From Sediminicola luteus (GTDB taxonomy: Bacteria; Bacteroidota; Bacteroidia; Flavobacteriales; Flavobacteriaceae), in assembly GCF_002514735.1 (NCBI RefSeq), contig NZ_NBWU01000008.1, forward strand, positions 186,001-250,000: a stretch of DNA of 64,000 nt, given 5' to 3'. This document shows positions 1 to 64,000 of this stretch, one piece after another. A program made the translations under genes and the position numbers. Each line of letters starts with the position of its first letter. Position 1 is the stretch's first letter. Under the pieces are notes generated by a model. The model ran no database searches. It worked only from the letters and a program-made list of their open reading frames with translations, and had not been told where the DNA came from.

Positions 1-1428
1 TATGTTAAAGCTGCTCTCGTCTGTACAATTGGGTGTAGTGCCCGATTGGTTATAAATATAAATCGTTTGGTCGGAGGTGATTAGGTCTCCAGGGGAATAC
101 GGTGTTCCGCCACCATTGCTTTCAGCGAAGTAAAAATTACCAGGAGTTAAAACAGGAAGTTCGTAACTATCACAGGACGCTATGTCTGGTAATACTTGTG
201 CCGTGACACTGGCATGTATCGTATAATCTACCTGCAATCTTGAAGCACTACTACATCCGGAAACGGTTTGTATGGCTTCGGCATAATAACTGTAATTGCC
301 GACCGCTGTTACCGTTGGGGTAAATGTAGTTCCGGTACCTATAAGTAATCCTGCTGTTGGGGCATCGTACCACATAACCTGATTACCCAAACCTGTGGGG
401 TCTAACTCTACGGACACTGGTATATTGGGTGTTCCCTCACATATGGCTGAAGAAACGGCATTAATAGGTAGGGCAATTGTGGGACAGCTGCAATCGGGAG
501 CCGTGTATGTCAAGATACGGATACAACCGTTACTGTCTACGGTTATATCAAGATCGTTTCCGGCGGTAATCCCGCTTACCGTATTACCGGTCAGGGCTCC
601 TTCACTTACACTGGTTATAGTACCAGCGTTAAGGGTAAAGGTTACGTCGTAGGTGCTCAAGTCAGGAGCGCAACTATAGCTTGCCCCATCAATGGCGGGG
701 GTAGTTCCCACATTGACTAAAAAGCTACTTTCATCGGTACAATTGGGAGTAGTGCCGGTTTCAATATATACATAAATGGTTTGACTTGAATTAACAATAT
801 CGCCGGGAAACAATTCCGCTCCGGTGCCACCCGTATTTGTGAAATATCTATTTCCAGGGTTTAATGCTGGCAGGGTATAGGAATCACAGGCTTGTACATC
901 GGAAAATACTTGGGCGGTTACGCTCGGATGTATGGTAAATTCGACCAAAACCCTATTGCTCCTACAATTCGAAACGGTTTGAACGGCTTCGGCATAATAG
1001 GTATATGTACCTGCAGTGGTTTCTGTTGAGGTGTAGCTTAAACCAGTCCCCAATAATGTTCCTCCACTCGGGCTATCGAACCATTCAATGGCATCCCCCA
1101 GGCCGGTTGGGTCTAATTGAACCGAAATGGGGCTGTTCGGATTTCCATTACAAATCGCCGTAGAAGTGGGATTAGTGGGTTCGAGAATAGTAGGGCAGCT
1201 ACAATCGGGCGCTGTATATGTTAAATTTCGAATACATCCATTGTTGTCTACGGTATAGGTAAGATCGTTACCGGAAGTAATTCCACTAACGGTATTTCCA
1301 GTGAGCACACCCTCACTTACACTGGTAATGGTGCCCGCATTTAAGCTTAAGTTTACCTCATAGGTCGATAAGTCGGCAGCGCAAGCATAAGTGGCCGATG
1401 TCAGGGCCGGTATTTGGTTGGCTACTAT
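1..1428 (-). repeat. Two tandem copies of a ~711-714 nt coding repeat
   Basis: Matching words recur at a fixed distance, for example GTACAATT at 23 and 737, and CAATCGGG at 491 and 1202. The unit is 237-238 codons inside the giant secreted protein. The copies have diverged in many third positions, so this is an old duplication. More copies may lie beyond the left edge. Confidence 0.75.
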
Positions 1429-4400
1429 TGTTGCTTCAATGGTCGGGGCAGGGGTAAGGGTACAAGTATTGGTGCTATTTTGTATAGACACAATGGAAAG
1501 GGTGGTGTTTACGGCAATGGCATTGGCCGGAATGCTTGCATTTCCCGTGGCATCTAGGTTTATGGTGGCGGTAGTGGTTCCTCCGTCAAAACTATAGGTG
1601 ACTATGGCGTTGGCATCTCCTCCGGAAATATTAAAACTGGAATTTTCCCCTATACAAACCGAAGTATTGGCCGGACTTAGGGTAACTGCCGAAGGTAAGG
1701 CATTAACGGTCAATTGGGCAATAGATTCTTCATAACACTGATAATCATTACCCCGGGCCCGTACACGATAGAAATGGCCATTTTGCGTTGGGTTTATATT
1801 GGCCACGGTTAAACTGTTGGTCGTTGTTCCAGAAACATCCCCTAAATCGGATAATGCCGTATAGGTGGTGCCTCCATCTGTACTTAAGGCCCAGTCGTAT
1901 ACTATAATAGCCCCACCGGCCCGGTTAGCGGTTAAGGTAAAAGTGGCGGATCCGCCTTCGCATAGCGTTAAGTCGTTTAAAGCCGTAGTTATAGTTACAG
2001 GATCGGCATAATCTGTGACTTCTGGGCTCACCGGTGTTCCATACCCGCTACCATCACTAGTTATCAAACCATTGGCGTTGACAACCGGTACGCCATCACC
2101 TAAATAATCGTCGTTATCCGGATTGTTATAGCCTGCTTCCGTAGTATCGGGGCAGCCGTCGTTGTCAGAGTCAGAGTCTAAACAGTCAGGTATACCATCT
2201 CCGTCATAATCAAAGTTTACCCTTATGTGGTCGTAACTGCCACGTTGTTGGTTTAAAGCGGTGTTTTGGGTGTGTGTGATCCGGAAAAATAGGTCATTAC
2301 CAATAGAAGCCGGTGTTGCAGTTATACTGAAGCTAAAATCCTTCCAGGTGCCATTGGGAGTTTCGTGACCTTCTACAGTCAAGGTACCTAAGGGGACAAA
2401 CCCACCGCCACTGTTATAACCAGCTTCTATTAAACTGGTTCCGTCGTTTCGAAAAGAATCTACCATATCTAATTCATCGCCTATGGCAATTGTTACTATA
2501 TAGCTGCCTTCCTCGAGGATTATGGCTGAACTCGTTTGTGTAATTGTGGTGGTGCCATTAAGGTATAAATAAGAATCATTGTCATAATTTGGGTCTGGTA
2601 AGTCTACTAATCTAGAACCGTCTTTTCTAAAGTTAGGTGATAAGCCACCAAATGTATCTGCGTTCAACAGATGGACCCCTGCCCCGGTTCCGGAAACATT
2701 ATACCAGAAATCGACCACTGAATTGAAAGGGAATCCCCCTCCACTAACAAAATTATTTCCAGGAAACTCAAAATTGTAAAAGCCGCGATTTGTCCCTGAT
2801 GTCATTTGACATCCTTCATTTAGATCGCTTATTCCATCGTTATCATCATCTAGGTCCAAGTCGAATTGGAGGTTATTACTGCCGTCTAAATAGAATTTGT
2901 TTCCATCGAGAACTAAATCATTATCGGTATCTAAAGGGGTGCAGCTGACTACCGTTGGATCTAGTACAGCCGCTTCGTTACCTAGGTATCCGGTTTGGTA
3001 ACCAGCCACTGTACCATCTGCGTTAATCCCCGTTCCAATTAAAGTGCCTGTGCCGTTTCCTAAATGCCCGGCCTCTGTAACATCAAAACAACTATCATTA
3101 TCGGAATCAAGGTCGACACAGTCTTTGAATCCATCGCCATCACTGTCTTTTACAATCGTTAGTAAATCATAGTTGCCTTGCATTTGATTTGCTCCTATAT
3201 TTGATACATGTGTGATTCTGACAGCAATGGCTTGACCTAAGGAAGGGTCGCCAGCATTGACCATACCGTTAACTTCGAAGCTTTTCCATAACCCAGCCGG
3301 CGTTTCGTAGCTTTCAACCGTTATAATGCCAGTTGGGAGTGCTTGAAAATTATTTGGGTCACCGTCATGGTAACCTAGCTCAATTATACTTCTTCCATCA
3401 TTGCGAAACTGATTTCCAAAATCTAATCCATCTCCGATTCTAATATTTAAATCGTAATGCCCAATTTCATATGTTGCATAAACGGTATTTAAGACTAGGC
3501 TTCCATCTCCATTAATAAATAAATATGTGTTGCCATCGTCGGCATTTGGGTAATTGGAGCCATCGATTGCCAATGGGTCTTCTATGCCATAGTTACCCGG
3601 ATTGGTACCTGGAAAATAAGTCCAATTTGAGACAGGGTTTGCAGGTAAATTGGAGTTTTCAAAACTGAAATTTGCAATCGGGATTTCACATTCATAGATG
3701 TCCAATATACCGTCATTATCATCATCTAAATCGACGGAATTGTTTACACTGTCACCATCAAAATCGTTATTGATCGTGCATTGATTTAAGCTAGAATCGG
3801 TTACGCTTGAATCCGAACCAGTGTATCCATCGGTATTTCCGGTTACTAAGCCGTTAAGGGGGTCGATACCTGTACCAGCAAGGGTGTTAGTCCCTGAATT
3901 TGTGAATCCGGCTTCATCAACATCAAAACAACCATCTCCATCAAAATCTGGAGAATAACAGTCGGGTATACCGTCTCTGTTTCTATCGAGTACAACCCTT
4001 AGGTCGTCATAATTTCCGGCCCCTTGAAGCATAGGTAGATTGGCTAAGTGCCCAATTCGAAGCAATACTCCGTAATTCAAAGCAGGGTCGCCTGGAAGAA
4101 TAGTCGTGGTAAAGGTAAATTTTGTCCAAGAGCCATTTGGGGTTTGCCATGGTTCAACTATAAATGTTCCGTTATTCCCGGCGGGGACAAAACCAGTACC
4201 ATCATCAAATCCGATTTCTATCGTGCTTTGACCGTCATTTCTGAATAAATTTGAATAATCTAGACCATCGCCAACAAGTAAACTTACAATATAATCCCCT
4301 GGTTCAAAGGAAGCTCCTGCAGTTATCAAGCTTAACTCGCGATTTCCATTTATATATAAATAACCTGTGCCTTCAGGTGAAGCAAAATAATTGGATCCAT

Positions 4401-5457
4401 CTATAATGGTTTCTATGCCATAGGTACCTGTATCTACATTCGGATTCCAACCGGCTATATTGTTAAAATTCCCATTAGTGATAGGGATGTCACATTCAAA
4501 ACTATCTAGTATACCATCATTGTCATCGTCTTGGTCGATATTATTTTCAACACCATCGTTGTCATAATCATTATTTTCCCCACAATGAGAAGTGCTGTCG
4601 ACTACATATCCACTCGTTTGATCGTAACCAACTACATAACCTGTAACTTGACCTTGTGGATCAAAACCAGTGCCGGCCAAAGTGCCGATACCTGAATTTA
4701 TATACCCAGCTTCTTCTACATCTGGACAAGTATCACCGTCAGAATCTAAATCGATACAGTCCGATGCGCCATCTCCGTCAGTATCTTTTTCTACTCTAAT
4801 ATTATCGTAATTACCTGACCAAGATCGAACAGTATTTCCGTGTACGGCTATGTTAGACCCAGTATGCGAAATTCGAATTAAAATGCCTTGACCTAAAGCA
4901 GGACTTCCTATTGGGATATTGGTGTCGAAAGTAAAATCTGTCCATGTGCCAGGCGGGGTGTTGTTACCATCGACTACTAAATTATTCAAGGGTACAAATG
5001 AAGCAGCATCGACACCATATCCAATTTCTATGGTTGATTGGCCGTCATTTCTATATTGTGCATCGTCTATTCCGTCACCAATAGCTACCGTGACAATGTA
5101 ATTTCCGGGTTCAAAAGTTTTGGAAAAACTATTTAAAGTGACAGAACCGGTTTGGTCGAAAGTATTAAGAAACAAGAATTGTACACCGTTTGGGGCAGTT
5201 GGGTAGTTTGTTGGGTCTAAATCATGGTTGCCTGCCGTACCAATTCCCGAATGTATCCACTCTGGTCCTAATGCGTAAGCGGCGGGAGCTTCAAAACTAA
5301 AATTGGCAATGGGTATCTGGCATTCGTTGCTGTCCAAAATTCCATCATTATCGTCATCTAGATCGACAATATCCAATACCAAATCCCCGTCAGTGTCCTG
5401 CGCGCTAAGATAGTATGGGGAAAGGGCTACTATCAAAAGGCATATCAGTGTTCTCAT
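1..5457 (-). CDS. Giant secreted repeat protein (TSP3 / lectin-like modules, Ig-like repeats), C-terminus beyond window
   Basis: An open frame of 1819 codons runs from an ATG at 5457 to the left edge without a stop, so the protein is larger than seen here. It opens with a signal peptide (MRTLICLLIVALSPYYLSAQ). Four modules of about 270-290 residues follow, each starting with an acidic calcium-binding thrombospondin-3 type stretch (DLDDDNDGILDS), then a beta-rich lectin-like domain (common words RNDGQSTIEIG and RITHT), then a second stretch of the DSDGD type. From about 2000 down to 1 the protein changes to Cys-containing Ig-like repeats (CDSYxLP, TTPNCTDESSF). Such architectures in Flavobacteriia usually end in a T9SS type B or A tail, but that end is outside the window. 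A role as a surface adhesin or matrix protein is inference. A strong terminator separates it from the upstream oxidase gene. Confidence 0.85.
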   Translation of the reverse strand, partial: MRTLICLLIVALSPYYLSAQDTDGDLVLDIVDLDDDNDGILDSNECQIPIANFSFEAPAAYALGPEWIHSGIGTAGNHDLDPTNYPTAPNGVQFLFLNTFDQTGSVTLNSFSKTFEPGNYIVTVAIGDGIDDAQYRNDGQSTIEIGYGVDAASFVPLNNLVVDGNNTPPGTWTDFTFDTNIPIGSPALGQGILIRISHTGSNIAVHGNTVRSWSGNYDNIRVEKDTDGDGASDCIDLDSDGDTCPDVEEAGYINSGIGTLAGTGFDPQGQVTGYVVGYDQTSGYVVDSTSHCGENNDYDNDGVENNIDQDDDNDGILDSFECDIPITNGNFNNIAGWNPNVDTGTYGIETIIDGSNYFASPEGTGYLYINGNRELSLITAGASFEPGDYIVSLLVGDGLDYSNLFRNDGQSTIEIGFDDGTGFVPAGNNGTFIVEPWQTPNGSWTKFTFTTTILPGDPALNYGVLLRIGHLANLPMLQGAGNYDDLRVVLDRNRDGIPDCYSPDFDGDGCFDVDEAGFTNSGTNTLAGTGIDPLNGLVTGNTDGYTGSDSSVTDSSLNQCTINNDFDGDSVNNSVDLDDDNDGILDIYECEIPIANFSFENSNLPANPVSNWTYFPGTNPGNYGIEDPLAIDGSNYPNADDGNTYLFINGDGSLVLNTVYATYEIGHYDLNIRIGDGLDFGNQFRNDGRSIIELGYHDGDPNNFQALPTGIITVESYETPAGLWKSFEVNGMVNAGDPSLGQAIAVRITHVSNIGANQMQGNYDLLTIVKDSDGDGFKDCVDLDSDNDSCFDVTEAGHLGNGTGTLIGTGINADGTVAGYQTGYLGNEAAVLDPTVVSCTPLDTDNDLVLDGNKFYLDGSNNLQFDLDLDDDNDGISDLNEGCQMTSGTNRGFYNFEFPGNNFVSGGGFPFNSVVDFWYNVSGTGAGVHLLNADTFGGLSPNFRKDGSRLVDLPDPNYDNDSYLYLNGTTTITQTSSAIILEEGSYIVTIAIGDELDMVDSFRNDGTSLIEAGYNSGGGFVPLGTLTVEGHETPNGTWKDFSFSITATPASIGNDLFFRITHTQNTALNQQRGSYDHIRVNFDYDGDGIPDCLDSDSDNDGCPDTTEAGYNNPDNDDYLGDGVPVVNANGLITSDGSGYGTPVSPEVTDYADPVTITTALNDLTLCEGGSATFTLTANRAGGAIIVYDWALSTDGGTTYTALSDLGDVSGTTTNSLTVANINPTQNGHFYRVRARGNDYQCYEESIAQLTVNALPSAVTLSPANTSVCIGENSSFNISGGDANAIVTYSFDGGTTTATINLDATGNASIPANAIAVNTTLSIVSIQNSTNTCTLTPAPTIEATIVANQIPALTSATYACAADLSTYEVNLSLNAGTITSVSEGVLTGNTVSGITSGNDLTYTVDNNGCIRNLTYTAPDCSCPTILEPTNPTSTAICNGNPNSPISVQLDPTGLGDAIEWFDSPSGGTLLGTGLSYTSTETTAGTYTYYAEAVQTVSNCRSNRVLVEFTIHPSVTAQVFSDVQACDSYTLPALNPGNRYFTNTGGTGAELFPGDIVNSSQTIYVYIETGTTPNCTDESSFLVNVGTTPAIDGASYSCAPDLSTYDVTFTLNAGTITSVSEGALTGNTVSGITAGNDLDITVDSNGCIRILTYTAPDCSCPTIALPINAVSSAICEGTPNIPVSVELDPTGLGNQVMWYDAPTAGLLIGTGTTFTPTVTAVGNYSYYAEAIQTVSGCSSASRLQVDYTIHASVTAQVLPDIASCDSYELPVLTPGNFYFAESNGGGTPYSPGDLITSDQTIYIYNQSGTTPNCTDESSFNI

Positions 5458-5505
5458 ATAATGATACCTTTGTTGGGTAGGTAGGTGTTTTGGGAGTACC
5501 TATAA

Positions 5506-5535
5506 AAAACCACCTAAAGGTAGTTAGGTGGTTTT
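5506..5535 (-). terminator. Rho-independent terminator after the first oxidase gene
   Basis: A perfect 12-bp inverted repeat (AAAACCACCTAA / TTAGGTGGTTTT) with a 6-nt loop lies between two minus-strand genes. The arm ends in a T run on the minus strand, so it should stop transcripts of the gene ending at 5585. Only about 48 nt separate it from the start at 5457, so the giant protein either has a promoter close to the hairpin or depends on read-through. Confidence 0.8.
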
Positions 5536-5584
5536 GTACAAAGATTATTAATTCGTTCAACTATAGCAATTAGCCGATAAAGCT

Positions 5585-8500
5585 TTAGCGTACCAATATA
5601 CGAGTGGCTTTTGAGGGGGCATTGCTGAAATATACTTTCAAATAATAAATGCCACTTACTAAATTGTTCAAAGGTATGTTGTACCTACCCGATTCTAAAA
5701 CATCCTTAGGTGTAAAGGTGTAAATGAGTTTGCCCGTAGAGTCATATACACCCAATTTAGTAGGTTCTGTATCATTGCCATAGGAGATATAGGCATGGGC
5801 TACATTACCACTAACCGGGTTTGGTGCAATTTGAACGATGGTGTTACCATTGGTGTTAGGGTTAACGGTAATCGTGAAACTGGCCGTACTGCTTAAACCG
5901 GCTTCGTCGGTAACCGTTAACACCACCTCATAGGTTCCCACTTGGGTAAAGGTGTATTGAGGGTTTTCTTCCGATGAAGTGTCACCAGTGCCAAAATCCC
6001 ATGAATAATTGGTTATACCTATATCGTCAGTCGAACCTTCACTACTGAAAGTAACGGTCAAGGGAACTTTGCCAGAAGCACCATTAGCGGTTATTTGGGC
6101 AACAGGGGCCATGTTTTCAGGGGCATTAACAACAATGGTTAAATTATACGTATCGGTTAGGCCTTCAGCGTCAGAAACGGTTAAAATAGCTTGGAAAGTA
6201 CCACTTTCGGTATATAGATGGGTTGGGTTTTGATCTTGGGAAGTGGTTCCGTCACCAAAGTCCCAATTGTAGTTTTGGATGCCAGCGTCGTCATAAGAGC
6301 CTTCGCTACTAAAAGAAACATTAAGCGGTGCCAAGCCGGTCAAAGGTGTTGCTTGGGCCATGGCGATTGGGGCGGTGTTTTCCATTTCCGAAACCGTAAT
6401 TACGATCTGGTCAGAATCAGTATTGCCGTTGGCATCGGTAACAGTCAAAACAACCGTGTATTGCCCCGCTTGCGCGTAGGTTTTATTCAGAGCGGATTCA
6501 CTGGAGTTGGTCCCATCACCGAAATCCCAAGCATATGTGGTAATTCCTATGTTATCTGACGATTGGCCGGCATCGAAAGCAATGGCCAAAGGTGCAATAC
6601 CGGATGTGGTTGAGCTTGTAATTTTGGCCACAGGAGGGGTGTTGTCCTCTGGCAGATTAACGGTAATACTAGTCTGGGTAGTATTTGAAAGGCCCTCGGC
6701 GTCACTAACAGTTAAACTTACGGTATATTCCCCAGGGGTTTCAAAAGTGATTGTAGCATTTATTTGTTGGGATGTTTCTCCATTCCCAAAATCCCATGTC
6801 TGTGATACAATTTCTTTATCGTCATATGAATCGGAACTACTGAATTGTACAGTCAAAGGGGCTTCGCCTTCAGATTTGTCACTGCTTATTACGGCTACTG
6901 GAGCCGTGTTCGGAACAGGGTCTACAACAATGGTCTGGGTGTCGCTATCGCTTAAATCTTCTTGGTCCCAAACCGTTAGTTTTACTGTATACGTACCCGG
7001 TTCGCTAAAAATCATTGCGGGGTTGCTATCGGTTGAACTTTGCCCATTTCCAAAATCCCATGCATAAGATACGATACCCTTGTCATCCGTAGAGCTGTCG
7101 CTATTAAACTGAACGGATAATGGGGCTACCCCCGTTTCATTATCAACGGTAATCTGGGCCAAAGGAGGAGTGTTGGGTACTTCCCCTACCGAAATAACCA
7201 CATTATCGCTATCACTAGCCCCTTGGGTATCGGTTACTGTAAGGTTGACCGTAAAGTTACCCGATTCCGTAAAGGTGTGGTTAGGATTCGGTTCGTTTGA
7301 TGTATTACCATTTCCAAAATCCCAAAGATAAGTCGTGATTCCTGCGTCGTCAGTTGATAAATCTCCTGTAAATGCTACCGTTAGGGGGGCATTACCATTG
7401 GTGGTATTCGTTTCGATTATGGCTGTTGGCGGATTATTCGGCGGGGCTACGTTAATGGTAACTGAAGCTGAATCTTCTACACCTTCCGTATCGGTTACCG
7501 TTAAAATTACTTCAAACGTACCCCCAGTGGTAAATGTATGAGAAACTTGTTCGCCATTTTCCGTATTCCCATTCCCAAAATTCCATGCATACGCATTTAT
7601 GCCTTCGTCATCAGTGGAATCCGTTCCGTTAAAATTAATGGTCAAAGGTGCTTGCCCGCTTAATATATCGGCTTGGATAACGGCATTAGGTGCTTGGTTA
7701 GGAGCCTCGACATCAATAGTCAATTGTTCGGTATCTTGGGCGCCTTCATTATCGGTAACCGTTAATACTACGGTATAGGTTCCCGGATTAATGAATTGAT
7801 GGGTGGGGTCGGCCTGGTTTGAGGTGTTTCCGTCACCAAAATTCCATTGATAACTACTTATGGCTAGGTCATCTGTTGAACCAGAGCCTGTAAAGTCTAC
7901 ATCCAAAGGCGCAGTACCGCTTAATGTAGAGGCACTCGTGTTTGCCGTTGGAGCGGCATTGGCCCCTACGATTACCTCAATATTTGAAGAACAACCACTG
8001 CTGGAGACCAATTCGTACGTGCCCCCATCTGCGTTTTGTATATTGTTGATTGTTAAGTCACTGCTATTTAATGGTTTATTGTTGCTGTTGGGGCCATTTA
8101 CTGTATACGCCAAGGGGCTACCATTGTTTTGGTTCGGTAACCCGCTGATTACTAGTTTGTCTCCTGGCAAAACACGTACAAAGCTAGAGCCCTCAATAAA
8201 ACCCGAATCGTTTATATTATGTTCAATCCTAAAATTAAGCGCATTACAGCCTACTGTATTTATAGTAAGGTTCAAAGTTTCCGTGCATCCGCTATCGGTG
8301 GTAAAGGTGTATGTACCGCTATCTTGACTAGTGACATTGTTTAGGGTCAACGATTGGGTATCCATAGTCTTTGCATTGCCATTGGCAGCATTGCTGGTCA
8401 CTTGGTAAGACGTACCGGCAGGGCTCAAACGAAGTTCCAAATTGTTCCCTTCGTCCAAGGACAAGGTGTTACCGGTTTGTGTAAAACTACCTTCAGCGTT

Positions 8501-11500
8501 TATTTGATACTCTATTTGCGGGTTTAATGCGGCACAGGAAACGTTAACCGATACTTCAAGTGTGGTAGAACATCCGCTCGCAGTAGTGAAGGTGTAGGTG
8601 CCTGCATCATCAGCAGTTATATTCGTTAGTAATAGATCGTCCGTCCCGTTCGATTTACCGTTTTGATTGGCAGCATTGGAAACTATACTATACGGAATAC
8701 CATTTGGGGCAATACTGAGGTTAAGATTACTGCCAATATCGACAGATACCGAATTTTGACCTGATACCCAAGGGGTCGAATTGATTTGATATTCGGTTTC
8801 TAAGGGTAATGTATTGCAATCTACATCGTTTATCGTGAGCTCAAGAATTTGTGAACACCCTTGGTTGGACATGATGAGGTATTCGCCCTGATGACTCAAA
8901 GGGTCCAGGCTTTCAATTTCGTAATTGTCGGGTACATTAACCCCATTTGGGAGCGTAATAGTGATTTCAAGACTAGGGTCATCGGGAATGGCACTTAATA
9001 CCAATTTGGTTCCCTCGTCCAGCGATAGGCTGTTAGCACCACTTTGCCAGACCCCATTGATTTGATATTGGGTGTTTATTACGGTTTCTCCAGGGTCGCA
9101 ACTGCCCAATACTCTCAATTCAATAGGTGTCGGACAACCATTTTCAGTGGTTAGCACATAGATACCCGAATCAGACACACCTAGTATGCCATCGTCGGCA
9201 TTACCATAAATGCCAGTATCTAGCTTATAAGCATTTTCAGGGTTTGAAAAGTCATTGGAATCAAAAGTAGGGCCATCCATTCGCTGTGTGGTAACAAAAT
9301 ATTGGCCACTATAGTCCTTTGCTCTAATAAAGAGTTCATCGCCCTCTTTGGCCAATATTCTTTTGTTAGTTGATGTTACCCAGTCGCCCCAAGTGCTGCT
9401 GGCAGAATCGTATAATTTGTATTCGACGGTGATTTCGTTGCCACTGCAATCTGGGATATCCGGGTTACCAGTGGCTACCCCCAACTGGTATAGCTGTGAA
9501 ATTTCTTCGGCCCCCAAGGCTACATTGTAAATTTTCAATTCGTCTATTTTACCATCGACCTCGTCGGTAATTTTGCTCATGTTGGCATATGCTTGAATGC
9601 TAACTGGAAATTCGTGAAATTCCCTGTGCTCATAAAAACCAGAAACGGTAAAACTGCTCCGGTCGCCCGAATCTACAAGGTTGATCATGCCAGTCGCGGC
9701 ATTTTTGGCTATTTCTACCCCATTGGCATATATACGGGCGAATTCGCCATCAAAGGTAGCCACGATATGGTTCCAGCCTTCTAAAGGGGCATAGCCCGAA
9801 TAACAATCTACATAGCCATTAGTGGTGCTAAAAGACCACTTGTACAAGGTATTGTGGAATCCGAAAAAAATATTGGGGTAATGATGGCTGACCACCCCTA
9901 CATTCGCAATTTTACCACCGGCTTGTGGAATGGCACTGCCCGTATCGCGCCACACCCAGGCACTTAAGGTAATTTGGCTTTGAGCGGTTTCGAACGAAGT
10001 GTCGTAGGGAATATCGATTAAAGAGTTACTGGTGTGTTCTTTTCCGTCGAACTCGATCGCATTCCCGAAAACCCCGGTAGAGAATTGGTGGTCGTCGGCT
10101 GTTCTTGGTGTACCATCGTCTTCCCGTTCAACAACGGTGCCATCGTTATTATTCGCGGAATCGTCTGATAGTGAGGCGCCCGAATTTTCATCGAACTTCA
10201 TGTCCAAGACCAGATTCGGATTCGAGCTCAAGGGAATGGCATCCCCGATTTTCAATACTTCGGCTATGCTGGGCGTTCCGTTAGCATCTAATGCGAAAAG
10301 CATATAATATCCGGGGGGTAATAGGTTTCTGTCCGGGATGGAAAGTGAATGAGATGTGCCGGAAACCGTATTTAAGGGGATACGGCGTTGTTCATTATTC
10401 GTGGCATGGGTAGCTGCCGAAAACCGGATAAGACTAAATTCGGTGACGTTGGTATTAGTGTTAACGGTAAGCGTTGAATTGTAGTCAACCACGGTTTCGT
10501 TATACGGACCATTGGCATTTCCAGAACTTATCCCTGTTATTTGGGGTCGGGTCGCTAAGTTTCCTGAATTGTCAAAAAGATAGGGGGGGCTATAAATCTC
10601 GGCATCAAAATGGTTCACACATCCCGGATTACTTCCATCACATAATCCGCCGCCTCCTACGAAAACCCGTCCGTCTACCATTAAAATAGCGACACTATGG
10701 TAGGTTCTTGGTTCGTTCATAGTAGCAACATTACGCCATCCGGTGTTTTCGTTATATATTTCAGCACCCATGACCGCGCCAAGGTCTTGAAATACTTCCG
10801 CGCTTTCAATTCCACCCGTAACCAAGACTTCACCATTCGGTAATACGGTACTGTTGTGCATGGTTCTGGCGGCCCCCATATTTCCAGCGAAAGTCACATT
10901 GGGAGTGTTGCCAAAGCTAACCCCGTTTAAATCGATTATAAAAGAACCCTCACGTGCTGGTTTTCCGTTCAGGTGATCGTCGCCATATTCAGGGGCCCCC
11001 CCGGTTTTTAAGATTTTACCTACATCGAACATTACCGTGTTTCCTTTCATGGAATAACCATCAACCTTATTCTGTCCAAGGTCTTGGCGTATCCCCGCAT
11101 CTACGATTAAACCGTTGGGCACATCGACATCGATCCAATGCATCATTTCACTAGGCCCAGCATGAAACAATTTTCCGTTCGGTGCCGGCCATAGCCAAAC
11201 ATGGTTGTCTACCCGGTATAGACCCTGGTCTTCCGAAGCGAGATCGGCCGCGGTATAAATGTCTTCTCCCTGAATGTTGTTCAGGGTAATCCAACCGGTC
11301 AGAGGGGACCATAGTTCGGCATCTTTGCCACCGTTCCGAAATGGGTCGTTGGGGTTATTGCTATTACCATTACTCCATGAACCACCAACGGTAAAAACGG
11401 TACCGTCTTGCAGGGTAACATTGCCTTGATAGCCACGAGGGATGTTCATTTCGGAGGCTACACTCCAAATTCCGGTCTGCGGATCGAAAATACTGGTTCT

Positions 11501-11878
11501 TTCACTTGTTGTTCCCCCAGCAGAAAGCAATCGGCCGTCGGCTAGATTATTTATACCGGGACAGAACATATCGTGATCTGTGTTAATCGTGAATTCTGCA
11601 CCGTCAACCCCTCCCTTACCATCAACGCCACCAAAGGGATCGAAGTATTGGGAAAAGGTAGCCCCATCACCATATTCAATAAAAGTGTTTCTGAACTGCG
11701 ACGACCAACATAGCAGTCGGCCATCGGGCAGGTTGGCCACGGCAACAGGGACGATGCCGAATTCTATTGGCGCACTCCATTGGCCCTGTGTACTAGCATT
11801 TTGGGACCAAATAGTATTTAAGAATAAAAAACAAGAAAGTAGTGTTAATGGTAATTTTCTTTTCATAGTTTCCATCAT
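5585..11878 (-). CDS. Secreted galactose-oxidase-family (AA5) protein with LamG, Ig-like and eight PKD domains, T9SS type A tail
   Basis: The signal peptide is about residues 1-25; the start could also be the ATG at 11866. The AA5 domain (about 30-545) is a kelch propeller plus the C-terminal early-set domain, and keeps the galactose oxidase active site: Cys106 in HDMFCPG and Tyr150 in PRGYQ, 44 residues apart as in the fungal enzyme (thioether cofactor), Trp168 in GGSWS, Tyr393-His394 in RTYHS and His491 in ATHATNNEQRR. A copper-dependent alcohol or sugar oxidation releasing hydrogen peroxide is therefore plausible; the substrate is unknown. The fungal N-terminal carbohydrate-binding domain is absent. 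Next come a LamG lectin-like domain (about 555-800), five Ig-like repeats with SGTYTFTT-like words (about 810-1310), eight PKD domains (about 1312-2010) and a T9SS type A tail (from about 2015). Export to the cell surface is expected. It lies about 200 nt downstream of the priming glycosyltransferase, on the same strand. Confidence 0.9.
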   Translation of the reverse strand: MMETMKRKLPLTLLSCFLFLNTIWSQNASTQGQWSAPIEFGIVPVAVANLPDGRLLCWSSQFRNTFIEYGDGATFSQYFDPFGGVDGKGGVDGAEFTINTDHDMFCPGINNLADGRLLSAGGTTSERTSIFDPQTGIWSVASEMNIPRGYQGNVTLQDGTVFTVGGSWSNGNSNNPNDPFRNGGKDAELWSPLTGWITLNNIQGEDIYTAADLASEDQGLYRVDNHVWLWPAPNGKLFHAGPSEMMHWIDVDVPNGLIVDAGIRQDLGQNKVDGYSMKGNTVMFDVGKILKTGGAPEYGDDHLNGKPAREGSFIIDLNGVSFGNTPNVTFAGNMGAARTMHNSTVLPNGEVLVTGGIESAEVFQDLGAVMGAEIYNENTGWRNVATMNEPRTYHSVAILMVDGRVFVGGGGLCDGSNPGCVNHFDAEIYSPPYLFDNSGNLATRPQITGISSGNANGPYNETVVDYNSTLTVNTNTNVTEFSLIRFSAATHATNNEQRRIPLNTVSGTSHSLSIPDRNLLPPGYYMLFALDANGTPSIAEVLKIGDAIPLSSNPNLVLDMKFDENSGASLSDDSANNNDGTVVEREDDGTPRTADDHQFSTGVFGNAIEFDGKEHTSNSLIDIPYDTSFETAQSQITLSAWVWRDTGSAIPQAGGKIANVGVVSHHYPNIFFGFHNTLYKWSFSTTNGYVDCYSGYAPLEGWNHIVATFDGEFARIYANGVEIAKNAATGMINLVDSGDRSSFTVSGFYEHREFHEFPVSIQAYANMSKITDEVDGKIDELKIYNVALGAEEISQLYQLGVATGNPDIPDCSGNEITVEYKLYDSASSTWGDWVTSTNKRILAKEGDELFIRAKDYSGQYFVTTQRMDGPTFDSNDFSNPENAYKLDTGIYGNADDGILGVSDSGIYVLTTENGCPTPIELRVLGSCDPGETVINTQYQINGVWQSGANSLSLDEGTKLVLSAIPDDPSLEITITLPNGVNVPDNYEIESLDPLSHQGEYLIMSNQGCSQILELTINDVDCNTLPLETEYQINSTPWVSGQNSVSVDIGSNLNLSIAPNGIPYSIVSNAANQNGKSNGTDDLLLTNITADDAGTYTFTTASGCSTTLEVSVNVSCAALNPQIEYQINAEGSFTQTGNTLSLDEGNNLELRLSPAGTSYQVTSNAANGNAKTMDTQSLTLNNVTSQDSGTYTFTTDSGCTETLNLTINTVGCNALNFRIEHNINDSGFIEGSSFVRVLPGDKLVISGLPNQNNGSPLAYTVNGPNSNNKPLNSSDLTINNIQNADGGTYELVSSSGCSSNIEVIVGANAAPTANTSASTLSGTAPLDVDFTGSGSTDDLAISSYQWNFGDGNTSNQADPTHQFINPGTYTVVLTVTDNEGAQDTEQLTIDVEAPNQAPNAVIQADILSGQAPLTINFNGTDSTDDEGINAYAWNFGNGNTENGEQVSHTFTTGGTFEVILTVTDTEGVEDSASVTINVAPPNNPPTAIIETNTTNGNAPLTVAFTGDLSTDDAGITTYLWDFGNGNTSNEPNPNHTFTESGNFTVNLTVTDTQGASDSDNVVISVGEVPNTPPLAQITVDNETGVAPLSVQFNSDSSTDDKGIVSYAWDFGNGQSSTDSNPAMIFSEPGTYTVKLTVWDQEDLSDSDTQTIVVDPVPNTAPVAVISSDKSEGEAPLTVQFSSSDSYDDKEIVSQTWDFGNGETSQQINATITFETPGEYTVSLTVSDAEGLSNTTQTSITVNLPEDNTPPVAKITSSTTSGIAPLAIAFDAGQSSDNIGITTYAWDFGDGTNSSESALNKTYAQAGQYTVVLTVTDANGNTDSDQIVITVSEMENTAPIAMAQATPLTGLAPLNVSFSSEGSYDDAGIQNYNWDFGDGTTSQDQNPTHLYTESGTFQAILTVSDAEGLTDTYNLTIVVNAPENMAPVAQITANGASGKVPLTVTFSSEGSTDDIGITNYSWDFGTGDTSSEENPQYTFTQVGTYEVVLTVTDEAGLSSTASFTITVNPNTNGNTIVQIAPNPVSGNVAHAYISYGNDTEPTKLGVYDSTGKLIYTFTPKDVLESGRYNIPLNNLVSGIYYLKVYFSNAPSKATRILVR
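5840..7950 (-). repeat. Array of eight PKD-domain repeats
   Basis: Eight units of about 87 codons encode PKD domains, each with a proline-rich opening (APxA or PPxA), a W-D/N-F-G-N/D-G core and a closing LTVTD-like strand. They differ from each other in DNA sequence, unlike the repeats of the second oxidase gene. They probably form a rigid stalk between the catalytic part and the sorting tail. Confidence 0.85.
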
Positions 11879-12091
11879 AGTGCGTTCTGTAGTTCAGCAT
11901 GGGTCTGGAAACAAAAATACGATGGCAATATTACCGCATGAAGAATTAAACGATTAAGCCCTTGATTAATCGGTAAAAGGTAAGCTTGTGATCGCTTGCG
12001 GACACAAGTCTGATAAAAGTTTGTTTTTCAGTTTTTTGAGATAATGTTTTTGAAGGGGAAGGCCCTAAAAACATGACTTCTGTCATGAGCG

Positions 12092-13465
12092 TTAAATACC
12101 CCTGGAGAAAAGGACCGTTGTTACGGTCTTGAATATAATCCTGATGTCCAATAAAATAGATTTGTTCTTGATGTAATATAGGTCGTATTCTAATTTTCGA
12201 ATAGAGTCCTCTAAGTTTTCGCCATATTTGTACTTGACCTGTGCCCAGCCAGTTACTCCAGGTTTTACCAAGTGTCTGGTATCATAAAAAGGGGTGACTT
12301 TTTTTAGTTTTTCCACAAACACCTTACGTTCTGGCCTCGGCCCAATAAATACCATATCACCTTTGATCACAGAAAGGATTTGAGGTAATTCGTCAACTCT
12401 AAATTTTCGTAGGATTTTTCCGAACTTGGTTATTCTAGCATCATTTTTTTGTGCCATTTGTGCGCCTTGTTTTTCGGCATTCACTACCATAGAGCGAAAC
12501 TTGTATATTTTGTACTCTTTTCCATATTTACCAACCCGAAGTTGGGTGTAAAAAAGTGGGCCCCTATTGAAGAATACGTTTAAGAACATTACGAAGGGGG
12601 TAACCATAAAAAAAGCGATACCCGTTACCAATGTTAGCGTAAAATTGAAAACGAAACCAGCAATACTCTGTATGTATCTGATTTTTCTGTTTTTTAGTTG
12701 AAGTATTTCATAAATACTGTCATTATGAGAGTCAATGGGTAGCGCCTCGTATACACTTTCGTAAAACGAAGTATAGCTTACAATGTCCTCGCCCCTTAAA
12801 ATGGAATTAACCATTTCGGCTTCCATGAACTTTGAAAAATGGTTGTAATTTCTTGTGTTGATAATCCATGAGCTTACTTGATTTTGCTCTATTTTTTCCA
12901 TTAATTCGGCCGAATCCGAAAACTCATCATTCAGGTGTGATGCCACGACTTTATGATAAGTTTCGGAATCATTACCATTAATCAGGCCAATATTGCGCTC
13001 TAAACTGTTTTTGGTGGTTTCGTCGTAGAGATACAGAACCCTTTTGGTCGTAGGGACGAATTTAAATACGTAATTGAATAATAAGCGCCATAATACAAGT
13101 TGTATGGGGCAAAAAACCAGAAAGACCAAGAGGTGGATTCGCCAATAAGCGAAATCAAAAATTATTGTGGTAATAACGAACTGTGAAACCGTAAATAGGG
13201 TAACAATCGTAAAGACCCTTAATATAGAGACGGATAACGACTTGGGTATTTTCTCTAAATTGTATAGATCGAGTACATAGGATATCACAAAATAACTGAT
13301 TACCCCGATTAAGAAGATGCTGATCTTGGTTGCCGTAAAATCCTCATCTTGATAGTCAATGGCTTGTAAAACAAAGTTTTTAAGGGAAAAGCCAATTAAA
13401 AAAAGATCACCTATAAGAAGTATAGATTTTCGCTCTAATGTATTTAGGATAGACTTATTAGCCAT
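12092..13465 (-). CDS. Exopolysaccharide priming sugar transferase (WbaP/WcaJ type, polyprenyl-phosphate)
   Basis: A 457-residue membrane protein. The N-terminal part has several hydrophobic helices (about 15-160), then a soluble linker domain, one more membrane segment (about 270-295) and the C-terminal bacterial sugar-transferase domain. The latter shows the family signatures KFRSM, the region around KFRVDELPQ, and GPRPER followed by KPGVTGWAQ. Enzymes of this family transfer a sugar-1-phosphate from a nucleotide sugar to undecaprenyl phosphate at the inner membrane, starting a repeat unit. The gene is divergent from the CapD-like gene across a 176-bp gap. It is the only glycosyltransferase in the window, so the other enzymes of the pathway must be encoded elsewhere. 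A TAATTTTG box (13494-13501, minus strand) resembles the Bacteroidota -7 element. Confidence 0.93.
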   Translation of the reverse strand: MANKSILNTLERKSILLIGDLFLIGFSLKNFVLQAIDYQDEDFTATKISIFLIGVISYFVISYVLDLYNLEKIPKSLSVSILRVFTIVTLFTVSQFVITTIIFDFAYWRIHLLVFLVFCPIQLVLWRLLFNYVFKFVPTTKRVLYLYDETTKNSLERNIGLINGNDSETYHKVVASHLNDEFSDSAELMEKIEQNQVSSWIINTRNYNHFSKFMEAEMVNSILRGEDIVSYTSFYESVYEALPIDSHNDSIYEILQLKNRKIRYIQSIAGFVFNFTLTLVTGIAFFMVTPFVMFLNVFFNRGPLFYTQLRVGKYGKEYKIYKFRSMVVNAEKQGAQMAQKNDARITKFGKILRKFRVDELPQILSVIKGDMVFIGPRPERKVFVEKLKKVTPFYDTRHLVKPGVTGWAQVKYKYGENLEDSIRKLEYDLYYIKNKSILLDIRIIFKTVTTVLFSRGI

Positions 13466-13613
13466 GGGCTTTGGGGTTTACAAAATCTGAACGCAAAATT
13501 AGGATTTATAGTGTGAAGGACTTTTCTATTTTTTGAAATTGGTCCAATAACCGATTTTTAGACAACTTTAACGAAAAGAAACCCGCGTTTTCCTGTCCTT
13601 ATAACTAAAGATT

Positions 13614-13621
13614 TACATTTG
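13614..13621 (+). promoter_or_regulatory. Bacteroidota-type -7 promoter box upstream of the CapD-like gene
   Basis: TACATTTG fits the TAnnTTTG consensus. No good -33 TTG is seen at the expected distance. The transcript would start about 14 nt before the ATG at 13642, so the in-frame TTG at 13624 lies too close to the box to be the start. Confidence 0.4.
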
Positions 13622-13641
13622 AGTTGTTAAGAAGCCCTGAA

Positions 13642-15546
13642 ATGAAACAAACTAAAACTTTACACGAGAAATTAATACCTATCGGATTGGTCTTTGCGAT
13701 AGATATTTTTTTGACTGCCGTTTCTTTCGTTCTTTCTTATGTCCTATGTTCCTTTATCTTACCAGAAATCACGAGTCATACCATGCTATTGCAACTTCCG
13801 GTGATAGTCGCGATTTCTTCAATTATCTTTTTGTCGATTGGAATCCATAAGGGTGTAGTTAAGTACGATCGAATTCGTGAAGTCTACAGTATTTTCAACG
13901 CCATTTGTTTGGCCAATATACTAACCATAGTATTGGTGGTGATCAATGGTAAATTGGTTATGGAACAAGATTTTATGGTTCCTTTGTCCATAATAATCGT
14001 TCACAGTATTCTCAGTTTTTCTGCTCTTGTGATTTCGAGACTTATCTACAAAAAGATAATGTTACGGATCAAACGGGATATGTCCAATGGAATCCAAACC
14101 CTTTTGGTACATGATATTCCTATGAAGGAAATGAATGCCCTGCATGGCGATTTATTGGAAAAGCTCTTGATGAAAGGTTATCGTGTTACTGGTGAATTTG
14201 GTCTAGATGAGTACATAGCTAAAAATGATACCGTTGCCCAGAAATCTGATGCGAGAGAGGAAGAGAAAAACGTGTTGTTTCTTTCATTAAAAAATGAAAA
14301 CCCTAAACTTTGGGATGTAGTTAGTACTTCGTTTAACCTTGGGTATTCGTTATCATTGATTTTGTTGGATAAGACTACATTGAAAAGAAATGACGATTTT
14401 AATTTCAGGGTAGAAAAATTGGACATCAATCATTTGTTCCCCGCACAGATTGGCTTCGATGCCAGGGAAATGGACAAGATGCGGAAATATTATGAGGCTG
14501 AAACCATTTTTATCACCGGGGCAGGTGGTGCCATAGCAAGTGCCTACGTTCGGGTTTTGGCAGAACTGAATGTGAAGTTGAGATTGGTGTTGGTCGATAA
14601 TTCGGAGGCGTCTTTGAACAATGTGGTGAATACCGTGGGTCGCATGCCGCTCATAGAGGTTGTTTCTGTACTGTTGGATGTAAAGAATAAGAGAAGATTG
14701 AAAGAATTGGTGGGTAAATATAGGCCTGCTATTATTCTTCACGCTGCAGGTAACAGTACTTCGGAGTTTTTAGAGGATGATTTTGAAAAGGCCATTCAAG
14801 AAAATGTGATGGCGACCAAAAGTTTAGCCGATATAGCCAAAGAAAACAAGGTCAAAGAGTTTATATTTTGTTCCACGGTCCATGCTAAAATGCCTAGGAA
14901 TACCCTAGATGTCAGTAAACGATTGGCCGAAATGTACCTTCATTGTTTAAATGAGCCTGGAAACCTAACCAAGTTTACCAGTTTTAGGATAAATGATGTT
15001 TATGATTCATATGGTTCGAATTTAATTAAGATCCAAAAAGCCTTGACCCTAAAGAAAGATTTGGAACTTATTGGTTCTAACAATCAAGTAAAATTCATTG
15101 GCAAGGACGATGTAGCCAAATTAATGCTCAGGTTGTTAATTGGGGATAGTTCTGGTTACCATGCAGGCGGGATCTTCAAAAGTCCAATCGGTATTGAAGT
15201 AGGCCTGAACAGATTGGTTGAATTGTTTGGGGCAGGTAAATTGGCCTTAGAGAAAAAGCAAACCAGTGCCCTACCTCATTCCAAACGCATTCTTATGGAT
15301 TTAAAACCAACCGGATTTTCGGGTTATTCCCGTTTGTTTGAGGCTTGTGAAGATGGAATGGAAGAAAAGAAGGAATACGTTATCCAAAAAATCGAAAGTT
15401 TGTGCTTAAGCGTCTTGTTTAACGAAAAGGAATTGGGGCCGGTTTTTGATCTCATCCATGAGTTTGGATCAGGTCCTTGGGAAAAACTTTATAAATTGCA
15501 CAATAATAATAAGGAACATAAAGTTTTAAAACTCCAATCTAAATAG
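13642..15546 (+). CDS. CapD/FlaA1-like nucleotide-sugar epimerase/dehydratase family membrane protein, active site degenerate
   Basis: 634 residues from the ATG at 13642. Four membrane helices (about 10-130) and a poorly conserved middle part precede a short-chain dehydrogenase-type domain starting at about 291 (ITGAGGAIAS). The architecture matches the WbpM/CapD group, which converts UDP-GlcNAc to a 4-keto-6-deoxy sugar. In active members the catalytic stretch reads STDKA...MGxSK (or YGxTK). Here it reads STVHA at about 411-415 and LDVSKR at about 422-427: the Asp-Lys pair is Val-His and the Met/Tyr is Leu-Asp, while the later Ser-Lys is kept. The protein may be non-catalytic or have a changed reaction. 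It is first of three genes on this strand (5 nt before the export lipoprotein). An N-terminal extension from TTG at 13624 is less likely. Confidence 0.8.
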   Translation: MKQTKTLHEKLIPIGLVFAIDIFLTAVSFVLSYVLCSFILPEITSHTMLLQLPVIVAISSIIFLSIGIHKGVVKYDRIREVYSIFNAICLANILTIVLVVINGKLVMEQDFMVPLSIIIVHSILSFSALVISRLIYKKIMLRIKRDMSNGIQTLLVHDIPMKEMNALHGDLLEKLLMKGYRVTGEFGLDEYIAKNDTVAQKSDAREEEKNVLFLSLKNENPKLWDVVSTSFNLGYSLSLILLDKTTLKRNDDFNFRVEKLDINHLFPAQIGFDAREMDKMRKYYEAETIFITGAGGAIASAYVRVLAELNVKLRLVLVDNSEASLNNVVNTVGRMPLIEVVSVLLDVKNKRRLKELVGKYRPAIILHAAGNSTSEFLEDDFEKAIQENVMATKSLADIAKENKVKEFIFCSTVHAKMPRNTLDVSKRLAEMYLHCLNEPGNLTKFTSFRINDVYDSYGSNLIKIQKALTLKKDLELIGSNNQVKFIGKDDVAKLMLRLLIGDSSGYHAGGIFKSPIGIEVGLNRLVELFGAGKLALEKKQTSALPHSKRILMDLKPTGFSGYSRLFEACEDGMEEKKEYVIQKIESLCLSVLFNEKELGPVFDLIHEFGSGPWEKLYKLHNNNKEHKVLKLQSK

Positions 15547-15551
15547 ATTCC

Positions 15552-16310
15552 ATGAATCGTAAAAACATTCTTCCCCTCGTCATTTTTACCCTTCTTCTTA
15601 TTGGCTGTGCCTCTAAAGAAGAGGTGGTTTATTTTCAAGATGCCAAAGATTATGAGACTCTTGTAAACGATACCCAATACGACTATAAATTTAAGATAGA
15701 TGACGTACTTAGTATACATATTTCTACCTTAGACCCGCAGGCAAGTGTTCCCTTTAATTTGTTTAGAGGAGCACAAGAAGGCGATATTAGACCAGAACAA
15801 GTAGATTATATTATAGATAAAGAAGGAAATATTGATTTTCCCGTGCTTGGTTCTTTAAAAATGGTCGGTTTATCTCCCAGTGAAGCAAAAGAACTTTTGA
15901 GAAATAGGCTGGAAGATTATCTGAAAGACCCAATAATCAATATTCGATTAAAAAATTTCTCGGTTACCGTTTTGGGAGAGGTCAATAGACCTGGAACCTA
16001 TCCGGTCAATGGAGAGCAAATTACCATACTGGAAGCTATTGGTATGGCTAATGACTTAACAATTAAGGGGATGCGGACCAATGTTTTGGTGATTCGCGAC
16101 TTTAATGGTACCAAGGCTTATTACAGAATTGACCTGACTTCAAAGGAATGTTTGGAATCCCCGGTGTATTACCTTACCCAGAACGATGTGGTTTATATAG
16201 AACCGAATAATTCGGCCATAACTTCATCTTCCCTGGATAATAGGGCCACAATTGCGGTTTCCATTGCCTCGTTGTTAATTACTTCCACGGTACTTATTCT
16301 TACCAGATAA
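15552..16310 (+). CDS. Polysaccharide export lipoprotein (Wza-like, Poly_export/SLBB)
   Basis: 252 residues. A lipoprotein signal peptide ends in LLLIGCAS, with the lipid-bearing Cys near residue 19. A polysaccharide export domain follows (IDDVLSIHISTLDP at about 48-61, then IDKEGNIDFPVLGSL), and then an SLBB-type domain (VTVLGEVNRPGTYPV). A hydrophobic C-terminal helix of about 20 residues ends the protein, consistent with outer-membrane insertion as in Wza. It should form the outer-membrane channel for the exported polysaccharide, working with the kinase/co-polymerase encoded 10 nt downstream. The flavobacterial members are shorter than E. coli Wza, and this length is normal for them. Confidence 0.93.
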   Translation: MNRKNILPLVIFTLLLIGCASKEEVVYFQDAKDYETLVNDTQYDYKFKIDDVLSIHISTLDPQASVPFNLFRGAQEGDIRPEQVDYIIDKEGNIDFPVLGSLKMVGLSPSEAKELLRNRLEDYLKDPIINIRLKNFSVTVLGEVNRPGTYPVNGEQITILEAIGMANDLTIKGMRTNVLVIRDFNGTKAYYRIDLTSKECLESPVYYLTQNDVVYIEPNNSAITSSSLDNRATIAVSIASLLITSTVLILTR

Positions 16311-16320
16311 ACTTTAGTTG

Positions 16321-18684
16321 ATGGATGTATTTCAAGAAGGGTTCGGTGATCGAACCGATCTAAAGGAGTTAATTTTCGGTTATCTCAAATATTGGTATTG
16401 GTTTGCCTTAGGGGTATTTTGTATGATAGGTTTGGCCTATGTGTATAACAAGTATTCGGTGCCAAAGTTTGAAGTGAAATCCAAAATACAGATTTTGGAG
16501 GAGAAAGGAGCTTCTCCAGAGATGACGGTTTTTAAGGATTTAAGTTTTTTTTCAGGTAAATCCAACGATGTTTTGGATGAGATTGAGATAATCAATTCCC
16601 GGTCTAATTTTATCCAAGTGGTTCGGCGATTGGGAACTAACGTTGTCTATACGGCTATAGGAGATATTAAGAAAAGTGAGGTGTATAAAGAAACGCCTAT
16701 CAAGGTTAACTTTTTGGCGGCCGATTCATTAATTTATCAATCAAAATTTTCTTTTTTCGTAAAATTAGACTCCAAAAATAGTTTTTCGTACCGAGTCGAA
16801 GAAAGCGACGCCCCGGTCGTTTTTCCATATGGTAAAAATATTGAAACTCCCATTGGCGATATAATCATTACGCCAGACGATCGCTACTTTAATGCGTATC
16901 AAGGGCAATTGCTGAAGATTAGTCTCAACCCCTTGGAAAAAGTAGCCCAAGGCTATAAGAATTTAGTTAAGATTTCGAATATTGAAGAATACTCTAAAAT
17001 CGTAAATCTGGCTATGACACATCCAGTCCCTCAAAAAGCTAGGGATATTCTTAATGAATTGGTCGATGTATACAATCAAAATGCGGTTAATGATAAAAAA
17101 GAGATAGCTGATCGAACTTTTTCTTTTATTAATGAAAGAATCAATAGTATAAGCTCTAATCTTTCTCAAGTAGATCAGAGTGCCCAAGAATTTAAAACGT
17201 CAAGAGGATTGGCAGATATAGGGTCCCAGGCCAATATCAATCTAAACATTGGTGCTGAAAACCAACAATTGTTGGAAAATGCAAGAACCCAGTTGAACAT
17301 GGCATCTTCCATGAAGGGTATCGTAGATGGGGCGGAAGACTTTTCGCAAACTCTACCAGCCAATATTGGTCTTTCCGATCCTTCGGTTACGAATGCCACT
17401 GCAAAATACAACCAACTGGTACAAGAACGTAAAAGACTCTTAAAGAGTTCTAATGAGAAAAACCCTATGATTGTTAATATTGATGATCAATTGAAGGGCA
17501 TAAAAAATAGCTTGCAATCCAGTTTAAATAATACGGTAGGGAATTTAACCTTACAAGTGAATAATCTGAGTACCCAACAATCACGTATCAATTCAAAAAT
17601 ATATTCGGCCCCAAAAAATGAAAGGGCACTTAGGGATATTACCAGAAAGCAAGAAACGACGGAAGCATTATACTTGTTTCTTTTGCAAAGAAGGGAGGAA
17701 TCCCAGGTAGCCTTGGCATCTGCAGCCCCAAAATCTCGGGTTATTGATCGGGCCCATTTAGCTGACGATGCTCCGGTATCTCCCAATAAACCAAAAATTT
17801 ATCTGGCAGCTCTTGTGTTAGGCGTATTGATACCATTTGCGTTCGTACACTTGGCGAAGGTCTTGGACAATAAAATCCATAACATGGCAAGCCTCGAAAA
17901 ATTGGTGAAGAATTATCCGGTTTTGGCCGAATTACCCAAGGTTGATAAAAAGAAGAAAATTGTTTTGGATGGGGACTCTAGATCGGTTCTTTCAGAGTCT
18001 TTACGCATTTTAAGAACGAATTTGGATTATCTAGTAAAATCCGGTCCGGCAGAAGAAAAGAATAATGTGGTATTGATTACCTCAAGTGTTTCGGGAGAAG
18101 GAAAGACATTTGTTTCTTCGAATTTGGCTGCCATTTTTTCCAGTACAGGCAAAAAGGTATTGTTGATTGGTGCCGATATTCGAAATCCTAAAATCCATGA
18201 TTTCTTTGATGGGGGTAGTAAGGAAAAAGCACAATCTCTTGGTTTATCCGAGTATTTGATGGATGAAGCTTTGAATGAAAATGATGTCATCCAGCAAGCC
18301 ACGATCAACGATTATAGAATAGATATAGTATACTCAGGTAAAATATATCCAAATCCCTCTGAGTTGTTGATGCGTGAAAGGATAGAGACCCTTTTGAAAA
18401 AAGTTTCTCAGGAATATGATTATGTAATTGTAGATTCTGCACCATTAATGTTGGTAACCGATACGTTATTGATTACCCCATACACCAACCACACCTTGTA
18501 TGTAACACGAGCCGATGTTACTGAGACTAAAGTGGTAGATTTCCCTATAGCACTGGCTAAGGAAGGGAAGGTTAAAGGCCTTTGTTTTATCGTGAACGAT
18601 GTAAAAGAAGGAAATTTAGGATATGGTGGTAAATATGGATATGGATACGGGATTAAAACTAAAAAATGGTGGCAGTTTGGTTAA
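16321..18684 (+). CDS. Polysaccharide co-polymerase / tyrosine autokinase (Wzc-like, PCP-2a plus BY-kinase)
   Basis: 787 residues from the ATG at 16321; the TTG just before it is in frame but unlikely. Two membrane helices (about 20-40 and 490-510) bracket a periplasmic Wzz-type domain with coiled-coil segments. The cytoplasmic BY-kinase domain has Walker A SGEGKT (near 591), Walker A' LLIGADIRNPK and Walker B VIVDSAP. The C-terminus has a tyrosine cluster (YGGKYGYGYG), the usual autophosphorylation tail. The protein controls chain length and export of polysaccharide with the Wza-like lipoprotein. Cycling of its tyrosine phosphorylation is probably reversed by the PHP phosphatase encoded at 24884-25621. 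The first Asp of Walker A' is Gly here. A strong terminator follows. Confidence 0.94.
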   Translation: MDVFQEGFGDRTDLKELIFGYLKYWYWFALGVFCMIGLAYVYNKYSVPKFEVKSKIQILEEKGASPEMTVFKDLSFFSGKSNDVLDEIEIINSRSNFIQVVRRLGTNVVYTAIGDIKKSEVYKETPIKVNFLAADSLIYQSKFSFFVKLDSKNSFSYRVEESDAPVVFPYGKNIETPIGDIIITPDDRYFNAYQGQLLKISLNPLEKVAQGYKNLVKISNIEEYSKIVNLAMTHPVPQKARDILNELVDVYNQNAVNDKKEIADRTFSFINERINSISSNLSQVDQSAQEFKTSRGLADIGSQANINLNIGAENQQLLENARTQLNMASSMKGIVDGAEDFSQTLPANIGLSDPSVTNATAKYNQLVQERKRLLKSSNEKNPMIVNIDDQLKGIKNSLQSSLNNTVGNLTLQVNNLSTQQSRINSKIYSAPKNERALRDITRKQETTEALYLFLLQRREESQVALASAAPKSRVIDRAHLADDAPVSPNKPKIYLAALVLGVLIPFAFVHLAKVLDNKIHNMASLEKLVKNYPVLAELPKVDKKKKIVLDGDSRSVLSESLRILRTNLDYLVKSGPAEEKNNVVLITSSVSGEGKTFVSSNLAAIFSSTGKKVLLIGADIRNPKIHDFFDGGSKEKAQSLGLSEYLMDEALNENDVIQQATINDYRIDIVYSGKIYPNPSELLMRERIETLLKKVSQEYDYVIVDSAPLMLVTDTLLITPYTNHTLYVTRADVTETKVVDFPIALAKEGKVKGLCFIVNDVKEGNLGYGGKYGYGYGIKTKKWWQFG

Positions 18685-18706
18685 GATAAGATAGCCCTGT
18701 ATAATT

Positions 18707-18746
18707 AAAAAATCCCGTAGAACCTGATGGTAGTGCGGGATTTTTT
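18707..18746 (+). terminator. Rho-independent terminator of the exopolysaccharide operon
   Basis: A perfect 11-bp inverted repeat (AAAAAATCCCG / CGGGATTTTTT) with an 18-nt loop and a six-T run lies 22 nt after the kinase stop. It ends the three-gene operon and isolates the second oxidase gene, which must have its own promoter. Confidence 0.88.
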
Positions 18747-19015
18747 GTTTGCCTATTGTGCATTAAATTGATATTTGGCATCAATAAGTAGTAACATATG
18801 TTTTCAAGATCAAGGTTTGATTTATTGGGAAAATGAATGCCTTTGTGGTCTTTATTTACCATTAATCCCGAAAAGGTTCCATTTTATCGATTGTTGATAA
18901 TATATGATGGTTTTCATTCTTGTTTTCTAGGTTGTTAGGTGATTTTGCCCTTCATTTGTAACTCTTCCCTACAAATCTGTTTAATAACTAGATGTGAATC
19001 TAATCAACAGTATTC
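18747..19015 (+). other. AT-rich leader region of the second oxidase gene, no gene seen
   Basis: No supported gene lies between the terminator and the ATG at 19016. A TTCATTTG box at 18951-18958 differs from the TAnnTTTG consensus by one base and would give a leader of about 50 nt. I found no clear -33 element or operator-like palindrome. Confidence 0.35.
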
Positions 19016-22000
19016 ATGGGGACATTTTTATCTAAGTATTTTTATTTATTTCTTATTTTTTTCTGTGTTCTAAGCTTACAAGGGCAAAATGAACATAGCT
19101 ATGGAAAATGGAGTGATCCTATACCTTTTGGAATCGTTCCGGTGGCAGTGGCCAATTTACCAGACGGCCGATTGCTTTGTTGGTCCTCACAGTTTAGAAA
19201 TACCTTTATTACCACTGGTGACGGAGCCACTTTTACAGAGATTTTCGACCCCTTCCAAGGTGCTGATGGCATGGCCTTGGGTGAATTTGTTTCGAACACC
19301 AATCATGATATGTTTTGCCCGGGGGTAAATAACCTTCCCGATGGCCGGATTTTAGCGGCTGGGGGTACCACCAGTGAAAAAACCAGTATATATGATTGGC
19401 GTACCGGGTTATGGACTGTTGCCGATGAAATGAATATTCCGAGGGGGTATCAAGGTAATGTAACGCTAAATGATGGTCGGGTTTTTACCGTTGGTGGCTC
19501 ATGGGGAGGCGGGCCTTGGACGAATAGGGATGCCGAGATTTGGAGCGAAGCGACAGGTTGGAAATTATTGACGGGAATCAAAGGGGATGATTTTTATACC
19601 TCGGACGATCTCTTAGGGGATTCTGATGCGCCATTATACCGTGCCGACAACCATATTTGGCTTTGGGGAGCTCCTGATGGATCTCTTTTTCATGCTGGCC
19701 CTAGTGAATTAATGCATTGGATTGATGTTGATGGAAGTGGATCCATGATCAGTGCTGGTTATAGGGCCGACGATACTTTCGCCATGAAGGGTACAACTGT
19801 TATGTTCGACTGGGGTAAAATATTAAAGGTAGGTGGTTCTAAATCTTATGATGATGGTGATATCGCAAACAACAATAGCTATGTTATAGATATTAATGGA
19901 GGGTATGGGTCATTACCAAACGTTGTACGCACCGCTAATAATTTGAGTTTCTCGCGTACCATGCATAATAGTACGGTTCTACCTAACGGCGAAGTATTGG
20001 TTACCGGAGGATTAAATGAGTCGAATCTTTTTACTGATGTCGGGGCCAGATTAACTGCTGAAATTTACAATCCCGATTCTAACCAATGGCGAACTGTAGC
20101 CGGTATGCAAACCCCGCGAACGTATCATAGTGTGGCCATTTTAATGGTAGACGGTAGGGTATTTGTCGGAGGCGGCGGCCTGTGCGATGCGACACCAGGC
20201 TGTGTGAACCATTTTGATGCCGAAATCTATAGCCCACCTTATTTATTTGATTCAAACGGAAATTTGGCCACACGGCCCAATTTGGAAGCCCCCAAAAACA
20301 TGGGGTATGATACTGAGGTAAAAGTTACGGGTAGTAGTAATTTATCCTCATTAAGCTTGGTGCGTTTTTCTTCGGCAACCCATAGTACCAATAATGAACA
20401 GCGACGCATCCCCATTCAATTCAATCCGTTGGGGTCTGGTGAATATATACTTCAAATACCTAATAGAAATGTATTACCCCCTGGGTATTATATGTTGTTT
20501 GCGATGGATACCAATGGGGTTCCATCCATTGCTGAAGTCGTTCAGATAGGAGACTCCTCAGATATTGATGATGCCGATTTGATCGTTTCATTGGATTTTG
20601 AGGAATCTTCAGGAAACCTAGCCTCGGATTCCACCCCAAATGGAAATGATTTCGAAATTAAACAAAGGGATGATAATGGTAATCCAGTTAACCCGACTGA
20701 TCATAACTGGAACGGATCAGGAGTCTTTGGAAAGGCTATGGAATTGGATGGTAAATTCCATAGCAGTAACTCTATTTTGACCCTACCCTATAATAATAAC
20801 ATCGATGATATAGAGGAGGCGGTCACCGTATCGGGTTGGGTATGGCGAGATTCAGGAAGCATGGTTACGCAAACCGGAAAACCTGCCAATGTTGCCGTTT
20901 TTGCACATGATTATCCGGCCATCTTTGGAGGTTTTCATAATTGGTTAATGAAATGGTCTTTTGCAACCGAAAATGGGTTTGTAAATTGTTATGCCGGTCA
21001 TGCTCCATTGGATCAATGGACCCATTATGCGGTAACTTATGATGGCCAAATGGCGCGATTGTATTCTAATGGAATCGAAATTTGTAGCAAGCCGATTACA
21101 GGTAAGATCAGATTAAGGCAAGACGCGACCCCAAATAGTAATTTTACGATTTCCGGTTTCTATGAGCATAGAACCAATTTACCTGTAGTACCCTATGGAA
21201 ATAAAAGTGGGATTACCGATGAGCTCGACGGAAAACTGGATAGATTACAAATCTATAGAAAAGCACTTTCCAGTACCCAAATTAAAGGTTTATATCTTGA
21301 GGGATTAAATACAGGAGTGCCCAATATTCCTGATTGTACCGATAACTTACTAGTGCCCGAGTATAAAATTGGTGATAGCGGTGACTGGAAAATCGGTAAA
21401 CAGGTAAAAGCCCCCTTGGGTAGTAAGGTTTATATTCGAGCTAGGAATAGTAATGGGGAATATTTTATTTCAACATCGGATTATGATGGACCAACATTCA
21501 GTTCGATTCATGATACGGATAAATTGAACAACGATAATGCGTACCAAATCGATACACATGTTTATCATTTCAATAATGCGGAACGGAACAATGGTTTGTT
21601 TGATTTAAGTAATGTTGGGCAATACGCGATTACCAATCGGCAAGGTTGTTCTACGGTAATTACTATAGAAATAGCCGATAATAATGGGGATGATTGCGAA
21701 AACGAAATAATTCCTGAATATAGACTTAATGGAAGTTGGTATTCAGGAAGTTCTGATTTGCAAGTGGAAGAAGGAACTGAGGTTATGTTAAGTATGTTGC
21801 CTAATGGAATTGGATTGGAAATCGAACTTCCAAATGGTGCACGCGTTACCGATAACTTTAATTTAGGGGCTGTTAACACCACCCATAATGGCCTCTACAC
21901 CCTTCGCTCCGCAGAGGGGTGCATTGCTTATATTAATGTAAATGTCGTATCCGATAATTTAAGTCCAAATGCCGTAGCCTCTTCCGATGTTTCTACCGGT

Positions 22001-24883
22001 AGTGCGCCATTAGAGGTTCGGTTTACGGGTAGTGGTTCGATTGACGACCAAGGAATAGTAACCTACCACTGGGATTTCGGCGATGGATCTACCTCCGATA
22101 CCGCCGACCTAGAGCACACTTATACAGGGGCAGGTAGTTATACGGCCACCCTTACCGTAACGGACGGATCGGGACAGAGTTCCCAAGCGAGTATAGGTAT
22201 TACGGTAACTGGATCTGGAGGAGCTGGATGCTCTGGTGTTCCGGTCCCATGGGGTGTTACCGATGTTGGATCGGTAGGTGTGTCTGGCAGTTCCTGTTAT
22301 GATCCCGAAACAGGCCGTTTTGAGCTAGAGGGATCGGGAAGCGATATATGGGGTCTACAAGATAGTTTCCACTATGTGTACCAAGAACTTTCGGGTGATG
22401 GGGAAATGATCGTTCGGGTGGTTTCTATGGACAATACGCATGGTTGGGCCAAAGCGGGGATTATGTTCCGTAATAGCCTGACCCCTAACGCTGCACAGGC
22501 CTTACTTTCGATGCATCCTAATCCAAGGGGTTCAGGCCCGGGTTATACACTACAGCAGCGCGAGACCGATGGAGGCAGTATGAGTTCTTCCAGTTTACAT
22601 AATCTAGGTCCGGTTACGGCCGGATTTCCGAGATATTTGAGAATGGTACGCCAAGGATCACAGATTACGGCCTACGGATCCTCGACAAACGGAAATTGGC
22701 AGGAACTAGGGAGTAGGACGGTATCCTTTGATTACACGATACAGGTCGGGTTAGTGGTAACCTCCCATAACAACACTACACTTAACAAGGCGATATTCGA
22801 AGAGGTTAGTTTGTCCTGGGGGCAGTCAGATCAGTTCCCAAATGCCGTGGTCTCTTCCGATGTTTCTACGGGTAGTGCGCCATTGGAGGTCCGGTTTACG
22901 GGTAGTGGTTCGAGCGACGACCAAGGAATAGTAACCTACCACTGGGATTTCGGCGATGGATCTACTTCCGATATCGCCGATCCGGTACATACCTATACAG
23001 GGGTAGGTAGTTACATGGCCACCCTTACCGTAACGGACGGATCGGGACAGAATTCCCAAGCAAGTTTGGGCATCACGGTAACGGGAGCGGGAGGATCTGG
23101 ATGCTCCGGTGTACCGGCCCCTTGGGGTGTTACCGATGTTGGTTCGGTAGGTGTGTCTGGCAGTTCCTGTTATGATCCCGAAACAGGCCGTTTTGAATTA
23201 GAGGGATCGGGAAGCGATATATGGGGCCTACAAGATAGTTTCCACTATGTGTACCAAGAACTTTCGGGTGATGGGGAAATGATCGTTCGGGTGGTTTCTA
23301 TGGACAATACGCATGGTTGGGCCAAAGCGGGGATTATGTTCCGTAATAGCCTGACCCCTAACGCTGCACAGGCCTTACTTTCGATGCATCCTAATCCAAG
23401 GGGTTCAGGCCCGGGTTATACACTACAGCAGCGCGAGACCGATGGAGGCAGTATGAGTTCTTCCAGTTTACATAATCTAGGTCCGGTTACGGCCGGATTT
23501 CCGAGATATTTGAGAATGGTACGCCAAGGATCACAGATTACGGCCTACGGATCCTCGACAAACGGAAATTGGCAGGAACTAGGGAGTAGGACGGTATCCT
23601 TTGATTACACGATACAGGTCGGGTTAGTGGTAACCTCCCATAACAACACTACACTTAACAAGGCGATATTCGAAGAGGTTAGTTTGTCCTGGGGGCAGTC
23701 AGATCAGTTCCCAAATGCCGTGGTCTCTTCCGATGTTTCTACGGGTAGTGCGCCATTGGAGGTCCGGTTTACGGGTAGTGGTTCGAGCGACGACCAAGGA
23801 ATAGTAACCTACCACTGGGATTTCGGCGATGGATCTACTTCCGATATCGCCGATCCGGTACATACCTATACAGGGGTAGGTAGTTACATGGCCACCCTTA
23901 CCGTAACGGACGGATCGGGACAGAATTCCCAAGCAAGTTTGGGCATCACGGTAACGGGAGCGGGAGGATCTGGATGCTCCGGTGTACCGGCCCCTTGGGG
24001 TGTTACCGATGTTGGTTCGGTAGGTGTGTCTGGCAGTTCCTGTTATGATCCCGAAACAGGCCGTTTTGAATTAGAGGGATCGGGAAGCGATATATGGGGC
24101 CTACAAGATAGTTTCCACTATGTGTACCAAGAACTTTCGGGTGATGGGGAAATGATCGTTCGGGTGGTTTCTATGGACAATACGCATGGTTGGGCCAAAG
24201 CGGGGATTATGTTCCGAAATAGCCTGACCCCTAACGCTGCACAGGCCTTACTTTCGATGCATCCTAATCCAAGGGGTTCAGGCCCGGGTTATACACTACA
24301 GCAGCGCGAGACCGATGGAGGCAGTATGAGTTCTTCTTCCCTTCACAATATAGGTCCGGTTACGGCCGGATTTCCGAGATATTTGAGAATGGTACGCCAA
24401 GGATCACAGATTACGGCCTACGGATCATCGACAAAGGGGAACTGGCAGGAGCTAGGAAGTAGGACGGTATCCTTTAATCACACGATACAGGTTGGGTTAG
24501 TGGTTACCTCCCATAACAACACTGCCCTGAACAAGGCGGTATTCGAAGATTTGGAGTTGAACGCTACACAGGCTACGGCATTAACTATGAAATTAGGAGT
24601 TGAATATCAAGAACCTGAAATTATATCTGAAACTCTTGAAATAATACCTAACCCGGCAAGTAATCAAGTTAAATTGACTTTGATAAATTCGAATAAAGCT
24701 GATGTTCTTGTTTTTAATTCTGTAGGGGTTATGGTAATGCAGGCGATTGATACCGAGAATAAGATTTCTAATGGTGGGATTACCTTGGAAATATCACATT
24801 TATCCGATGGAACTTATTTTGTGGTAGTAGATGATGGTTTAGGGCAAAAACATGAAAAACAGTTGATTATCAGACCCGAATAA
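19016..24883 (+). CDS. Second secreted galactose-oxidase-family (AA5) protein with three PKD plus concanavalin-A-like units and T9SS type A tail
   Basis: 1955 residues with a signal peptide (about 1-24). The AA5 domain (about 25-530) is a clear paralogue of the first oxidase and keeps the same catalytic set: Cys101 (HDMFCPG), Tyr145 (PRGYQ), Trp163 (GGSWG), Tyr370-His371 (RTYHS) and His456 (ATHSTNNEQRR). A LamG domain (about 525-760) and two Ig-like repeats follow. Then come three copies of a 291-residue unit made of one PKD domain and one concanavalin-A-like domain of the DUF1349 kind (words PWGVTDVGSVG, GSDIWGLQDSFHYVYQ, GWAKAGIMFRN). The end is a T9SS type A tail (PNPASNQVKLTL onward). It sits between the kinase and phosphatase genes of the polysaccharide locus, which suggests a role on the exported glycan. 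The substrate is unknown. Its stop codon directly abuts that of the convergent phosphatase gene. Confidence 0.9.
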   Translation: MGTFLSKYFYLFLIFFCVLSLQGQNEHSYGKWSDPIPFGIVPVAVANLPDGRLLCWSSQFRNTFITTGDGATFTEIFDPFQGADGMALGEFVSNTNHDMFCPGVNNLPDGRILAAGGTTSEKTSIYDWRTGLWTVADEMNIPRGYQGNVTLNDGRVFTVGGSWGGGPWTNRDAEIWSEATGWKLLTGIKGDDFYTSDDLLGDSDAPLYRADNHIWLWGAPDGSLFHAGPSELMHWIDVDGSGSMISAGYRADDTFAMKGTTVMFDWGKILKVGGSKSYDDGDIANNNSYVIDINGGYGSLPNVVRTANNLSFSRTMHNSTVLPNGEVLVTGGLNESNLFTDVGARLTAEIYNPDSNQWRTVAGMQTPRTYHSVAILMVDGRVFVGGGGLCDATPGCVNHFDAEIYSPPYLFDSNGNLATRPNLEAPKNMGYDTEVKVTGSSNLSSLSLVRFSSATHSTNNEQRRIPIQFNPLGSGEYILQIPNRNVLPPGYYMLFAMDTNGVPSIAEVVQIGDSSDIDDADLIVSLDFEESSGNLASDSTPNGNDFEIKQRDDNGNPVNPTDHNWNGSGVFGKAMELDGKFHSSNSILTLPYNNNIDDIEEAVTVSGWVWRDSGSMVTQTGKPANVAVFAHDYPAIFGGFHNWLMKWSFATENGFVNCYAGHAPLDQWTHYAVTYDGQMARLYSNGIEICSKPITGKIRLRQDATPNSNFTISGFYEHRTNLPVVPYGNKSGITDELDGKLDRLQIYRKALSSTQIKGLYLEGLNTGVPNIPDCTDNLLVPEYKIGDSGDWKIGKQVKAPLGSKVYIRARNSNGEYFISTSDYDGPTFSSIHDTDKLNNDNAYQIDTHVYHFNNAERNNGLFDLSNVGQYAITNRQGCSTVITIEIADNNGDDCENEIIPEYRLNGSWYSGSSDLQVEEGTEVMLSMLPNGIGLEIELPNGARVTDNFNLGAVNTTHNGLYTLRSAEGCIAYINVNVVSDNLSPNAVASSDVSTGSAPLEVRFTGSGSIDDQGIVTYHWDFGDGSTSDTADLEHTYTGAGSYTATLTVTDGSGQSSQASIGITVTGSGGAGCSGVPVPWGVTDVGSVGVSGSSCYDPETGRFELEGSGSDIWGLQDSFHYVYQELSGDGEMIVRVVSMDNTHGWAKAGIMFRNSLTPNAAQALLSMHPNPRGSGPGYTLQQRETDGGSMSSSSLHNLGPVTAGFPRYLRMVRQGSQITAYGSSTNGNWQELGSRTVSFDYTIQVGLVVTSHNNTTLNKAIFEEVSLSWGQSDQFPNAVVSSDVSTGSAPLEVRFTGSGSSDDQGIVTYHWDFGDGSTSDIADPVHTYTGVGSYMATLTVTDGSGQNSQASLGITVTGAGGSGCSGVPAPWGVTDVGSVGVSGSSCYDPETGRFELEGSGSDIWGLQDSFHYVYQELSGDGEMIVRVVSMDNTHGWAKAGIMFRNSLTPNAAQALLSMHPNPRGSGPGYTLQQRETDGGSMSSSSLHNLGPVTAGFPRYLRMVRQGSQITAYGSSTNGNWQELGSRTVSFDYTIQVGLVVTSHNNTTLNKAIFEEVSLSWGQSDQFPNAVVSSDVSTGSAPLEVRFTGSGSSDDQGIVTYHWDFGDGSTSDIADPVHTYTGVGSYMATLTVTDGSGQNSQASLGITVTGAGGSGCSGVPAPWGVTDVGSVGVSGSSCYDPETGRFELEGSGSDIWGLQDSFHYVYQELSGDGEMIVRVVSMDNTHGWAKAGIMFRNSLTPNAAQALLSMHPNPRGSGPGYTLQQRETDGGSMSSSSLHNIGPVTAGFPRYLRMVRQGSQITAYGSSTKGNWQELGSRTVSFNHTIQVGLVVTSHNNTALNKAVFEDLELNATQATALTMKLGVEYQEPEIISETLEIIPNPASNQVKLTLINSNKADVLVFNSVGVMVMQAIDTENKISNGGITLEISHLSDGTYFVVVDDGLGQKHEKQLIIRPE
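21962..24571 (+). repeat. Three tandem 873-nt coding repeats, two almost identical
   Basis: The same words recur every 873 nt (291 codons), for example around 22826 and 23699. Copies 2 and 3 appear identical for about 519 nt (22825-23343 against 23698-24216), including third positions. Copy 1 differs mainly in its PKD half, and its concanavalin-A-like half is nearly identical to copy 2. This points to recent duplication or ongoing gene conversion. It could also cause assembly errors in copy number. Confidence 0.92.
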
Positions 24884-25621
24884 TCAATAAAACAATTCAA
24901 TGGTTTTATTAACAAGCTTATTGATTTCCGTAATTTGTTTTTCAGGTAATGTTACCTTTTTCAACCCCTCTACATGCCCCATATGATGGGTATCGGTACC
25001 CACAAAATCGATATAACCGTCTTCAATGAGTTTGAAGGCGGTTTTTTGTACCCCCTTGCCATAGTAGCCGCCTATCGATAATAGGTTTAGCTGAAAACGG
25101 ATACCGTCTTGTTTCATTTTTACATATTTGTGGTAATGCCCGTGTAAAAAATTGTAGCGCTCGGGGTGGGCCAAAATAGGGAACAGGCCTTTTTGCTGTA
25201 CTTTGGCAATGGCCTGGTCAAAATTGATTGGTGGCTGTAGATATGACATTTCGACCAGTAAATGCTCTTTCCCCATAGGCATTATGGCGTCTTGTTCCAA
25301 CAAATGTTCGAAGTTGTCGTCTATCATATGTTCTGCGGCCAGACTAATTTTAGGGGTGTTTTCCATTACGGATATAGTTGGCTTCAAATGCTCGTATGCC
25401 GCAACTATGGAATCATTCGTATTTTCAAAATAATGATTCATGATATGCGGGGTGGCAATAAAGCGTTCAATGCCAAATTCTCCCAAACCCTTGATTAATG
25501 CCAATGATTCGTCTGCATTTTTGGCTCCATCGTCAATACCGGGAAGAATGTGGTTGTGAATATCTACCAAACCTTTTAGTTGGTCGGCTAAATACCGCTT
25601 CTTTTCAAAAAAAGAGAACAT
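24884..25621 (-). CDS. PHP-family protein tyrosine phosphatase (CpsB/YwqE type)
   Basis: 245 residues from the ATG at 25621; an upstream in-frame TTG at 25651 is unlikely. Metal-binding PHP motifs are in order: DIHNHILPGIDDG near 30-42, TPH, AEH, LVEMSY, LAHPERY and GTDTHH. Proteins of this family dephosphorylate the tyrosine tail of BY-kinases of the CpsD/Wzc type, a step needed for capsule or exopolysaccharide production. Its partner is the kinase encoded at 16321-18684. In many genomes these two genes are neighbours; here the oxidase gene lies between them and this gene points the other way. No terminator is seen in the zero-base gap between the convergent stop codons. Confidence 0.93.
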   Translation of the reverse strand: MFSFFEKKRYLADQLKGLVDIHNHILPGIDDGAKNADESLALIKGLGEFGIERFIATPHIMNHYFENTNDSIVAAYEHLKPTISVMENTPKISLAAEHMIDDNFEHLLEQDAIMPMGKEHLLVEMSYLQPPINFDQAIAKVQQKGLFPILAHPERYNFLHGHYHKYVKMKQDGIRFQLNLLSIGGYYGKGVQKTAFKLIEDGYIDFVGTDTHHMGHVEGLKKVTLPEKQITEINKLVNKTIELFY

Positions 25622-25688
25622 AGATATGGGTTTGCCCAAATGTAAGGCCAAAATACCCTAAAACGCAAGTGTGATTGTAAACAGCGGG

Positions 25689-26240
25689 CTAAAACTTTTT
25701 AGCGATGCCCATGCCTAGGTTCCAGCTGTCGTAGGCCTCGATCTTTACATCGTAATTGGTGGTGAAAAGAAGTTCAAAATTATGAGGAAGTTCTATGCCG
25801 GCTTCCAAGCCCATACGGAACATGCCAAAATTTTCTTCTTTGGAAAATTCACCGCCACCGCCGAACATGGCTCCAAGCCACTCACTTAATTTATAAGTAG
25901 CAACCAAAGTTGTTGCGAAAGGGCGGCTTCGTTCTAAGGTTTCACCACCACTATCTTCAACGGCAAAGGTCTCAACAATCATTTCATTATGTAAACCTAA
26001 TGCCCATTTATGATTGAAATGGTAGTTATAGTCCAATCCCCAAGATGGCAGTACCAACCATTTTCGGTCATTTTCCCTTACTCCTTTAGATACATGGGTA
26101 TGGCCTAGGAATATAGCGATGGAGTGTTTTTTATGGGTCGTTTCATGACCTTCGTCATGGTGTTCCTCTTGAGCTTTCGCTACGAAAGTAATAAACAGAA
26201 GAAAGCTGCTGGTCAGGAGTATTCTTTTGATCATGGTCAT
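25689..26240 (-). CDS. Small outer-membrane beta-barrel-like protein with His-rich N-terminus
   Basis: 183 residues with a signal peptide ending near AKAQ (about residue 24). The mature protein begins with a His/Glu-rich stretch (EEHHDEGHETTHKKH). The rest has alternating polar and hydrophobic strands with aromatic ends (for example WLVLPSWGLDYNYHF) and ends in AKKF, as expected for a small outer-membrane beta-barrel. The ATG at 26234 is an equally good start. I do not recognise a named family. The His-rich segment could bind a metal, but this is only inference. Upstream on the same strand is the serine hydrolase; the gap of about 95 nt has no clear promoter. Confidence 0.7.
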   Translation of the reverse strand: MTMIKRILLTSSFLLFITFVAKAQEEHHDEGHETTHKKHSIAIFLGHTHVSKGVRENDRKWLVLPSWGLDYNYHFNHKWALGLHNEMIVETFAVEDSGGETLERSRPFATTLVATYKLSEWLGAMFGGGGEFSKEENFGMFRMGLEAGIELPHNFELLFTTNYDVKIEAYDSWNLGMGIAKKF

Positions 26241-26334
26241 GGTTTTTATTCACATGCTAAAAGTAATAAGAATAAGCTACCTGCCGTAAAAAAAATGCTA
26301 CTAACTTTTTGTAGTCCGGTTTTTTGGGATGTTT

Positions 26335-27417
26335 TTAGTTTGAAATCAAAGCATATAAAGCTTCGTCAAAGGTTTTATAAGTATCAGCATACCTATTGTT
26401 ACTCAGTATAACTAGATATTCATCGGAATTTGGCAAATAAAGGGCCATGGTTTTATAGCCGCCCAAACTTCCGGTATGGTATACCCATTTTCCCTTTTTG
26501 GTTTCATATAGGGCAACACCAAAACCGTATTTTGGGGAGACGGAATCGGTGGTAAACATCAACTGTTTGGTCTCTTCTGAAATGAGTGTATTATCACGGA
26601 GGGCCTTTCGCCATATATTTAGGTCAATGATGGTACTGTATATACCACTGCCACCGACAATGGCGTGCATCCAGGTTAAATAGTTGTGATTTTTATCTTT
26701 AATGGCCGGGCGGTACCTTTTCCTTTTTTTTGTTGGCGTGTAGTCTAGGGTAGCTCGACTTCCTTGTCCTATCGGCTGACTCCCGGGGTAAACATAGGAG
26801 TCGTGCATACCGATAACGTGGAATATTTGACTTTCAACATATGTTTTATACGAAAGACTACTGACCTGCTCAATTACCGAAGCCAAAATAGCATAACCGG
26901 TATTACTATATCTATATTCGGTTCCCGGCTTAAAGTAAAGCTCCGGTTGGTGCATAGCCAAAACTTGTAGGAGGGCTTGGTTGTCGGCCATTTTTTTTCG
27001 ATTCCAAAACTTTTTATTACTAAACAATACTTTTTCATCGATAAGCCCCGACTGGTGTCGCAGCAAATGTGTTAAGGTTATGCTAGGGTAGGGGAAGGAA
27101 GGAATGAGGCTTCTTACCGTTTGATCCAATGCTATTTTTTGGTCTTCTACCAACTGTAATATGGCTAGGGCGGTAAATTGTTTGGTCAAGGAGGCTAGTT
27201 CAAACTGACTCGAATTCGTTAAGGGGGTTTGAGTTTCCAGATTGGAATAGCCATAATTCCCTGTAAAAACAATACTATCTTTTATGGCGTATAAGAGGTT
27301 ACCGTTGAACCCTCTTTGTACATGTATTTGGGTCAGACTATCGATTTTTCGCCCAATTTGGGCACTTAATAGTTGTTGTATAAAGACGACCAGGACTAGC
27401 AGTATGAGACGTATCAT
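26335..27417 (-). CDS. Serine hydrolase of the beta-lactamase/penicillin-binding-protein family (class C-like)
   Basis: 360 residues with a signal peptide (about 1-20). The active-site elements of the PF00144 family are present: SxxK as Ser76-Leu-Thr-Lys79, YxN as Tyr170-Ser-Asn172, and a His-Thr-Gly triad (HTGSLGGY) near 310. Members include esterases, D-aminopeptidases and penicillin-binding-like enzymes; most chromosomal ones do not confer antibiotic resistance. The substrate cannot be told from sequence. The protein should act in the periplasm. It follows the nucleoside deaminase gene by 15 nt on the same strand, so the two may be co-transcribed, but a functional link is not obvious. Confidence 0.9.
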   Translation of the reverse strand: MIRLILLVLVVFIQQLLSAQIGRKIDSLTQIHVQRGFNGNLLYAIKDSIVFTGNYGYSNLETQTPLTNSSQFELASLTKQFTALAILQLVEDQKIALDQTVRSLIPSFPYPSITLTHLLRHQSGLIDEKVLFSNKKFWNRKKMADNQALLQVLAMHQPELYFKPGTEYRYSNTGYAILASVIEQVSSLSYKTYVESQIFHVIGMHDSYVYPGSQPIGQGSRATLDYTPTKKRKRYRPAIKDKNHNYLTWMHAIVGGSGIYSTIIDLNIWRKALRDNTLISEETKQLMFTTDSVSPKYGFGVALYETKKGKWVYHTGSLGGYKTMALYLPNSDEYLVILSNNRYADTYKTFDEALYALISN

Positions 27418-27432
27418 GCTTATTTATCGTAT

Positions 27433-27855
27433 TTAGTTGGGTATAGCATATACCGGGCCTACTACTTCTGGTGGTGTGCCCCATTTAGATACGGTATCGG
27501 ATAGGATTAGGGGAAAAGAAGAGGTTATGCCCCCGATATCTTCTACCTGGTTGCCGAATACGATTTTCGAAATACCATAGTGCCGAATTACATACGAACA
27601 CATAAGACAAGGTTCGTGGGTTGAATAGAGTACGCTGTGCCGAAGGGCCGATGGGGCTAATACCTGTAAGGCTGCTAGTATAGCCTCGATTTCGGCATGT
27701 CGGGTAATATTGTTATCCGATTTGGCCAGTTCAAGTCCTTCAGATATTATTTGGCCATCTTTAACGATTATGGCACCCACGGCCGGATTTCCTAATAGTT
27801 TCGATTGTATGGCCAATTCTTGGCAGTAGTCTAAATAATCTTTTGTGGTTTTCAT
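27433..27855 (-). CDS. Nucleoside deaminase (cytidine/deoxycytidylate deaminase fold)
   Basis: 140 residues with the zinc-site motifs His53-Ala-Glu55 (TRHAEIEAI) and Pro82-Cys83-x-x-Cys86 (EPCLMC). This family includes guanine deaminase and tRNA adenosine deaminase TadA. The length suits a free-base or nucleoside deaminase, but the ordinary TadA signatures are not complete enough for me to call it. It is cytoplasmic. The product could feed the nucleotide salvage functions encoded at 41-43 kb, which is inference. Confidence 0.88.
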   Translation of the reverse strand: MKTTKDYLDYCQELAIQSKLLGNPAVGAIIVKDGQIISEGLELAKSDNNITRHAEIEAILAALQVLAPSALRHSVLYSTHEPCLMCSYVIRHYGISKIVFGNQVEDIGGITSSFPLILSDTVSKWGTPPEVVGPVYAIPN

Positions 27856-27874
27856 AAGTGTGGTGGTTAAAATG

Positions 27875-27908
27875 GGGCCGGGTACCCGCTAATTTGGGCA
27901 CCCGACCC
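27875..27908 (-). terminator. GC-rich hairpin, possible weak terminator
   Basis: Arms of 13 nt (GGGCCGGGTACCC / GGGCACCCGACCC, 11 of 13 pairing) with an 8-nt loop lie downstream of the alpha/beta hydrolase gene. On the minus strand only a short TTTT follows, so termination would be weak. Confidence 0.4.
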
Positions 27909-27970
27909 ACTAACTAAAAACAAGGATAAGTAATCATGTACGGTTCGTTTTTTGTAGGTCTTGTTTTGAG

Positions 27971-28957
27971 TTATTTAATATTGTTCTTGGCCAGGAAATT
28001 CAAAATATGGGTAGCAATTTCATTTCCTTTTTCCTCTAAGGCAAAGTGTCCGGTATCCAATAGGTGGAATTCTAGGTTCTTGAGGTCACGCTTATAGGGG
28101 TAGGCACCATTATCTGGAAAGATATAGTCGTTTTTACCCCAAACGATTAAGGTCGGAGGCTGGTATTCCCTCAAGTATTTTTGCCATTTTGGGTATAGGG
28201 GTACATTGGTGCGGTAATCGTAGAACATAGCCAGTTGTATGGCATTGTTTTCGGGACGGCTTAGGTGTTGTAGGTCAATACTCCAGTTATCCGGACTAAT
28301 TTTTAAGGAATCTTGCACCCCATGGGTATATTGCCACTGCAAACCGGCAGGTGAGTGGAATGCCTCCAATGGTTTTCCGTTTTCAGGGGTATAATCGTTC
28401 CAGTATTTTTTGATCGGAATCCAGAAATCTTGAAGTCCTTCGTCATAAGCGTTTCCGTTTTGTATAATCAATGCCTGTACTTGTTTGGGGTTTCTTTCGG
28501 CAATGCGGAAACCTATGGGAGCACCATAATCCATTAGGTACAGACTGTATTTTTTTACCTGAAGCTTTTTAAGCAATCCTTCCATAAGCATAGACATATT
28601 GTGAAACGTATAGTCGAACTCGGCCATTGGGGGTTGTTCACTCTTACCAAAACCAGGGTAATCCGGGGCGATTACATGGTATCGAACAGACAAGTCTGTT
28701 ATTAAATTCCGAAACATATGGGAAGAGGTAGGGTACCCATGTAGTAAGAGTAAAGTGGGATTTTTCGGATTACCGGCTTCTCGGTAAAAAATGTCCAATC
28801 CGTCGATTTCTACGGTTTTGTAATACACCGAGGTACTAGTATCGGTTTTCTTGCTTTCCAGGCCTTTATTTACGGCTTTGGTAAATGATAAGGTCATTAG
28901 ACCGACAAATGCTACGGCAATTACGGTCAACACGGTTTTAATTGAGATTGTTTTCAT
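27971..28957 (-). CDS. Alpha/beta hydrolase, haloalkane dehalogenase / epoxide hydrolase-like, membrane-anchored or exported
   Basis: 328 residues with an N-terminal hydrophobic segment (about 8-25), so the enzyme is probably exported or anchored. The fold motifs are the oxyanion HGYP at 73-76, DYPGFGKS near 99-106, a nucleophile Asp143 in LMDYGAPIG (an Asp, as in dehalogenases and epoxide hydrolases, rather than Ser) and a catalytic His in TGHFALEEKG near 308. The substrate is unknown. It is the last gene of a minus-strand set with the DUF1348 and TetR genes (gaps 41 and 59 nt), suggesting TetR control. A 16-bp palindrome similar to the putative TetR site lies inside this gene at 28685-28700. 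Confidence 0.86.
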   Translation of the reverse strand: MKTISIKTVLTVIAVAFVGLMTLSFTKAVNKGLESKKTDTSTSVYYKTVEIDGLDIFYREAGNPKNPTLLLLHGYPTSSHMFRNLITDLSVRYHVIAPDYPGFGKSEQPPMAEFDYTFHNMSMLMEGLLKKLQVKKYSLYLMDYGAPIGFRIAERNPKQVQALIIQNGNAYDEGLQDFWIPIKKYWNDYTPENGKPLEAFHSPAGLQWQYTHGVQDSLKISPDNWSIDLQHLSRPENNAIQLAMFYDYRTNVPLYPKWQKYLREYQPPTLIVWGKNDYIFPDNGAYPYKRDLKNLEFHLLDTGHFALEEKGNEIATHILNFLAKNNIK

Positions 28958-28998
28958 GTGTAATAGGGTTTATATGGGTTCGTATTATGCAAATGGGT

Positions 28999-29406
28999 TT
29001 AAAAAAGGCGGTCTTCGGCGGTAATTTTAACGTCGTTGGCACTCATATCTCGAATCTCCATAAGGCCATCTGCGTTAAATTGCCAGTGTTCATTACCATG
29101 GGTGCGGTACCATTGATCGGTCTCCTCATGGTACCATTCATACTCGAAGCGTACCGATATACGATTGTCGGTATAGCTCCATAAGTGCTTTTTTAGTTTG
29201 TAGTGTTTCTCTTTGTTCCATTTTTGGGTCAGGAATTTCTCAATGGACTTTCGGCCACTAAAAAATTGATTACGATTACGCCATTCCGAATCGGGAGTGT
29301 AGGCTAAGGCTACTTTAGCAGGATTTTTGGTGTTCCAGGCATCTTCTGCCAGTTGTACTTTTTGGGCGGCACTATCGGCCGTAAATGGTGGGATTATTGT
29401 TTTCAT
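28999..29406 (-). CDS. DUF1348 (NTF2/SnoaL-like) protein
   Basis: 135 residues that match the DUF1348 pattern closely: AEDAWNTKNP near 21-30, VALAYTPDSEWRNR, a GRKSIEKFLTQKW stretch, RFEYEW and GNEHWQF. The fold is a cone-shaped alpha/beta barrel of the NTF2 group. The family is widespread but its activity is not established. It often lies near oxidoreductases, hydrolases or TetR regulators, as here. A palindrome just upstream of the start (29411-29426) is a likely TetR operator. Confidence 0.9.
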   Translation of the reverse strand: MKTIIPPFTADSAAQKVQLAEDAWNTKNPAKVALAYTPDSEWRNRNQFFSGRKSIEKFLTQKWNKEKHYKLKKHLWSYTDNRISVRFEYEWYHEETDQWYRTHGNEHWQFNADGLMEIRDMSANDVKITAEDRLF

Positions 29407-29411
29407 TACGT

Positions 29412-29426
29412 ACAGACAATTCTGTC
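29412..29426. promoter_or_regulatory. Putative TetR operator upstream of the DUF1348 gene
   Basis: An inverted repeat AGACA-N4-TGTCT lies between the TetR gene and the DUF1348 start. Sites of the TnGACAG/CTGTC kind are common for TetR-family repressors. A related CTGTCT word lies upstream of the TetR gene itself (30088-30093). Confidence 0.5.
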
Positions 29427-29465
29427 TAATTTTTAATTGATTTTTCCAATTGATGATTTCTTTTT

Positions 29466-30023
29466 TTATGTCAATAATTGCTCACAATTTTTTTTCGCTG
29501 TTCCAATGGGCCAGGCGTCCTGTTGTATCTGCGATAACATAATGGCACCTTCTATCAAAACCAAGATTTGATTGGATAAATCCAAAACCTTCTCGCTGCT
29601 CGTCTCAAAAGTCGCTATTTGATCTTTGACCCACTGGTGCAGTTCATTTTTATGTAAGCGTACCTGATCTTTTATCTTTTGATGTTCTGCCGGTATATCG
29701 GTGATAATATTTTGAAAACCACAGCCACGAAAACCAACTTCAACCAGCCAGGAATTTAGAAAATCGAAACTAGCGATCAATTTTTCCTTACCCTCGGGCT
29801 GGGTCGCTACGGCTTCTTCCAATAGGCCCATCCAATAGATATGCCTTCTTTGGAGATAGGCTACGGCAATGTCTTCCTTAGAACGGAAATGCTGGTACAT
29901 GCTGGCTTTGGCCACCCCGGCTTCCTCAATGATCTTGTTTATACCAGTTTGGTTATAACCATCGTAATAAAACAGGGCCGATGCAGCATCAATAATCCTT
30001 TCTTTAACACCTTTCTTCTTCAT
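29466..30023 (-). CDS. TetR/AcrR-family transcriptional regulator
   Basis: 185 residues. The N-terminal helix-turn-helix is typical: RIIDAASALFYYDGYNQTGI near 9-28, then VAKASMYQHFRSKEDI. The C-terminal ligand domain (about 60-185) is variable and does not reveal the inducer. It is the first gene of a set on this strand with the DUF1348 protein and the alpha/beta hydrolase, which it probably represses. A CTGTCT-containing site (30081-30097) upstream suggests self-regulation. Confidence 0.92.
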   Translation of the reverse strand: MKKKGVKERIIDAASALFYYDGYNQTGINKIIEEAGVAKASMYQHFRSKEDIAVAYLQRRHIYWMGLLEEAVATQPEGKEKLIASFDFLNSWLVEVGFRGCGFQNIITDIPAEHQKIKDQVRLHKNELHQWVKDQIATFETSSEKVLDLSNQILVLIEGAIMLSQIQQDAWPIGTAKKNCEQLLT

Positions 30024-30201
30024 TGGTTGAAATTAGCTCGATTGATTTTATACGACAAAGTTAGTTATTTTTTTAAAACGAACAAACCTGTCTGTTTATT
30101 TATGAAAACATTAAGAATATGATGTTAGGGAACGCCTGTTGAATTTTTTTGTTTAAAATTCGGGATTAAGCTCGCTAGGTATCTAATCGAAAACGCCTAT
30201 T

Positions 30202-30909
30202 TTATTTAATAAACCCTTTTAAGAGTTTGTCTTTATAGGCCCTGCCTATAGGAAGTAGGGTGCCATCGTTTAGGTAGAGTTGGTTGCCCGATATCTTTCG
30301 AATATGCACCAAGCCCACCAAATACGATTTATGACATTGGCAAAAACCCTTGGCATCTAATTTTACGTTCCAGGTTTTTAAAGGCTCTTGACTCAAATAT
30401 TTCTTTTCGATAGTATGGAGTTCGCAATAATCGGATCCGGCTTTAATATAAACCAATTGCCCTAGATCGATTCGGATAAGGTCGTGCCCTGACCGTAAAA
30501 GGAAAGAATCCGTTTTTACGGAAGGCGCTTCCGAAGGGGCTTGGCTTTTTGAATTTTCAAGAAGCTGTGAAGCCTTGGATACAGCCTTTAAATACCGTTG
30601 AAAGGGAAAGGGTTTCAATAGATAATCTACCACATCAAGCTCATAACTTTCCAATGCATAGTCTGGGAAAGCCGTAGTTAAGATAATGGCGGGTTTATAA
30701 GGCAAGATCGTTAAAAAATCGAGTCCGGAAATCTTGGGTAGGTGGATGTCCAAAAAAATCAAATCTATTACCTCTGTTTTTAAAAAACCTAGTGCCTCTA
30801 AGGGGTCGTGAAATGTTCCCACACGATTTAAATTCGGTGTATCTGAAATATAGGTTTCCAGAATGCGTTGGGCCGGGGGCTGATCTTCGATTACGATACA
30901 CCTGATCAT
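30202..30909 (-). CDS. LytTR-family response regulator
   Basis: 235 residues. The receiver domain (about 1-120) has the acidic pair near residue 8, the phosphoacceptor Asp54 in IFLDIHLPKISG and the Lys of LLKPF. The LytTR DNA-binding domain occupies about 135-235 (VYIKAGSDYCELHT, CHKSYLVG and LPIGRAYKD). It is encoded 7 nt after its LytS-type kinase. The pair is divergent from the TonB receptor, so that receptor and the YceI and PepSY genes are candidate targets; this is inference. Confidence 0.93.
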   Translation of the reverse strand: MIRCIVIEDQPPAQRILETYISDTPNLNRVGTFHDPLEALGFLKTEVIDLIFLDIHLPKISGLDFLTILPYKPAIILTTAFPDYALESYELDVVDYLLKPFPFQRYLKAVSKASQLLENSKSQAPSEAPSVKTDSFLLRSGHDLIRIDLGQLVYIKAGSDYCELHTIEKKYLSQEPLKTWNVKLDAKGFCQCHKSYLVGLVHIRKISGNQLYLNDGTLLPIGRAYKDKLLKGFIK

Positions 30910-30916
30910 GTCGTAC

Positions 30917-31942
30917 TTATTTAAGTTGCAACTTTAAGCGTACCGAAAAGATAGTGCCGTCTTCTGATATATCCAATTCATGTGAATTTGGATAAAGCAG
31001 CTGTAAGCGCTTTTGTACATTGGTAAGGCCAATACCCTTGCTTAGGTTTTGAGTATTGGAATTCTGCTGGTAATTGTTCACACAGCTGAATAAGAGCATG
31101 CCTTTTGGATCAATGCCTAGATCAATATCTATCTTGATGTTTCCAGACTGACTGGAGGTACTGTGTTTAAAGGCGTTTTCAATAAAAACACTGAGTATTA
31201 AAGGTGCAATACGTAAGGTGCCTGCCTTATCACTGGTAAAGTTTACCTCACCACGATTACCGATCTGTAGGGCACTGAGACTGGTAAAACTGCGTAAATG
31301 ATCGATTTCCTTTTCCAAGGGTACAAAATCTTCGCGGCAATCATACAGCATATAACGCAAGACATTGGATAATTTTAAAATAATGTCCGGTGTTTCGGTA
31401 GAGCCGCTTATGGCATAAGAATATAGGTTGTTTAGATTGTTGAAGAGAAAGTGCGGATTGATCTGACTTTTAAGGAATTCCAGTTCGCTACTTTGTACCA
31501 AATGGGTCAGGTTCTCTACCTCTCGTTGTTTTTTATTGGCATCCCAAGCGAATTTAAAACCTACCAAAATGGCAATTACCGGTATTACCTCTAAAAAGGT
31601 ATAACCAATACCTCGGAACCACTTACCCCGGGTATCCGGGAAATAGATTTTTTCCAGTATCAGTTCTTCATTAACTATTACCAAGGCGAGAACGGCCGTT
31701 AAACTCAAGGCGAACCCTAAATATTTTTTGGCATATAATAACCTGGGTAGCAAGACATAGTTTATAAAAAGTGCCGCCAATACATAAGAAAGGAAAAACC
31801 AAATGCCACCATGGTCGAATTCGTTATGCCATTTGTCATTGGACTCATCGTTCGAGACCACTTCAATGAGCCAGAGTAATATAATAAGTATACCCTGGAA
31901 CAAGAATTCACTCCGATAGTGTTTTTTAATTCGGTTGATCAT
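30917..31942 (-). CDS. LytS/YehU-type sensor histidine kinase
   Basis: 341 residues with about four membrane helices in the first 135 residues and a C-terminal His_kinase domain. The phosphoacceptor is His164 in SQINPHFLFNNLNNLYS, and an ATP-binding end follows (FIENAFKHS and GIGLTNVQKRL). No extracellular sensor domain is evident; the helices and short loops are likely to sense the signal. It should phosphorylate the response regulator encoded directly downstream. Confidence 0.93.
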   Translation of the reverse strand: MINRIKKHYRSEFLFQGILIILLWLIEVVSNDESNDKWHNEFDHGGIWFFLSYVLAALFINYVLLPRLLYAKKYLGFALSLTAVLALVIVNEELILEKIYFPDTRGKWFRGIGYTFLEVIPVIAILVGFKFAWDANKKQREVENLTHLVQSSELEFLKSQINPHFLFNNLNNLYSYAISGSTETPDIILKLSNVLRYMLYDCREDFVPLEKEIDHLRSFTSLSALQIGNRGEVNFTSDKAGTLRIAPLILSVFIENAFKHSTSSQSGNIKIDIDLGIDPKGMLLFSCVNNYQQNSNTQNLSKGIGLTNVQKRLQLLYPNSHELDISEDGTIFSVRLKLQLK

Positions 31943-32136
31943 AGGGCAAAACTACCAAAATCGAGGGCTAAAGGGTTCATTTTCTTCGGAAACGACCCGT
32001 TTTCGTATCCGAACGTCATTTTACAAGGGCTAAACCTCCCCATGTCGTTCAGGTGGTGTTTTAGGGTGTTGGAATTGTAATATTTTTACGAAAACATCTA
32101 TTGGCCCACCTTTGTGCCAACGTGATTTGTTTACAT

Positions 32137-34515
32137 ATGAAAAAGATTTTATATCTAACTTGTTTGTTTTTACTGGGCATATTTGCCCATGGTCAAGAAT
32201 TGGAGTTACGTGGTTTGGTCGTAGATAAAACGACCGGGCAACCCATAGAGTTCGCTACGGTATTATTGGCCGATCCCGAAACCAAAAAGCCCATAACCGG
32301 GCTAACTACCGATTTGGACGGGAGATTTAAAATGACCACCGATGCTACTGATTTTTTTATGGAGATCAGTTTTATTGGGTACATAAAAACCACTATTGAT
32401 CAATTCGATAAGACCAAAAAACGGATTGATCTGGGTTCCATTACCTTAGAACAAGATGTGCAAAACCTGTCGGAAGTAACGGTTACCGGAGAAAAATCGA
32501 CTACCGAGTTCAAGTTAGATAAAAGGGTATTCAATGTAGGTAAGGATTTAAGTAGTGCCGGTGCCAGTGCCTTGGAGGTATTGAACAATATTCCCTCGGT
32601 TACCGTAGATATAGAAGGGGCCGTTAGTTTGCGGGGTAGCCAGGGCGTTCAAATGCTTATCAACGGTAAACCTTCGGTATTGACCAGTGGCGATGGTACC
32701 AATGCCCTAGGTACCATAACAGCCGATATGATCGAAAAAATCGAGGTGATTACCAACCCTTCGGCCAAATATGAGGCGGCCGGTACTTCAGGTATTCTGA
32801 ATATCGTATTGAAAAAGGACGAGAAACAGGGGCTTAACGGCTCGGTTACCCTGAATACGGGTATTCCCGATAACCATAGTTTAGGACTAAGTTTGAACCG
32901 AAGATCCGAAAAACTGAATCTTTTTAGCCAGATCGGTATCGGTAGACGTAGTTTTCCTTCAGACAATAGATCGTTGAACCGGAATTTGGAAAATGGGGTT
33001 AGCGTTGAGAATATTGGGGATCATACAAAAAATGAAAAATTCTACAACTTCATCCTCGGGGCCGATTTCTTTCTGAATGAAAATAATGTGATTACCCTTT
33101 CGGGAAATTATGCCTTGGAACAGGAAGATGAGATCGGGAATAACAATTACACCGAGTACGATGCCAGTAACCAGGCCGGAAACCGTTGGACCCGGGTAGA
33201 GGATACCGAGGCTACCAACCCCAAATGGCAGTACGAGCTGCAGTACAAAAGTGATTTTACCGATCATGAAGATCACGACCTTTTGTTCTCGGCCATGGGT
33301 TCGTCTTTTGTAAAAGATTCAGAAACCAATTTTACCACAACGGGCGATAGACAGGCCTTGGAACGTAACCTGACTGATTTTGGTGAGAATGAGTACACAT
33401 TTAAACTCGATTATACCCGACCACTTTCTGAAACTTATACCATTGAAACCGGGGCCCAATACGCCATAAACGATGTATCTAACGATTATGAGGTTTTGAC
33501 TAATACTGACGGAAATTGGGTTACCGATTCCAACCAGACCAATGTGTTCAATTACGATCAAGGGGTACTGGGTGTCTATGGTACGGTAGGATTCGAAAAG
33601 GATCCTTGGGGCATTAAATTGGGACTTCGCATGGAGAATACCAATTTAGAGACCTATTTGGAAACCGATGATGTCAGGAACGTGCAAGATTACACTGATT
33701 TCTTCCCGAGTGCCCATACTTCCTATAAATTCAGTGAAGAGCTGTCGCTTCAAGCGGGGTATTCCAGACGGATTTCTAGGCCTCACTTATGGATTTTGAA
33801 CCCATTTTTTGTGCAACGCGATATCTTGAACATTAGAAGGGGTAATCCGAATTTGTTACCCGAGTATACCGATTCTTACGAGGTGACCAGTATTTTTAAA
33901 TTGGGCGATGTATCGATGAACCTAGCGGCCTTCCATCGTTATACCACCGATATTATTGAAGATGTGGTTACTACCGAAGAGATAGTAATTGAGGGCGAAA
34001 CGGTTACACGAACCGTAAGTACCCCCGAAAATGTAGGAACCGCCAAAACCTACGGACTCGAAATGAACGCCAAATACAGTGCCATTAGATGGATGACCCT
34101 ATCCATGGATGCCAATTATGGTTATTTTGAGCGCGATGGGGAATATGAAGGCCAGGTTTTCGATTTTACCGGAAATAGGGGTGGGGGGCGATTTATAGCC
34201 AAGTTCAAGCTTCCGGCAGATATCGATGTAGAGGCAACGGGTAACTATCGCTCAGGTTATCGAGAGCTGCAAGAAGTGCGCGAGCCCCAATACTTTATGG
34301 ACATGGGTGTACGCAAGAAGATACTAAAAGGCAAGGCCATCTTAAATTTGAGTATACGTGATGTCTTCGCTTCCCGAAAATTCGAATCTACGACCAGTCA
34401 GCCTACCTTTTACCTCGAAAATTCACGACAAAGAGGGCGTTTCGTAACCTTCGGGGTCAGTTTTGGCTTCGGTAAAGGGGAAGCCATGGAGTTTTCCGGT
34501 CAAAAACGATTTTAA
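32137..34515 (+). CDS. TonB-dependent outer-membrane receptor (carboxypeptidase-regulatory-like N-terminus)
   Basis: 792 residues from the ATG at 32137 (MKKILYLTCLFLL signal peptide); an in-frame TTG at 32101 gives an unlikely extension. A carboxypeptidase-regulatory-like beta-sandwich (about 22-110, LRGLVVDKTTGQPIEFATV) precedes a plug domain (ALEVLNNIPSV, LRGSQGVQMLINGKPS, IEKIEVITNPSAKYEAAG). A long outer-membrane barrel follows, of the OMP_b-brl_3 kind. No SusD partner follows, so it is not a standard glycan-uptake pair. The ligand is unknown. Downstream YceI and PepSY genes and the divergent LytTR system form its context. CACCTTTG at 32109-32116 is a one-mismatch -7 box. Confidence 0.92.
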   Translation: MKKILYLTCLFLLGIFAHGQELELRGLVVDKTTGQPIEFATVLLADPETKKPITGLTTDLDGRFKMTTDATDFFMEISFIGYIKTTIDQFDKTKKRIDLGSITLEQDVQNLSEVTVTGEKSTTEFKLDKRVFNVGKDLSSAGASALEVLNNIPSVTVDIEGAVSLRGSQGVQMLINGKPSVLTSGDGTNALGTITADMIEKIEVITNPSAKYEAAGTSGILNIVLKKDEKQGLNGSVTLNTGIPDNHSLGLSLNRRSEKLNLFSQIGIGRRSFPSDNRSLNRNLENGVSVENIGDHTKNEKFYNFILGADFFLNENNVITLSGNYALEQEDEIGNNNYTEYDASNQAGNRWTRVEDTEATNPKWQYELQYKSDFTDHEDHDLLFSAMGSSFVKDSETNFTTTGDRQALERNLTDFGENEYTFKLDYTRPLSETYTIETGAQYAINDVSNDYEVLTNTDGNWVTDSNQTNVFNYDQGVLGVYGTVGFEKDPWGIKLGLRMENTNLETYLETDDVRNVQDYTDFFPSAHTSYKFSEELSLQAGYSRRISRPHLWILNPFFVQRDILNIRRGNPNLLPEYTDSYEVTSIFKLGDVSMNLAAFHRYTTDIIEDVVTTEEIVIEGETVTRTVSTPENVGTAKTYGLEMNAKYSAIRWMTLSMDANYGYFERDGEYEGQVFDFTGNRGGGRFIAKFKLPADIDVEATGNYRSGYRELQEVREPQYFMDMGVRKKILKGKAILNLSIRDVFASRKFESTTSQPTFYLENSRQRGRFVTFGVSFGFGKGEAMEFSGQKRF

Positions 34516-34534
34516 ACAAATTTTTAATGTTGAG

Positions 34535-34564
34535 AGGATTCCTTTTACCAATGGAATCCTTTCC
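34535..34564 (+). terminator. Hairpin after the TonB receptor, weak terminator
   Basis: An 8-bp perfect inverted repeat (AGGATTCC / GGAATCCT) with a 10-nt loop is followed by only TTTCC. Partial termination or RNA processing is possible before the YceI gene. Confidence 0.4.
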
Positions 34565-34638
34565 AAACTAGTTATGTGGCGTTGTTCCCAAAGAACATAG
34601 GCAACTCCACTTATATCATCTTTTAAAAAATCATTCTT

Positions 34639-35298
34639 ATGAAATTAGTTCTGTACGGCTTTGTATTGTCTATGTTGTTGATGGCCTCTTGTAAAGAGCA
34701 ACCCAAAACCAGTGAAGCGCCTAATGAAGATTCACAGGTTGAAGTTAATTTTAACGGCCTAAAGTCGGTAGATACCGAACATAGTACCTTGTATTGGAAA
34801 GGTTATAAGATTATGGGCAACCATACCGGTACTATCGGGTTAAAAAGCGGTTCATTGGTTTTTGATAAAGGCGCCATTACGGGCGGGAAATTCGTTGTGG
34901 ATATGCAATCGGTAAAGGTTACCGAGTTAATGGATTTCGGAGAGGCGGAAGAAGAGGAAGAAGAATCGGATGAAGACGATAAATCCGATTTGGCCCAGCA
35001 CCTTATGGATGCAGATTTTTTTGATAGTGAAACCCATCCCACGGCTACCTTTCAGATTACCAATAGTACCCATAGCGGAAACACCTACCAGATTAACGGG
35101 AACCTTACTATAAAAGGGGTTCAGAAAGAAGCTTCGTTCGAGGCTCAGATGAATGAAAATATCTTGAAAGGTACCTTAAGCATTGATCGTACCCAATTTG
35201 GCGTTACCTACGGATCGGGCTCGTTTTTCGAAAACTTGGGCGATAGGGCCATCAAAGATAAATTCGATATTGAGGTAAGCCTTCATATCATTGAATAA
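34639..35298 (+). CDS. YceI-family lipoprotein with acidic insertion
   Basis: 219 residues with a lipoprotein signal (LLMASCKEQ, Cys near 18). The YceI beta-barrel fold follows (STLYWKGYKIMGNHTGTI near 53-70, then HPTATFQI and GNLTIKGV). YceI proteins bind isoprenoid or other lipid-like ligands, and several are linked to stress responses. In place of the usual short loop before the HLxxxDFF segment there is a strongly acidic stretch (EAEEEEEESDEDDKSD, about 99-114), which could bind cations. The gene is between the TonB receptor and the PepSY protein and is probably co-regulated with them. Confidence 0.92.
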   Translation: MKLVLYGFVLSMLLMASCKEQPKTSEAPNEDSQVEVNFNGLKSVDTEHSTLYWKGYKIMGNHTGTIGLKSGSLVFDKGAITGGKFVVDMQSVKVTELMDFGEAEEEEEESDEDDKSDLAQHLMDADFFDSETHPTATFQITNSTHSGNTYQINGNLTIKGVQKEASFEAQMNENILKGTLSIDRTQFGVTYGSGSFFENLGDRAIKDKFDIEVSLHIIE

Positions 35299-35365
35299 AA
35301 GGGTAAGGTCCCATTTTCAAGCTTGAAAAACTTTCAACATATTTGCGGCCTAAAATCAATGTAAA

Positions 35366-35923
35366 ATGGCAAAAAAGAACGCACATTATTGGTATCGTAC
35401 CTTACATAGGGATATCGCTTATTTTTTTCTTGGTCTAATATTGGCCTTTTCCTTTTCAGGAATCGTTTTAAACCATAGGCGATCTATAGATCCACAAGAA
35501 TACACGGTGAATACCGAGAAAATAAAAGTAGACCTAGAGTCTGATAAAAGCCTATGGACACCAGAGTATATGAAAACCTTGGGAGCTACGATTACCGAAG
35601 AACCTTATCGCGATTTTAGGGATAGGGGAGAAGCCGTTCGCCTCTATTTTGAAGATGCCTACGCTACTATTAATGTGGCCACTGGAGAAGGGGAAATAGA
35701 GTATGTTCGTACCATTCCCGTATTGGGTCAAATGACCATTTTACATAAAAGTACCAATACTTGGTGGATTTGGTTCTCCGATATCTTTGGGGTGGCCATG
35801 TTGGTAATCGCCATAACGGGCATGTTCATAGCCAAAGGAAAGTATAATTTTAAGAGAAGGGGCTTACCCCTGGCCCTTTTAGGGCTAATATTTCCTTTTA
35901 TCTTCCTCTTTTTGATTCGATAA
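35366..35923 (+). CDS. PepSY-associated membrane protein
   Basis: 185 residues with an N-terminal membrane helix (about 15-32, FFLGLILAFSFSGIVL), a periplasmic PepSY-like part and two C-terminal helices (about 130-150 and 163-183). Proteins of this kind often accompany TonB receptors in iron or siderophore loci and resemble parts of larger ferric-reductase-like PepSY proteins. The short form here keeps the VLNHRR segment after the first helix. The exact role is unknown. It is the last gene before a strong terminator. Confidence 0.85.
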   Translation: MAKKNAHYWYRTLHRDIAYFFLGLILAFSFSGIVLNHRRSIDPQEYTVNTEKIKVDLESDKSLWTPEYMKTLGATITEEPYRDFRDRGEAVRLYFEDAYATINVATGEGEIEYVRTIPVLGQMTILHKSTNTWWIWFSDIFGVAMLVIAITGMFIAKGKYNFKRRGLPLALLGLIFPFIFLFLIR

Positions 35924-35941
35924 AAGTTTTGAACTAGCAAG

Positions 35942-35980
35942 CAAAGGGCGTCTATTAATTTAGACGCCCTTTGTTTTTTT
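35942..35980 (+). terminator. Strong rho-independent terminator
   Basis: A perfect 13-bp inverted repeat (CAAAGGGCGTCTA / TAGACGCCCTTTG) with a 6-nt loop is followed by seven Ts, 18 nt after the PepSY gene. It ends the receptor/YceI/PepSY unit. Confidence 0.92.
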
Positions 35981-36009
35981 GGTTATTCACGTGAATCAAG
36001 AGTTGAACT

Positions 36010-36108
36010 CTCTGTGGTCCTCTGTGCTACTCCGTGAAACTCTGTGCAACAACACATAAGGCTCAAGTTACACAGAGGCAAGCCGAGGATACCCAGAGTT
36101 ACACTGAG
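36010..36108. repeat. Imperfect inverted repeat built of ~10-nt CTCTGTG units
   Basis: The left arm has four units starting with CTC exactly 10 nt apart (36010, 36020, 36030, 36040), of the kind CTCTGTGNNN. The right arm carries the reverse complement, with GAG at 36075, 36085, 36096 and 36106. The two arms can form a long imperfect hairpin. It is non-coding and lies between a plus-strand terminator and the end of the MFS gene. I do not assign it to a named repeat family. Confidence 0.7.
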
Positions 36109-36163
36109 AAATTTCATCTGGTTTTCAATAGATTACATTAACCTTTAATTCGCATTATTCAGT

Positions 36164-37384
36164 TTAACGATTGCTGCGTACCCAGCTGAACAGGGCCAGT
36201 GAAACGAGTCCGCATACCGCCAATCCTAAAAAGAGGGGGAGCACCGTATCTTCTACAAAACTACCGATCAGGGTGGCAATGGGAATGGCCACCACCGTGG
36301 AAAAGAATCCATTTATGGCTGCCCCAATGCCCGCTATATGTCCTATGGGTTCCATGGCTATGGATCTAAAATTACCCCACATAAAGCCTAAACAAAAAAA
36401 TTGAAGCGATAAGAAAACGACCAAGACCCAAACACTGGGGTTACTTTCCTTTCCAAAGAATAGTAATACATATAACAGGGCCACGGCGCAGAATCCGATC
36501 AAGGCGGAATAGGAAAGGTTACGCATGCCAAAACGCATGACCAAGGTACCGTTCAAAAGGGTGGAAAGACCAATGGAAACGGCCAGACCCGCAAATATGT
36601 ATGGAAATACTTCCTTTAAACCATAATGATCTTCAAAAATGTGTTGCGAGGCACTGAGGTATACCAAAAAAGAGCCTGTGACCAATCCGGAAACTAGCGT
36701 AAAAACAACAGTCTCCCTATACCGAAGCAACTCCTTAAAACCATCGAAAAATAAATGGCTGGTAAACGGAATTTTGTATTCCGGATGTAGTGTCTCGGCC
36801 TGTCTACGCCAAAACCATAACCCTACAATGGCTGTTAAAACAAGCTGTACATAAAAAATGGCGCGCCAATCGGCGAATTCCAGAATTAGTTTGCCAAAGG
36901 CGGGGGCCACAATCGGAACCAAGATAAAAAATGCGGTTACAAAAGACATGACCTTGGCCATTATGTCGCCTTTGTATAAATCGCGAATGATGGAGATGGT
37001 TATGGTGCGTGAAGAAGAAAGACCTATCCCTTGCACAATGCGCCCGAATACCATGAGTTCTAAACTACCCGAAGCCAAACAAATAAAACTTCCTATGGCA
37101 AAAATCAGGATACCCAAATACACCACCGGTTTACGGCCCACGGAATCGGAGAGCGGGCCAAAAAAGAGTTGACCAACACCAAGACCTAGAAAGATCATGG
37201 TTACCAACATCTGGTTTTCCGTGGCATCGTGGCTACCAACACTGGTGCCAATGGCCGCTAAGGCAGGTAGCAGGGTGTCTATACTTAAGGCCACGATAGA
37301 CATTAAGGCGGCCATTAAGGCAATAAACTCAAAAGAGGGCTTTTCCGATGAGGGTGCTACAGTTTTTGGTTCGTGTTTTTGCAT
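36164..37384 (-). CDS. MFS multidrug transporter, Bcr/CflA family
   Basis: 406 residues with about 12 membrane helices. The first helix region (MSIVALSIDTLLPALAAIG near 38-56), the loop-2 motif (GPLSDSVGRKPVVYLG) and the motif-C-like GIGLSSSRTITISIIRD match Bcr/CflA drug:proton antiporters. It acts in the inner membrane and would expel small organic compounds; the substrate is not predictable. It is transcribed alone: upstream lie hairpins and the terminator of the carboxylase operon. Confidence 0.9.
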   Translation of the reverse strand: MQKHEPKTVAPSSEKPSFEFIALMAALMSIVALSIDTLLPALAAIGTSVGSHDATENQMLVTMIFLGLGVGQLFFGPLSDSVGRKPVVYLGILIFAIGSFICLASGSLELMVFGRIVQGIGLSSSRTITISIIRDLYKGDIMAKVMSFVTAFFILVPIVAPAFGKLILEFADWRAIFYVQLVLTAIVGLWFWRRQAETLHPEYKIPFTSHLFFDGFKELLRYRETVVFTLVSGLVTGSFLVYLSASQHIFEDHYGLKEVFPYIFAGLAVSIGLSTLLNGTLVMRFGMRNLSYSALIGFCAVALLYVLLFFGKESNPSVWVLVVFLSLQFFCLGFMWGNFRSIAMEPIGHIAGIGAAINGFFSTVVAIPIATLIGSFVEDTVLPLFLGLAVCGLVSLALFSWVRSNR

Positions 37385-37522
37385 TAGGCAAAAGTACGGC
37401 CAAATGTGGCGCTATAAAAAGATTGGCGGGAAAGAAGTCAAATGGGAAGCGAAGCTAAAGCTAAGAATGGACAAGAATAGAAATATCGTATAAAAGATTA
37501 TACCAAATTTACTAGGTAGTCC

Positions 37523-37590
37523 ACCACCTTACCCTAAGGCTAAGGTGGTATAGGCCCTCACCCCCGGCCCCTCTCCCTTGGGGAGAGGGG
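37523..37590. repeat. Two GC-rich palindromic hairpins in an intergenic region
   Basis: ACCACCTTA (37523-37531) pairs with TAAGGTGGT (37541-37549). CCCCTCTCCC (37568-37577) pairs with GGGAGAGGGG (37581-37590) around a TTG loop. Both are perfect. The second resembles the common CCCTCACCCC...GGGAGAGGGG type of interspersed palindrome seen in many bacteria. Neither has a good T run. Confidence 0.6.
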
Positions 37591-37610
37591 AGGCAAAAAA
37601 GCTTATTAAT

Positions 37611-37643
37611 AAAAAAGCCCTTATTCCTAACAGGAAAAGGGCT
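37611..37643 (-). terminator. Rho-independent terminator of the carboxylase operon
   Basis: The hairpin AGCCCTTATTCCT / AGGAAAAGGGCT has one bulge. On the minus strand it is followed by six Ts (37611-37616). It lies 25 nt after the carboxyltransferase stop codon. Confidence 0.8.
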
Positions 37644-37667
37644 CTTTCATTGGTGATTTCGGTTGGC

Positions 37668-39209
37668 TTATAACGGAATGTTTCCGTGTTTACGCTTAGG
37701 CCTATCTACCTCTTTGTTTTCTAACATGGCGAAAGCTTTGATCAACTTACGTCTCGTATTTCTAGGTAAGATTACCTCGTCGATAAAGCCTCTTTCGGCA
37801 GCCGAATACGGATTGGCGAAAAGCTCGGCATATTCGGCTTCTTTTTCTTTCCATTTGGCCTCGGGATCATCAGCGGCCTTGATCTCACGTTTAAAAATAA
37901 TCTCGGCAGCCCCTTTGGCACCCATTACCGCAATTTCGGCCGAAGGCCAGGCAAAGTTCATATCGGCCCCAATGTGTTTAGAGTTCATTACATCGTAAGC
38001 ACCCCCATAGGCTTTTCTGGTAATAACCGTTACCCGCGGCACCGTAGCTTCACTTAGCGCATACAATAGTTTGGCACCGTGCACGATAATACCGTTCCAT
38101 TCTTGATCGGTACCAGGCAAGAACCCGGGTACGTCTTCCAGTACCAGAAGCGGAATATTGAAACAATCGCAGAAGCGGGTAAAACGGGCCGCTTTTTTAG
38201 AGCTGTTCACATCTAAACATCCGGCCAAAAACATGGGATTGTTGGCGATTACCCCAATACTGCGACCGCCTAAACGTGCAAAACCAACGATAATGTTCTC
38301 GGCATGGTCTTTATGTATCTCATAAAAAGATTCGGCATCAATAATTCCTTCGATAACCGCATGCATATCGTAAGGCTTGTTGGGGTTGTCGGGAACAATG
38401 TCTGCTAGATTCTCTCTTATCTCATCATCGATTTCATAAGGTAGGCATGGGGCTTTCTCTGTATTGTTCTGCGGCAGGTAACTCAAAAGACGTTTTACAT
38501 CTTCGAGGCATTCGATGTCGTTGGCCGATGTAACATGGGCCACCCCAGACTTGGTAGAATGGGTACTGGCCCCACCCAAGGCCTCGGCACTTACCTCTTC
38601 ATTGGTTACCGTTTTTACCACGTTGGGGCCGGTAACGAACATATAACTACTGTCTTGTACCATCAAGGTAAAATCGGTCATGGCCGGTGAATACACGGCA
38701 CCCCCGGCACAGGGCCCCATTATGGCCGATAATTGCGGAATTACCCCGGAAGACTGCACGTTCCGATAAAAAATGTCAGCATAGCCCCCTAAGGATCGCA
38801 CTCCTTCTTGAATACGCGCACCACCGGAATCGTTAAGGCCGATTACGGGTGCCCCTACCTTTAGGGCCAGATCCATGATTTTACAGATTTTTTCGGCATG
38901 AGTTTCCGATAAGGCACCCCCAAAGACCGTAAAGTCTTGGGCGAAGACATAAACCAGCCTACCGTTAACGGTACCGTAGCCGGTGACCACGCCATCGCCA
39001 TAGTATTTTTCTTTTTCCATACCAAAGTCCTTGGTACGGTGGGTTACCAATACACCTATTTCTTCAAAAGAGCCTTCGTCCAAGAAATAACGGATCCGTT
39101 CCCGGGCCGTCAGTTTCTTTTTCTGGTGCTGCTTTTCTATACGCTTTTCGCCCCCACCCAAATGGGCTTGGGCCAACTTTTGCTTTAAATCGTTTATTTT
39201 GGATTCCAT
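37668..39209 (-). CDS. Acyl-CoA (propionyl-CoA type) carboxylase, carboxyltransferase beta subunit
   Basis: 513 residues, the usual length. The N-terminal and C-terminal carboxyltransferase halves carry the family words [14 protein letters not shown] near 118-131, [12 protein letters not shown] and, in the second half, [11 protein letters not shown] and [11 protein letters not shown]. The enzyme transfers the carboxyl group from biotin to an acyl-CoA, most likely propionyl-CoA, giving methylmalonyl-CoA. Specificity from sequence alone is tentative; the residue that sets chain length was not assigned. It is the last gene of a three-gene operon with the biotin carboxylase and the biotin carrier. 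Confidence 0.93.
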
Positions 39210-39229
39210 TGTCTTTGTGCTAAGGATTC

Positions 39230-40669
39230 TTAGTTAGGTAAACGAAGTTTTTTCTGATCTTCCAGATAACACTTCAAGGCCATTTTGGCTGCCAATTCGG
39301 CTTCGGTATCCGTAGCCTCTTCCAACATCTCGGGGGCATAATAATTCTTTACGAAGTGGGTATCGAAATTGCCCGAGGTAAAGGCTTCGTGGTTACACAC
39401 GAACGCACCAAAGGGTAGGGTAGTGGCCACGCCTTCTACCTTATAGGCGGCAATGGCTTCCTTCATACGTTGTATGGCAGATTCACGGGTATCGCCATAA
39501 GTGATCAGTTTCGAGAGCATGGGGTCGTAATAAATCGGTACATCCATGCCTTGTTCGAATCCGTTATCTACCCGAATGTTCTCACCTTCCGGCAATTGGT
39601 AGGTGGTTAAATTACCCACGCTGGGCAAGAAGTTGTTCAAAGGGTCTTCGGCATATACGCGCAATTCTACGGCATGGCCCGTAATACTTAAATCTTCTTG
39701 TTTTAACGCGAGTGCTTCGCCCCGGGCGACCTGAATCTGAAGTTCCACCAAATCTACTCCAGAAATCCATTCACTAACAGGGTGCTCTACCTGTAAGCGG
39801 GTATTCATTTCGAGGAAATAGAAGTTGAGGTCGGCATCCATCAAAAACTCTACGGTACCTGCGCCTACATAATCACAAGATTTGGCCACATTAATGGCCG
39901 CCTCGCCCATTTTGGACCTTAATTCTGGGGTCAATATGGCCGAAGGCGCCTCTTCTACCACCTTTTGGTGCCTACGTTGTATACTACACTCCCGCTCAAA
40001 GAAATGCAAAACATTTCCGGTGGTATCGGCCATTACCTGTATTTCGATATGGCGTGGCGAGGTTACGTATTTTTCTATGAATACCGAACCATCACCAAAG
40101 GCCGAGGTGGCCTCGCTTATGGCGCGGTTCATCTGTGACTCTAGGTCTTCGCGTTTTTCTACGATACGCATACCCTTACCACCACCACCGGCAGAGGCCT
40201 TGATTAAGATAGGGTAACCGATTTCGTTGGCGATCTCCTTGGCTTTTACCACGTCGGTTATAGCTTCGTCTATACCGGGTACCATAGGAATATCGTAGGC
40301 CTTAACCGCTTCTTTGGCTGCTAGTTTACTACCCATGACCCGTATGGCTTTAGAACCCGGACCAATAAAGGTGATATGGTTCTTCTCGACCGCTTCGGCA
40401 AATTCGGCATTCTCGCTCAAGAAACCGTATCCGGGGTGTATACCGTCTACGTTGAGCGATTTGGCCACTTCAATAATTTTATCGCCCAAAAGATAGGAGG
40501 CACTCGATGCGGGCGGACCTATACAAACGGCCTGGTCGGCAAATCGGACGTGGGGCGAGTTTCTATCGGCTTCCGAGTAGACGGCTACGGTCTTAATACC
40601 CATTTTCTTTGCGGTTCGCATTACCCTAATGGCAATTTCTCCCCTATTGGCTACTAATATTTTCTTCAT
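39230..40669 (-). CDS. Acyl-CoA carboxylase biotin carboxylase subunit
   Basis: 479 residues. It starts with the typical [20 protein letters not shown], followed by the ATP-grasp glycine loop ([10 protein letters not shown] near 164-173), the [13 protein letters not shown] segment and the active-site [16 protein letters not shown]. It carboxylates the biotin on the partner carrier using ATP and bicarbonate. Like the family in Bacteroidota, the biotin carrier is a separate protein encoded 21 nt upstream, so this is a split three-subunit carboxylase. A C-terminal extension of about 30 residues beyond AccC is present. Confidence 0.94.
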
Positions 40670-40690
40670 GATTACGATATAAGGGGTTGG

Positions 40691-41176
40691 CTATTCGAAT
40701 TCGATCAGCAAGGCGCCTTTTTCAATGGCATCACCTTGTGCTACTTCAATCGATTTAATGATACCATCACGTGGCGAACTGATCATGTTCTCCATTTTCA
40801 TGGCCTCTAAGACCAAGAGCACATCGTCGGTCTTTACTTCTTGGCCTACGGAAACATTAATGTCCAAAATAAGCCCGGGCATAGGAGCCTTTATCGAATT
40901 TACTTGTTTACCTGCGCCCAAAGAAAAGCCCATCTCCTTGATCAAACGATCTAGGTCGTCTTTAAGGCTTACTTCATACTTTCGGTTGTTAATGACCAGG
41001 GTGTAGGTCTTGTTGTCAAAATCGGCCTTTTCGACCGCGATGGCATAGGATTTAGCTTGGTCTATGAGGTGATAGGTACCGGCACCAGTGGGTATAACGT
41101 CGAAGTCGTCGAGTTGGTCCACCGAAATGTCGTACGCTCTGTTTCCATTGACCTTTGCTTTGAAATTGGTGTTCAT
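40691..41176 (-). CDS. Biotin carboxyl carrier protein of the acyl-CoA carboxylase
   Basis: 161 residues. The C-terminal biotinyl domain (about 93-161) has the EAMKMEN motif, with Lys127 as the biotin attachment site, and a Pro/Gly-rich PMPGLI turn. The N-terminal half (about 1-85) is beta-rich and probably the docking part that holds the subunits together. It is the first gene of the operon. Upstream is TACCTTTA (minus strand, around 41197-41204), one base away from a -7 box. Confidence 0.93.
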   Translation of the reverse strand: MNTNFKAKVNGNRAYDISVDQLDDFDVIPTGAGTYHLIDQAKSYAIAVEKADFDNKTYTLVINNRKYEVSLKDDLDRLIKEMGFSLGAGKQVNSIKAPMPGLILDINVSVGQEVKTDDVLLVLEAMKMENMISSPRDGIIKSIEVAQGDAIEKGALLIEFE

Positions 41177-41374
41177 ATGGAAAGTTTTAGCCCTATAAAG
41201 GTACGGTTTTCCATGGCTTGAAAACTGACGATTATCATTTGTTAAACTGTGACTTTATTAGCTATGGGAAACGATGCCAACACTACAATCTCATACAGGG
41301 GAATTGATTACAATATGGTTATGATGTGTAGTTGTAAGTAGCAGTATTACAGTTATTTGTGTTTGTTGTACTGT

Positions 41375-42328
41375 TTAGTTTGAAAGGCGAGAAATATTAA
41401 CCGTTGTGGATTGTAAACTTTGGTAGAAATCGGCTAAAATCGCTGGACCATCGAAGTTTTCCCAAATTTTGATGCTTTTGCCCAAATCCGGGGCTACCAC
41501 CCAATTATTTTCCTGAATATAAGGGGTAGAAATGGTGTGGGATTGTCCCCATTCCGGATTTTTCAGCAACGCTAATGCCACTAAATCACAAATTGGAAGT
41601 TGCTCGGATGTCATGGCCATACTTTTGTTTTGGAATAGGTCTACCAAATAATCGCCCAGGCAGTGAAATAATCCGCCATGCCTACCGATAACAGGAACTT
41701 GAATAGGGGAGCCTTGACCAGAAAGGGAAACTATATCTTTTCTTTTCGCCTGAACATGGGCCGCACCATTGGGAGAATCGAAACGGCCCAAGACCATCTC
41801 GAACTGTATGCCTGATTGCAAAACGACGTTTACAGCTTCAACATCGGCCATAAGGTTGTATTCCCCTGGGTCGGGATAGTTCGAACCCAACCAAACCACA
41901 CGGACTAAAGAAGCTATATCAGGGCATTTTGCCAACGCCAATGCCAAATGTGTCAATTTACCAATGGCGGCCACCACCAAGGGTTGTTCAACAGATTGTA
42001 GGCGGGCCTGTGCTATAATGAATTCTACGGCTTGTATACCGTTTATTTTATCGAAAGTCGGTAATGGTTCGTAGTCGGTCATTCGGCCTTCAACCCCCTT
42101 GATCAAGGGATTGGATGCCGCCTCTTCTCCACTGAGTTGAAGTATCCGAGATGCTTCTTCATAATGTTGGTCAATACTACCGCCATGATCCGTAGCATGT
42201 ACCGTTATGCCTTTAATATCAAAAATCTGTGGATTGTAAAGGGCATAGGCTAAGGCCATTTGATCGTCGATATCGTTATTTGTATCTGTATCGATAATTA
42301 AGGGAATACGACCGTTAGCTACTGACAT
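41375..42328 (-). CDS. Nucleoside hydrolase (inosine/uridine-preferring family)
   Basis: 317 residues. The N-terminal calcium-binding motif is an extended variant, DTDTNNDIDD at 13-22, instead of the usual DTDPGxDD. The middle has VVAAIGKLTHLALAL near 119-133 and LVRVVWLGSNYPDPGEYN. The enzyme would split the N-glycosidic bond of a nucleoside to ribose plus base; the preferred base is unknown. It lies 9 nt after the ribokinase gene, which matches a pathway for using the released ribose. No signal peptide is seen, so it is cytoplasmic. Confidence 0.88.
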   Translation of the reverse strand: MSVANGRIPLIIDTDTNNDIDDQMALAYALYNPQIFDIKGITVHATDHGGSIDQHYEEASRILQLSGEEAASNPLIKGVEGRMTDYEPLPTFDKINGIQAVEFIIAQARLQSVEQPLVVAAIGKLTHLALALAKCPDIASLVRVVWLGSNYPDPGEYNLMADVEAVNVVLQSGIQFEMVLGRFDSPNGAAHVQAKRKDIVSLSGQGSPIQVPVIGRHGGLFHCLGDYLVDLFQNKSMAMTSEQLPICDLVALALLKNPEWGQSHTISTPYIQENNWVVAPDLGKSIKIWENFDGPAILADFYQSLQSTTVNISRLSN

Positions 42329-42337
42329 AGTACGTGT

Positions 42338-43261
42338 TTAATGGGCGGGCTGTTGTTCTAAAAACCGTTCTATTTCCCCTAAGGAAGGAATAGAGGTCTG
42401 TGCCCCTAATTTAGTAGTCGATAAAGCCGCCGCCGCCATGGCGAATGGTATGGCCTCTGCCAAACACCAGCCTTGGGTAATACCTTGTGCCAAGGCCCCA
42501 TTGAATACATCCCCGGCGGCAGTAGTGTCTACTGCCGCAACTGGAAATGTAGGGTAGTGTTTAGTTAAATTTTCAGTATGTAGCAAACAACCTTGGTCAC
42601 CCAAGGTTATCAATACATTTTCTATACCCTTGGCCCTAATATTTTGGGCTGCGGTTTCGGCTTCGGTTAGATTGGTTATGGGGGTCTCACCTAAAAATTC
42701 GGCTTCTACTTTATTCGGGGTCAATAACCAAAGGTTTTTACAAAGTGCTTCAGTTAAATCCTTGGCAGGTGCCGGATTTAGTATAACCTTAACGCCGTTT
42801 TTTAGGGCCAACTCAGCGGCATAGGTAACGGTTTCCAAAGGAATCTCAAGTTGCATAAGTAACACCTTGGCCGTACTGATAATGGGAATAAAAGGGGCTA
42901 AATCTGCCGGACTTAAGGTCATATTGGCACCAGAGGCTACACCTATGGCATTGTCACCCTTTTCTGAGACAAATATTTGTGCGATACCCGTAGGGGTATG
43001 GTTATCTTTTAAAAAGAATTCTTGTGGTAGTCCGGTTTTGGTAAAATACGATTGCAGATCATTGCCGTAACGGTCGTTCCCTAACTTACAGATAAAACCT
43101 ATGTCACCTCCGGCTCTATGGCCGGCCATGGCTTGGTTGGCACCCTTACCGCCAAATACCTCTAAAAAATTACCCCCCAAAACAGTCTCACCATTCTTGG
43201 GTATTTTGGGCAGGCTCACTACCAAATCTATATTAGCACTTCCGATAACCATTAAATCCAT
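42338..43261 (-). CDS. rbsK: Ribokinase
   Basis: 307 residues of the PfkB sugar-kinase family. The first motif (VIGSANIDLVVSLP near 5-18), GGKGANQAMAGHRAG near 38-52 and the active-site stretch DTTAAGDVFNGAL near 245-257 are the ribokinase type; the catalytic Asp is the one in AAGD. It phosphorylates ribose to ribose-5-phosphate. The neighbouring nucleoside hydrolase is the probable source of ribose, and the LacI regulator upstream the controller. The ATG at 43252 is an alternative start. Confidence 0.93.
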   Translation of the reverse strand: MDLMVIGSANIDLVVSLPKIPKNGETVLGGNFLEVFGGKGANQAMAGHRAGGDIGFICKLGNDRYGNDLQSYFTKTGLPQEFFLKDNHTPTGIAQIFVSEKGDNAIGVASGANMTLSPADLAPFIPIISTAKVLLMQLEIPLETVTYAAELALKNGVKVILNPAPAKDLTEALCKNLWLLTPNKVEAEFLGETPITNLTEAETAAQNIRAKGIENVLITLGDQGCLLHTENLTKHYPTFPVAAVDTTAAGDVFNGALAQGITQGWCLAEAIPFAMAAAALSTTKLGAQTSIPSLGEIERFLEQQPAH

Positions 43262-43276
43262 ATGGGGGTAGTATTG

Positions 43277-43323
43277 TTGCGCAAACGTTTGTGCAAATAT
43301 ATGATTTTTCTAATGATATGCAA
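43277..43323 (-). promoter_or_regulatory. Bacteroidota-type promoter overlapped by a LacI operator, ribokinase operon
   Basis: On the minus strand there is a -33 TTG (43321-43323), a 19-nt spacer and a -7 box TATATTTG (43294-43301), matching the TTG-N19-TAnnTTTG consensus. The near-perfect 20-bp palindrome TTGCGCAAACGTTTGTGCAA (43277-43296) with a central CG, typical of LacI-family operators, overlaps the -7 box and the expected transcription start. Binding there would block the ribokinase/nucleoside hydrolase operon. Confidence 0.8.
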
Positions 43324-43342
43324 CGGACTTAGAAGCGTTAAT

Positions 43343-44353
43343 CTATTTAATAAGGGTTTTTACCGATTTTCGACGGATTAACCGGGTAGGAATCAGGGTC
43401 TTTACTTTAGGGGTGTCTCCAGCGATACTTTCAAGTAGGTTTTGTACAGCTTGTTTACCAATGGCCTCAGCGTTTTGGAAAACCGCGCTAACCGGTGGGT
43501 CTAAAAGAGAGAAATAGGGGAGGTCGTCAAAAACGATTAGAGATAGGTTTGTTGGGATATCGACGCCTAATTCCCGGGCTTCCAACAAAACACCCAAACC
43601 TATTAAATTGTTCATAGCCAAAAGGGCCGTTGGTGGCTTTTTGAATGCCATTAGGGTCCGTAGCGCCTTACGACCGGCTTCGATACTGAATTCTTGGCCC
43701 ACAATCAGCGATTCAACAATATCGATTCGTGACTGTATATGGGCCTCCTTATAACCGGCGATACGCTCCTGTACCAATTCCGAAGTGCTATCGCCCGAAA
43801 CCAAAGCGATATGGGTATGGCCGTTGGTTATAAATTCTTCCACGGCAATACGACATCCCAAACGGTTGTCTGAACTGACAAAGGGAATAGCATCCTTAGA
43901 AGAATAACGGTCAACGAAAACCAAAGGGATATTCTTCGCTAGAACTTGGTCAAAATGGCTCGTGTCTTGGGAAACCGGTACGGCAATAATGCCATCAACT
44001 TTCCGCCCTATCATTTTCATAACCTGTTCCTTTTCCCGTTCGGCATTTTCTTGCGATCCCACAAATAGGATGGAATAGTTCGATTCGGCCGCACATAGTT
44101 GGATGTGTTTGGCCAAGGCCGAGAAAAAAGGGTTGTCAATATCGGGTAGCATCAAGCCCAAGGTAAAGGTCTTGGATGCCTGAAGGCTTTGGGCCAAAAG
44201 ATTAGGGGCATAGCCCACCTTTTTTACATGGGCCATTACCGTGGCCACGGCCTTGTCGCTTATCCGATATTGTTTGGCCTTGCCGTTTAATATTCGGGAA
44301 ACCGTACCTGGCGAAAGGTTGAGGTCTTTTGCAATCTCTTTGAGGGTTGACAT
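43343..44353 (-). CDS. LacI-family transcriptional regulator
   Basis: 336 residues. The N-terminal LacI helix-turn-helix reads TLKEIAKDLNLSPGTVSRIL near 3-22, with the hinge helix around PNLLAQSL. The rest is a periplasmic-binding-protein-like effector domain (about 60-330). It is encoded 81 nt upstream of the ribokinase operon on the same strand. The LacI-type palindrome lies in that gap, so the protein probably represses the operon; ribose or a nucleoside would be the likely effector. No matching palindrome is seen upstream of its own start. Confidence 0.92.
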   Translation of the reverse strand: MSTLKEIAKDLNLSPGTVSRILNGKAKQYRISDKAVATVMAHVKKVGYAPNLLAQSLQASKTFTLGLMLPDIDNPFFSALAKHIQLCAAESNYSILFVGSQENAEREKEQVMKMIGRKVDGIIAVPVSQDTSHFDQVLAKNIPLVFVDRYSSKDAIPFVSSDNRLGCRIAVEEFITNGHTHIALVSGDSTSELVQERIAGYKEAHIQSRIDIVESLIVGQEFSIEAGRKALRTLMAFKKPPTALLAMNNLIGLGVLLEARELGVDIPTNLSLIVFDDLPYFSLLDPPVSAVFQNAEAIGKQAVQNLLESIAGDTPKVKTLIPTRLIRRKSVKTLIK

Positions 44354-44654
44354 ACCAGCAAATTAAACGAAATCAAAAGACCTTTGCAAAGGCTTTGATG
44401 ACAATGCCTTTAGAAAACTAATATGCTTAGTCTTGATTATTACCTTTTTCCATGCCAAGCGCATAAGTCTTACAGGAGTGTTTATGCATTTACTAGAATG
44501 AAAGGCCTAGTATTGAGGTTTACCTTCAAAAAAAGGTCTAATGCTTTAGAAATGAGATACTGTTCTTTAATTTTTGAAAGTTAATCGTAAATTGCGTACG
44601 AAAATTCGCCATGTTACATGGTGGGTTGTGATCGAAGGAATTTAATGTAGGAAG
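44354..44654. other. Intergenic region, nothing recognised
   Basis: This 301-bp divergent region separates the LacI gene from the small gene at 44655. I see only short AT-rich stretches and a minor CCTTTGCAAAGG palindrome (about 44380-44391), and no gene, strong promoter or terminator. Confidence 0.4.
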
Positions 44655-44924
44655 ATGGAGCAGGAATCGATTAAAGGCTGGCCCAAAGCCAATGGCGAAG
44701 CCGTACAGGCTATCGTAAAGAAAGTAAAAGCAGGCGACGACCCCTTTCAATTAGACAAAGCGGCACTATTGGCCGAATATAAAAACTCGGGCCATATGAG
44801 TGCCGAGGAGTTTAGTTTTAACCATGCTTTTGCTTGGCATGCACTTCACCATAAACTCGACGATACAGAAAGTAAACAAGCCTTGTTTCTTTTGGTGTTG
44901 GAATGTGTTCTAGAGAACGGGTAA
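44655..44924 (+). CDS. Small protein of unknown function
   Basis: 89 residues, cytoplasmic, rich in Ala, Lys and Glu, with predicted alpha helices (VQAIVKKVKAG, AFAWHALHHKLDD). No signal peptide or membrane segment. It is convergent with the next gene, 11 nt apart. I do not recognise a family. Its codon use looks like that of its neighbours, which supports it being real. The overlapping minus-strand frame at 44538-44750 is a shadow. Confidence 0.6.
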   Translation: MEQESIKGWPKANGEAVQAIVKKVKAGDDPFQLDKAALLAEYKNSGHMSAEEFSFNHAFAWHALHHKLDDTESKQALFLLVLECVLENG

Positions 44925-44935
44925 TATGCAGTAGG

Positions 44936-45427
44936 TCAAGGATTTTCTTTTTGTAATCTCTTAAGGATCTTTAAGGGTCGGTCGTTGGGGTCGGTCAGGT
45001 CAATATTAAACCTACGCACCATAAGCTGCAGTACCTTGGTAGGGTTTTTATGCTCGTATTGATAAGAGCGGTAAGACATTTGCATGCGTTCGAAGAGGCT
45101 TAAAGGTTTGGCATACGGATTTTTGTACAATGTGGCTTCCATACGCTGGACCATTTCCTTGTTTTTTAACGCGCTTACCTTTAGTTTTTTTTCTACCCGG
45201 TGTAGACTGCCTTCTTTTTCTTTTTTTACGATGACCTGGGCCACTAAATCGGCAGCTTTGCCATAAATAATTTGCCAATCGGAATCGGAAATGGAGTCAT
45301 GTTTTTGAGGGTCGTACTGATCTATGGTGAGTAAAAAAGCGTCGTTATAACTATACCCTTCATAGACCAATCGGGCCATTTTCTTAACCCAGTCTTGATG
45401 GCGGTATGTGGCCTCTTTTTTAGACAC
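44936..45427 (-). CDS. Helical protein of unknown function
   Basis: 163 residues, very basic in the middle (KKEKEGSLHRVEKKLKVSALKNKE) and probably all helical, without signal peptide. It starts with GTG at 45427, 4 nt after the PhnA-type gene, so the two are probably co-translated; the next ATG in frame is at codon 17. I do not recognise a family. The C-terminal half (YKNPYAKPLSLFERM) is rich in aromatic and basic residues. Nucleic-acid binding is possible but unproven. Confidence 0.65.
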   Translation of the reverse strand: MSKKEATYRHQDWVKKMARLVYEGYSYNDAFLLTIDQYDPQKHDSISDSDWQIIYGKAADLVAQVIVKKEKEGSLHRVEKKLKVSALKNKEMVQRMEATLYKNPYAKPLSLFERMQMSYRSYQYEHKNPTKVLQLMVRRFNIDLTDPNDRPLKILKRLQKENP

Positions 45428-45431
45428 CCTC

Positions 45432-46010
45432 TTATAGCTTTTTAACGTACTTGGTCAGGATTACGATCTGTTGTCCGTCTACCTTACCTTCAATATATTC
45501 AGCATTCTCATGGTCTAGTGAGATACGCCTAACCGCCGTACCTCGTTTGGCCACCATACTAGAGCCTTTTACCGGAAGGTCTTTTATCAAAACCACACTG
45601 TCCCCGGCTGCTAATGTTACCCCATTACTGTCTTTATGAATTACTTTATCGTCCGGATCATCGCCTTCGCCGGTGGCTTGGGCCCATTGCAATTCTTCTT
45701 CCTCCAAATAGATCATATCCAATAGATCTTGGGGCCATCCTTCATGTCTTAAACGCGTGAGCATGCGCCATGCCACTACTTTTACAGCGCTGTGTTCGCT
45801 CCACATACTGTCGTTTAAGCAGCGCCAATGGTTGGCTTGGGTCTTTTCAGGGTCTTCGATTTGTGAAATACAGTTTTGGCAAGCATGCACGGCTTCATCC
45901 AACCCACCGTTTGTTTGGGGTTGAACGAGATAAACCACTAAGTTTTCAGCACTGCCGCAGAGCTCACATAGATTTGTAGATCGTTTCCCCAGTTCCCGTT
46001 CCAATGCCAT
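45432..46010 (-). CDS. PhnA-domain protein with zinc-ribbon N-terminus
   Basis: 192 residues. The N-terminus has a zinc-ribbon pair, CELC near 17-20 and CQNC near 44-47. The C-terminal PhnA domain (about 123-192) matches the family, with VIHKDSNGVTLAAGDSVVLI and the conserved KDLPVKGSS segment. PhnA/YjdM proteins were named after the phosphonate gene cluster, but are not generally phosphonate enzymes; their role is unclear. A middle helical part (SAVKVVAWRMLTRL) is extra compared with the short E. coli protein. It is followed at 4 nt by the gene at 44936. Confidence 0.85.
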   Translation of the reverse strand: MALERELGKRSTNLCELCGSAENLVVYLVQPQTNGGLDEAVHACQNCISQIEDPEKTQANHWRCLNDSMWSEHSAVKVVAWRMLTRLRHEGWPQDLLDMIYLEEEELQWAQATGEGDDPDDKVIHKDSNGVTLAAGDSVVLIKDLPVKGSSMVAKRGTAVRRISLDHENAEYIEGKVDGQQIVILTKYVKKL

Positions 46011-46160
46011 AATACTATATTTAGTTTGACAAAAATGGGGCTAATATCCCGTTTGGGCAACCGGGAAACTTTAGAGGTGGGAAATTGTTGACAAATTTTA
46101 GATGGCGATGTACCTACGCATGCCGGCAACATATATTTTTGTTTGCTTTTTAAGTGAGCT

Positions 46161-46502
46161 ATGGAAAAATTACAAGTTGGTGATAAGGTTTATAATGTAA
46201 GCCGTGATGGCTTTGAAGACTTCGCACGCTATTCGTTTTCCGAGGTCGAAAGATTGACCAAAACCTTAGCGGTGCTTAAAAATGGTACCCGCTTGTTTAA
46301 CGAACCTCGGGAATCTTTTATCATGGAATCGGTCGGATATCCCGTAAAAGGGGAGTGGGGCACCCATTGGCATAAAGTTAGTATTCAGGCCATACGTCAG
46401 GCACAAATGGAGGCCGAAAAGATCAAAATACACGATTGGTTCGAAAAACGGGAGTTTAGCCTAGAGGAAAAGAAAAAGGTTTTTGAATTGTTCCGATCGT
46501 AA
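46161..46502 (+). CDS. Small protein of unknown function
   Basis: 113 residues with a short beta-rich N-terminal part (KLQVGDKVYNV, like a small SH3-type barrel) and a charged helical C-terminus (FSLEEKKKVFELF). No signal peptide. TATTTTTG at 46134-46141 fits the -7 box consensus and gives a short leader. A family was not recognised. It is divergent from the PhnA-type gene and convergent with the LytTR regulator. Confidence 0.6.
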   Translation: MEKLQVGDKVYNVSRDGFEDFARYSFSEVERLTKTLAVLKNGTRLFNEPRESFIMESVGYPVKGEWGTHWHKVSIQAIRQAQMEAEKIKIHDWFEKREFSLEEKKKVFELFRS

Positions 46503-46520
46503 AACTTCTTAAAACCCGAA

Positions 46521-46545
46521 GGAAGCCCGAAGGCTTCCCGATTTT
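46521..46545 (+). terminator. Hairpin after the small gene at 46161
   Basis: GGAAGCC and GGCTTCC (46521-46527 and 46532-46538) pair around a CGAA loop. A CG pair extends outwards, then ATTTT. It is a modest terminator for the upstream gene. Confidence 0.55.
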
Positions 46546-46618
46546 AATGAACATCATGGGTGGCACATGGACTTTCCATGATTTTTTTAACTGTTACCAG
46601 TAATTTTTAGATGCTGGC

Positions 46619-47344
46619 CTATACCCCTAAAGTGTCATAGACCATTTCTTTATACGTCTCTCCAATGGGTATGCGTTCTCCTTCAATGAGTATTTTGTTT
46701 TTCTGAACCGCATTAATGTGGTTAATGTTTACGGCATAGGATCTATGGGTGCGTAGGAAAGTGGTGTTGGGTAGTTTCTCTAGCAATTCCTTGAAATTGG
46801 ATAATGTCAAAACCGACTTATCCTGTCCTTTTATGTAAATCTGTATATAATCGCGAAGCCCCTTGAGGTATAAAATTTCCCCTATTTCCAGTTTTATGTT
46901 CTCGTATTCCGATTTCACGAATACAAAACTATGGGCCCCGCTGCGTTCTTCTGTCGGAACCACTTGTGGTTTGGGTTGATTTGATCGTTCCCATTCCAGT
47001 TTTTCACGAACCCTCGAAACCGCCTTTAAAAATCGATGGAAACGAATGGGTTTCAATAAATAGTCTACGGCGTTTAACTCGAAGCCTTCCACCGCATATT
47101 GCGGATAAGCCGTAGTAAAGACAAAATAAGGCAGATTATCCAAGTTTCTGGCCAATTCCAGTCCACTAAGATTGGGCATTTCAATGTCTATAAAGGCCAG
47201 GTCGATTTTACTTTTACTGAGCAAGGGAATGGCCTCGAGCGGATTGTTAAAACTACCCACCAGTTCTAAGGCATCGATTTGATCGATATACGAAGCCACG
47301 ATATCTACGGCCAAGGGCTCATCGTCAATGATAATACATTTCAT
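46619..47344 (-). CDS. LytTR-family response regulator, last gene of the kelch operon
   Basis: 241 residues. The receiver domain has the phosphoacceptor Asp53 (AFIDIEMPNLSG), FTTAYPQYAVEGF and the LLKPI Lys. The LytTR domain (about 145-241) shows LYLKGLRDYIQIY, FLRTHRSYAVN and IPIGETYKE. Its start overlaps the end of the kinase gene by 20 nt, so translation is coupled. It sits last in a run of five same-strand genes; the divergent DUF4270 and barrel genes are candidate targets. Confidence 0.93.
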   Translation of the reverse strand: MKCIIIDDEPLAVDIVASYIDQIDALELVGSFNNPLEAIPLLSKSKIDLAFIDIEMPNLSGLELARNLDNLPYFVFTTAYPQYAVEGFELNAVDYLLKPIRFHRFLKAVSRVREKLEWERSNQPKPQVVPTEERSGAHSFVFVKSEYENIKLEIGEILYLKGLRDYIQIYIKGQDKSVLTLSNFKELLEKLPNTTFLRTHRSYAVNINHINAVQKNKILIEGERIPIGETYKEMVYDTLGV

Positions 47345-48371
47345 CCGATAGGTCTAATTGCAGGTTAACATGAAAGGCATCGGCCTCTTGATGAATATCC
47401 AACTGGTAACGGTCGGGATACAGAAAATCTAATCGTTCACGGGTATTGTTCAGTCCTATTCCATGGTTTTGCCCATGTTGTGCACTGCGGCCCAATAGAT
47501 TGGAACAAGAAAAGTTCAATTGGTCTCCGGCAACCGTAAATACCACCTTTATAAAGGTATTACCCATATAATCGGTACCATATTTAAAGGCATTTTCTAT
47601 AAATGAGATAAGCAGTAAAGGCCGTATTCGCTGGGTGCTGATGTCGCCATGCACATTAATGGTCACATATTCGGTATTGGCAATACGTAACAACTGAAGC
47701 TTAAAATAACTTTGTATATAAGAGATTTCATCGTCGAGTTTTACCCAATCCCTTTCCGATTGATAGAGCATATAGCGCATTAACTCCGATAGGGTCAATA
47801 CGGCCTCAGGGGCTTGGGTAGACTGTTTTCGGGTTAAAGAATAGATACTGTTCAAAGAGTTGAACAAAAAATGTGGATTTAACTGATGCCTTAACAGTTG
47901 CAATTGGGCACCGACTTTTTGGGTTTGTATATCCTTTCTTTTGAGTTCGTTTTTATGCCATTCTTGGTATAAGCGTATGGCCGTACCCAAGCCAATCTGT
48001 AACAAAACGGTCATTATAGGAAAACCTCTTAAACCAATGGGTTTTTGTACAAAAGCTCTTAGATGTTCTGGCAATTGGGCGCCCATAAAGCCCGGGAAAT
48101 GGCGAGAAATATAGATACTGGAGAGTACCAAAAGCCCGCACCCCAAAATATAGGCCCAGATTTTTTTCCGCAGCAGCAGATAGGGCACCATTAAGGCGTA
48201 ATTGATATAGAACAAACCAATATCTATAGCAAAGCGATACCAAACCATATGTGAGAACGATCTTTGTACAAAATTGAACCGGATCAGAATAATGGCACAC
48301 AAAATCATCCAGATCAATAAATGATAGTATACGGTATTGTTTTTATTGGTATGTAGCGGTATGGCAGCCAT
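47325..48371 (-). CDS. LytS/YehU-type sensor histidine kinase
   Basis: 348 residues with about four membrane helices in the first 130 residues and the His_kinase domain (LRHQLNPHFLFNSLNSIYSL, His near 172). The ATP-binding end has FIENAFKYG and GIGLNNTRERLDFLYP. It is the partner of the overlapping LytTR regulator. It is the paralogue of the kinase at 30917, but differs in the sensor half, so the two respond to different cues. Confidence 0.93.
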   Translation of the reverse strand: MAAIPLHTNKNNTVYYHLLIWMILCAIILIRFNFVQRSFSHMVWYRFAIDIGLFYINYALMVPYLLLRKKIWAYILGCGLLVLSSIYISRHFPGFMGAQLPEHLRAFVQKPIGLRGFPIMTVLLQIGLGTAIRLYQEWHKNELKRKDIQTQKVGAQLQLLRHQLNPHFLFNSLNSIYSLTRKQSTQAPEAVLTLSELMRYMLYQSERDWVKLDDEISYIQSYFKLQLLRIANTEYVTINVHGDISTQRIRPLLLISFIENAFKYGTDYMGNTFIKVVFTVAGDQLNFSCSNLLGRSAQHGQNHGIGLNNTRERLDFLYPDRYQLDIHQEADAFHVNLQLDLSDEMYYH

Positions 48372-48447
48372 TTGGCGGTAAAAGTAATTCTACGGTTTGC
48401 TTTTTAATGCGACTCTATAATTCCCTTAACTTAGGTTTATTAAAAGA

Positions 48448-48798
48448 TTAACGTTTCGGGGCTTTTACCCCCAGAAGGGACAACTCTTCCAAGCTAACCC
48501 TAGGGTCGATCCCCAATTCAAGTTTACGAACGACCAATTGTGCGGTCTTTTTTGCCGAGCTTCGATTTGGGAATTTGTTCTTACCCGAAATTACTGGGAT
48601 GTATTCTTGTTTGATTAGCACCTTATCGTTGTGGTAAATGATATAGCCATAGCCCGATGCTTTTCGAATAACCTCATGGGTAAAGGGGGAGACAGGCCCT
48701 TGTTCTTCATGTCTGTTAAAGCCCCTAAAGACAAGTAAGATGGTCAAAAGCAGCAAACCTCCCCCCAAAAACAACTGAACATTAGTCATCTTCATCAT
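48448..48798 (-). CDS. DUF4907-family protein, membrane-anchored
   Basis: About 116 residues from the ATG at 48798; the frame opens with a TTG at 48807 and the ATG at 48789 is also possible. One N-terminal membrane helix (FLGGGLLLLTILLVF) anchors a small domain matching DUF4907, with YGYIIYHNDKVLIKQEYIPV, a GKNKFPNRSSA segment and the ARKTAQLV region. It overlaps the kelch gene by about 17 nt. The function of DUF4907 is unknown. The coupling to a kelch lipoprotein and a kinase suggests a periplasmic signalling part, which is inference. Confidence 0.82.
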   Translation of the reverse strand: MMKMTNVQLFLGGGLLLLTILLVFRGFNRHEEQGPVSPFTHEVIRKASGYGYIIYHNDKVLIKQEYIPVISGKNKFPNRSSAKKTAQLVVRKLELGIDPRVSLEELSLLGVKAPKR

Positions 48799-49768
48799 AA
48801 TCTTCAAAAGGAAATACTTCGTGTATGTCGTCTAGATACAGATTTCCGGTACGGCCCAACAGCACATAGCCTTTGTTACCGTTAGAGAACCCAATGGCGT
48901 CTTCGCGGGTGGCGCCTTCTAGGCCACTGATTTCTTCCCAAGTATCGCTGGTGGGGTTGTATTCCCAAATCGAGGTTTGGGGCCCAGAGATGTTTCCGGT
49001 GGCAACATAACCGTAGCCCCCAATACTTAGCCCTACGGCATTGGCCCGTGTTACGTTATAATCGTCTTCTTCGTCTAAATCTAGTTTTCGGGTCCAGGTT
49101 TCGGTATTCAAGTCAAATTCCCAAAAATCGACTTTATACGTACCATTACTTTCACCGGTACCCATATAGGCCTTGTTCCCGATTACGAACGATGTGGCAC
49201 CACGACGTTTGTCGCCACCAAAGCCGATGACCTCGGTCCAAGAATCGGATGCCGGATCATAACGCCAAAAATCCTTAAGGTCATTGTCTCCATCGTACCC
49301 GGTACCTACCCAACCGTATTGTTCACTGGCGAAAGAAACGGCTTCACGACGGAGGCCTCCGGCAAAATCGGCTTTTTGTACCCACATGTTTCCATTAGGG
49401 TCGTACTCCCAAAAATCGGACAGTTCAAAATCGCCATCATATCCGGTGCCCAAATAGCCCTTGGAACCAATGGCCAAACCTATGGCAGCACTTCTTGGTG
49501 TACCGGGAAAATCGGCTTTCTGAACCCAAAAATCGAGCTCCATATCGTATTCCCAAAAATCGGTACGGTAATCGTCTCCGTCATAACCGGTACCCATATA
49601 CCCCTTGGTACCTATGGTAAATCCGGCCACATTACTACGGGGAACCCCATCGAAAATAGAACGTTCTTGCCAGTTACCACGGTCGGTACTATCGTCGCTA
49701 GAGCACCCCACCACTAAGGTCAGTGCAGCTAGTATAACGCATACTTTTACGTAATACATCTTTTTCAT
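48782..49768 (-). CDS. Kelch-repeat lipoprotein (six-bladed beta-propeller)
   Basis: 328 residues with a lipoprotein signal (LTLVVGCSS, Cys near 22). Six kelch repeats of about 47 residues follow, each with G(Y/F)-(M/L/V)GTGYDGD-like and FWEYD words, then a short acidic tail. It lacks the Cys, Tyr and His ligands of galactose oxidase, so it is a binding or scaffold propeller, not an oxidase. Its ATG overlaps the stop of the barrel gene by 4 nt (ATGA), so translation is coupled. It should be anchored at the outer membrane. Confidence 0.9.
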   Translation of the reverse strand: MKKMYYVKVCVILAALTLVVGCSSDDSTDRGNWQERSIFDGVPRSNVAGFTIGTKGYMGTGYDGDDYRTDFWEYDMELDFWVQKADFPGTPRSAAIGLAIGSKGYLGTGYDGDFELSDFWEYDPNGNMWVQKADFAGGLRREAVSFASEQYGWVGTGYDGDNDLKDFWRYDPASDSWTEVIGFGGDKRRGATSFVIGNKAYMGTGESNGTYKVDFWEFDLNTETWTRKLDLDEEDDYNVTRANAVGLSIGGYGYVATGNISGPQTSIWEYNPTSDTWEEISGLEGATREDAIGFSNGNKGYVLLGRTGNLYLDDIHEVFPFEDYDEDD

Positions 49769-50664
49769 TTTGCAGTTGTTTTTGTTTTATTAAATCGGTA
49801 TTTAAGGCCCATGGCCCAGGTGGGTCTTGGGTCTATGTTATAATCGAATACAATTTGGTTGCTGTGATCGGCCAATTGATATATGGGGTCTACCGCAAAT
49901 CCTAAGGTTAGTTGGGCTGACCAATGGGGGCCCAGAGCATAGCCTAAACCCAATGTTGTGTTTATCTGTGAGCTTAAGATCTTTTCGGCCCAGCGCCCAT
50001 TCACTTCAAATGGATCACTAATATTACTGTAGCTCCCTTGGTGTTCGGCCTTAAGTTGAATGTGGTAACGCCCTGTTCGGAAATCTATCGCAGTTTCCGG
50101 GTAGCCCAATAAAACATGCCATTGTTTCGATAACTGATGCCTGTAGGCTAAATAAGGTAGCCATTCGGGTTTTCCTGTTCTAATATCGTAATGGGTGCCA
50201 ATAACCAGCGAACTGGGCTTTGTTCCGTTTTCAGTGCTCCAGGAATACCCGATACGTAACCCTCCTCCTAGAAAGAAATCGTCGCGAACCAAGTTATGGG
50301 TCAGGGTAGCGGATAACTGGGAGATGAATTGGGTGGTAAAATGCCAATTCTTACTTATATCGAAACGAAAACTAGGTTTGTTTACCACATGATATACTTT
50401 TTTTAAGGCATCATCATTGATACCGATCTCCGGGTAAAAAGTAAAATTCGAGCTTTCTGTAATTCCTAAAGAAGTAGCTAAAAACATAGTGCTGAATCCG
50501 AGATTAAAATGGGCTTGTGCACTAAGTTCGGTTTGGGTGAAATCAGGACCGTTTTGATCACCGACCGACAAAAATCGTTCAAAGGCTACCGTATTGGTCT
50601 GGGTTTGTGCCTGAAATGGTATATGTATAATCAAGGTCATAAAAATCAGAAGTCTTCTGAGCAT
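49765..50664 (-). CDS. Outer-membrane beta-barrel protein of unknown function, first gene of the kelch operon
   Basis: 299 residues from the ATG at 50664, which gives the better signal peptide (MLRRLLIFMTLIIHIPFQAQ); an upstream ATG at 50709 would add 15 residues. The mature part is an outer-membrane barrel by pattern: short strands with aromatic ends such as WHFTTQFISQLSATL and the final LKYRF. I do not recognise a named family. It is followed by the kelch, DUF4907, kinase and regulator genes without room for another promoter. The 202-bp region to the divergent DUF4270 gene should hold both promoters. Confidence 0.75.
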   Translation of the reverse strand: MLRRLLIFMTLIIHIPFQAQTQTNTVAFERFLSVGDQNGPDFTQTELSAQAHFNLGFSTMFLATSLGITESSNFTFYPEIGINDDALKKVYHVVNKPSFRFDISKNWHFTTQFISQLSATLTHNLVRDDFFLGGGLRIGYSWSTENGTKPSSLVIGTHYDIRTGKPEWLPYLAYRHQLSKQWHVLLGYPETAIDFRTGRYHIQLKAEHQGSYSNISDPFEVNGRWAEKILSSQINTTLGLGYALGPHWSAQLTLGFAVDPIYQLADHSNQIVFDYNIDPRPTWAMGLKYRFNKTKTTAK

Positions 50665-50866
50665 TTTTAAGGCGAAACTAAAAGGGTAATCCGCTGGTGA
50701 CAAATACATTATGCGAACCCGCTTATTGTCTCTGCGAACACTGCCGACAGTCGACCAAGTCGGTTCGTCGAGGTTTTTTGGGGGTAGAAAGATCTAAACT
50801 AAGTGTAGGTAGAAGTTATTTTCGATTGGAAAAGGGCCCCTTTAGTTTCGTCTGTAAAAGAAAACT

Positions 50867-52162
50867 ATGAGATGGGTTTTATTAGGGATAATGGCAGTGT
50901 TTTGCATTTTTTCCTGTACTGATATCGACCAGATCGATTTGGAGATCGGAAAAGACTTGGTGAGTAGTAATACCAAAGTATATTATATAGATACCCTGAG
51001 TGTGCGATCGAGTACTATACGCCTCGATTCTATGGCGGTAAACTCCAGCTCGCGCTTTGTGGTGGGTAATTATGAAGACCCCATTTTCGGTACATCGGTG
51101 GCCGAGACTTTTTTGCAATTAAGGTTAGAGACTTTCTCCATAGATAATGAGGCGACTTACGATTCCATTCAGTTGGTTCTTGATTACGATGGTTACTTTT
51201 ATAACGATACCTTGGCCGAACAACGGCTTCAGGTGTTTGAGGTGCTCGAAGACATCGAATTCAATGACGACGATGGATTACCGTATAACACCACTTCTTT
51301 TAAGGCCAGTTCACAAGATTTGGCAGATCATGTATACAAACCCAGACCTAAATCTGGCGATACTTTGTTTATAAATCTAGACGATGCTTTTGGAGCTCGG
51401 CTATTTGAACAGATCCAAGAAAAAGATATTACGGATAATGAAGAATTACAGCGGGCCTTTAAAGGGCTGAAAATACAGGCCGAAAGCCCAGGGCATACCT
51501 TGGTGGGTTTTGAGCAATCGAGTTTTGTAAGGTTGTATTATAGTATTGATAAAGAAACCGATGACGATGAGCGGGTTCGCGATTTTACCTTTGGTACGCC
51601 ACAGTCATTTACAGCTTTTCCTAGCGATTTTACCGGGAGTCTGTTCGAGGGGTTGAGCAGCCAAGAACAGACACTTTCGAGTCTTGAGGCCGATGGACAG
51701 AGTTTTATGCAAACAGGTAACGGCCTTTTGACCAAGATCCATGTCCCTTATTTGGAGCGCATATACGATATTCCGGGAACAGGCACCATTTTGTCGGCTA
51801 CTTTGGTGGTACCCATGTCTTCCGATGCCGACCCAGACCAGCATCCGATACGCGATTCGATACAAGCCTATTACCTAGACCAAAAGTCTGATATAGTGGG
51901 CACTTTGGGGTATGGCTCGGTACCGGTCTATGGTTTTTTAACCGAAAAAGAAGATACCGAATTCGCCAAAGATGAATATCGAATGGATATTAAACCTTTT
52001 CTCAATTACAAATTGGATGATCGGGTTTACAAAGAATTGTTTCTGGGATTGTTTCCGAGTCAATTGAACGGTGCCTTGGACCGATACATTTTAAACGATG
52101 AAAACCAAGAAAACGATAGGAAATTGAAAATTGAGCTGATTTATAGTGTTTATGATGAATAG
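50867..52162 (+). CDS. DUF4270 lipoprotein
   Basis: 431 residues with a lipoprotein signal (MAVFCIFSCTD, Cys near 17). The opening (IGKDLVSSNTKVYYIDTLSVRSS) and the beta-rich body match DUF4270, a family of Bacteroidota outer-membrane lipoproteins of unknown function. It is divergent from the barrel/kelch/DUF4907/kinase operon, and overlaps the next gene by about 11 nt, so the two are translationally coupled. Confidence 0.88.
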   Translation: MRWVLLGIMAVFCIFSCTDIDQIDLEIGKDLVSSNTKVYYIDTLSVRSSTIRLDSMAVNSSSRFVVGNYEDPIFGTSVAETFLQLRLETFSIDNEATYDSIQLVLDYDGYFYNDTLAEQRLQVFEVLEDIEFNDDDGLPYNTTSFKASSQDLADHVYKPRPKSGDTLFINLDDAFGARLFEQIQEKDITDNEELQRAFKGLKIQAESPGHTLVGFEQSSFVRLYYSIDKETDDDERVRDFTFGTPQSFTAFPSDFTGSLFEGLSSQEQTLSSLEADGQSFMQTGNGLLTKIHVPYLERIYDIPGTGTILSATLVVPMSSDADPDQHPIRDSIQAYYLDQKSDIVGTLGYGSVPVYGFLTEKEDTEFAKDEYRMDIKPFLNYKLDDRVYKELFLGLFPSQLNGALDRYILNDENQENDRKLKIELIYSVYDE

Positions 52163-53387
52163 ATTCTGGTTACTGATTTTAGGCGGATTTCTACTGCAAA
52201 ATGGTTGGGCCCAATCGGGACATTTGACCAATTCGCCTTATTCGTTATACGGACTAGGCCTATCTAACGATCTTAATACAGGCATAACCAACAGCATGGG
52301 CCATACCGGAATTGCCATGCCGGCCAAAGGCCAAATCAACGGGTTGAATCCGGCGGCCTTGGCGGGCATGGAGGCCAATCGGTTTTTATATGACATGGGG
52401 GTTAAATGGCAACAAGGTTCTTTGGTTGAAGGCAATGACTCCGAACCTCGTTTGGCCTTTAATTTTTCATCGATCGCATTTGCCATGCCCATTGGTCGTG
52501 GTGGTGGTTTGGCCTTTTCCATTTTGCCCTATACCAATGTAGGTTATGTAATGCGTGGGGTGCAAACACAGATTATTGGGTCTACCGATTATTTTGAAAG
52601 CACCATAACGGGTAATGGGGGGCTTAACGATTTTAATATTTCTTTTGGGCAAACCGTAACCCGACGACTAAGCTTGGGGGTCTCGGCCAAGGTGTTGTTT
52701 GGTAAGATTGAAGAAAACGAAACCGACATCATTTATGCAGGTAGTACGGTTTTGAACCTGAATGAGAAGAATTATTATAATGGCCTGGGTTTAGGGCTTG
52801 GATTGCAATACCAATTAACAGATAAACTTCGAATAGGGTCTAGTTTTGACCTTTCCACTCAATTAAATGGTTCCCAAACCTATACTGTGGTTGTGAATTC
52901 TGAAGAACCTATAGCCGATGAAAATGAGTTGGATGCCTTTGAGCTTCCCATGGAATGGGGTTTCGGATTAAGTTATCAATGGAATCCGAGACTGTTGATC
53001 AATGCCGATTATAAAATGGATTTTTGGGGAAGAACCGGCCAAAAGGATGGGGTTGGTACCTATGTAGATCGTACCTTTTTGGGCCTAGGGGTGCAGTATG
53101 GTAAAACGGATGAGCAGTTCAAGTTCAAGAACCGGATCAAATACCGATTCGGCATCAATTACGATACCGGAAATTTATCGGTTTTAGATGATCGTGTACC
53201 TAAATTTGCTATGAATATCGGTGTTGGACTCCCTTTTTCGCAAAACTCCAATAGCATGATCAATATTGGGTATTCTTACGGTCAACAGGGGGTTGTGAAC
53301 AACGGTTTAATAAAGGAAAACTATCATTTGATTACCCTTAACCTAAGTCTAGAAGGGGTATGGTTTGTTAAGACCCGAATCAATTAA
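52152..53387 (+). CDS. Outer-membrane beta-barrel, FadL/PorV-like
   Basis: About 411 residues from the ATG at 52152 (another ATG follows at 52155), inside the DUF4270 stop region; the frame is open from a GTG at 52146. It has a signal peptide (FWLLILGGFLLQNGWAQ) and then the pattern SPYSLYGLGL near 26-35, with an INGLNPAALAGM stretch after it. These resemble FadL/PorV-type barrels of Bacteroidota, which place lipids or hold secreted proteins. Which ligand it has is unknown. It is the partner of the DUF4270 lipoprotein, and convergent with the DUF481 gene 15 nt away. Confidence 0.78.
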   Translation: MMNRFWLLILGGFLLQNGWAQSGHLTNSPYSLYGLGLSNDLNTGITNSMGHTGIAMPAKGQINGLNPAALAGMEANRFLYDMGVKWQQGSLVEGNDSEPRLAFNFSSIAFAMPIGRGGGLAFSILPYTNVGYVMRGVQTQIIGSTDYFESTITGNGGLNDFNISFGQTVTRRLSLGVSAKVLFGKIEENETDIIYAGSTVLNLNEKNYYNGLGLGLGLQYQLTDKLRIGSSFDLSTQLNGSQTYTVVVNSEEPIADENELDAFELPMEWGFGLSYQWNPRLLINADYKMDFWGRTGQKDGVGTYVDRTFLGLGVQYGKTDEQFKFKNRIKYRFGINYDTGNLSVLDDRVPKFAMNIGVGLPFSQNSNSMINIGYSYGQQGVVNNGLIKENYHLITLNLSLEGVWFVKTRIN

Positions 53388-53402
53388 AGTAGCACGAAGC
53401 AG

Positions 53403-54518
53403 CTAAAGTTCCCAACCGAAGGAGGTCTGAATAACATAATCGCCCTTTGAGGCACCTTGGGCCGCTTGGTTATCGTAATTGTAGGTGATTCCGGTCTTGA
53501 TATAAAAATCCCAGGGTAAGTCGTATTTCATATTGAATTTAAAATCGAGACGAAGACGGCCTTTTTCGGTTAAACTGGGCGAAAGGGTGGCCGAGGTCAA
53601 TAAACTGAGGTCTTCTATGGCGTAGTGGTTAAATTCCGACCCAATAAAATATTCCATACTGCTGTTACTATCGGTAATACCATCGGAATATTCTTCACGG
53701 TTGTTCGCAATACCCGTCAGGGCCCCAAAATATTGGCGGTTGTTCTTGGTGAAAAAGTATCCGACCCCTAAACGACTGGTGGTACGTAACCGGAGTTTTT
53801 GTTCACTGTTCTTTAAAAATTCTAGGGTTCCCTGCATAAACCAGTCGGCCGGCAAAAAACGTTGTAAGCTAGTACTCGATTCTAAACGGTCTACATTTTC
53901 GGTATTGTCCTGTTCACTTTTTACCAAGCTAAAGGTACTATTGGTGCTCCATTTTTGGCCCAAATAACCGATGGCGGCATCTGCCGTTAATTGTTTTAGG
54001 TTATTGGCTTTGGTAAGGGTAAGCCCGATATCGAAGGAAGCACTCATCTTACTGAGAAAGTTCTTGCCAATGGGATCTAGGTAGATAATGTTATGTAGGT
54101 CGGTAGGGTAGGTGGTTTCACCGAAACCTATGGCCACTTCCGATTTTTTTCCGGTTTTCCCCGGATACATGATGGCATTCAAACGGCTTCCGCTGGTGAG
54201 TTCTATTATAAAGATGCGGTCGCTGTATAACTCGGCCACCTTTTTCCATTTGATCTTAAAATCACTGTCGCTATAGGCGGTCTTAAAACTCAATACCCCT
54301 TGTGCCAATTGTTTTACCTCGCCCACAAGCACTTGTTTGTTGAATAAGATGAGGGAATCGTGGTGTACCACCTTGATCTTCTTCTTTTTTTTCTTGGCCT
54401 TACGAATCTCTTTTTTAGACAGGGTTTTCATACTATCCAAGGTCACGATACTATCCGTTTGACCCAAGGCCATTAGGCATAAAAACAAGAAGAAACCAGA
54501 GAATAATTTTTGGAGCAT
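53403..54518 (-). CDS. DUF481 outer-membrane protein (YdiY-like)
   Basis: 371 residues with a signal peptide (LFSGFFLFLCLMALGQ). A Lys-rich stretch (KKEIRKAKKKKKKIKV, about 34-49) precedes a small beta-rich domain with KLAQGVLSF-like and VAELYS words. The C-terminal half is the DUF481 beta-barrel (about 150-371, ending in QTSFGWEL). The family contains the salt-induced YdiY protein, and its role is not established. It is transcribed alone, and convergent with the FadL-like gene. Confidence 0.85.
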   Translation of the reverse strand: MLQKLFSGFFLFLCLMALGQTDSIVTLDSMKTLSKKEIRKAKKKKKKIKVVHHDSLILFNKQVLVGEVKQLAQGVLSFKTAYSDSDFKIKWKKVAELYSDRIFIIELTSGSRLNAIMYPGKTGKKSEVAIGFGETTYPTDLHNIIYLDPIGKNFLSKMSASFDIGLTLTKANNLKQLTADAAIGYLGQKWSTNSTFSLVKSEQDNTENVDRLESSTSLQRFLPADWFMQGTLEFLKNSEQKLRLRTTSRLGVGYFFTKNNRQYFGALTGIANNREEYSDGITDSNSSMEYFIGSEFNHYAIEDLSLLTSATLSPSLTEKGRLRLDFKFNMKYDLPWDFYIKTGITYNYDNQAAQGASKGDYVIQTSFGWEL

Positions 54519-54650
54519 AGTTGGCAGATTCCTTTCCGGTTGACCAATTTACGGAATGTTTGTAAAATGAACCTAGGTTTAGACCTTCCATGGGAAAAAA
54601 GTAGACTGGGTATTGTTTCCTTAATTTTTGAAGAGCGGCAAAAACAAACG

Positions 54651-54702
54651 AAAAAAGCGTGGTAGGGTATCCGTAATCATTGCAACGGACATCTACCACG
54701 CT
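54651..54702 (-). terminator. Rho-independent terminator of the PPDK gene
   Basis: A perfect 10-bp outer stem (AGCGTGGTAG / CTACCACGCT) with an inner CCGT/ACGG pairing and a T run on the minus strand lies about 33 nt after the PPDK stop codon. Confidence 0.85.
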
Positions 54703-54734
54703 CCATCCAATACTTAGGAGGTTTTGGGGTATTT

Positions 54735-57464
54735 TTATAAAGTCTCCTTTATTGCGGCTTGGGCAGCGGCAATTCGGGCAATAGGCACCCTAAAAGGCGA
54801 ACAACTTACATAGTTCATTTGGTTCTTATGACAGAATTCAACAGAACTGGGCTCTCCACCGTGCTCGCCACAGATACCTACTTTTAGGTCTGCCTTGGTC
54901 TTACGGCCCCTTTCGGTACCCATACTCACTAGCTGACCCACACCATCTTGGTCAATTACCTCGAACGGATCGCTGGGCAAAATGCCTTTTTCAATATAAA
55001 TCGGTAAGAACTTACTGGCATCGTCCCTAGAATAACCATAGGTCATTTGGGTAAGGTCGTTGGTACCAAAGGAGAAGAACTCGGCTTTTTCAGCGATTTT
55101 GTCGGCCATTAAGGCGGCACGTGGAATCTCGATCATAGTACCTACCGAAAAATCGATGCTGTCATTTCTTTCTTCAAAAACCTGTTGGGCCGTACTTCGG
55201 ATAATATCTTCCTGCATTTCATACTCGGCAAAGGTTCCGATCAAAGGCACCATGATCTCAGGCTTGGCGGTGATGCCTTTTTCCTTCAAATTCAGGGCGG
55301 CCTCTATAATGGCGCGGGTTTGCATTTCAGTGATTTCGGGATAGGTATTACCCAATCGACAGCCCCTATGGCCCAACATGGGGTTGAACTCCTGCAATTC
55401 GGCTACTTTGTTTTTTACGGCTGATAAAGAAATATGCAGGTCTTCGGCCAGTTCTTTTTGGGTGGCCAATTGGTGGGGCACGAATTCATGCAAAGGCGGA
55501 TCTAACAAGCGCACGGTTACAGGCAAGCCTTCCATAGCTTCAAAGATGCCCTCGAAATCGGCCCGCTGCATGGGCAATAAGTCTTCCAAAGCCATTCGCC
55601 TACCTTTAACGGTATCGGCCAAGATCATTTCGCGCATGGCCTTTATACGGTCTACCTCAAAGAACATATGTTCGGTTCGGGTAAGCCCTATACCTTGTGC
55701 CCCGAAACCACGGGCCACCTTGGCATCTTTGGGGCTATCGGCATTGGTGCGCACTTCCATTTTGGTGTATTTCTCCGATAGTTCCATAAGTTCGGCGAAT
55801 TCGCCGCTCAACTCGGGTTCTATGGTGGCCACCTTACCTTCAATAATATTACCGGTAGAACCGTTCAGGGAGATCCAATCGCCTTCATGATATTCCTTTC
55901 CGTCTACACTAAGGGTACGGGTTTTGTAGTTGATTTTTAAAGCCCCGGCACCAGATACACAACATTTACCCATACCACGGGCCACTACGGCGGCGTGAGA
56001 GGTCATACCCCCACGTGCGGTAAGAATACCTTTGGCGTGGTTCATACCCTCTACATCTTCTGGAGAGGTTTCGATACGGGTCAGAATGGAATTCTTATAT
56101 TTTTTGGCCTCATCGGCAAAGAATACCAATTGCCCGGTGGCTGCACCTGGTGAGGCGGGTAAACCTTGGGCGATAACATGGGCCCTTTTTAAGGCGTTAG
56201 GGTCAAAAATGGGGTGTAAAAGCTCATCTAATTTATTCGGGTCGAGCATGAGCAGGGCTTCTTGCTCGTTCACCATACCTTCCTTGAGCAAATCCATGGC
56301 AATTTTAACCATGGCCGCACCGGTTCGTTTACCATTTCGGGTCTGTAAGATCCAAAGTTTACCGTCTTGTATGGTAAACTCCATATCCTGCATATCGTTA
56401 TAATGCTTTTCCAAGGTATCTTGGTAACTGTACAATTCTTTGTAGATCGATGGCATCAACTCTTCCAGTGAAGGGAAATCGTTGATTCGGTCATTTTCCT
56501 CTACCTGTGCCAGTTCGGCCCATCGTTTAGAACCGATTTGGGTAATCTGCTGGGGGGTACGTACCCCGGCCACGACATCTTCACCTTGGGCATTGATCAA
56601 GTACTCGCCATTAAATAGGTTTTCCCCGGTACCGGCATCGCGGGTAAAACAAACCCCTGTTCCGGAGTTGTCGCCCATATTACCATAGACCATGGCCTGT
56701 ACGTTTACCGCGGTACCCCAATCTCCGGGGTAACCATTCATTTTTCGATAGTACACGGCGCGGTCACCGTTCCAACTATCAAAAACCGCCATAATGGAGC
56801 CCCATAGTTGCTCCCACGGGTCGGTTGGGAAAGGAAGTCCTGAACGTTTTTTAACGACATCTTTAAAGTCGTATACCAAGTCTTGAAGGTCTTGTACCGT
56901 GAATTCCGTATCCATGGTAATACCCCTTTTTTCCTTCAGGTGCTCTATAATTTCTTCAAAGGGATCGATATCTTGTTTGGTCTCGGGTTTCATACCCAAT
57001 ACTACCCCGGCATACATTTGAATGAACCTACGGTACGAATCCCAAGCGAAACGTTCGTTACGGGTACGCTTGGCCAAGCCTATTACGGCCTCATCGTTCA
57101 AACCTAGGTTTAGTACGGTATCCATCATACCTGGCATACTAACCCGGGCACCGGAACGAACCGAAAGTAATAACGGATTATCGTTGTCCCCAAATTGGGT
57201 TCCCATGGTCTTTTCTATACCCGATACCGCGGCTTCTACCTCATTTTTCAATAAGCCGACCGTGGCATCCATGCCCAAACTATTGTATTCCGTACAAACT
57301 TCGGTGGTAATCGTAAAACCTGGAGGTACGGGAATCCCTATTTTACTCATTTCAGCTAAATTGGCTCCTTTACCCCCTAGAAGGTTACGCATACGGCTAT
57401 CGCCATCGGCGGTTTTGTTCCCGAAGGTATATACACGGGCCTTATTAGAATCATTCGTCCCCAT
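54735..57464 (-). CDS. ppdK: Pyruvate, phosphate dikinase
   Basis: 909 residues from the ATG at 57464; the TTG at 57494 lies in a -7 box and is not used. Order: ATP-binding N-terminal domain (GGKGANLAEMS near 31-41, LLSVRSGARVSMPGMMDTVL), the phosphohistidine domain with the catalytic His in GGMTSHAAVVARGMGKCC, and the C-terminal PEP/pyruvate TIM barrel (RTEHMFF and GICGEHGGEPSS). It interconverts pyruvate, ATP and phosphate with PEP, AMP and diphosphate, serving gluconeogenesis or pyrophosphate-linked glycolysis. It is single, not in an operon. No regulatory PDRP is next to it. Confidence 0.96.
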   Translation of the reverse strand: MGTNDSNKARVYTFGNKTADGDSRMRNLLGGKGANLAEMSKIGIPVPPGFTITTEVCTEYNSLGMDATVGLLKNEVEAAVSGIEKTMGTQFGDNDNPLLLSVRSGARVSMPGMMDTVLNLGLNDEAVIGLAKRTRNERFAWDSYRRFIQMYAGVVLGMKPETKQDIDPFEEIIEHLKEKRGITMDTEFTVQDLQDLVYDFKDVVKKRSGLPFPTDPWEQLWGSIMAVFDSWNGDRAVYYRKMNGYPGDWGTAVNVQAMVYGNMGDNSGTGVCFTRDAGTGENLFNGEYLINAQGEDVVAGVRTPQQITQIGSKRWAELAQVEENDRINDFPSLEELMPSIYKELYSYQDTLEKHYNDMQDMEFTIQDGKLWILQTRNGKRTGAAMVKIAMDLLKEGMVNEQEALLMLDPNKLDELLHPIFDPNALKRAHVIAQGLPASPGAATGQLVFFADEAKKYKNSILTRIETSPEDVEGMNHAKGILTARGGMTSHAAVVARGMGKCCVSGAGALKINYKTRTLSVDGKEYHEGDWISLNGSTGNIIEGKVATIEPELSGEFAELMELSEKYTKMEVRTNADSPKDAKVARGFGAQGIGLTRTEHMFFEVDRIKAMREMILADTVKGRRMALEDLLPMQRADFEGIFEAMEGLPVTVRLLDPPLHEFVPHQLATQKELAEDLHISLSAVKNKVAELQEFNPMLGHRGCRLGNTYPEITEMQTRAIIEAALNLKEKGITAKPEIMVPLIGTFAEYEMQEDIIRSTAQQVFEERNDSIDFSVGTMIEIPRAALMADKIAEKAEFFSFGTNDLTQMTYGYSRDDASKFLPIYIEKGILPSDPFEVIDQDGVGQLVSMGTERGRKTKADLKVGICGEHGGEPSSVEFCHKNQMNYVSCSPFRVPIARIAAAQAAIKETL

Positions 57465-57491
57465 ATTCTTGATGTTTTGATAATTAAACCC

Positions 57492-57499
57492 CAAAGTTA
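57492..57499 (-). promoter_or_regulatory. Bacteroidota-type -7 box upstream of the PPDK gene
   Basis: TAACTTTG on the minus strand fits TAnnTTTG, with no good -33 TTG. Transcription would start near 57485, which leaves a 20-nt leader to the ATG at 57464 and rules out the TTG at 57494 as start. Confidence 0.45.
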
Positions 57500-57577
57500 G
57501 GGGAGGGGGGCGCCGATTCCACTGACTTATATCATACCCTAAGTGGTGTGTATTTTGTTTGTTTAAGTAAGCATTTC

Positions 57578-57934
57578 TTAATTTAAGATGGTATCATCAT
57601 TTACACGAAATGCCCTTTCGGTACCTAGGTAGTTGGGGTCGCCATGTTTTTCGGACCAGAATCCATCTAAAATATCGGGGGTAAGGCAGCGAAAGACCAC
57701 CACACCTTTATAAATTTTGTTTGAGGTGCCCTTATAGGCAAAATTGATGACCAAGATATTGTCTTTAAAAAAACCGGTACCGCTCTGTTCTTGATCGGCA
57801 CCGATTTGCCATTTGGCCCAAATGCAACGGTGCCCGTCCAGACCCAGTTCCAAATGGCCTTTGTAGGTAGTTGCACCTTCGTCTTGGTTAGTACCGATAA
57901 TGTGGTAGTGACCCACAAGCTGCTCGATTTCCAT
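57578..57934 (-). CDS. Small protein of unknown function, lipocalin-like pattern
   Basis: 118 residues without signal peptide. The sequence alternates short strands (LVGHYHIIGTNQDEG, HLELGLDGHRC, GTGFFKDNILVINF), which suggests a small beta-barrel. I do not recognise a family. It follows the M28 peptidase gene by 4 nt and is therefore probably co-transcribed with it. The two stops and starts are not overlapping. No obvious role can be assigned. Confidence 0.65.
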   Translation of the reverse strand: MEIEQLVGHYHIIGTNQDEGATTYKGHLELGLDGHRCIWAKWQIGADQEQSGTGFFKDNILVINFAYKGTSNKIYKGVVVFRCLTPDILDGFWSEKHGDPNYLGTERAFRVNDDTILN

Positions 57935-57938
57935 GGAC

Positions 57939-58880
57939 TTAATCTTGCGGGATAAAATAGATCTCTGGCATATTGGCTACGGCCAAGAGGGTAGCGTAGA
58001 TATAGTTACATACCATTTTCTGGCCCGGAAAATTGATACGGTCTATGGTGTCTTCGGGTGTGTGGTATTGAGGGTGTCCACCCGTATGCATACCCAATAC
58101 GGATATGTTTTTCCTGTAGAAGGCCACATGATCAGACCCGCCCACTGAACCGGCATGTACTATGGGGTTAAGCTGGGCTTGTTTACCCAAATCTTTCATC
58201 AGTTCTACGCCACCTGGGAAGGTTCCGGCCCCGCCCATATACACATGCTTTTGGTCGTTTAGACGGCCTACCATATCCATATTCAGCATAAACTTTATCC
58301 TTTCTTTAGGTAACGTAGGGTTATCGGCAAAGTAGCGGCTGCCCACCAGGCCTTGTTCTTCGGCCCCAAAAGCAATAAAGAGTATGCTGCGTTTAAACTC
58401 GGAGCGATGTGCCCCGATTTTTTCGGCGATTTCCAAGAGGGCGGCCACCCCACTGGCATTGTCATCGGCTCCGTGATGTATGGCGATCTTATCGGATTTG
58501 GAGGAAGGCCCGCCTCCCATGCCTAAATGGTCGTAATGGGCCCCTAGGATAAGATATTCGTCTTTTAGTTCGGGATCGCTTCCTTCTAGATAGCCAATGA
58601 TGTTCCAGGTTTTTACAGGGGCTTTCTTGGGTTGGTCTTTTTTGGTCCGTAACGGGGCTTCAAAGCCTTGTTTTTCCGTTTTAAGTCCAGCTGAACGAAA
58701 GGCTTTCTTTAGGTAAGCAACCAGCTTTTTATTACTCTTTTCTCCCGGATATCTTCCGGCATTGGTATCGCTCGTCAAGAATTCGATATGTGCGCGTAAT
58801 TCAGGAGTGGTAATCTCCGTTTGGGCATTACCGACTATTCCGGCCGTAAACAGTACTAAATAAAAAAGAATCCTTCGCAT
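57939..58880 (-). CDS. M28-family zinc metallopeptidase, secreted
   Basis: 313 residues with a signal peptide (LFYLVLFTAGIVGNAQ). The zinc-site motifs of M28 peptidases are in order: GAHYDHLG, DDNASGVAALLE, FGAEEQGLVGS, NMDMVG and a late His (GGHPQYHTPEDT). These aminopeptidases cut single residues from peptides outside the cytoplasm. Its short upstream region has TATCTTTG (58904-58911 on the minus strand), a match to the -7 box consensus. Substrate preference is unknown. Confidence 0.93.
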   Translation of the reverse strand: MRRILFYLVLFTAGIVGNAQTEITTPELRAHIEFLTSDTNAGRYPGEKSNKKLVAYLKKAFRSAGLKTEKQGFEAPLRTKKDQPKKAPVKTWNIIGYLEGSDPELKDEYLILGAHYDHLGMGGGPSSKSDKIAIHHGADDNASGVAALLEIAEKIGAHRSEFKRSILFIAFGAEEQGLVGSRYFADNPTLPKERIKFMLNMDMVGRLNDQKHVYMGGAGTFPGGVELMKDLGKQAQLNPIVHAGSVGGSDHVAFYRKNISVLGMHTGGHPQYHTPEDTIDRINFPGQKMVCNYIYATLLAVANMPEIYFIPQD

Positions 58881-59172
58881 TTGATGGGGCTTTAGGTAAG
58901 GGTCAAAGATAAACGGAATACGATTATTGAATACCTTAATTCGCTATTGGGGGAGTATCGCTAGTCCAGTATGTATTTTGGCCAGTCAAATGTTCAATTT
59001 TACTTTGCTTAAATGTATTGGGCCTTGTTTTTTAAGGTTTTCAATTACATGGTTTATAGGGGTAACAAAAAAGTGGATGCGGTTAACCTTGTTAACGAAA
59101 GGAATGGTGTATCTTTAGAAGGTCTTATGTGTTGACAACCAGTTACAAAAAACCAACCAACAATAATTAACT

Positions 59173-60435
59173 ATGCGAGTCCTTCGATTTCGTGTCCTAT
59201 TCCTGCTATTTTTTCTTTTCCTTAGTTGTATAGAGGAATATGATTTTAAAGATGGTTCCGAAGGTATTGGGGCCGGAATATTGGTCATAGAGGCCTTTAT
59301 TACTGATCAAGAAGGTTTCCAGCAAATCCGTTTATCAAGAACCGTAGCCTTGGGTGAAGCGGTTGATTCGCAACCCGAAACCAATGCCAAGGTTCGCATT
59401 CTGGCCGGAGATGATACAGTTTATACTTTTATCTCGGCCAGTAATGGCACCTATGTTTCCGAGTTTGCCTTTGGAGCACAAATGGGGGTAGACTATGTGC
59501 TTGAAATTGAATCCCAGGGGCAGTCTTATGTATCTACGACAATGCAGTTACAAGGACCTTCAGTGATTGAGGACATTTATGTGGAGCGTGGAGAGAACGA
59601 ACAGGGAGAAGATGGCATGACTGTTTATGTCGATAGCTCGAGCCCGGAAGACACGGGGCGAAATTATCGCTATACCTATGAAGAGACCTTTAAGATTATT
59701 GCACCGCGCTGGAATTCAAAAGAGTTTGAGATTACCGATGACCTCGATAGAGACGACCCGTTTGATAATACGGCCGACGTACGCTTGATCGACCGAACCC
59801 AGGAAGAGCGAATTTGCTACAATACTACCGAATCTAGTGAGATTTTATTGAATACGGCCTCTGGTCTTAATACGCCTAGACGCGATAGGAACCTGATCCG
59901 CTTTATGGGGGGGCAAGATCCCAGGATTATGCACCGGTATAGTATTTTGGTAAAGCAGTATGTGCACTCGTTGTCCGCCTATACCTATTTGCAGACCTTG
60001 GGTAGTTTTGCCGTTTCCGATAACCTTTTATCGCAAGTACAACCCGGATTTATCGGGGGTAATATTAGAAATCCCAATAATCTGGAAGAAAAAGTATTGG
60101 GCTTTTTCGATGTGGTCGGGTATACCGAAAAAAGGTTGTTTTTTAATTATTTGGATTATTATGACGAGCCGCAGGACACCTCTGTGTATTTTGGGGTGAA
60201 TTGTACCAATTTATTTGCCCCGAGGATTCCTAACCGCGAACGTGACGGTCCTTATGTTCTCGGTTGTCCGACAAAGGTATTGATCGATTGGATAAAGGAA
60301 GATGCCATCGTTTTTCAAGATTTTAATACCGATCCCCCTCCGATTTGTGAAGGCCCGTACTTTATCTTATTGCGCCCATGTGGCGACTGTACCGCTTTGG
60401 GCAGTAACCAACGACCTGATTTTTGGGTAGATTAA
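59173..60435 (+). CDS. DUF4249 lipoprotein
   Basis: 420 residues with a lipoprotein signal (LFLSCIEEYDF, Cys near 16). The body matches DUF4249: ILVIEAFITDQEG near 37-49, a beta-sandwich with QIRLSRTVALG, and the late Cys residues (CTNLF, CGDCTALG). Genes of this family usually follow a TonB-dependent receptor and encode its partner. Here none is adjacent. A -33 TTG (59089-59091), an 18-nt spacer and TATCTTTA (59110-59117) form a possible promoter with one mismatch. Confidence 0.9.
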   Translation: MRVLRFRVLFLLFFLFLSCIEEYDFKDGSEGIGAGILVIEAFITDQEGFQQIRLSRTVALGEAVDSQPETNAKVRILAGDDTVYTFISASNGTYVSEFAFGAQMGVDYVLEIESQGQSYVSTTMQLQGPSVIEDIYVERGENEQGEDGMTVYVDSSSPEDTGRNYRYTYEETFKIIAPRWNSKEFEITDDLDRDDPFDNTADVRLIDRTQEERICYNTTESSEILLNTASGLNTPRRDRNLIRFMGGQDPRIMHRYSILVKQYVHSLSAYTYLQTLGSFAVSDNLLSQVQPGFIGGNIRNPNNLEEKVLGFFDVVGYTEKRLFFNYLDYYDEPQDTSVYFGVNCTNLFAPRIPNRERDGPYVLGCPTKVLIDWIKEDAIVFQDFNTDPPPICEGPYFILLRPCGDCTALGSNQRPDFWVD

Positions 60436-60475
60436 ACCCTTGTATTTTGGTTATTTTTGTCCGGAAGAAATTGTA

Positions 60476-61486
60476 ATGGATTCACTTACGCAAATCGTTC
60501 TTGGGGCATCTGTAGCCGAAATAAGTTTAGGTCGCAAAATTGGGAATAAAGCCATTTTATGGGGAGCTATCGCCGGAACCATTCCCGATTTAGATGTGCT
60601 GGCACGACAGTTTACCGACACCCTCGGTGCGGTAGAATTCCACCGGGGTATTACGCATTCCTTGGTTTTTTGTTTGGTATTGGCACCTATATTGGGTTGG
60701 TTGGTTTCTAGAATATACCGCAAAAAAGAGGCTACCGTAAAGGAATGGAGCCTATTATTCTTCTGGGCCTTGGTTACCCACCCTTTGCTCGATGCCCATA
60801 CCACTTGGGGGACCCAGTTCTTTTGGCCTATGGACCTTCGATTGGCCTACAAGAACATATTTGTGATCGATCCGCTTTATACACTCCCCTTTTTAACCTG
60901 CCTATTGTTGGCCATGCGCTTAAAAAGAACCCATCCGAAGCGGCAATTTTATGCCCGATTGGGACTATGGCTTAGTACCGCTTATTTGTTGGTTACGTTA
61001 GTAATCAAGCTTTCTATGCTACAGGTTTTTAAGGCCCAACTAGAGGCGCAGCAACTAACCTATACCGACATATCGGTAAAACCTACCCCTTTTAATAGCA
61101 TATTATGGTCGGCGAACGTGGCCACTGAAGACCATTATTTAATTGGGTATTACTCTTTTTTCGATGCCGATGAACAGATACGGTTTTCGAGTTACCCCAA
61201 GAACCATGATTTGGGTCAAAAGCTTCCCGAAACGATAGAGCTAAATCGACTGATAAATATTTCTGAGGGCTGGTATATTTTGGAGCAAGGTCCCCAGGAG
61301 AGCTTACGTTTCCACGATTTACGATTTGGTATGTTATCGTCCGATCCAGCCGAAAAGAAATTTGCCTTTACCTATGCACTGCAACCCAAAGGCGATGCCG
61401 TTTTAGTTACCGAAATCCCACGGAACCGTGAAGATGCCCCAAGAATCCTATCCTCACTTTGGCATAGGATTTGGGGAAATCATTGA
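60476..61486 (+). CDS. YdjM/DUF457-family inner-membrane metal-dependent hydrolase-like protein
   Basis: 336 residues from the ATG at 60476 (the upstream TTG at 60440 is in frame but unlikely). The N-terminus matches the YdjM group (MDSLTQIVLGASVAEISLG, then HRGITHSL near 58-65 and THPLLDAHTTWG near 102-113). The His and Asp residues of these words are the presumed metal ligands. About five membrane helices are followed by a soluble C-terminal part of about 130 residues. Some relatives act in membrane-lipid or LexA-regulated responses; the activity of this one is unknown. Confidence 0.87.
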   Translation: MDSLTQIVLGASVAEISLGRKIGNKAILWGAIAGTIPDLDVLARQFTDTLGAVEFHRGITHSLVFCLVLAPILGWLVSRIYRKKEATVKEWSLLFFWALVTHPLLDAHTTWGTQFFWPMDLRLAYKNIFVIDPLYTLPFLTCLLLAMRLKRTHPKRQFYARLGLWLSTAYLLVTLVIKLSMLQVFKAQLEAQQLTYTDISVKPTPFNSILWSANVATEDHYLIGYYSFFDADEQIRFSSYPKNHDLGQKLPETIELNRLINISEGWYILEQGPQESLRFHDLRFGMLSSDPAEKKFAFTYALQPKGDAVLVTEIPRNREDAPRILSSLWHRIWGNH

Positions 61487-61611
61487 TGTTAACCAGATTC
61501 GTTTTTTAGTAAACTCGCATTTTATCAGATTTAACAATATTTAAAAAGAAGTTTTTGCGTTATATCGCCTAGTTGCTCTTATTTTTGTCTTTTGAAATAC
61601 ACTAACCACAT

Positions 61612-62070
61612 ATGATTCTTGATTTTATCATAGCTTTTTTATGGAGTATCTCCCCCTTTGGTGAGGCCAAAGTGGGTATTCCCTATGGTTTGCTCAAGGG
61701 CTTGGATATCTATGGGGTATTCATAGTTTGCCTAATTGCCAATATTCTTGTTTTTCCTTTGATGATGTTTTTTCTCGACCGCTTGAATGGCTATTTCTTT
61801 AAATGGAGGCCCTATAAAAAGAGTGCGGTATTTGTGGCGAAAAGGGCTAAAAAAGGATCGGGCGATAAAATTGGGAAATACGGTTTTTGGGGTTTGTTGT
61901 TCTTCGTAATGTTACCCGTTCCCGGTACAGGGGTATATGCCGGAAGCATTGCTACCTATCTTTTTAAACTGGATCGCGATAAGGCCTTTATCGCCAATGC
62001 CATTGGTATTTTTATTTCCTCGGCCATTATCTGGACTACCACTTTGGTAAGTAGTGATATTTCGTTTTAA
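61612..62070 (+). CDS. Small multi-drug export family membrane protein (PF06695 type)
   Basis: 152 residues with about four membrane helices. The opening (SPFGEAKVGIPYGLLKG near 15-31) and the re-entrant-like PVPGTGVYAGSIATYLF near 103-119 match the small multi-drug export family (COG2426). The name comes from an early assignment and direct drug export is not established. A membrane transport role is most likely. It is convergent with the pseudouridine synthase gene, 9 nt apart. Confidence 0.85.
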   Translation: MILDFIIAFLWSISPFGEAKVGIPYGLLKGLDIYGVFIVCLIANILVFPLMMFFLDRLNGYFFKWRPYKKSAVFVAKRAKKGSGDKIGKYGFWGLLFFVMLPVPGTGVYAGSIATYLFKLDRDKAFIANAIGIFISSAIIWTTTLVSSDISF

Positions 62071-62079
62071 ACAACTTCT

Positions 62080-62778
62080 TTAACCACCGCTAAGTCTCTC
62101 AAACACCCAATACTTGTTTTTAGGCAATGGGGCCTCAAATAGCAGGGTATCTTGCCCGCCGGCTGGTGTCAATTTCAGTTTCCAGGCATGTAGGCAAATC
62201 GATTGATTAAGGTATTTTTTTGTAGACCCATATTTAACATCGCCGACTATGGGTAGTCCAATATGCGCCAATTGGGCCCGGATTTGGTGAAACCGACCGG
62301 TTCTTGGGCGTACCTCCAACAAATAACCTTGGGCATTTTTCCCAATCAACCTATAACTCAGCTGGGCCAGTTGGGCTTCCTTGGTTTTAGTAGCAACGAT
62401 CTGCGCCTTTTTTTCTTTACCCAGTTTTACTAAATAGTTTTCTAAACGCGCTTGTTTTTTTTCCGGTTTTGCCGAGACCAGGGCCAAATAGGTCTTTTGA
62501 ACCTTACGACTACTAAATAGTTGGTTGTAGGCCACTAATACCGATTTTTTTTTGGCGAATAACAATACCCCACTGGTTACACGATCTAAACGGTGTACTA
62601 CCCCTAGATAGGGTTTTTTACCGCCTGCCGAGCGGGCAGGCTTATGTTTTGACAGATGTACCCCTACCTGGTCTTGCACGGTTAGCGATTCGTACGGACT
62701 ACTTTCGGTTATGAGTCCGCTGGTTTTATTGACCACGATAAAATCGTTGTTCTCGGTTATAATATCGAGTTTGGACAT
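62080..62778 (-). CDS. RluA-family pseudouridine synthase
   Basis: 232 residues. The catalytic motif HRLDRVTSGVLLFAKK (about 63-78) contains the active-site Asp in RLDR. The family end GRFHQIRAQLAHIGLPIVGD (about 165-184) is present. The N-terminus lacks an S4 RNA-binding domain, as in RluC/RluD-like short members. It isomerises uridine in ribosomal or transfer RNA; which site cannot be told. It follows the YgiQ-type gene by 15 nt on the same strand, probably an operon. Confidence 0.93.
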   Translation of the reverse strand: MSKLDIITENNDFIVVNKTSGLITESSPYESLTVQDQVGVHLSKHKPARSAGGKKPYLGVVHRLDRVTSGVLLFAKKKSVLVAYNQLFSSRKVQKTYLALVSAKPEKKQARLENYLVKLGKEKKAQIVATKTKEAQLAQLSYRLIGKNAQGYLLEVRPRTGRFHQIRAQLAHIGLPIVGDVKYGSTKKYLNQSICLHAWKLKLTPAGGQDTLLFEAPLPKNKYWVFERLSGG

Positions 62779-62793
62779 AAAGCTATTCAGTTA

Positions 62794-64000
62794 TTAACGT
62801 CTTTTTTTACGTCCTTTAGGTTTCGATTTACCCATACGTTTACCAGAGGGGATGGCATCGTCAAAAGTGTTTTTTACTTTACGGGTAGGCACCCTTTGCC
62901 AGTTTTTATTTTGGGTAGAGGGTACCAATTTTTCGGCCAAATCTTTACGCCCCAGGTTAAAGAGGGTGTTTTTGATCCAGTTTTGGTTCTCCTTTTTATA
63001 CCAAAAGAAAAAACGGTGTTGTTGATCTTTCTCTTTTTTACTTTTTGGGGTTCGGGTGGGTTTTAAGGTATACGGATGATACCCGCTATAATAGATAACC
63101 GTAGCCACCGTCATAGGGGTAGGGGTAAAGCCTTGTACCTGCTCCAATTGAAAGCCCATATCTTTGGTCTCGGCCGCGAGATTGGCCATATCTTCCAATT
63201 CACAGGCCGGATGGTTACTGATAAAATAAGGGATCAATTGTTGTTTAAGCCCATGCTTTAAGTTGATCTTATCGAACCGCTCCTTAAACTTATGGAAATA
63301 TTTAAAAGATGGTTTTCGCATTAGTTTAAGCACGGGGTCAGAAGTGTGTTCGGGCGCCACTTTCAATCGGCCAGAAACGTGTTTGGTCATCACCTCTTCG
63401 GTATAGGCATCCAATTCTTTTGGGTCGGCATTTTTATTGAATTCAGGTACTAACATATCATGCCGAATTCCACTGCCTATAAAAGATTTCTTCACCTTTG
63501 GGTGCTTGTCCACCTCTTGGTATAAAGTAGTTAAAGGTTTGTGCGAAGTATCCAGATTACTGCAAATAACCGGCGAGATACAAGAAGGGGCCACACATTT
63601 GTCGCAGATAGACTGGATCTTGCCCTTCATCTGGTACATATTGGCCGAAGGCCCTCCGATATCGGATAAATAGCCCTTGAAATCGGGCATATTGGCCACC
63701 TTGTCCACCTCTTTTAAAATGGATTCCTGACTACGGCTGGCGATAAATTTTCCTTGGTGGGCCGAAATGGTGCAAAAACTACAGCCTCCAAAACAACCTC
63801 TATGTATGTTGATCGAGAACTTGATCATCTCAAAGGCCGGTATGGGCCCTCGTTTGTTGTATTTGGGGTGGGGTAGGCGGGTGTACGGCAAATCGAAAGA
63901 GGCATCGATCTCGTCTTCGGTCATGGTGGGGTAGGGCGGATTGATCACCAAAGTCTTTTGGTTCACCCCTTGAAAAATACGCTTGGCCTGGATCTTGTTC
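62794..64000 (-). CDS. ygiQ: YgiQ-family radical SAM protein, N-terminus beyond window
   Basis: The frame is open to the right edge, so only the C-terminal 401 codons are seen. The apparent GTG start near 63966 is internal. The radical SAM cluster motif CxxxCxxC is visible (HRGCFGGCSFC), and the YgiQ words RLPHPKYN, KRGPIPAFEMIKFS and VAPEHTSDPVLKLM. A basic tail (GKSKPKGRKKRR) ends it. The family has an N-terminal part and a radical SAM part; its reaction is not known. The gene is cut by the window, not broken. Confidence 0.92.
   Translation of the reverse strand, partial: NKIQAKRIFQGVNQKTLVINPPYPTMTEDEIDASFDLPYTRLPHPKYNKRGPIPAFEMIKFSINIHRGCFGGCSFCTISAHQGKFIASRSQESILKEVDKVANMPDFKGYLSDIGGPSANMYQMKGKIQSICDKCVAPSCISPVICSNLDTSHKPLTTLYQEVDKHPKVKKSFIGSGIRHDMLVPEFNKNADPKELDAYTEEVMTKHVSGRLKVAPEHTSDPVLKLMRKPSFKYFHKFKERFDKINLKHGLKQQLIPYFISNHPACELEDMANLAAETKDMGFQLEQVQGFTPTPMTVATVIYYSGYHPYTLKPTRTPKSKKEKDQQHRFFFWYKKENQNWIKNTLFNLGRKDLAEKLVPSTQNKNWQRVPTRKVKNTFDDAIPSGKRMGKSKPKGRKKRR

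Follow-up and report, generated by a model that had tools for sequence, protein, structure and literature searches.

Galactose-oxidase-like proteins encoded beside an exopolysaccharide exporter in Sediminicola luteus, other Flavobacteriaceae and Cupriavidus

Comparative evidence gives good support to a tie between galactose-oxidase-like proteins of family AA5 and an exopolysaccharide exporter, and this linkage is conserved in two phyla. In Sediminicola luteus, two such proteins (AA5a and AA5b), both with intact active-site residues and T9SS sorting domains, are encoded on either side of a Wza/Wzc-type export module. The position after wzc is exchangeable among related loci, where it holds a giant protein of the AA5, GSDH-head (glucose/sorbosone dehydrogenase) or kelch/malectin type. 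Accounts of bacterial polysaccharide assembly usually stop at export, and little is known, to our knowledge, about what bacterial galactose oxidases do in nature. Recurrence of the pairing in relatives and in Cupriavidus suggests that some bacteria oxidize their own slime after synthesis, and we lean, with modest confidence, towards AA5a and AA5b being surface enzymes that oxidize the cell's own newly exported polysaccharide as galactose-oxidase-type copper-radical enzymes.

Two galactose-oxidase-like genes in an exopolysaccharide locus

The window, i.e. the whole stretch of 64,000 nt analyzed here (contig NZ_NBWU01000008.1, positions 186,001 to 250,000), contains two large ORFs whose products we call AA5a (5585-11878, minus strand) and AA5b (19016-24883, plus strand). 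An initial annotation had placed the two ORFs exactly there, with a priming transferase, a CapD-like protein, Wza and Wzc between them and a PHP phosphatase following, and the domain scan bore this arrangement out. The features are as follows.

1..5457, minus strand: large repeat-rich protein with Ig_7 and HpiC1-like domains, running off the window (domain scans)
5585..11878, minus strand: AA5a, galactose-oxidase-like, T9SS-type (ORF of 2097 aa; domain scans)
5621..5824, minus strand: T9SS type A sorting domain of AA5a (TIGR04183 and Pfam scores)
9497..10018, minus strand: Laminin_G_3 (lectin-like) domain of AA5a (domain scan)
10241..11803, minus strand: catalytic region of AA5a, kelch propeller plus E-set (C106, Y150, W168, R222, Y393, H394, H491)
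12092..13465, minus strand: priming sugar-phosphate transferase, Bac_transf (domain scan)
13624..15546, plus strand: CapD-like nucleotide-sugar dehydratase, Polysacc_synt_2 (domain scan)
15552..16310, plus strand: Wza-like outer-membrane export lipoprotein (the genome's sole PF02563 match)
16318..18684, plus strand: Wzc-like co-polymerase/tyrosine kinase (domain scan)
18707..18746, plus strand: terminator-like inverted repeat followed by T, in the gap between Wzc and AA5b (read by eye)
19016..24883, plus strand: AA5b, galactose-oxidase-like, T9SS-type (ORF of 1955 aa; domain scans)
19091..20551, plus strand: catalytic region of AA5b (C101, Y145, W163, R209, Y370, H371, H456; AlphaFold2 pLDDT 92)
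20780..21286, plus strand: Laminin_G_3 domain of AA5b (domain scan)
24641..24871, plus strand: T9SS type A sorting domain of AA5b (TIGR04183 and Pfam)
24884..25651, minus strand: CpsB/CapC-type PHP phosphatase (domain scan)

The Bac_transf gene lies 213 bases upstream of AA5a on the same strand, while AA5b is located between Wzc and CpsB, its stop codon abutting that of the CpsB-type phosphatase gene. Co-transcription of AA5b with Wzc is not implied, given the terminator-like hairpin that separates them; its loop exceeds the limit of our terminator scan. Genome-wide, there are two PF09118 genes and a single PF02563 wza, and all three are neighbors with one AA5 gene on either side of wza—an adjacency that is not chance. 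Regulatory scans remained at or below background: the motif TANNTTTG, which we take to be the Bacteroidota promoter element, matched 65 times (64.9 expected), so a match ~34 bases before AA5a was disregarded, and scans for sigma-70 promoters and terminators returned 28 (37.5 expected) and 13 (12.6 expected) hits, respectively.

The exopolysaccharide locus extends to the left beyond the window, where the adjoining 20 kb (L137) hold 18 ORFs. Ten of these were scanned; among their products are a Wzx-type Polysacc_synt_3 protein, a hexapeptide transferase, two acyltransferases and four glycosyltransferases (two of group 1, two of family 2). A 395-aa ORF with no Pfam match (L137:5896-7080) may encode Wzy, but is no more than a candidate. 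Parts of a Wzx/Wzy-dependent locus—priming transferase, Wzx, Wzc, Wza and phosphatase—are thus present. Further left, past the glycosyltransferases, lies a carbamoyltransferase gene and, ~23 kb left of the window, a gene whose 1252-aa product has a GSDH head and ends in a T9SS tail. Relatives of the repeat-rich protein at 1..5457 are encoded near AA5 in three other loci (L039, L065, L079).

Domain architecture and active sites of AA5a and AA5b

Both proteins share one architecture: AA5 and E-set (PF09118) domains come first, followed by Laminin_G_3, by PKD and further repeats and by a T9SS sorting domain. A hydrophobic leader, recognized by eye, opens each protein and the galactose-oxidase domain begins within ~30 residues of the start, leaving no room for an N-terminal carbohydrate-binding domain such as that of the fungal galactose oxidase GaoA. 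The T9SS tails reported in the initial annotation were recovered with TIGR04183 (24.6 bits for AA5a and 32.5 for AA5b; cut-off 23), while the Pfam model Por_Secre_tail (cut-off 27) placed AA5a just below (25.6) and AA5b above (41.8) its threshold. The T9SS translocon SprA is encoded in the genome.

A kelch propeller followed by an E-set, the arrangement that defines the AA5 fold, was found by both domain scan and modeling. The AA5a domain matched the galactose oxidase entries 9g8h/9g43 with a phmmer E-value of 1.6e-103, and the AA5 domains of the two proteins are 47-49% identical to this solved bacterial enzyme. For the AA5b catalytic domain, an AlphaFold2 model (pLDDT 92) superimposed best on the galactose oxidase of Pseudoarthrobacter siccitolerans (Z 61, rmsd 1.3-1.4, 48% identity), followed by GaoA (Z about 59) and GlxA (Z 44, 26% identity).

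To compare active sites, AA5a and AA5b were aligned with bacterial AA5 sequences (83 rows, references aside) and numbered after GaoA. All the residues named in the initial annotation were present in both proteins (given as AA5a/AA5b): the cysteine and tyrosine of the cofactor pair (Cys228 = C106/C101, Tyr272 = Y150/Y145), whose cross-link is a prediction from the residues seen, the stacked tryptophan (Trp290 = W168/W163) and, together with Tyr272, the copper ligands Tyr495 (Y393/Y370), His496 (H394/H371) and His581 (H491/H456). C228, Y272, W290, Y495, H496, H581 and F464 were conserved in 83 of 83 bacterial rows. With cofactor and copper residues kept and the fold matched, the radical chemistry of AA5a and AA5b is very likely intact. 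Estimates of dN/dS ranged from about 0.03 to 0.15 in the four of six ortholog pairs tried whose synonymous change was unsaturated, as expected under purifying selection; two window ortholog pairs were saturated and are not part of this range.

The substrate pocket was conserved in part. We take R330, F194, F464, Q406 and F441 to be the galactose contacts of GaoA. The first three are present in AA5a and AA5b; R330 is conserved in 76 of the 83 rows and in all 30 flavobacterial rows linked to exopolysaccharide (EPS) genes, F464 likewise in all 30, and F194 in 23, with Trp or Tyr instead in the other seven. Gln406, in contrast, is replaced by Gly or Asp in the two proteins (Gln occurs in one of the 83 rows) and Phe441 is Met in both, so galactose itself may not be the substrate.

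Among characterized enzymes, GaoA (subfamily AA5_2, from Fusarium, 1gof) resembles AA5a and AA5b in its kelch propeller plus E-set, in the cofactor and copper residues and in R330, F194 and F464, at 41-42% identity (to the 6xlt chain), but differs at Gln406 and Phe441 and lacks the added LamG, PKD and T9SS modules. The P. siccitolerans enzyme (9g43/9g8h), the closest solved structure, likewise has no Gln406 (Asp instead), yet keeps Phe441, and its chain ends at the E-set without an added tail.

The initial annotation had drawn a close analogy to GlxA, which in Streptomyces works with the synthase CslA on a surface glucan and is needed for full CslA activity, its redox role still being a proposal in that report (PMC11022532). 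The two systems are alike insofar as an AA5 radical copper oxidase is tied to a surface glycan. Otherwise the analogy was not supported: AA5a and AA5b score 124 and 132 bits against the GlxA model NF052501 (NCBIfam; cut-off 800), the fold comparison places them far closer to galactose oxidase, and the neighboring ORFs that were scanned include no cellulose-synthase-like partner gene. GlxA is anchored in the membrane and partners a cellulose synthase, whereas AA5a and AA5b have T9SS tails and belong to a Wzx/Wza-type locus. A GlxA-type reading was rejected on the low NF052501 score and the fold comparison, and the two proteins are galactose-oxidase-like. Hence the overall interpretation of the initial annotation stands as to the link with an exopolysaccharide locus, but not as to the likeness to GlxA.

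Other bacterial examples are known. FbfB of Stigmatella aurantiaca, a galactose-oxidase-like protein, is needed for fruiting bodies and its gene adjoins a glycosyltransferase gene; likened here by description only, it differs in being a single gene, with no export module in the parts of that description consulted (PMC3543389). Bacterial enzymes are said to be among those AA5 members that fall outside subfamilies 1 and 2 (PMC11267884), and CAZyme annotation is reported to record AA5 in Zobellia strains (PMC6950322). Among the matches listed in a search of titles in the open-licence literature, no paper dealt with AA5 in a flavobacterial exopolysaccharide locus.

AA5 genes are linked to an export module in two phyla

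Of 397 genomes of the family, 17 have PF09118; a set of 395 genomes taken from the class gave two with a close AA5, one of them being the genome that contains the window. Fourteen of the 17 were used further, as two (G336, G120) are without the AA5 Cys-Tyr motifs and one (G194) was left out. Each of the 14 carries one to three wza genes. In eight, no more than 10 kb separates an AA5 gene from a wza, compared to 0.19 genomes expected by random placement (P 2e-12, uncorrected for shared ancestry). Neither AA5 nor GSDH genes occurred at the remaining 13 wza loci of these genomes, implying a link to one export module rather than to polysaccharide export in general. The sole ORF over 1,500 aa in those 13 loci is of NRPS/PKS type and unrelated (L131). 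Genome G075, which is not among the 17 PF09118 genomes and hence outside the 14, carries an AA5 fragment of 264 aa next to the export module, where the contig ends (L148).

In a public genome set, the best 80 of 328 matching stretches yielded 71 named loci, 21 of which had Wza or Wzc in the fetched flanks, including 19 of the 48 in a Flavobacteriia block (L047-L094) that spans Muricauda, Croceivirga, Flagellimonas, Croceitalea, Kriegella, Pelagihabitans, Maribacter and uncultured relatives. As named loci and family genomes overlap (e.g. L055 and L027, both Kriegella aquimaris), the two sets of counts are not additive. No relative of the proteins was found in viral contigs.

Linkage recurs outside the Bacteroidota. 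Among 60 genomes from the genus of Cupriavidus sp. YR651 (G397; Betaproteobacteria), eight possess a close AA5 (nine copies), within 8 kb of wza in six and within 6 kb of a Wzc-type GNVR gene in seven; in the remaining genome, G453, AA5 is near neither. The single PF02563 match of strain YR651 is the AA5-linked wza. Because these genomes share ancestry, they were counted as one further lineage. The conservation in relatives on which the initial annotation had staked its pairing thus holds for 8 of 14 genomes and several flavobacterial genera, and extends to Cupriavidus.

On an AA5 tree (leaving out L108, which is partial, and L089, identical to L083), all 30 EPS-linked flavobacterial rows fell into one clade of 39 (support 100/98) that also holds nine rows from other settings, and the EPS label required six changes, as opposed to an average of 24.8 over shuffles (0 of 500 as low). 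Two Cupriavidus rows lay outside the flavobacterial clade. AA5a and AA5b belong to separate lineages; both have orthologs adjacent to export genes in Muricauda, Croceitalea and Croceivirga, while Maribacter and genome G395 have duplicate AA5 pairs of their own. The oxidase pairs beside the export module thus seem to have more than one origin, unless an older pair is masked by gene conversion.

AA5 genes also occur away from wza. In the commonest other setting (15 named loci), AA5 adjoins an ECF-sigma operon that neighbors glycogen-type genes; L104 was left out of this count, its ECF match being only 28% identical. Five named loci, four from Gelidibacter and one from Winogradskyella, have AA5 beside bshC (identified by Pfam for L088 and by BLAST for four). 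Of the 21 named loci outside the Flavobacteriia groups above (from Saprospiraceae, Leucothrix and others), only seven of which are 20 kb or longer, the two from Cupriavidus were the only ones in which Wza/Wzc was seen. GSDH genes were found near AA5 in several loci without wza.

We then considered the export module independently of its oxidase, reading 74 loci from the best-scoring 74 of 125 genomes with a window-type Wza. The ORF after Wzc encoded an AA5 protein in four and a GSDH-head protein in 16 (about 1,800-2,300 aa where whole; 15 called by script plus L151, where a short ORF intervenes, and including L157, present as a 165-aa piece at a contig end). In another ten it encoded a non-AA5 kelch/malectin protein (about 2,200-2,350 aa, several being cut by the end of the fetched stretch). 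None of these three proteins followed Wzc in 42 loci, and two were cut off. AA5 was present on the other side of the module in eight loci and on at least one side in nine, L148 being counted on its 264-aa piece. Found in only nine of 74 related export loci, AA5 is evidently optional.

CBM6 and malectin domains were present in four of four GSDH-class proteins scanned and malectin in two of three of the kelch class, the rest of either class being assigned by BLAST. Por_Secre_tail scored 31.6 bits in one of three whole-scanned GSDH proteins and, below the cut-off of 27, 25.2 and 24.2 in the others; in the kelch class it was found in one of three scanned (29.7), the other two proteins being cut. 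With the GSDH head of L119, matches were obtained to 2ism, a putative oxidoreductase (E 5e-23), to the glucose dehydrogenase 7cdy (E 3e-13) and to soluble quinoprotein glucose dehydrogenase (E 3e-09); Hedgehog-interacting protein, a non-enzyme, matched weakly (E 9e-05). As the N-terminal part of the kelch/malectin proteins bears only a distant resemblance to GSDH (hhalign probability 91, E 9e-7) and no solved structure matched at E 0.1, this class was not called an oxidoreductase.

None of the nine AA5 loci had a GSDH or kelch protein after Wzc (72 informative loci; P 0.013), but four of them exclude these proteins by definition, since the position is shared, and the other five alone give P 0.08. 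Given this and shared ancestry, mutual exclusion of AA5 and GSDH/kelch proteins is only suggestive.

Proposed oxidation of the exported polysaccharide and rival readings

We infer the following scheme from the gene content. The polymer would be built on a lipid carrier, flipped, polymerized and exported via Wzc and Wza, with T9SS delivering AA5a and AA5b to the cell surface near the Wza exporter. There, the lectin-like modules could hold the newly exported polysaccharide while the copper-radical site would convert primary alcohols of the polymer to aldehydes, with release of H2O2. The most likely target would be the C6 hydroxyl of galactose- or N-acetylgalactosamine-type residues. The resulting aldehydes may hydrate or form hemiacetal or Schiff-base links, giving a stiffer or attached coat. 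Genes for UDP-glucose dehydrogenase, an epimerase and a DegT aminotransferase lie around many of these loci; one may speculate from them that the polymer contains uronic acids and amino sugars, the latter as possible partners for aldehydes.

The oxidases might instead forage or attack, acting on foreign galactans such as algal polysaccharides or host glycans, with a shared role in surface colonization as the connection to the exporter. Many relatives belong to marine and alga-associated genera, and both the lectin-like modules and the existence of AA5 genes away from wza would fit such a lifestyle. However, among 20 window ORFs scanned (5585 to 39209) there was no glycoside hydrolase, polysaccharide lyase or SusD, only one TonB-dependent-receptor-type barrel (32101-34515). 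Moreover, AA5 is tied to one particular export module and was not seen at the 13 other wza loci of the 14 AA5-bearing genomes, and the tie recurs in Cupriavidus. We therefore regard this explanation as unlikely.

Less probable still is a purely structural part as a surface lectin, in which the propeller would anchor or organize the polysaccharide and catalysis would be incidental. A non-AA5 kelch/malectin protein at the position after wzc in 10 of 74 loci is in keeping with this, as is the description of GlxA as needed for full CslA activity with a redox role that is still a proposal (PMC11022532). Strict retention of all copper and cofactor residues in 83 rows, on the other hand, would be unexpected of a lectin.

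Quite improbable, in our estimation, is a peroxide weapon or signal, with H2O2 formed from passing alcohols deterring biofilm competitors. AA5 reactions of this type do release H2O2 and the active site is intact, but the specific link to Wza, Wzc and CpsB would be left unexplained, as would the dehydrogenase-type protein at the same position in related loci, since a dehydrogenase of the GSDH type is not a peroxide producer. That genes for large secreted proteins simply landed beside an export locus, as AA5 genes at other sites in many genomes might suggest, is for practical purposes refuted by the linkage count (8 of 14 genomes vs. 0.19 expected), the tree (six label changes vs. a shuffled mean of 24.8, 0 of 500 as low) and the separate recurrence in Cupriavidus.

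Oxidation of self-made polysaccharide by AA5a and AA5b may be one instance of something broader, although we advance this only tentatively. Many flavobacterial export loci would have an exchangeable slot for a giant polymer-processing surface protein, which in part of the family would be a redox enzyme, namely a copper-radical galactose oxidase in some loci and a quinoprotein-type sugar dehydrogenase in others. Coat assembly might then include, as a general step, oxidative maturation outside the cell, reached separately in Flavobacteriaceae, in Cupriavidus and, via GlxA, in Streptomyces. With a copper-radical oxidase conserved next to a Wza/Wzc exporter, the idea of such extracellular maturation can be tested directly, e.g. 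in named strains of Maribacter, Croceitalea or Kriegella. If true, these would be enzymes that place aldehydes at defined places on polysaccharides.

AA5 genes in relatives

A single contig of Croceivirga lutea (loci L048 and L079) carried two separate export modules with one galactose-oxidase-type (AA5) gene in each, and each of these genes matched one of the two window copies. In a genome from another family of the class, two AA5 genes lay ~5 kb apart (G777:C1:1184904-1192441).

AA5 genes also occurred in other settings. In the relatives' loci L031, L033-L036, L040, L041, L044 and L046, AA5 had an ECF-type sigma factor gene at its side, together with genes for a DUF2807 protein and two uncharacterised proteins; this operon may serve control or sensing of the secreted oxidase. 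Directly upstream of AA5 in L049, L050 and L108, with no wza in view, was a gene for a GINT1_N-type glycosyltransferase. The AA5 matches in several relatives ended at contig ends, perhaps because repeat tails like that of AA5b, the window copy between Wzc and CpsB, break assemblies.

GSDH proteins and the left flank

AA5 genes had proteins with glucose/sorbosone-dehydrogenase-type (GSDH) domains nearby, again with no wza in view, in L060, L062, L081, L084, L088 and L089; the two types are thus frequently neighbours. The chromosomal stretch around the window (G000:C6) encodes a GSDH protein, and the window's left flank holds the remaining part of the exopolysaccharide locus:

L143:13151-16909 (G000:C6, ~23 kb left of the window): protein of 1252 aa that combines a GSDH head with a T9SS tail, adjoining a carbamoyltransferase gene
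G000:C6:166001-186000 (L137, left of the window): glycosyltransferases, a Wzx-type protein and acyltransferases (10 of 18 ORFs scanned)

A 395-aa ORF of L137, without a Pfam match, is a possible candidate for Wzy.

AA5b tail and a barrel-like protein

By eye, the AA5b tail (window ~22200-24600) comprises three near-identical blocks, each a PKD plus DUF1349-like repeat, which apparently reflect a recent internal duplication. To the right of CpsB lies a further gene:

Window 25689-26240 (-): 183-aa protein, resembling an outer-membrane barrel by eye

Its leader is followed by a His-rich stretch, and it matched neither Pfam nor NCBIfam. This protein could possibly be a metal-binding partner of the copper enzymes.
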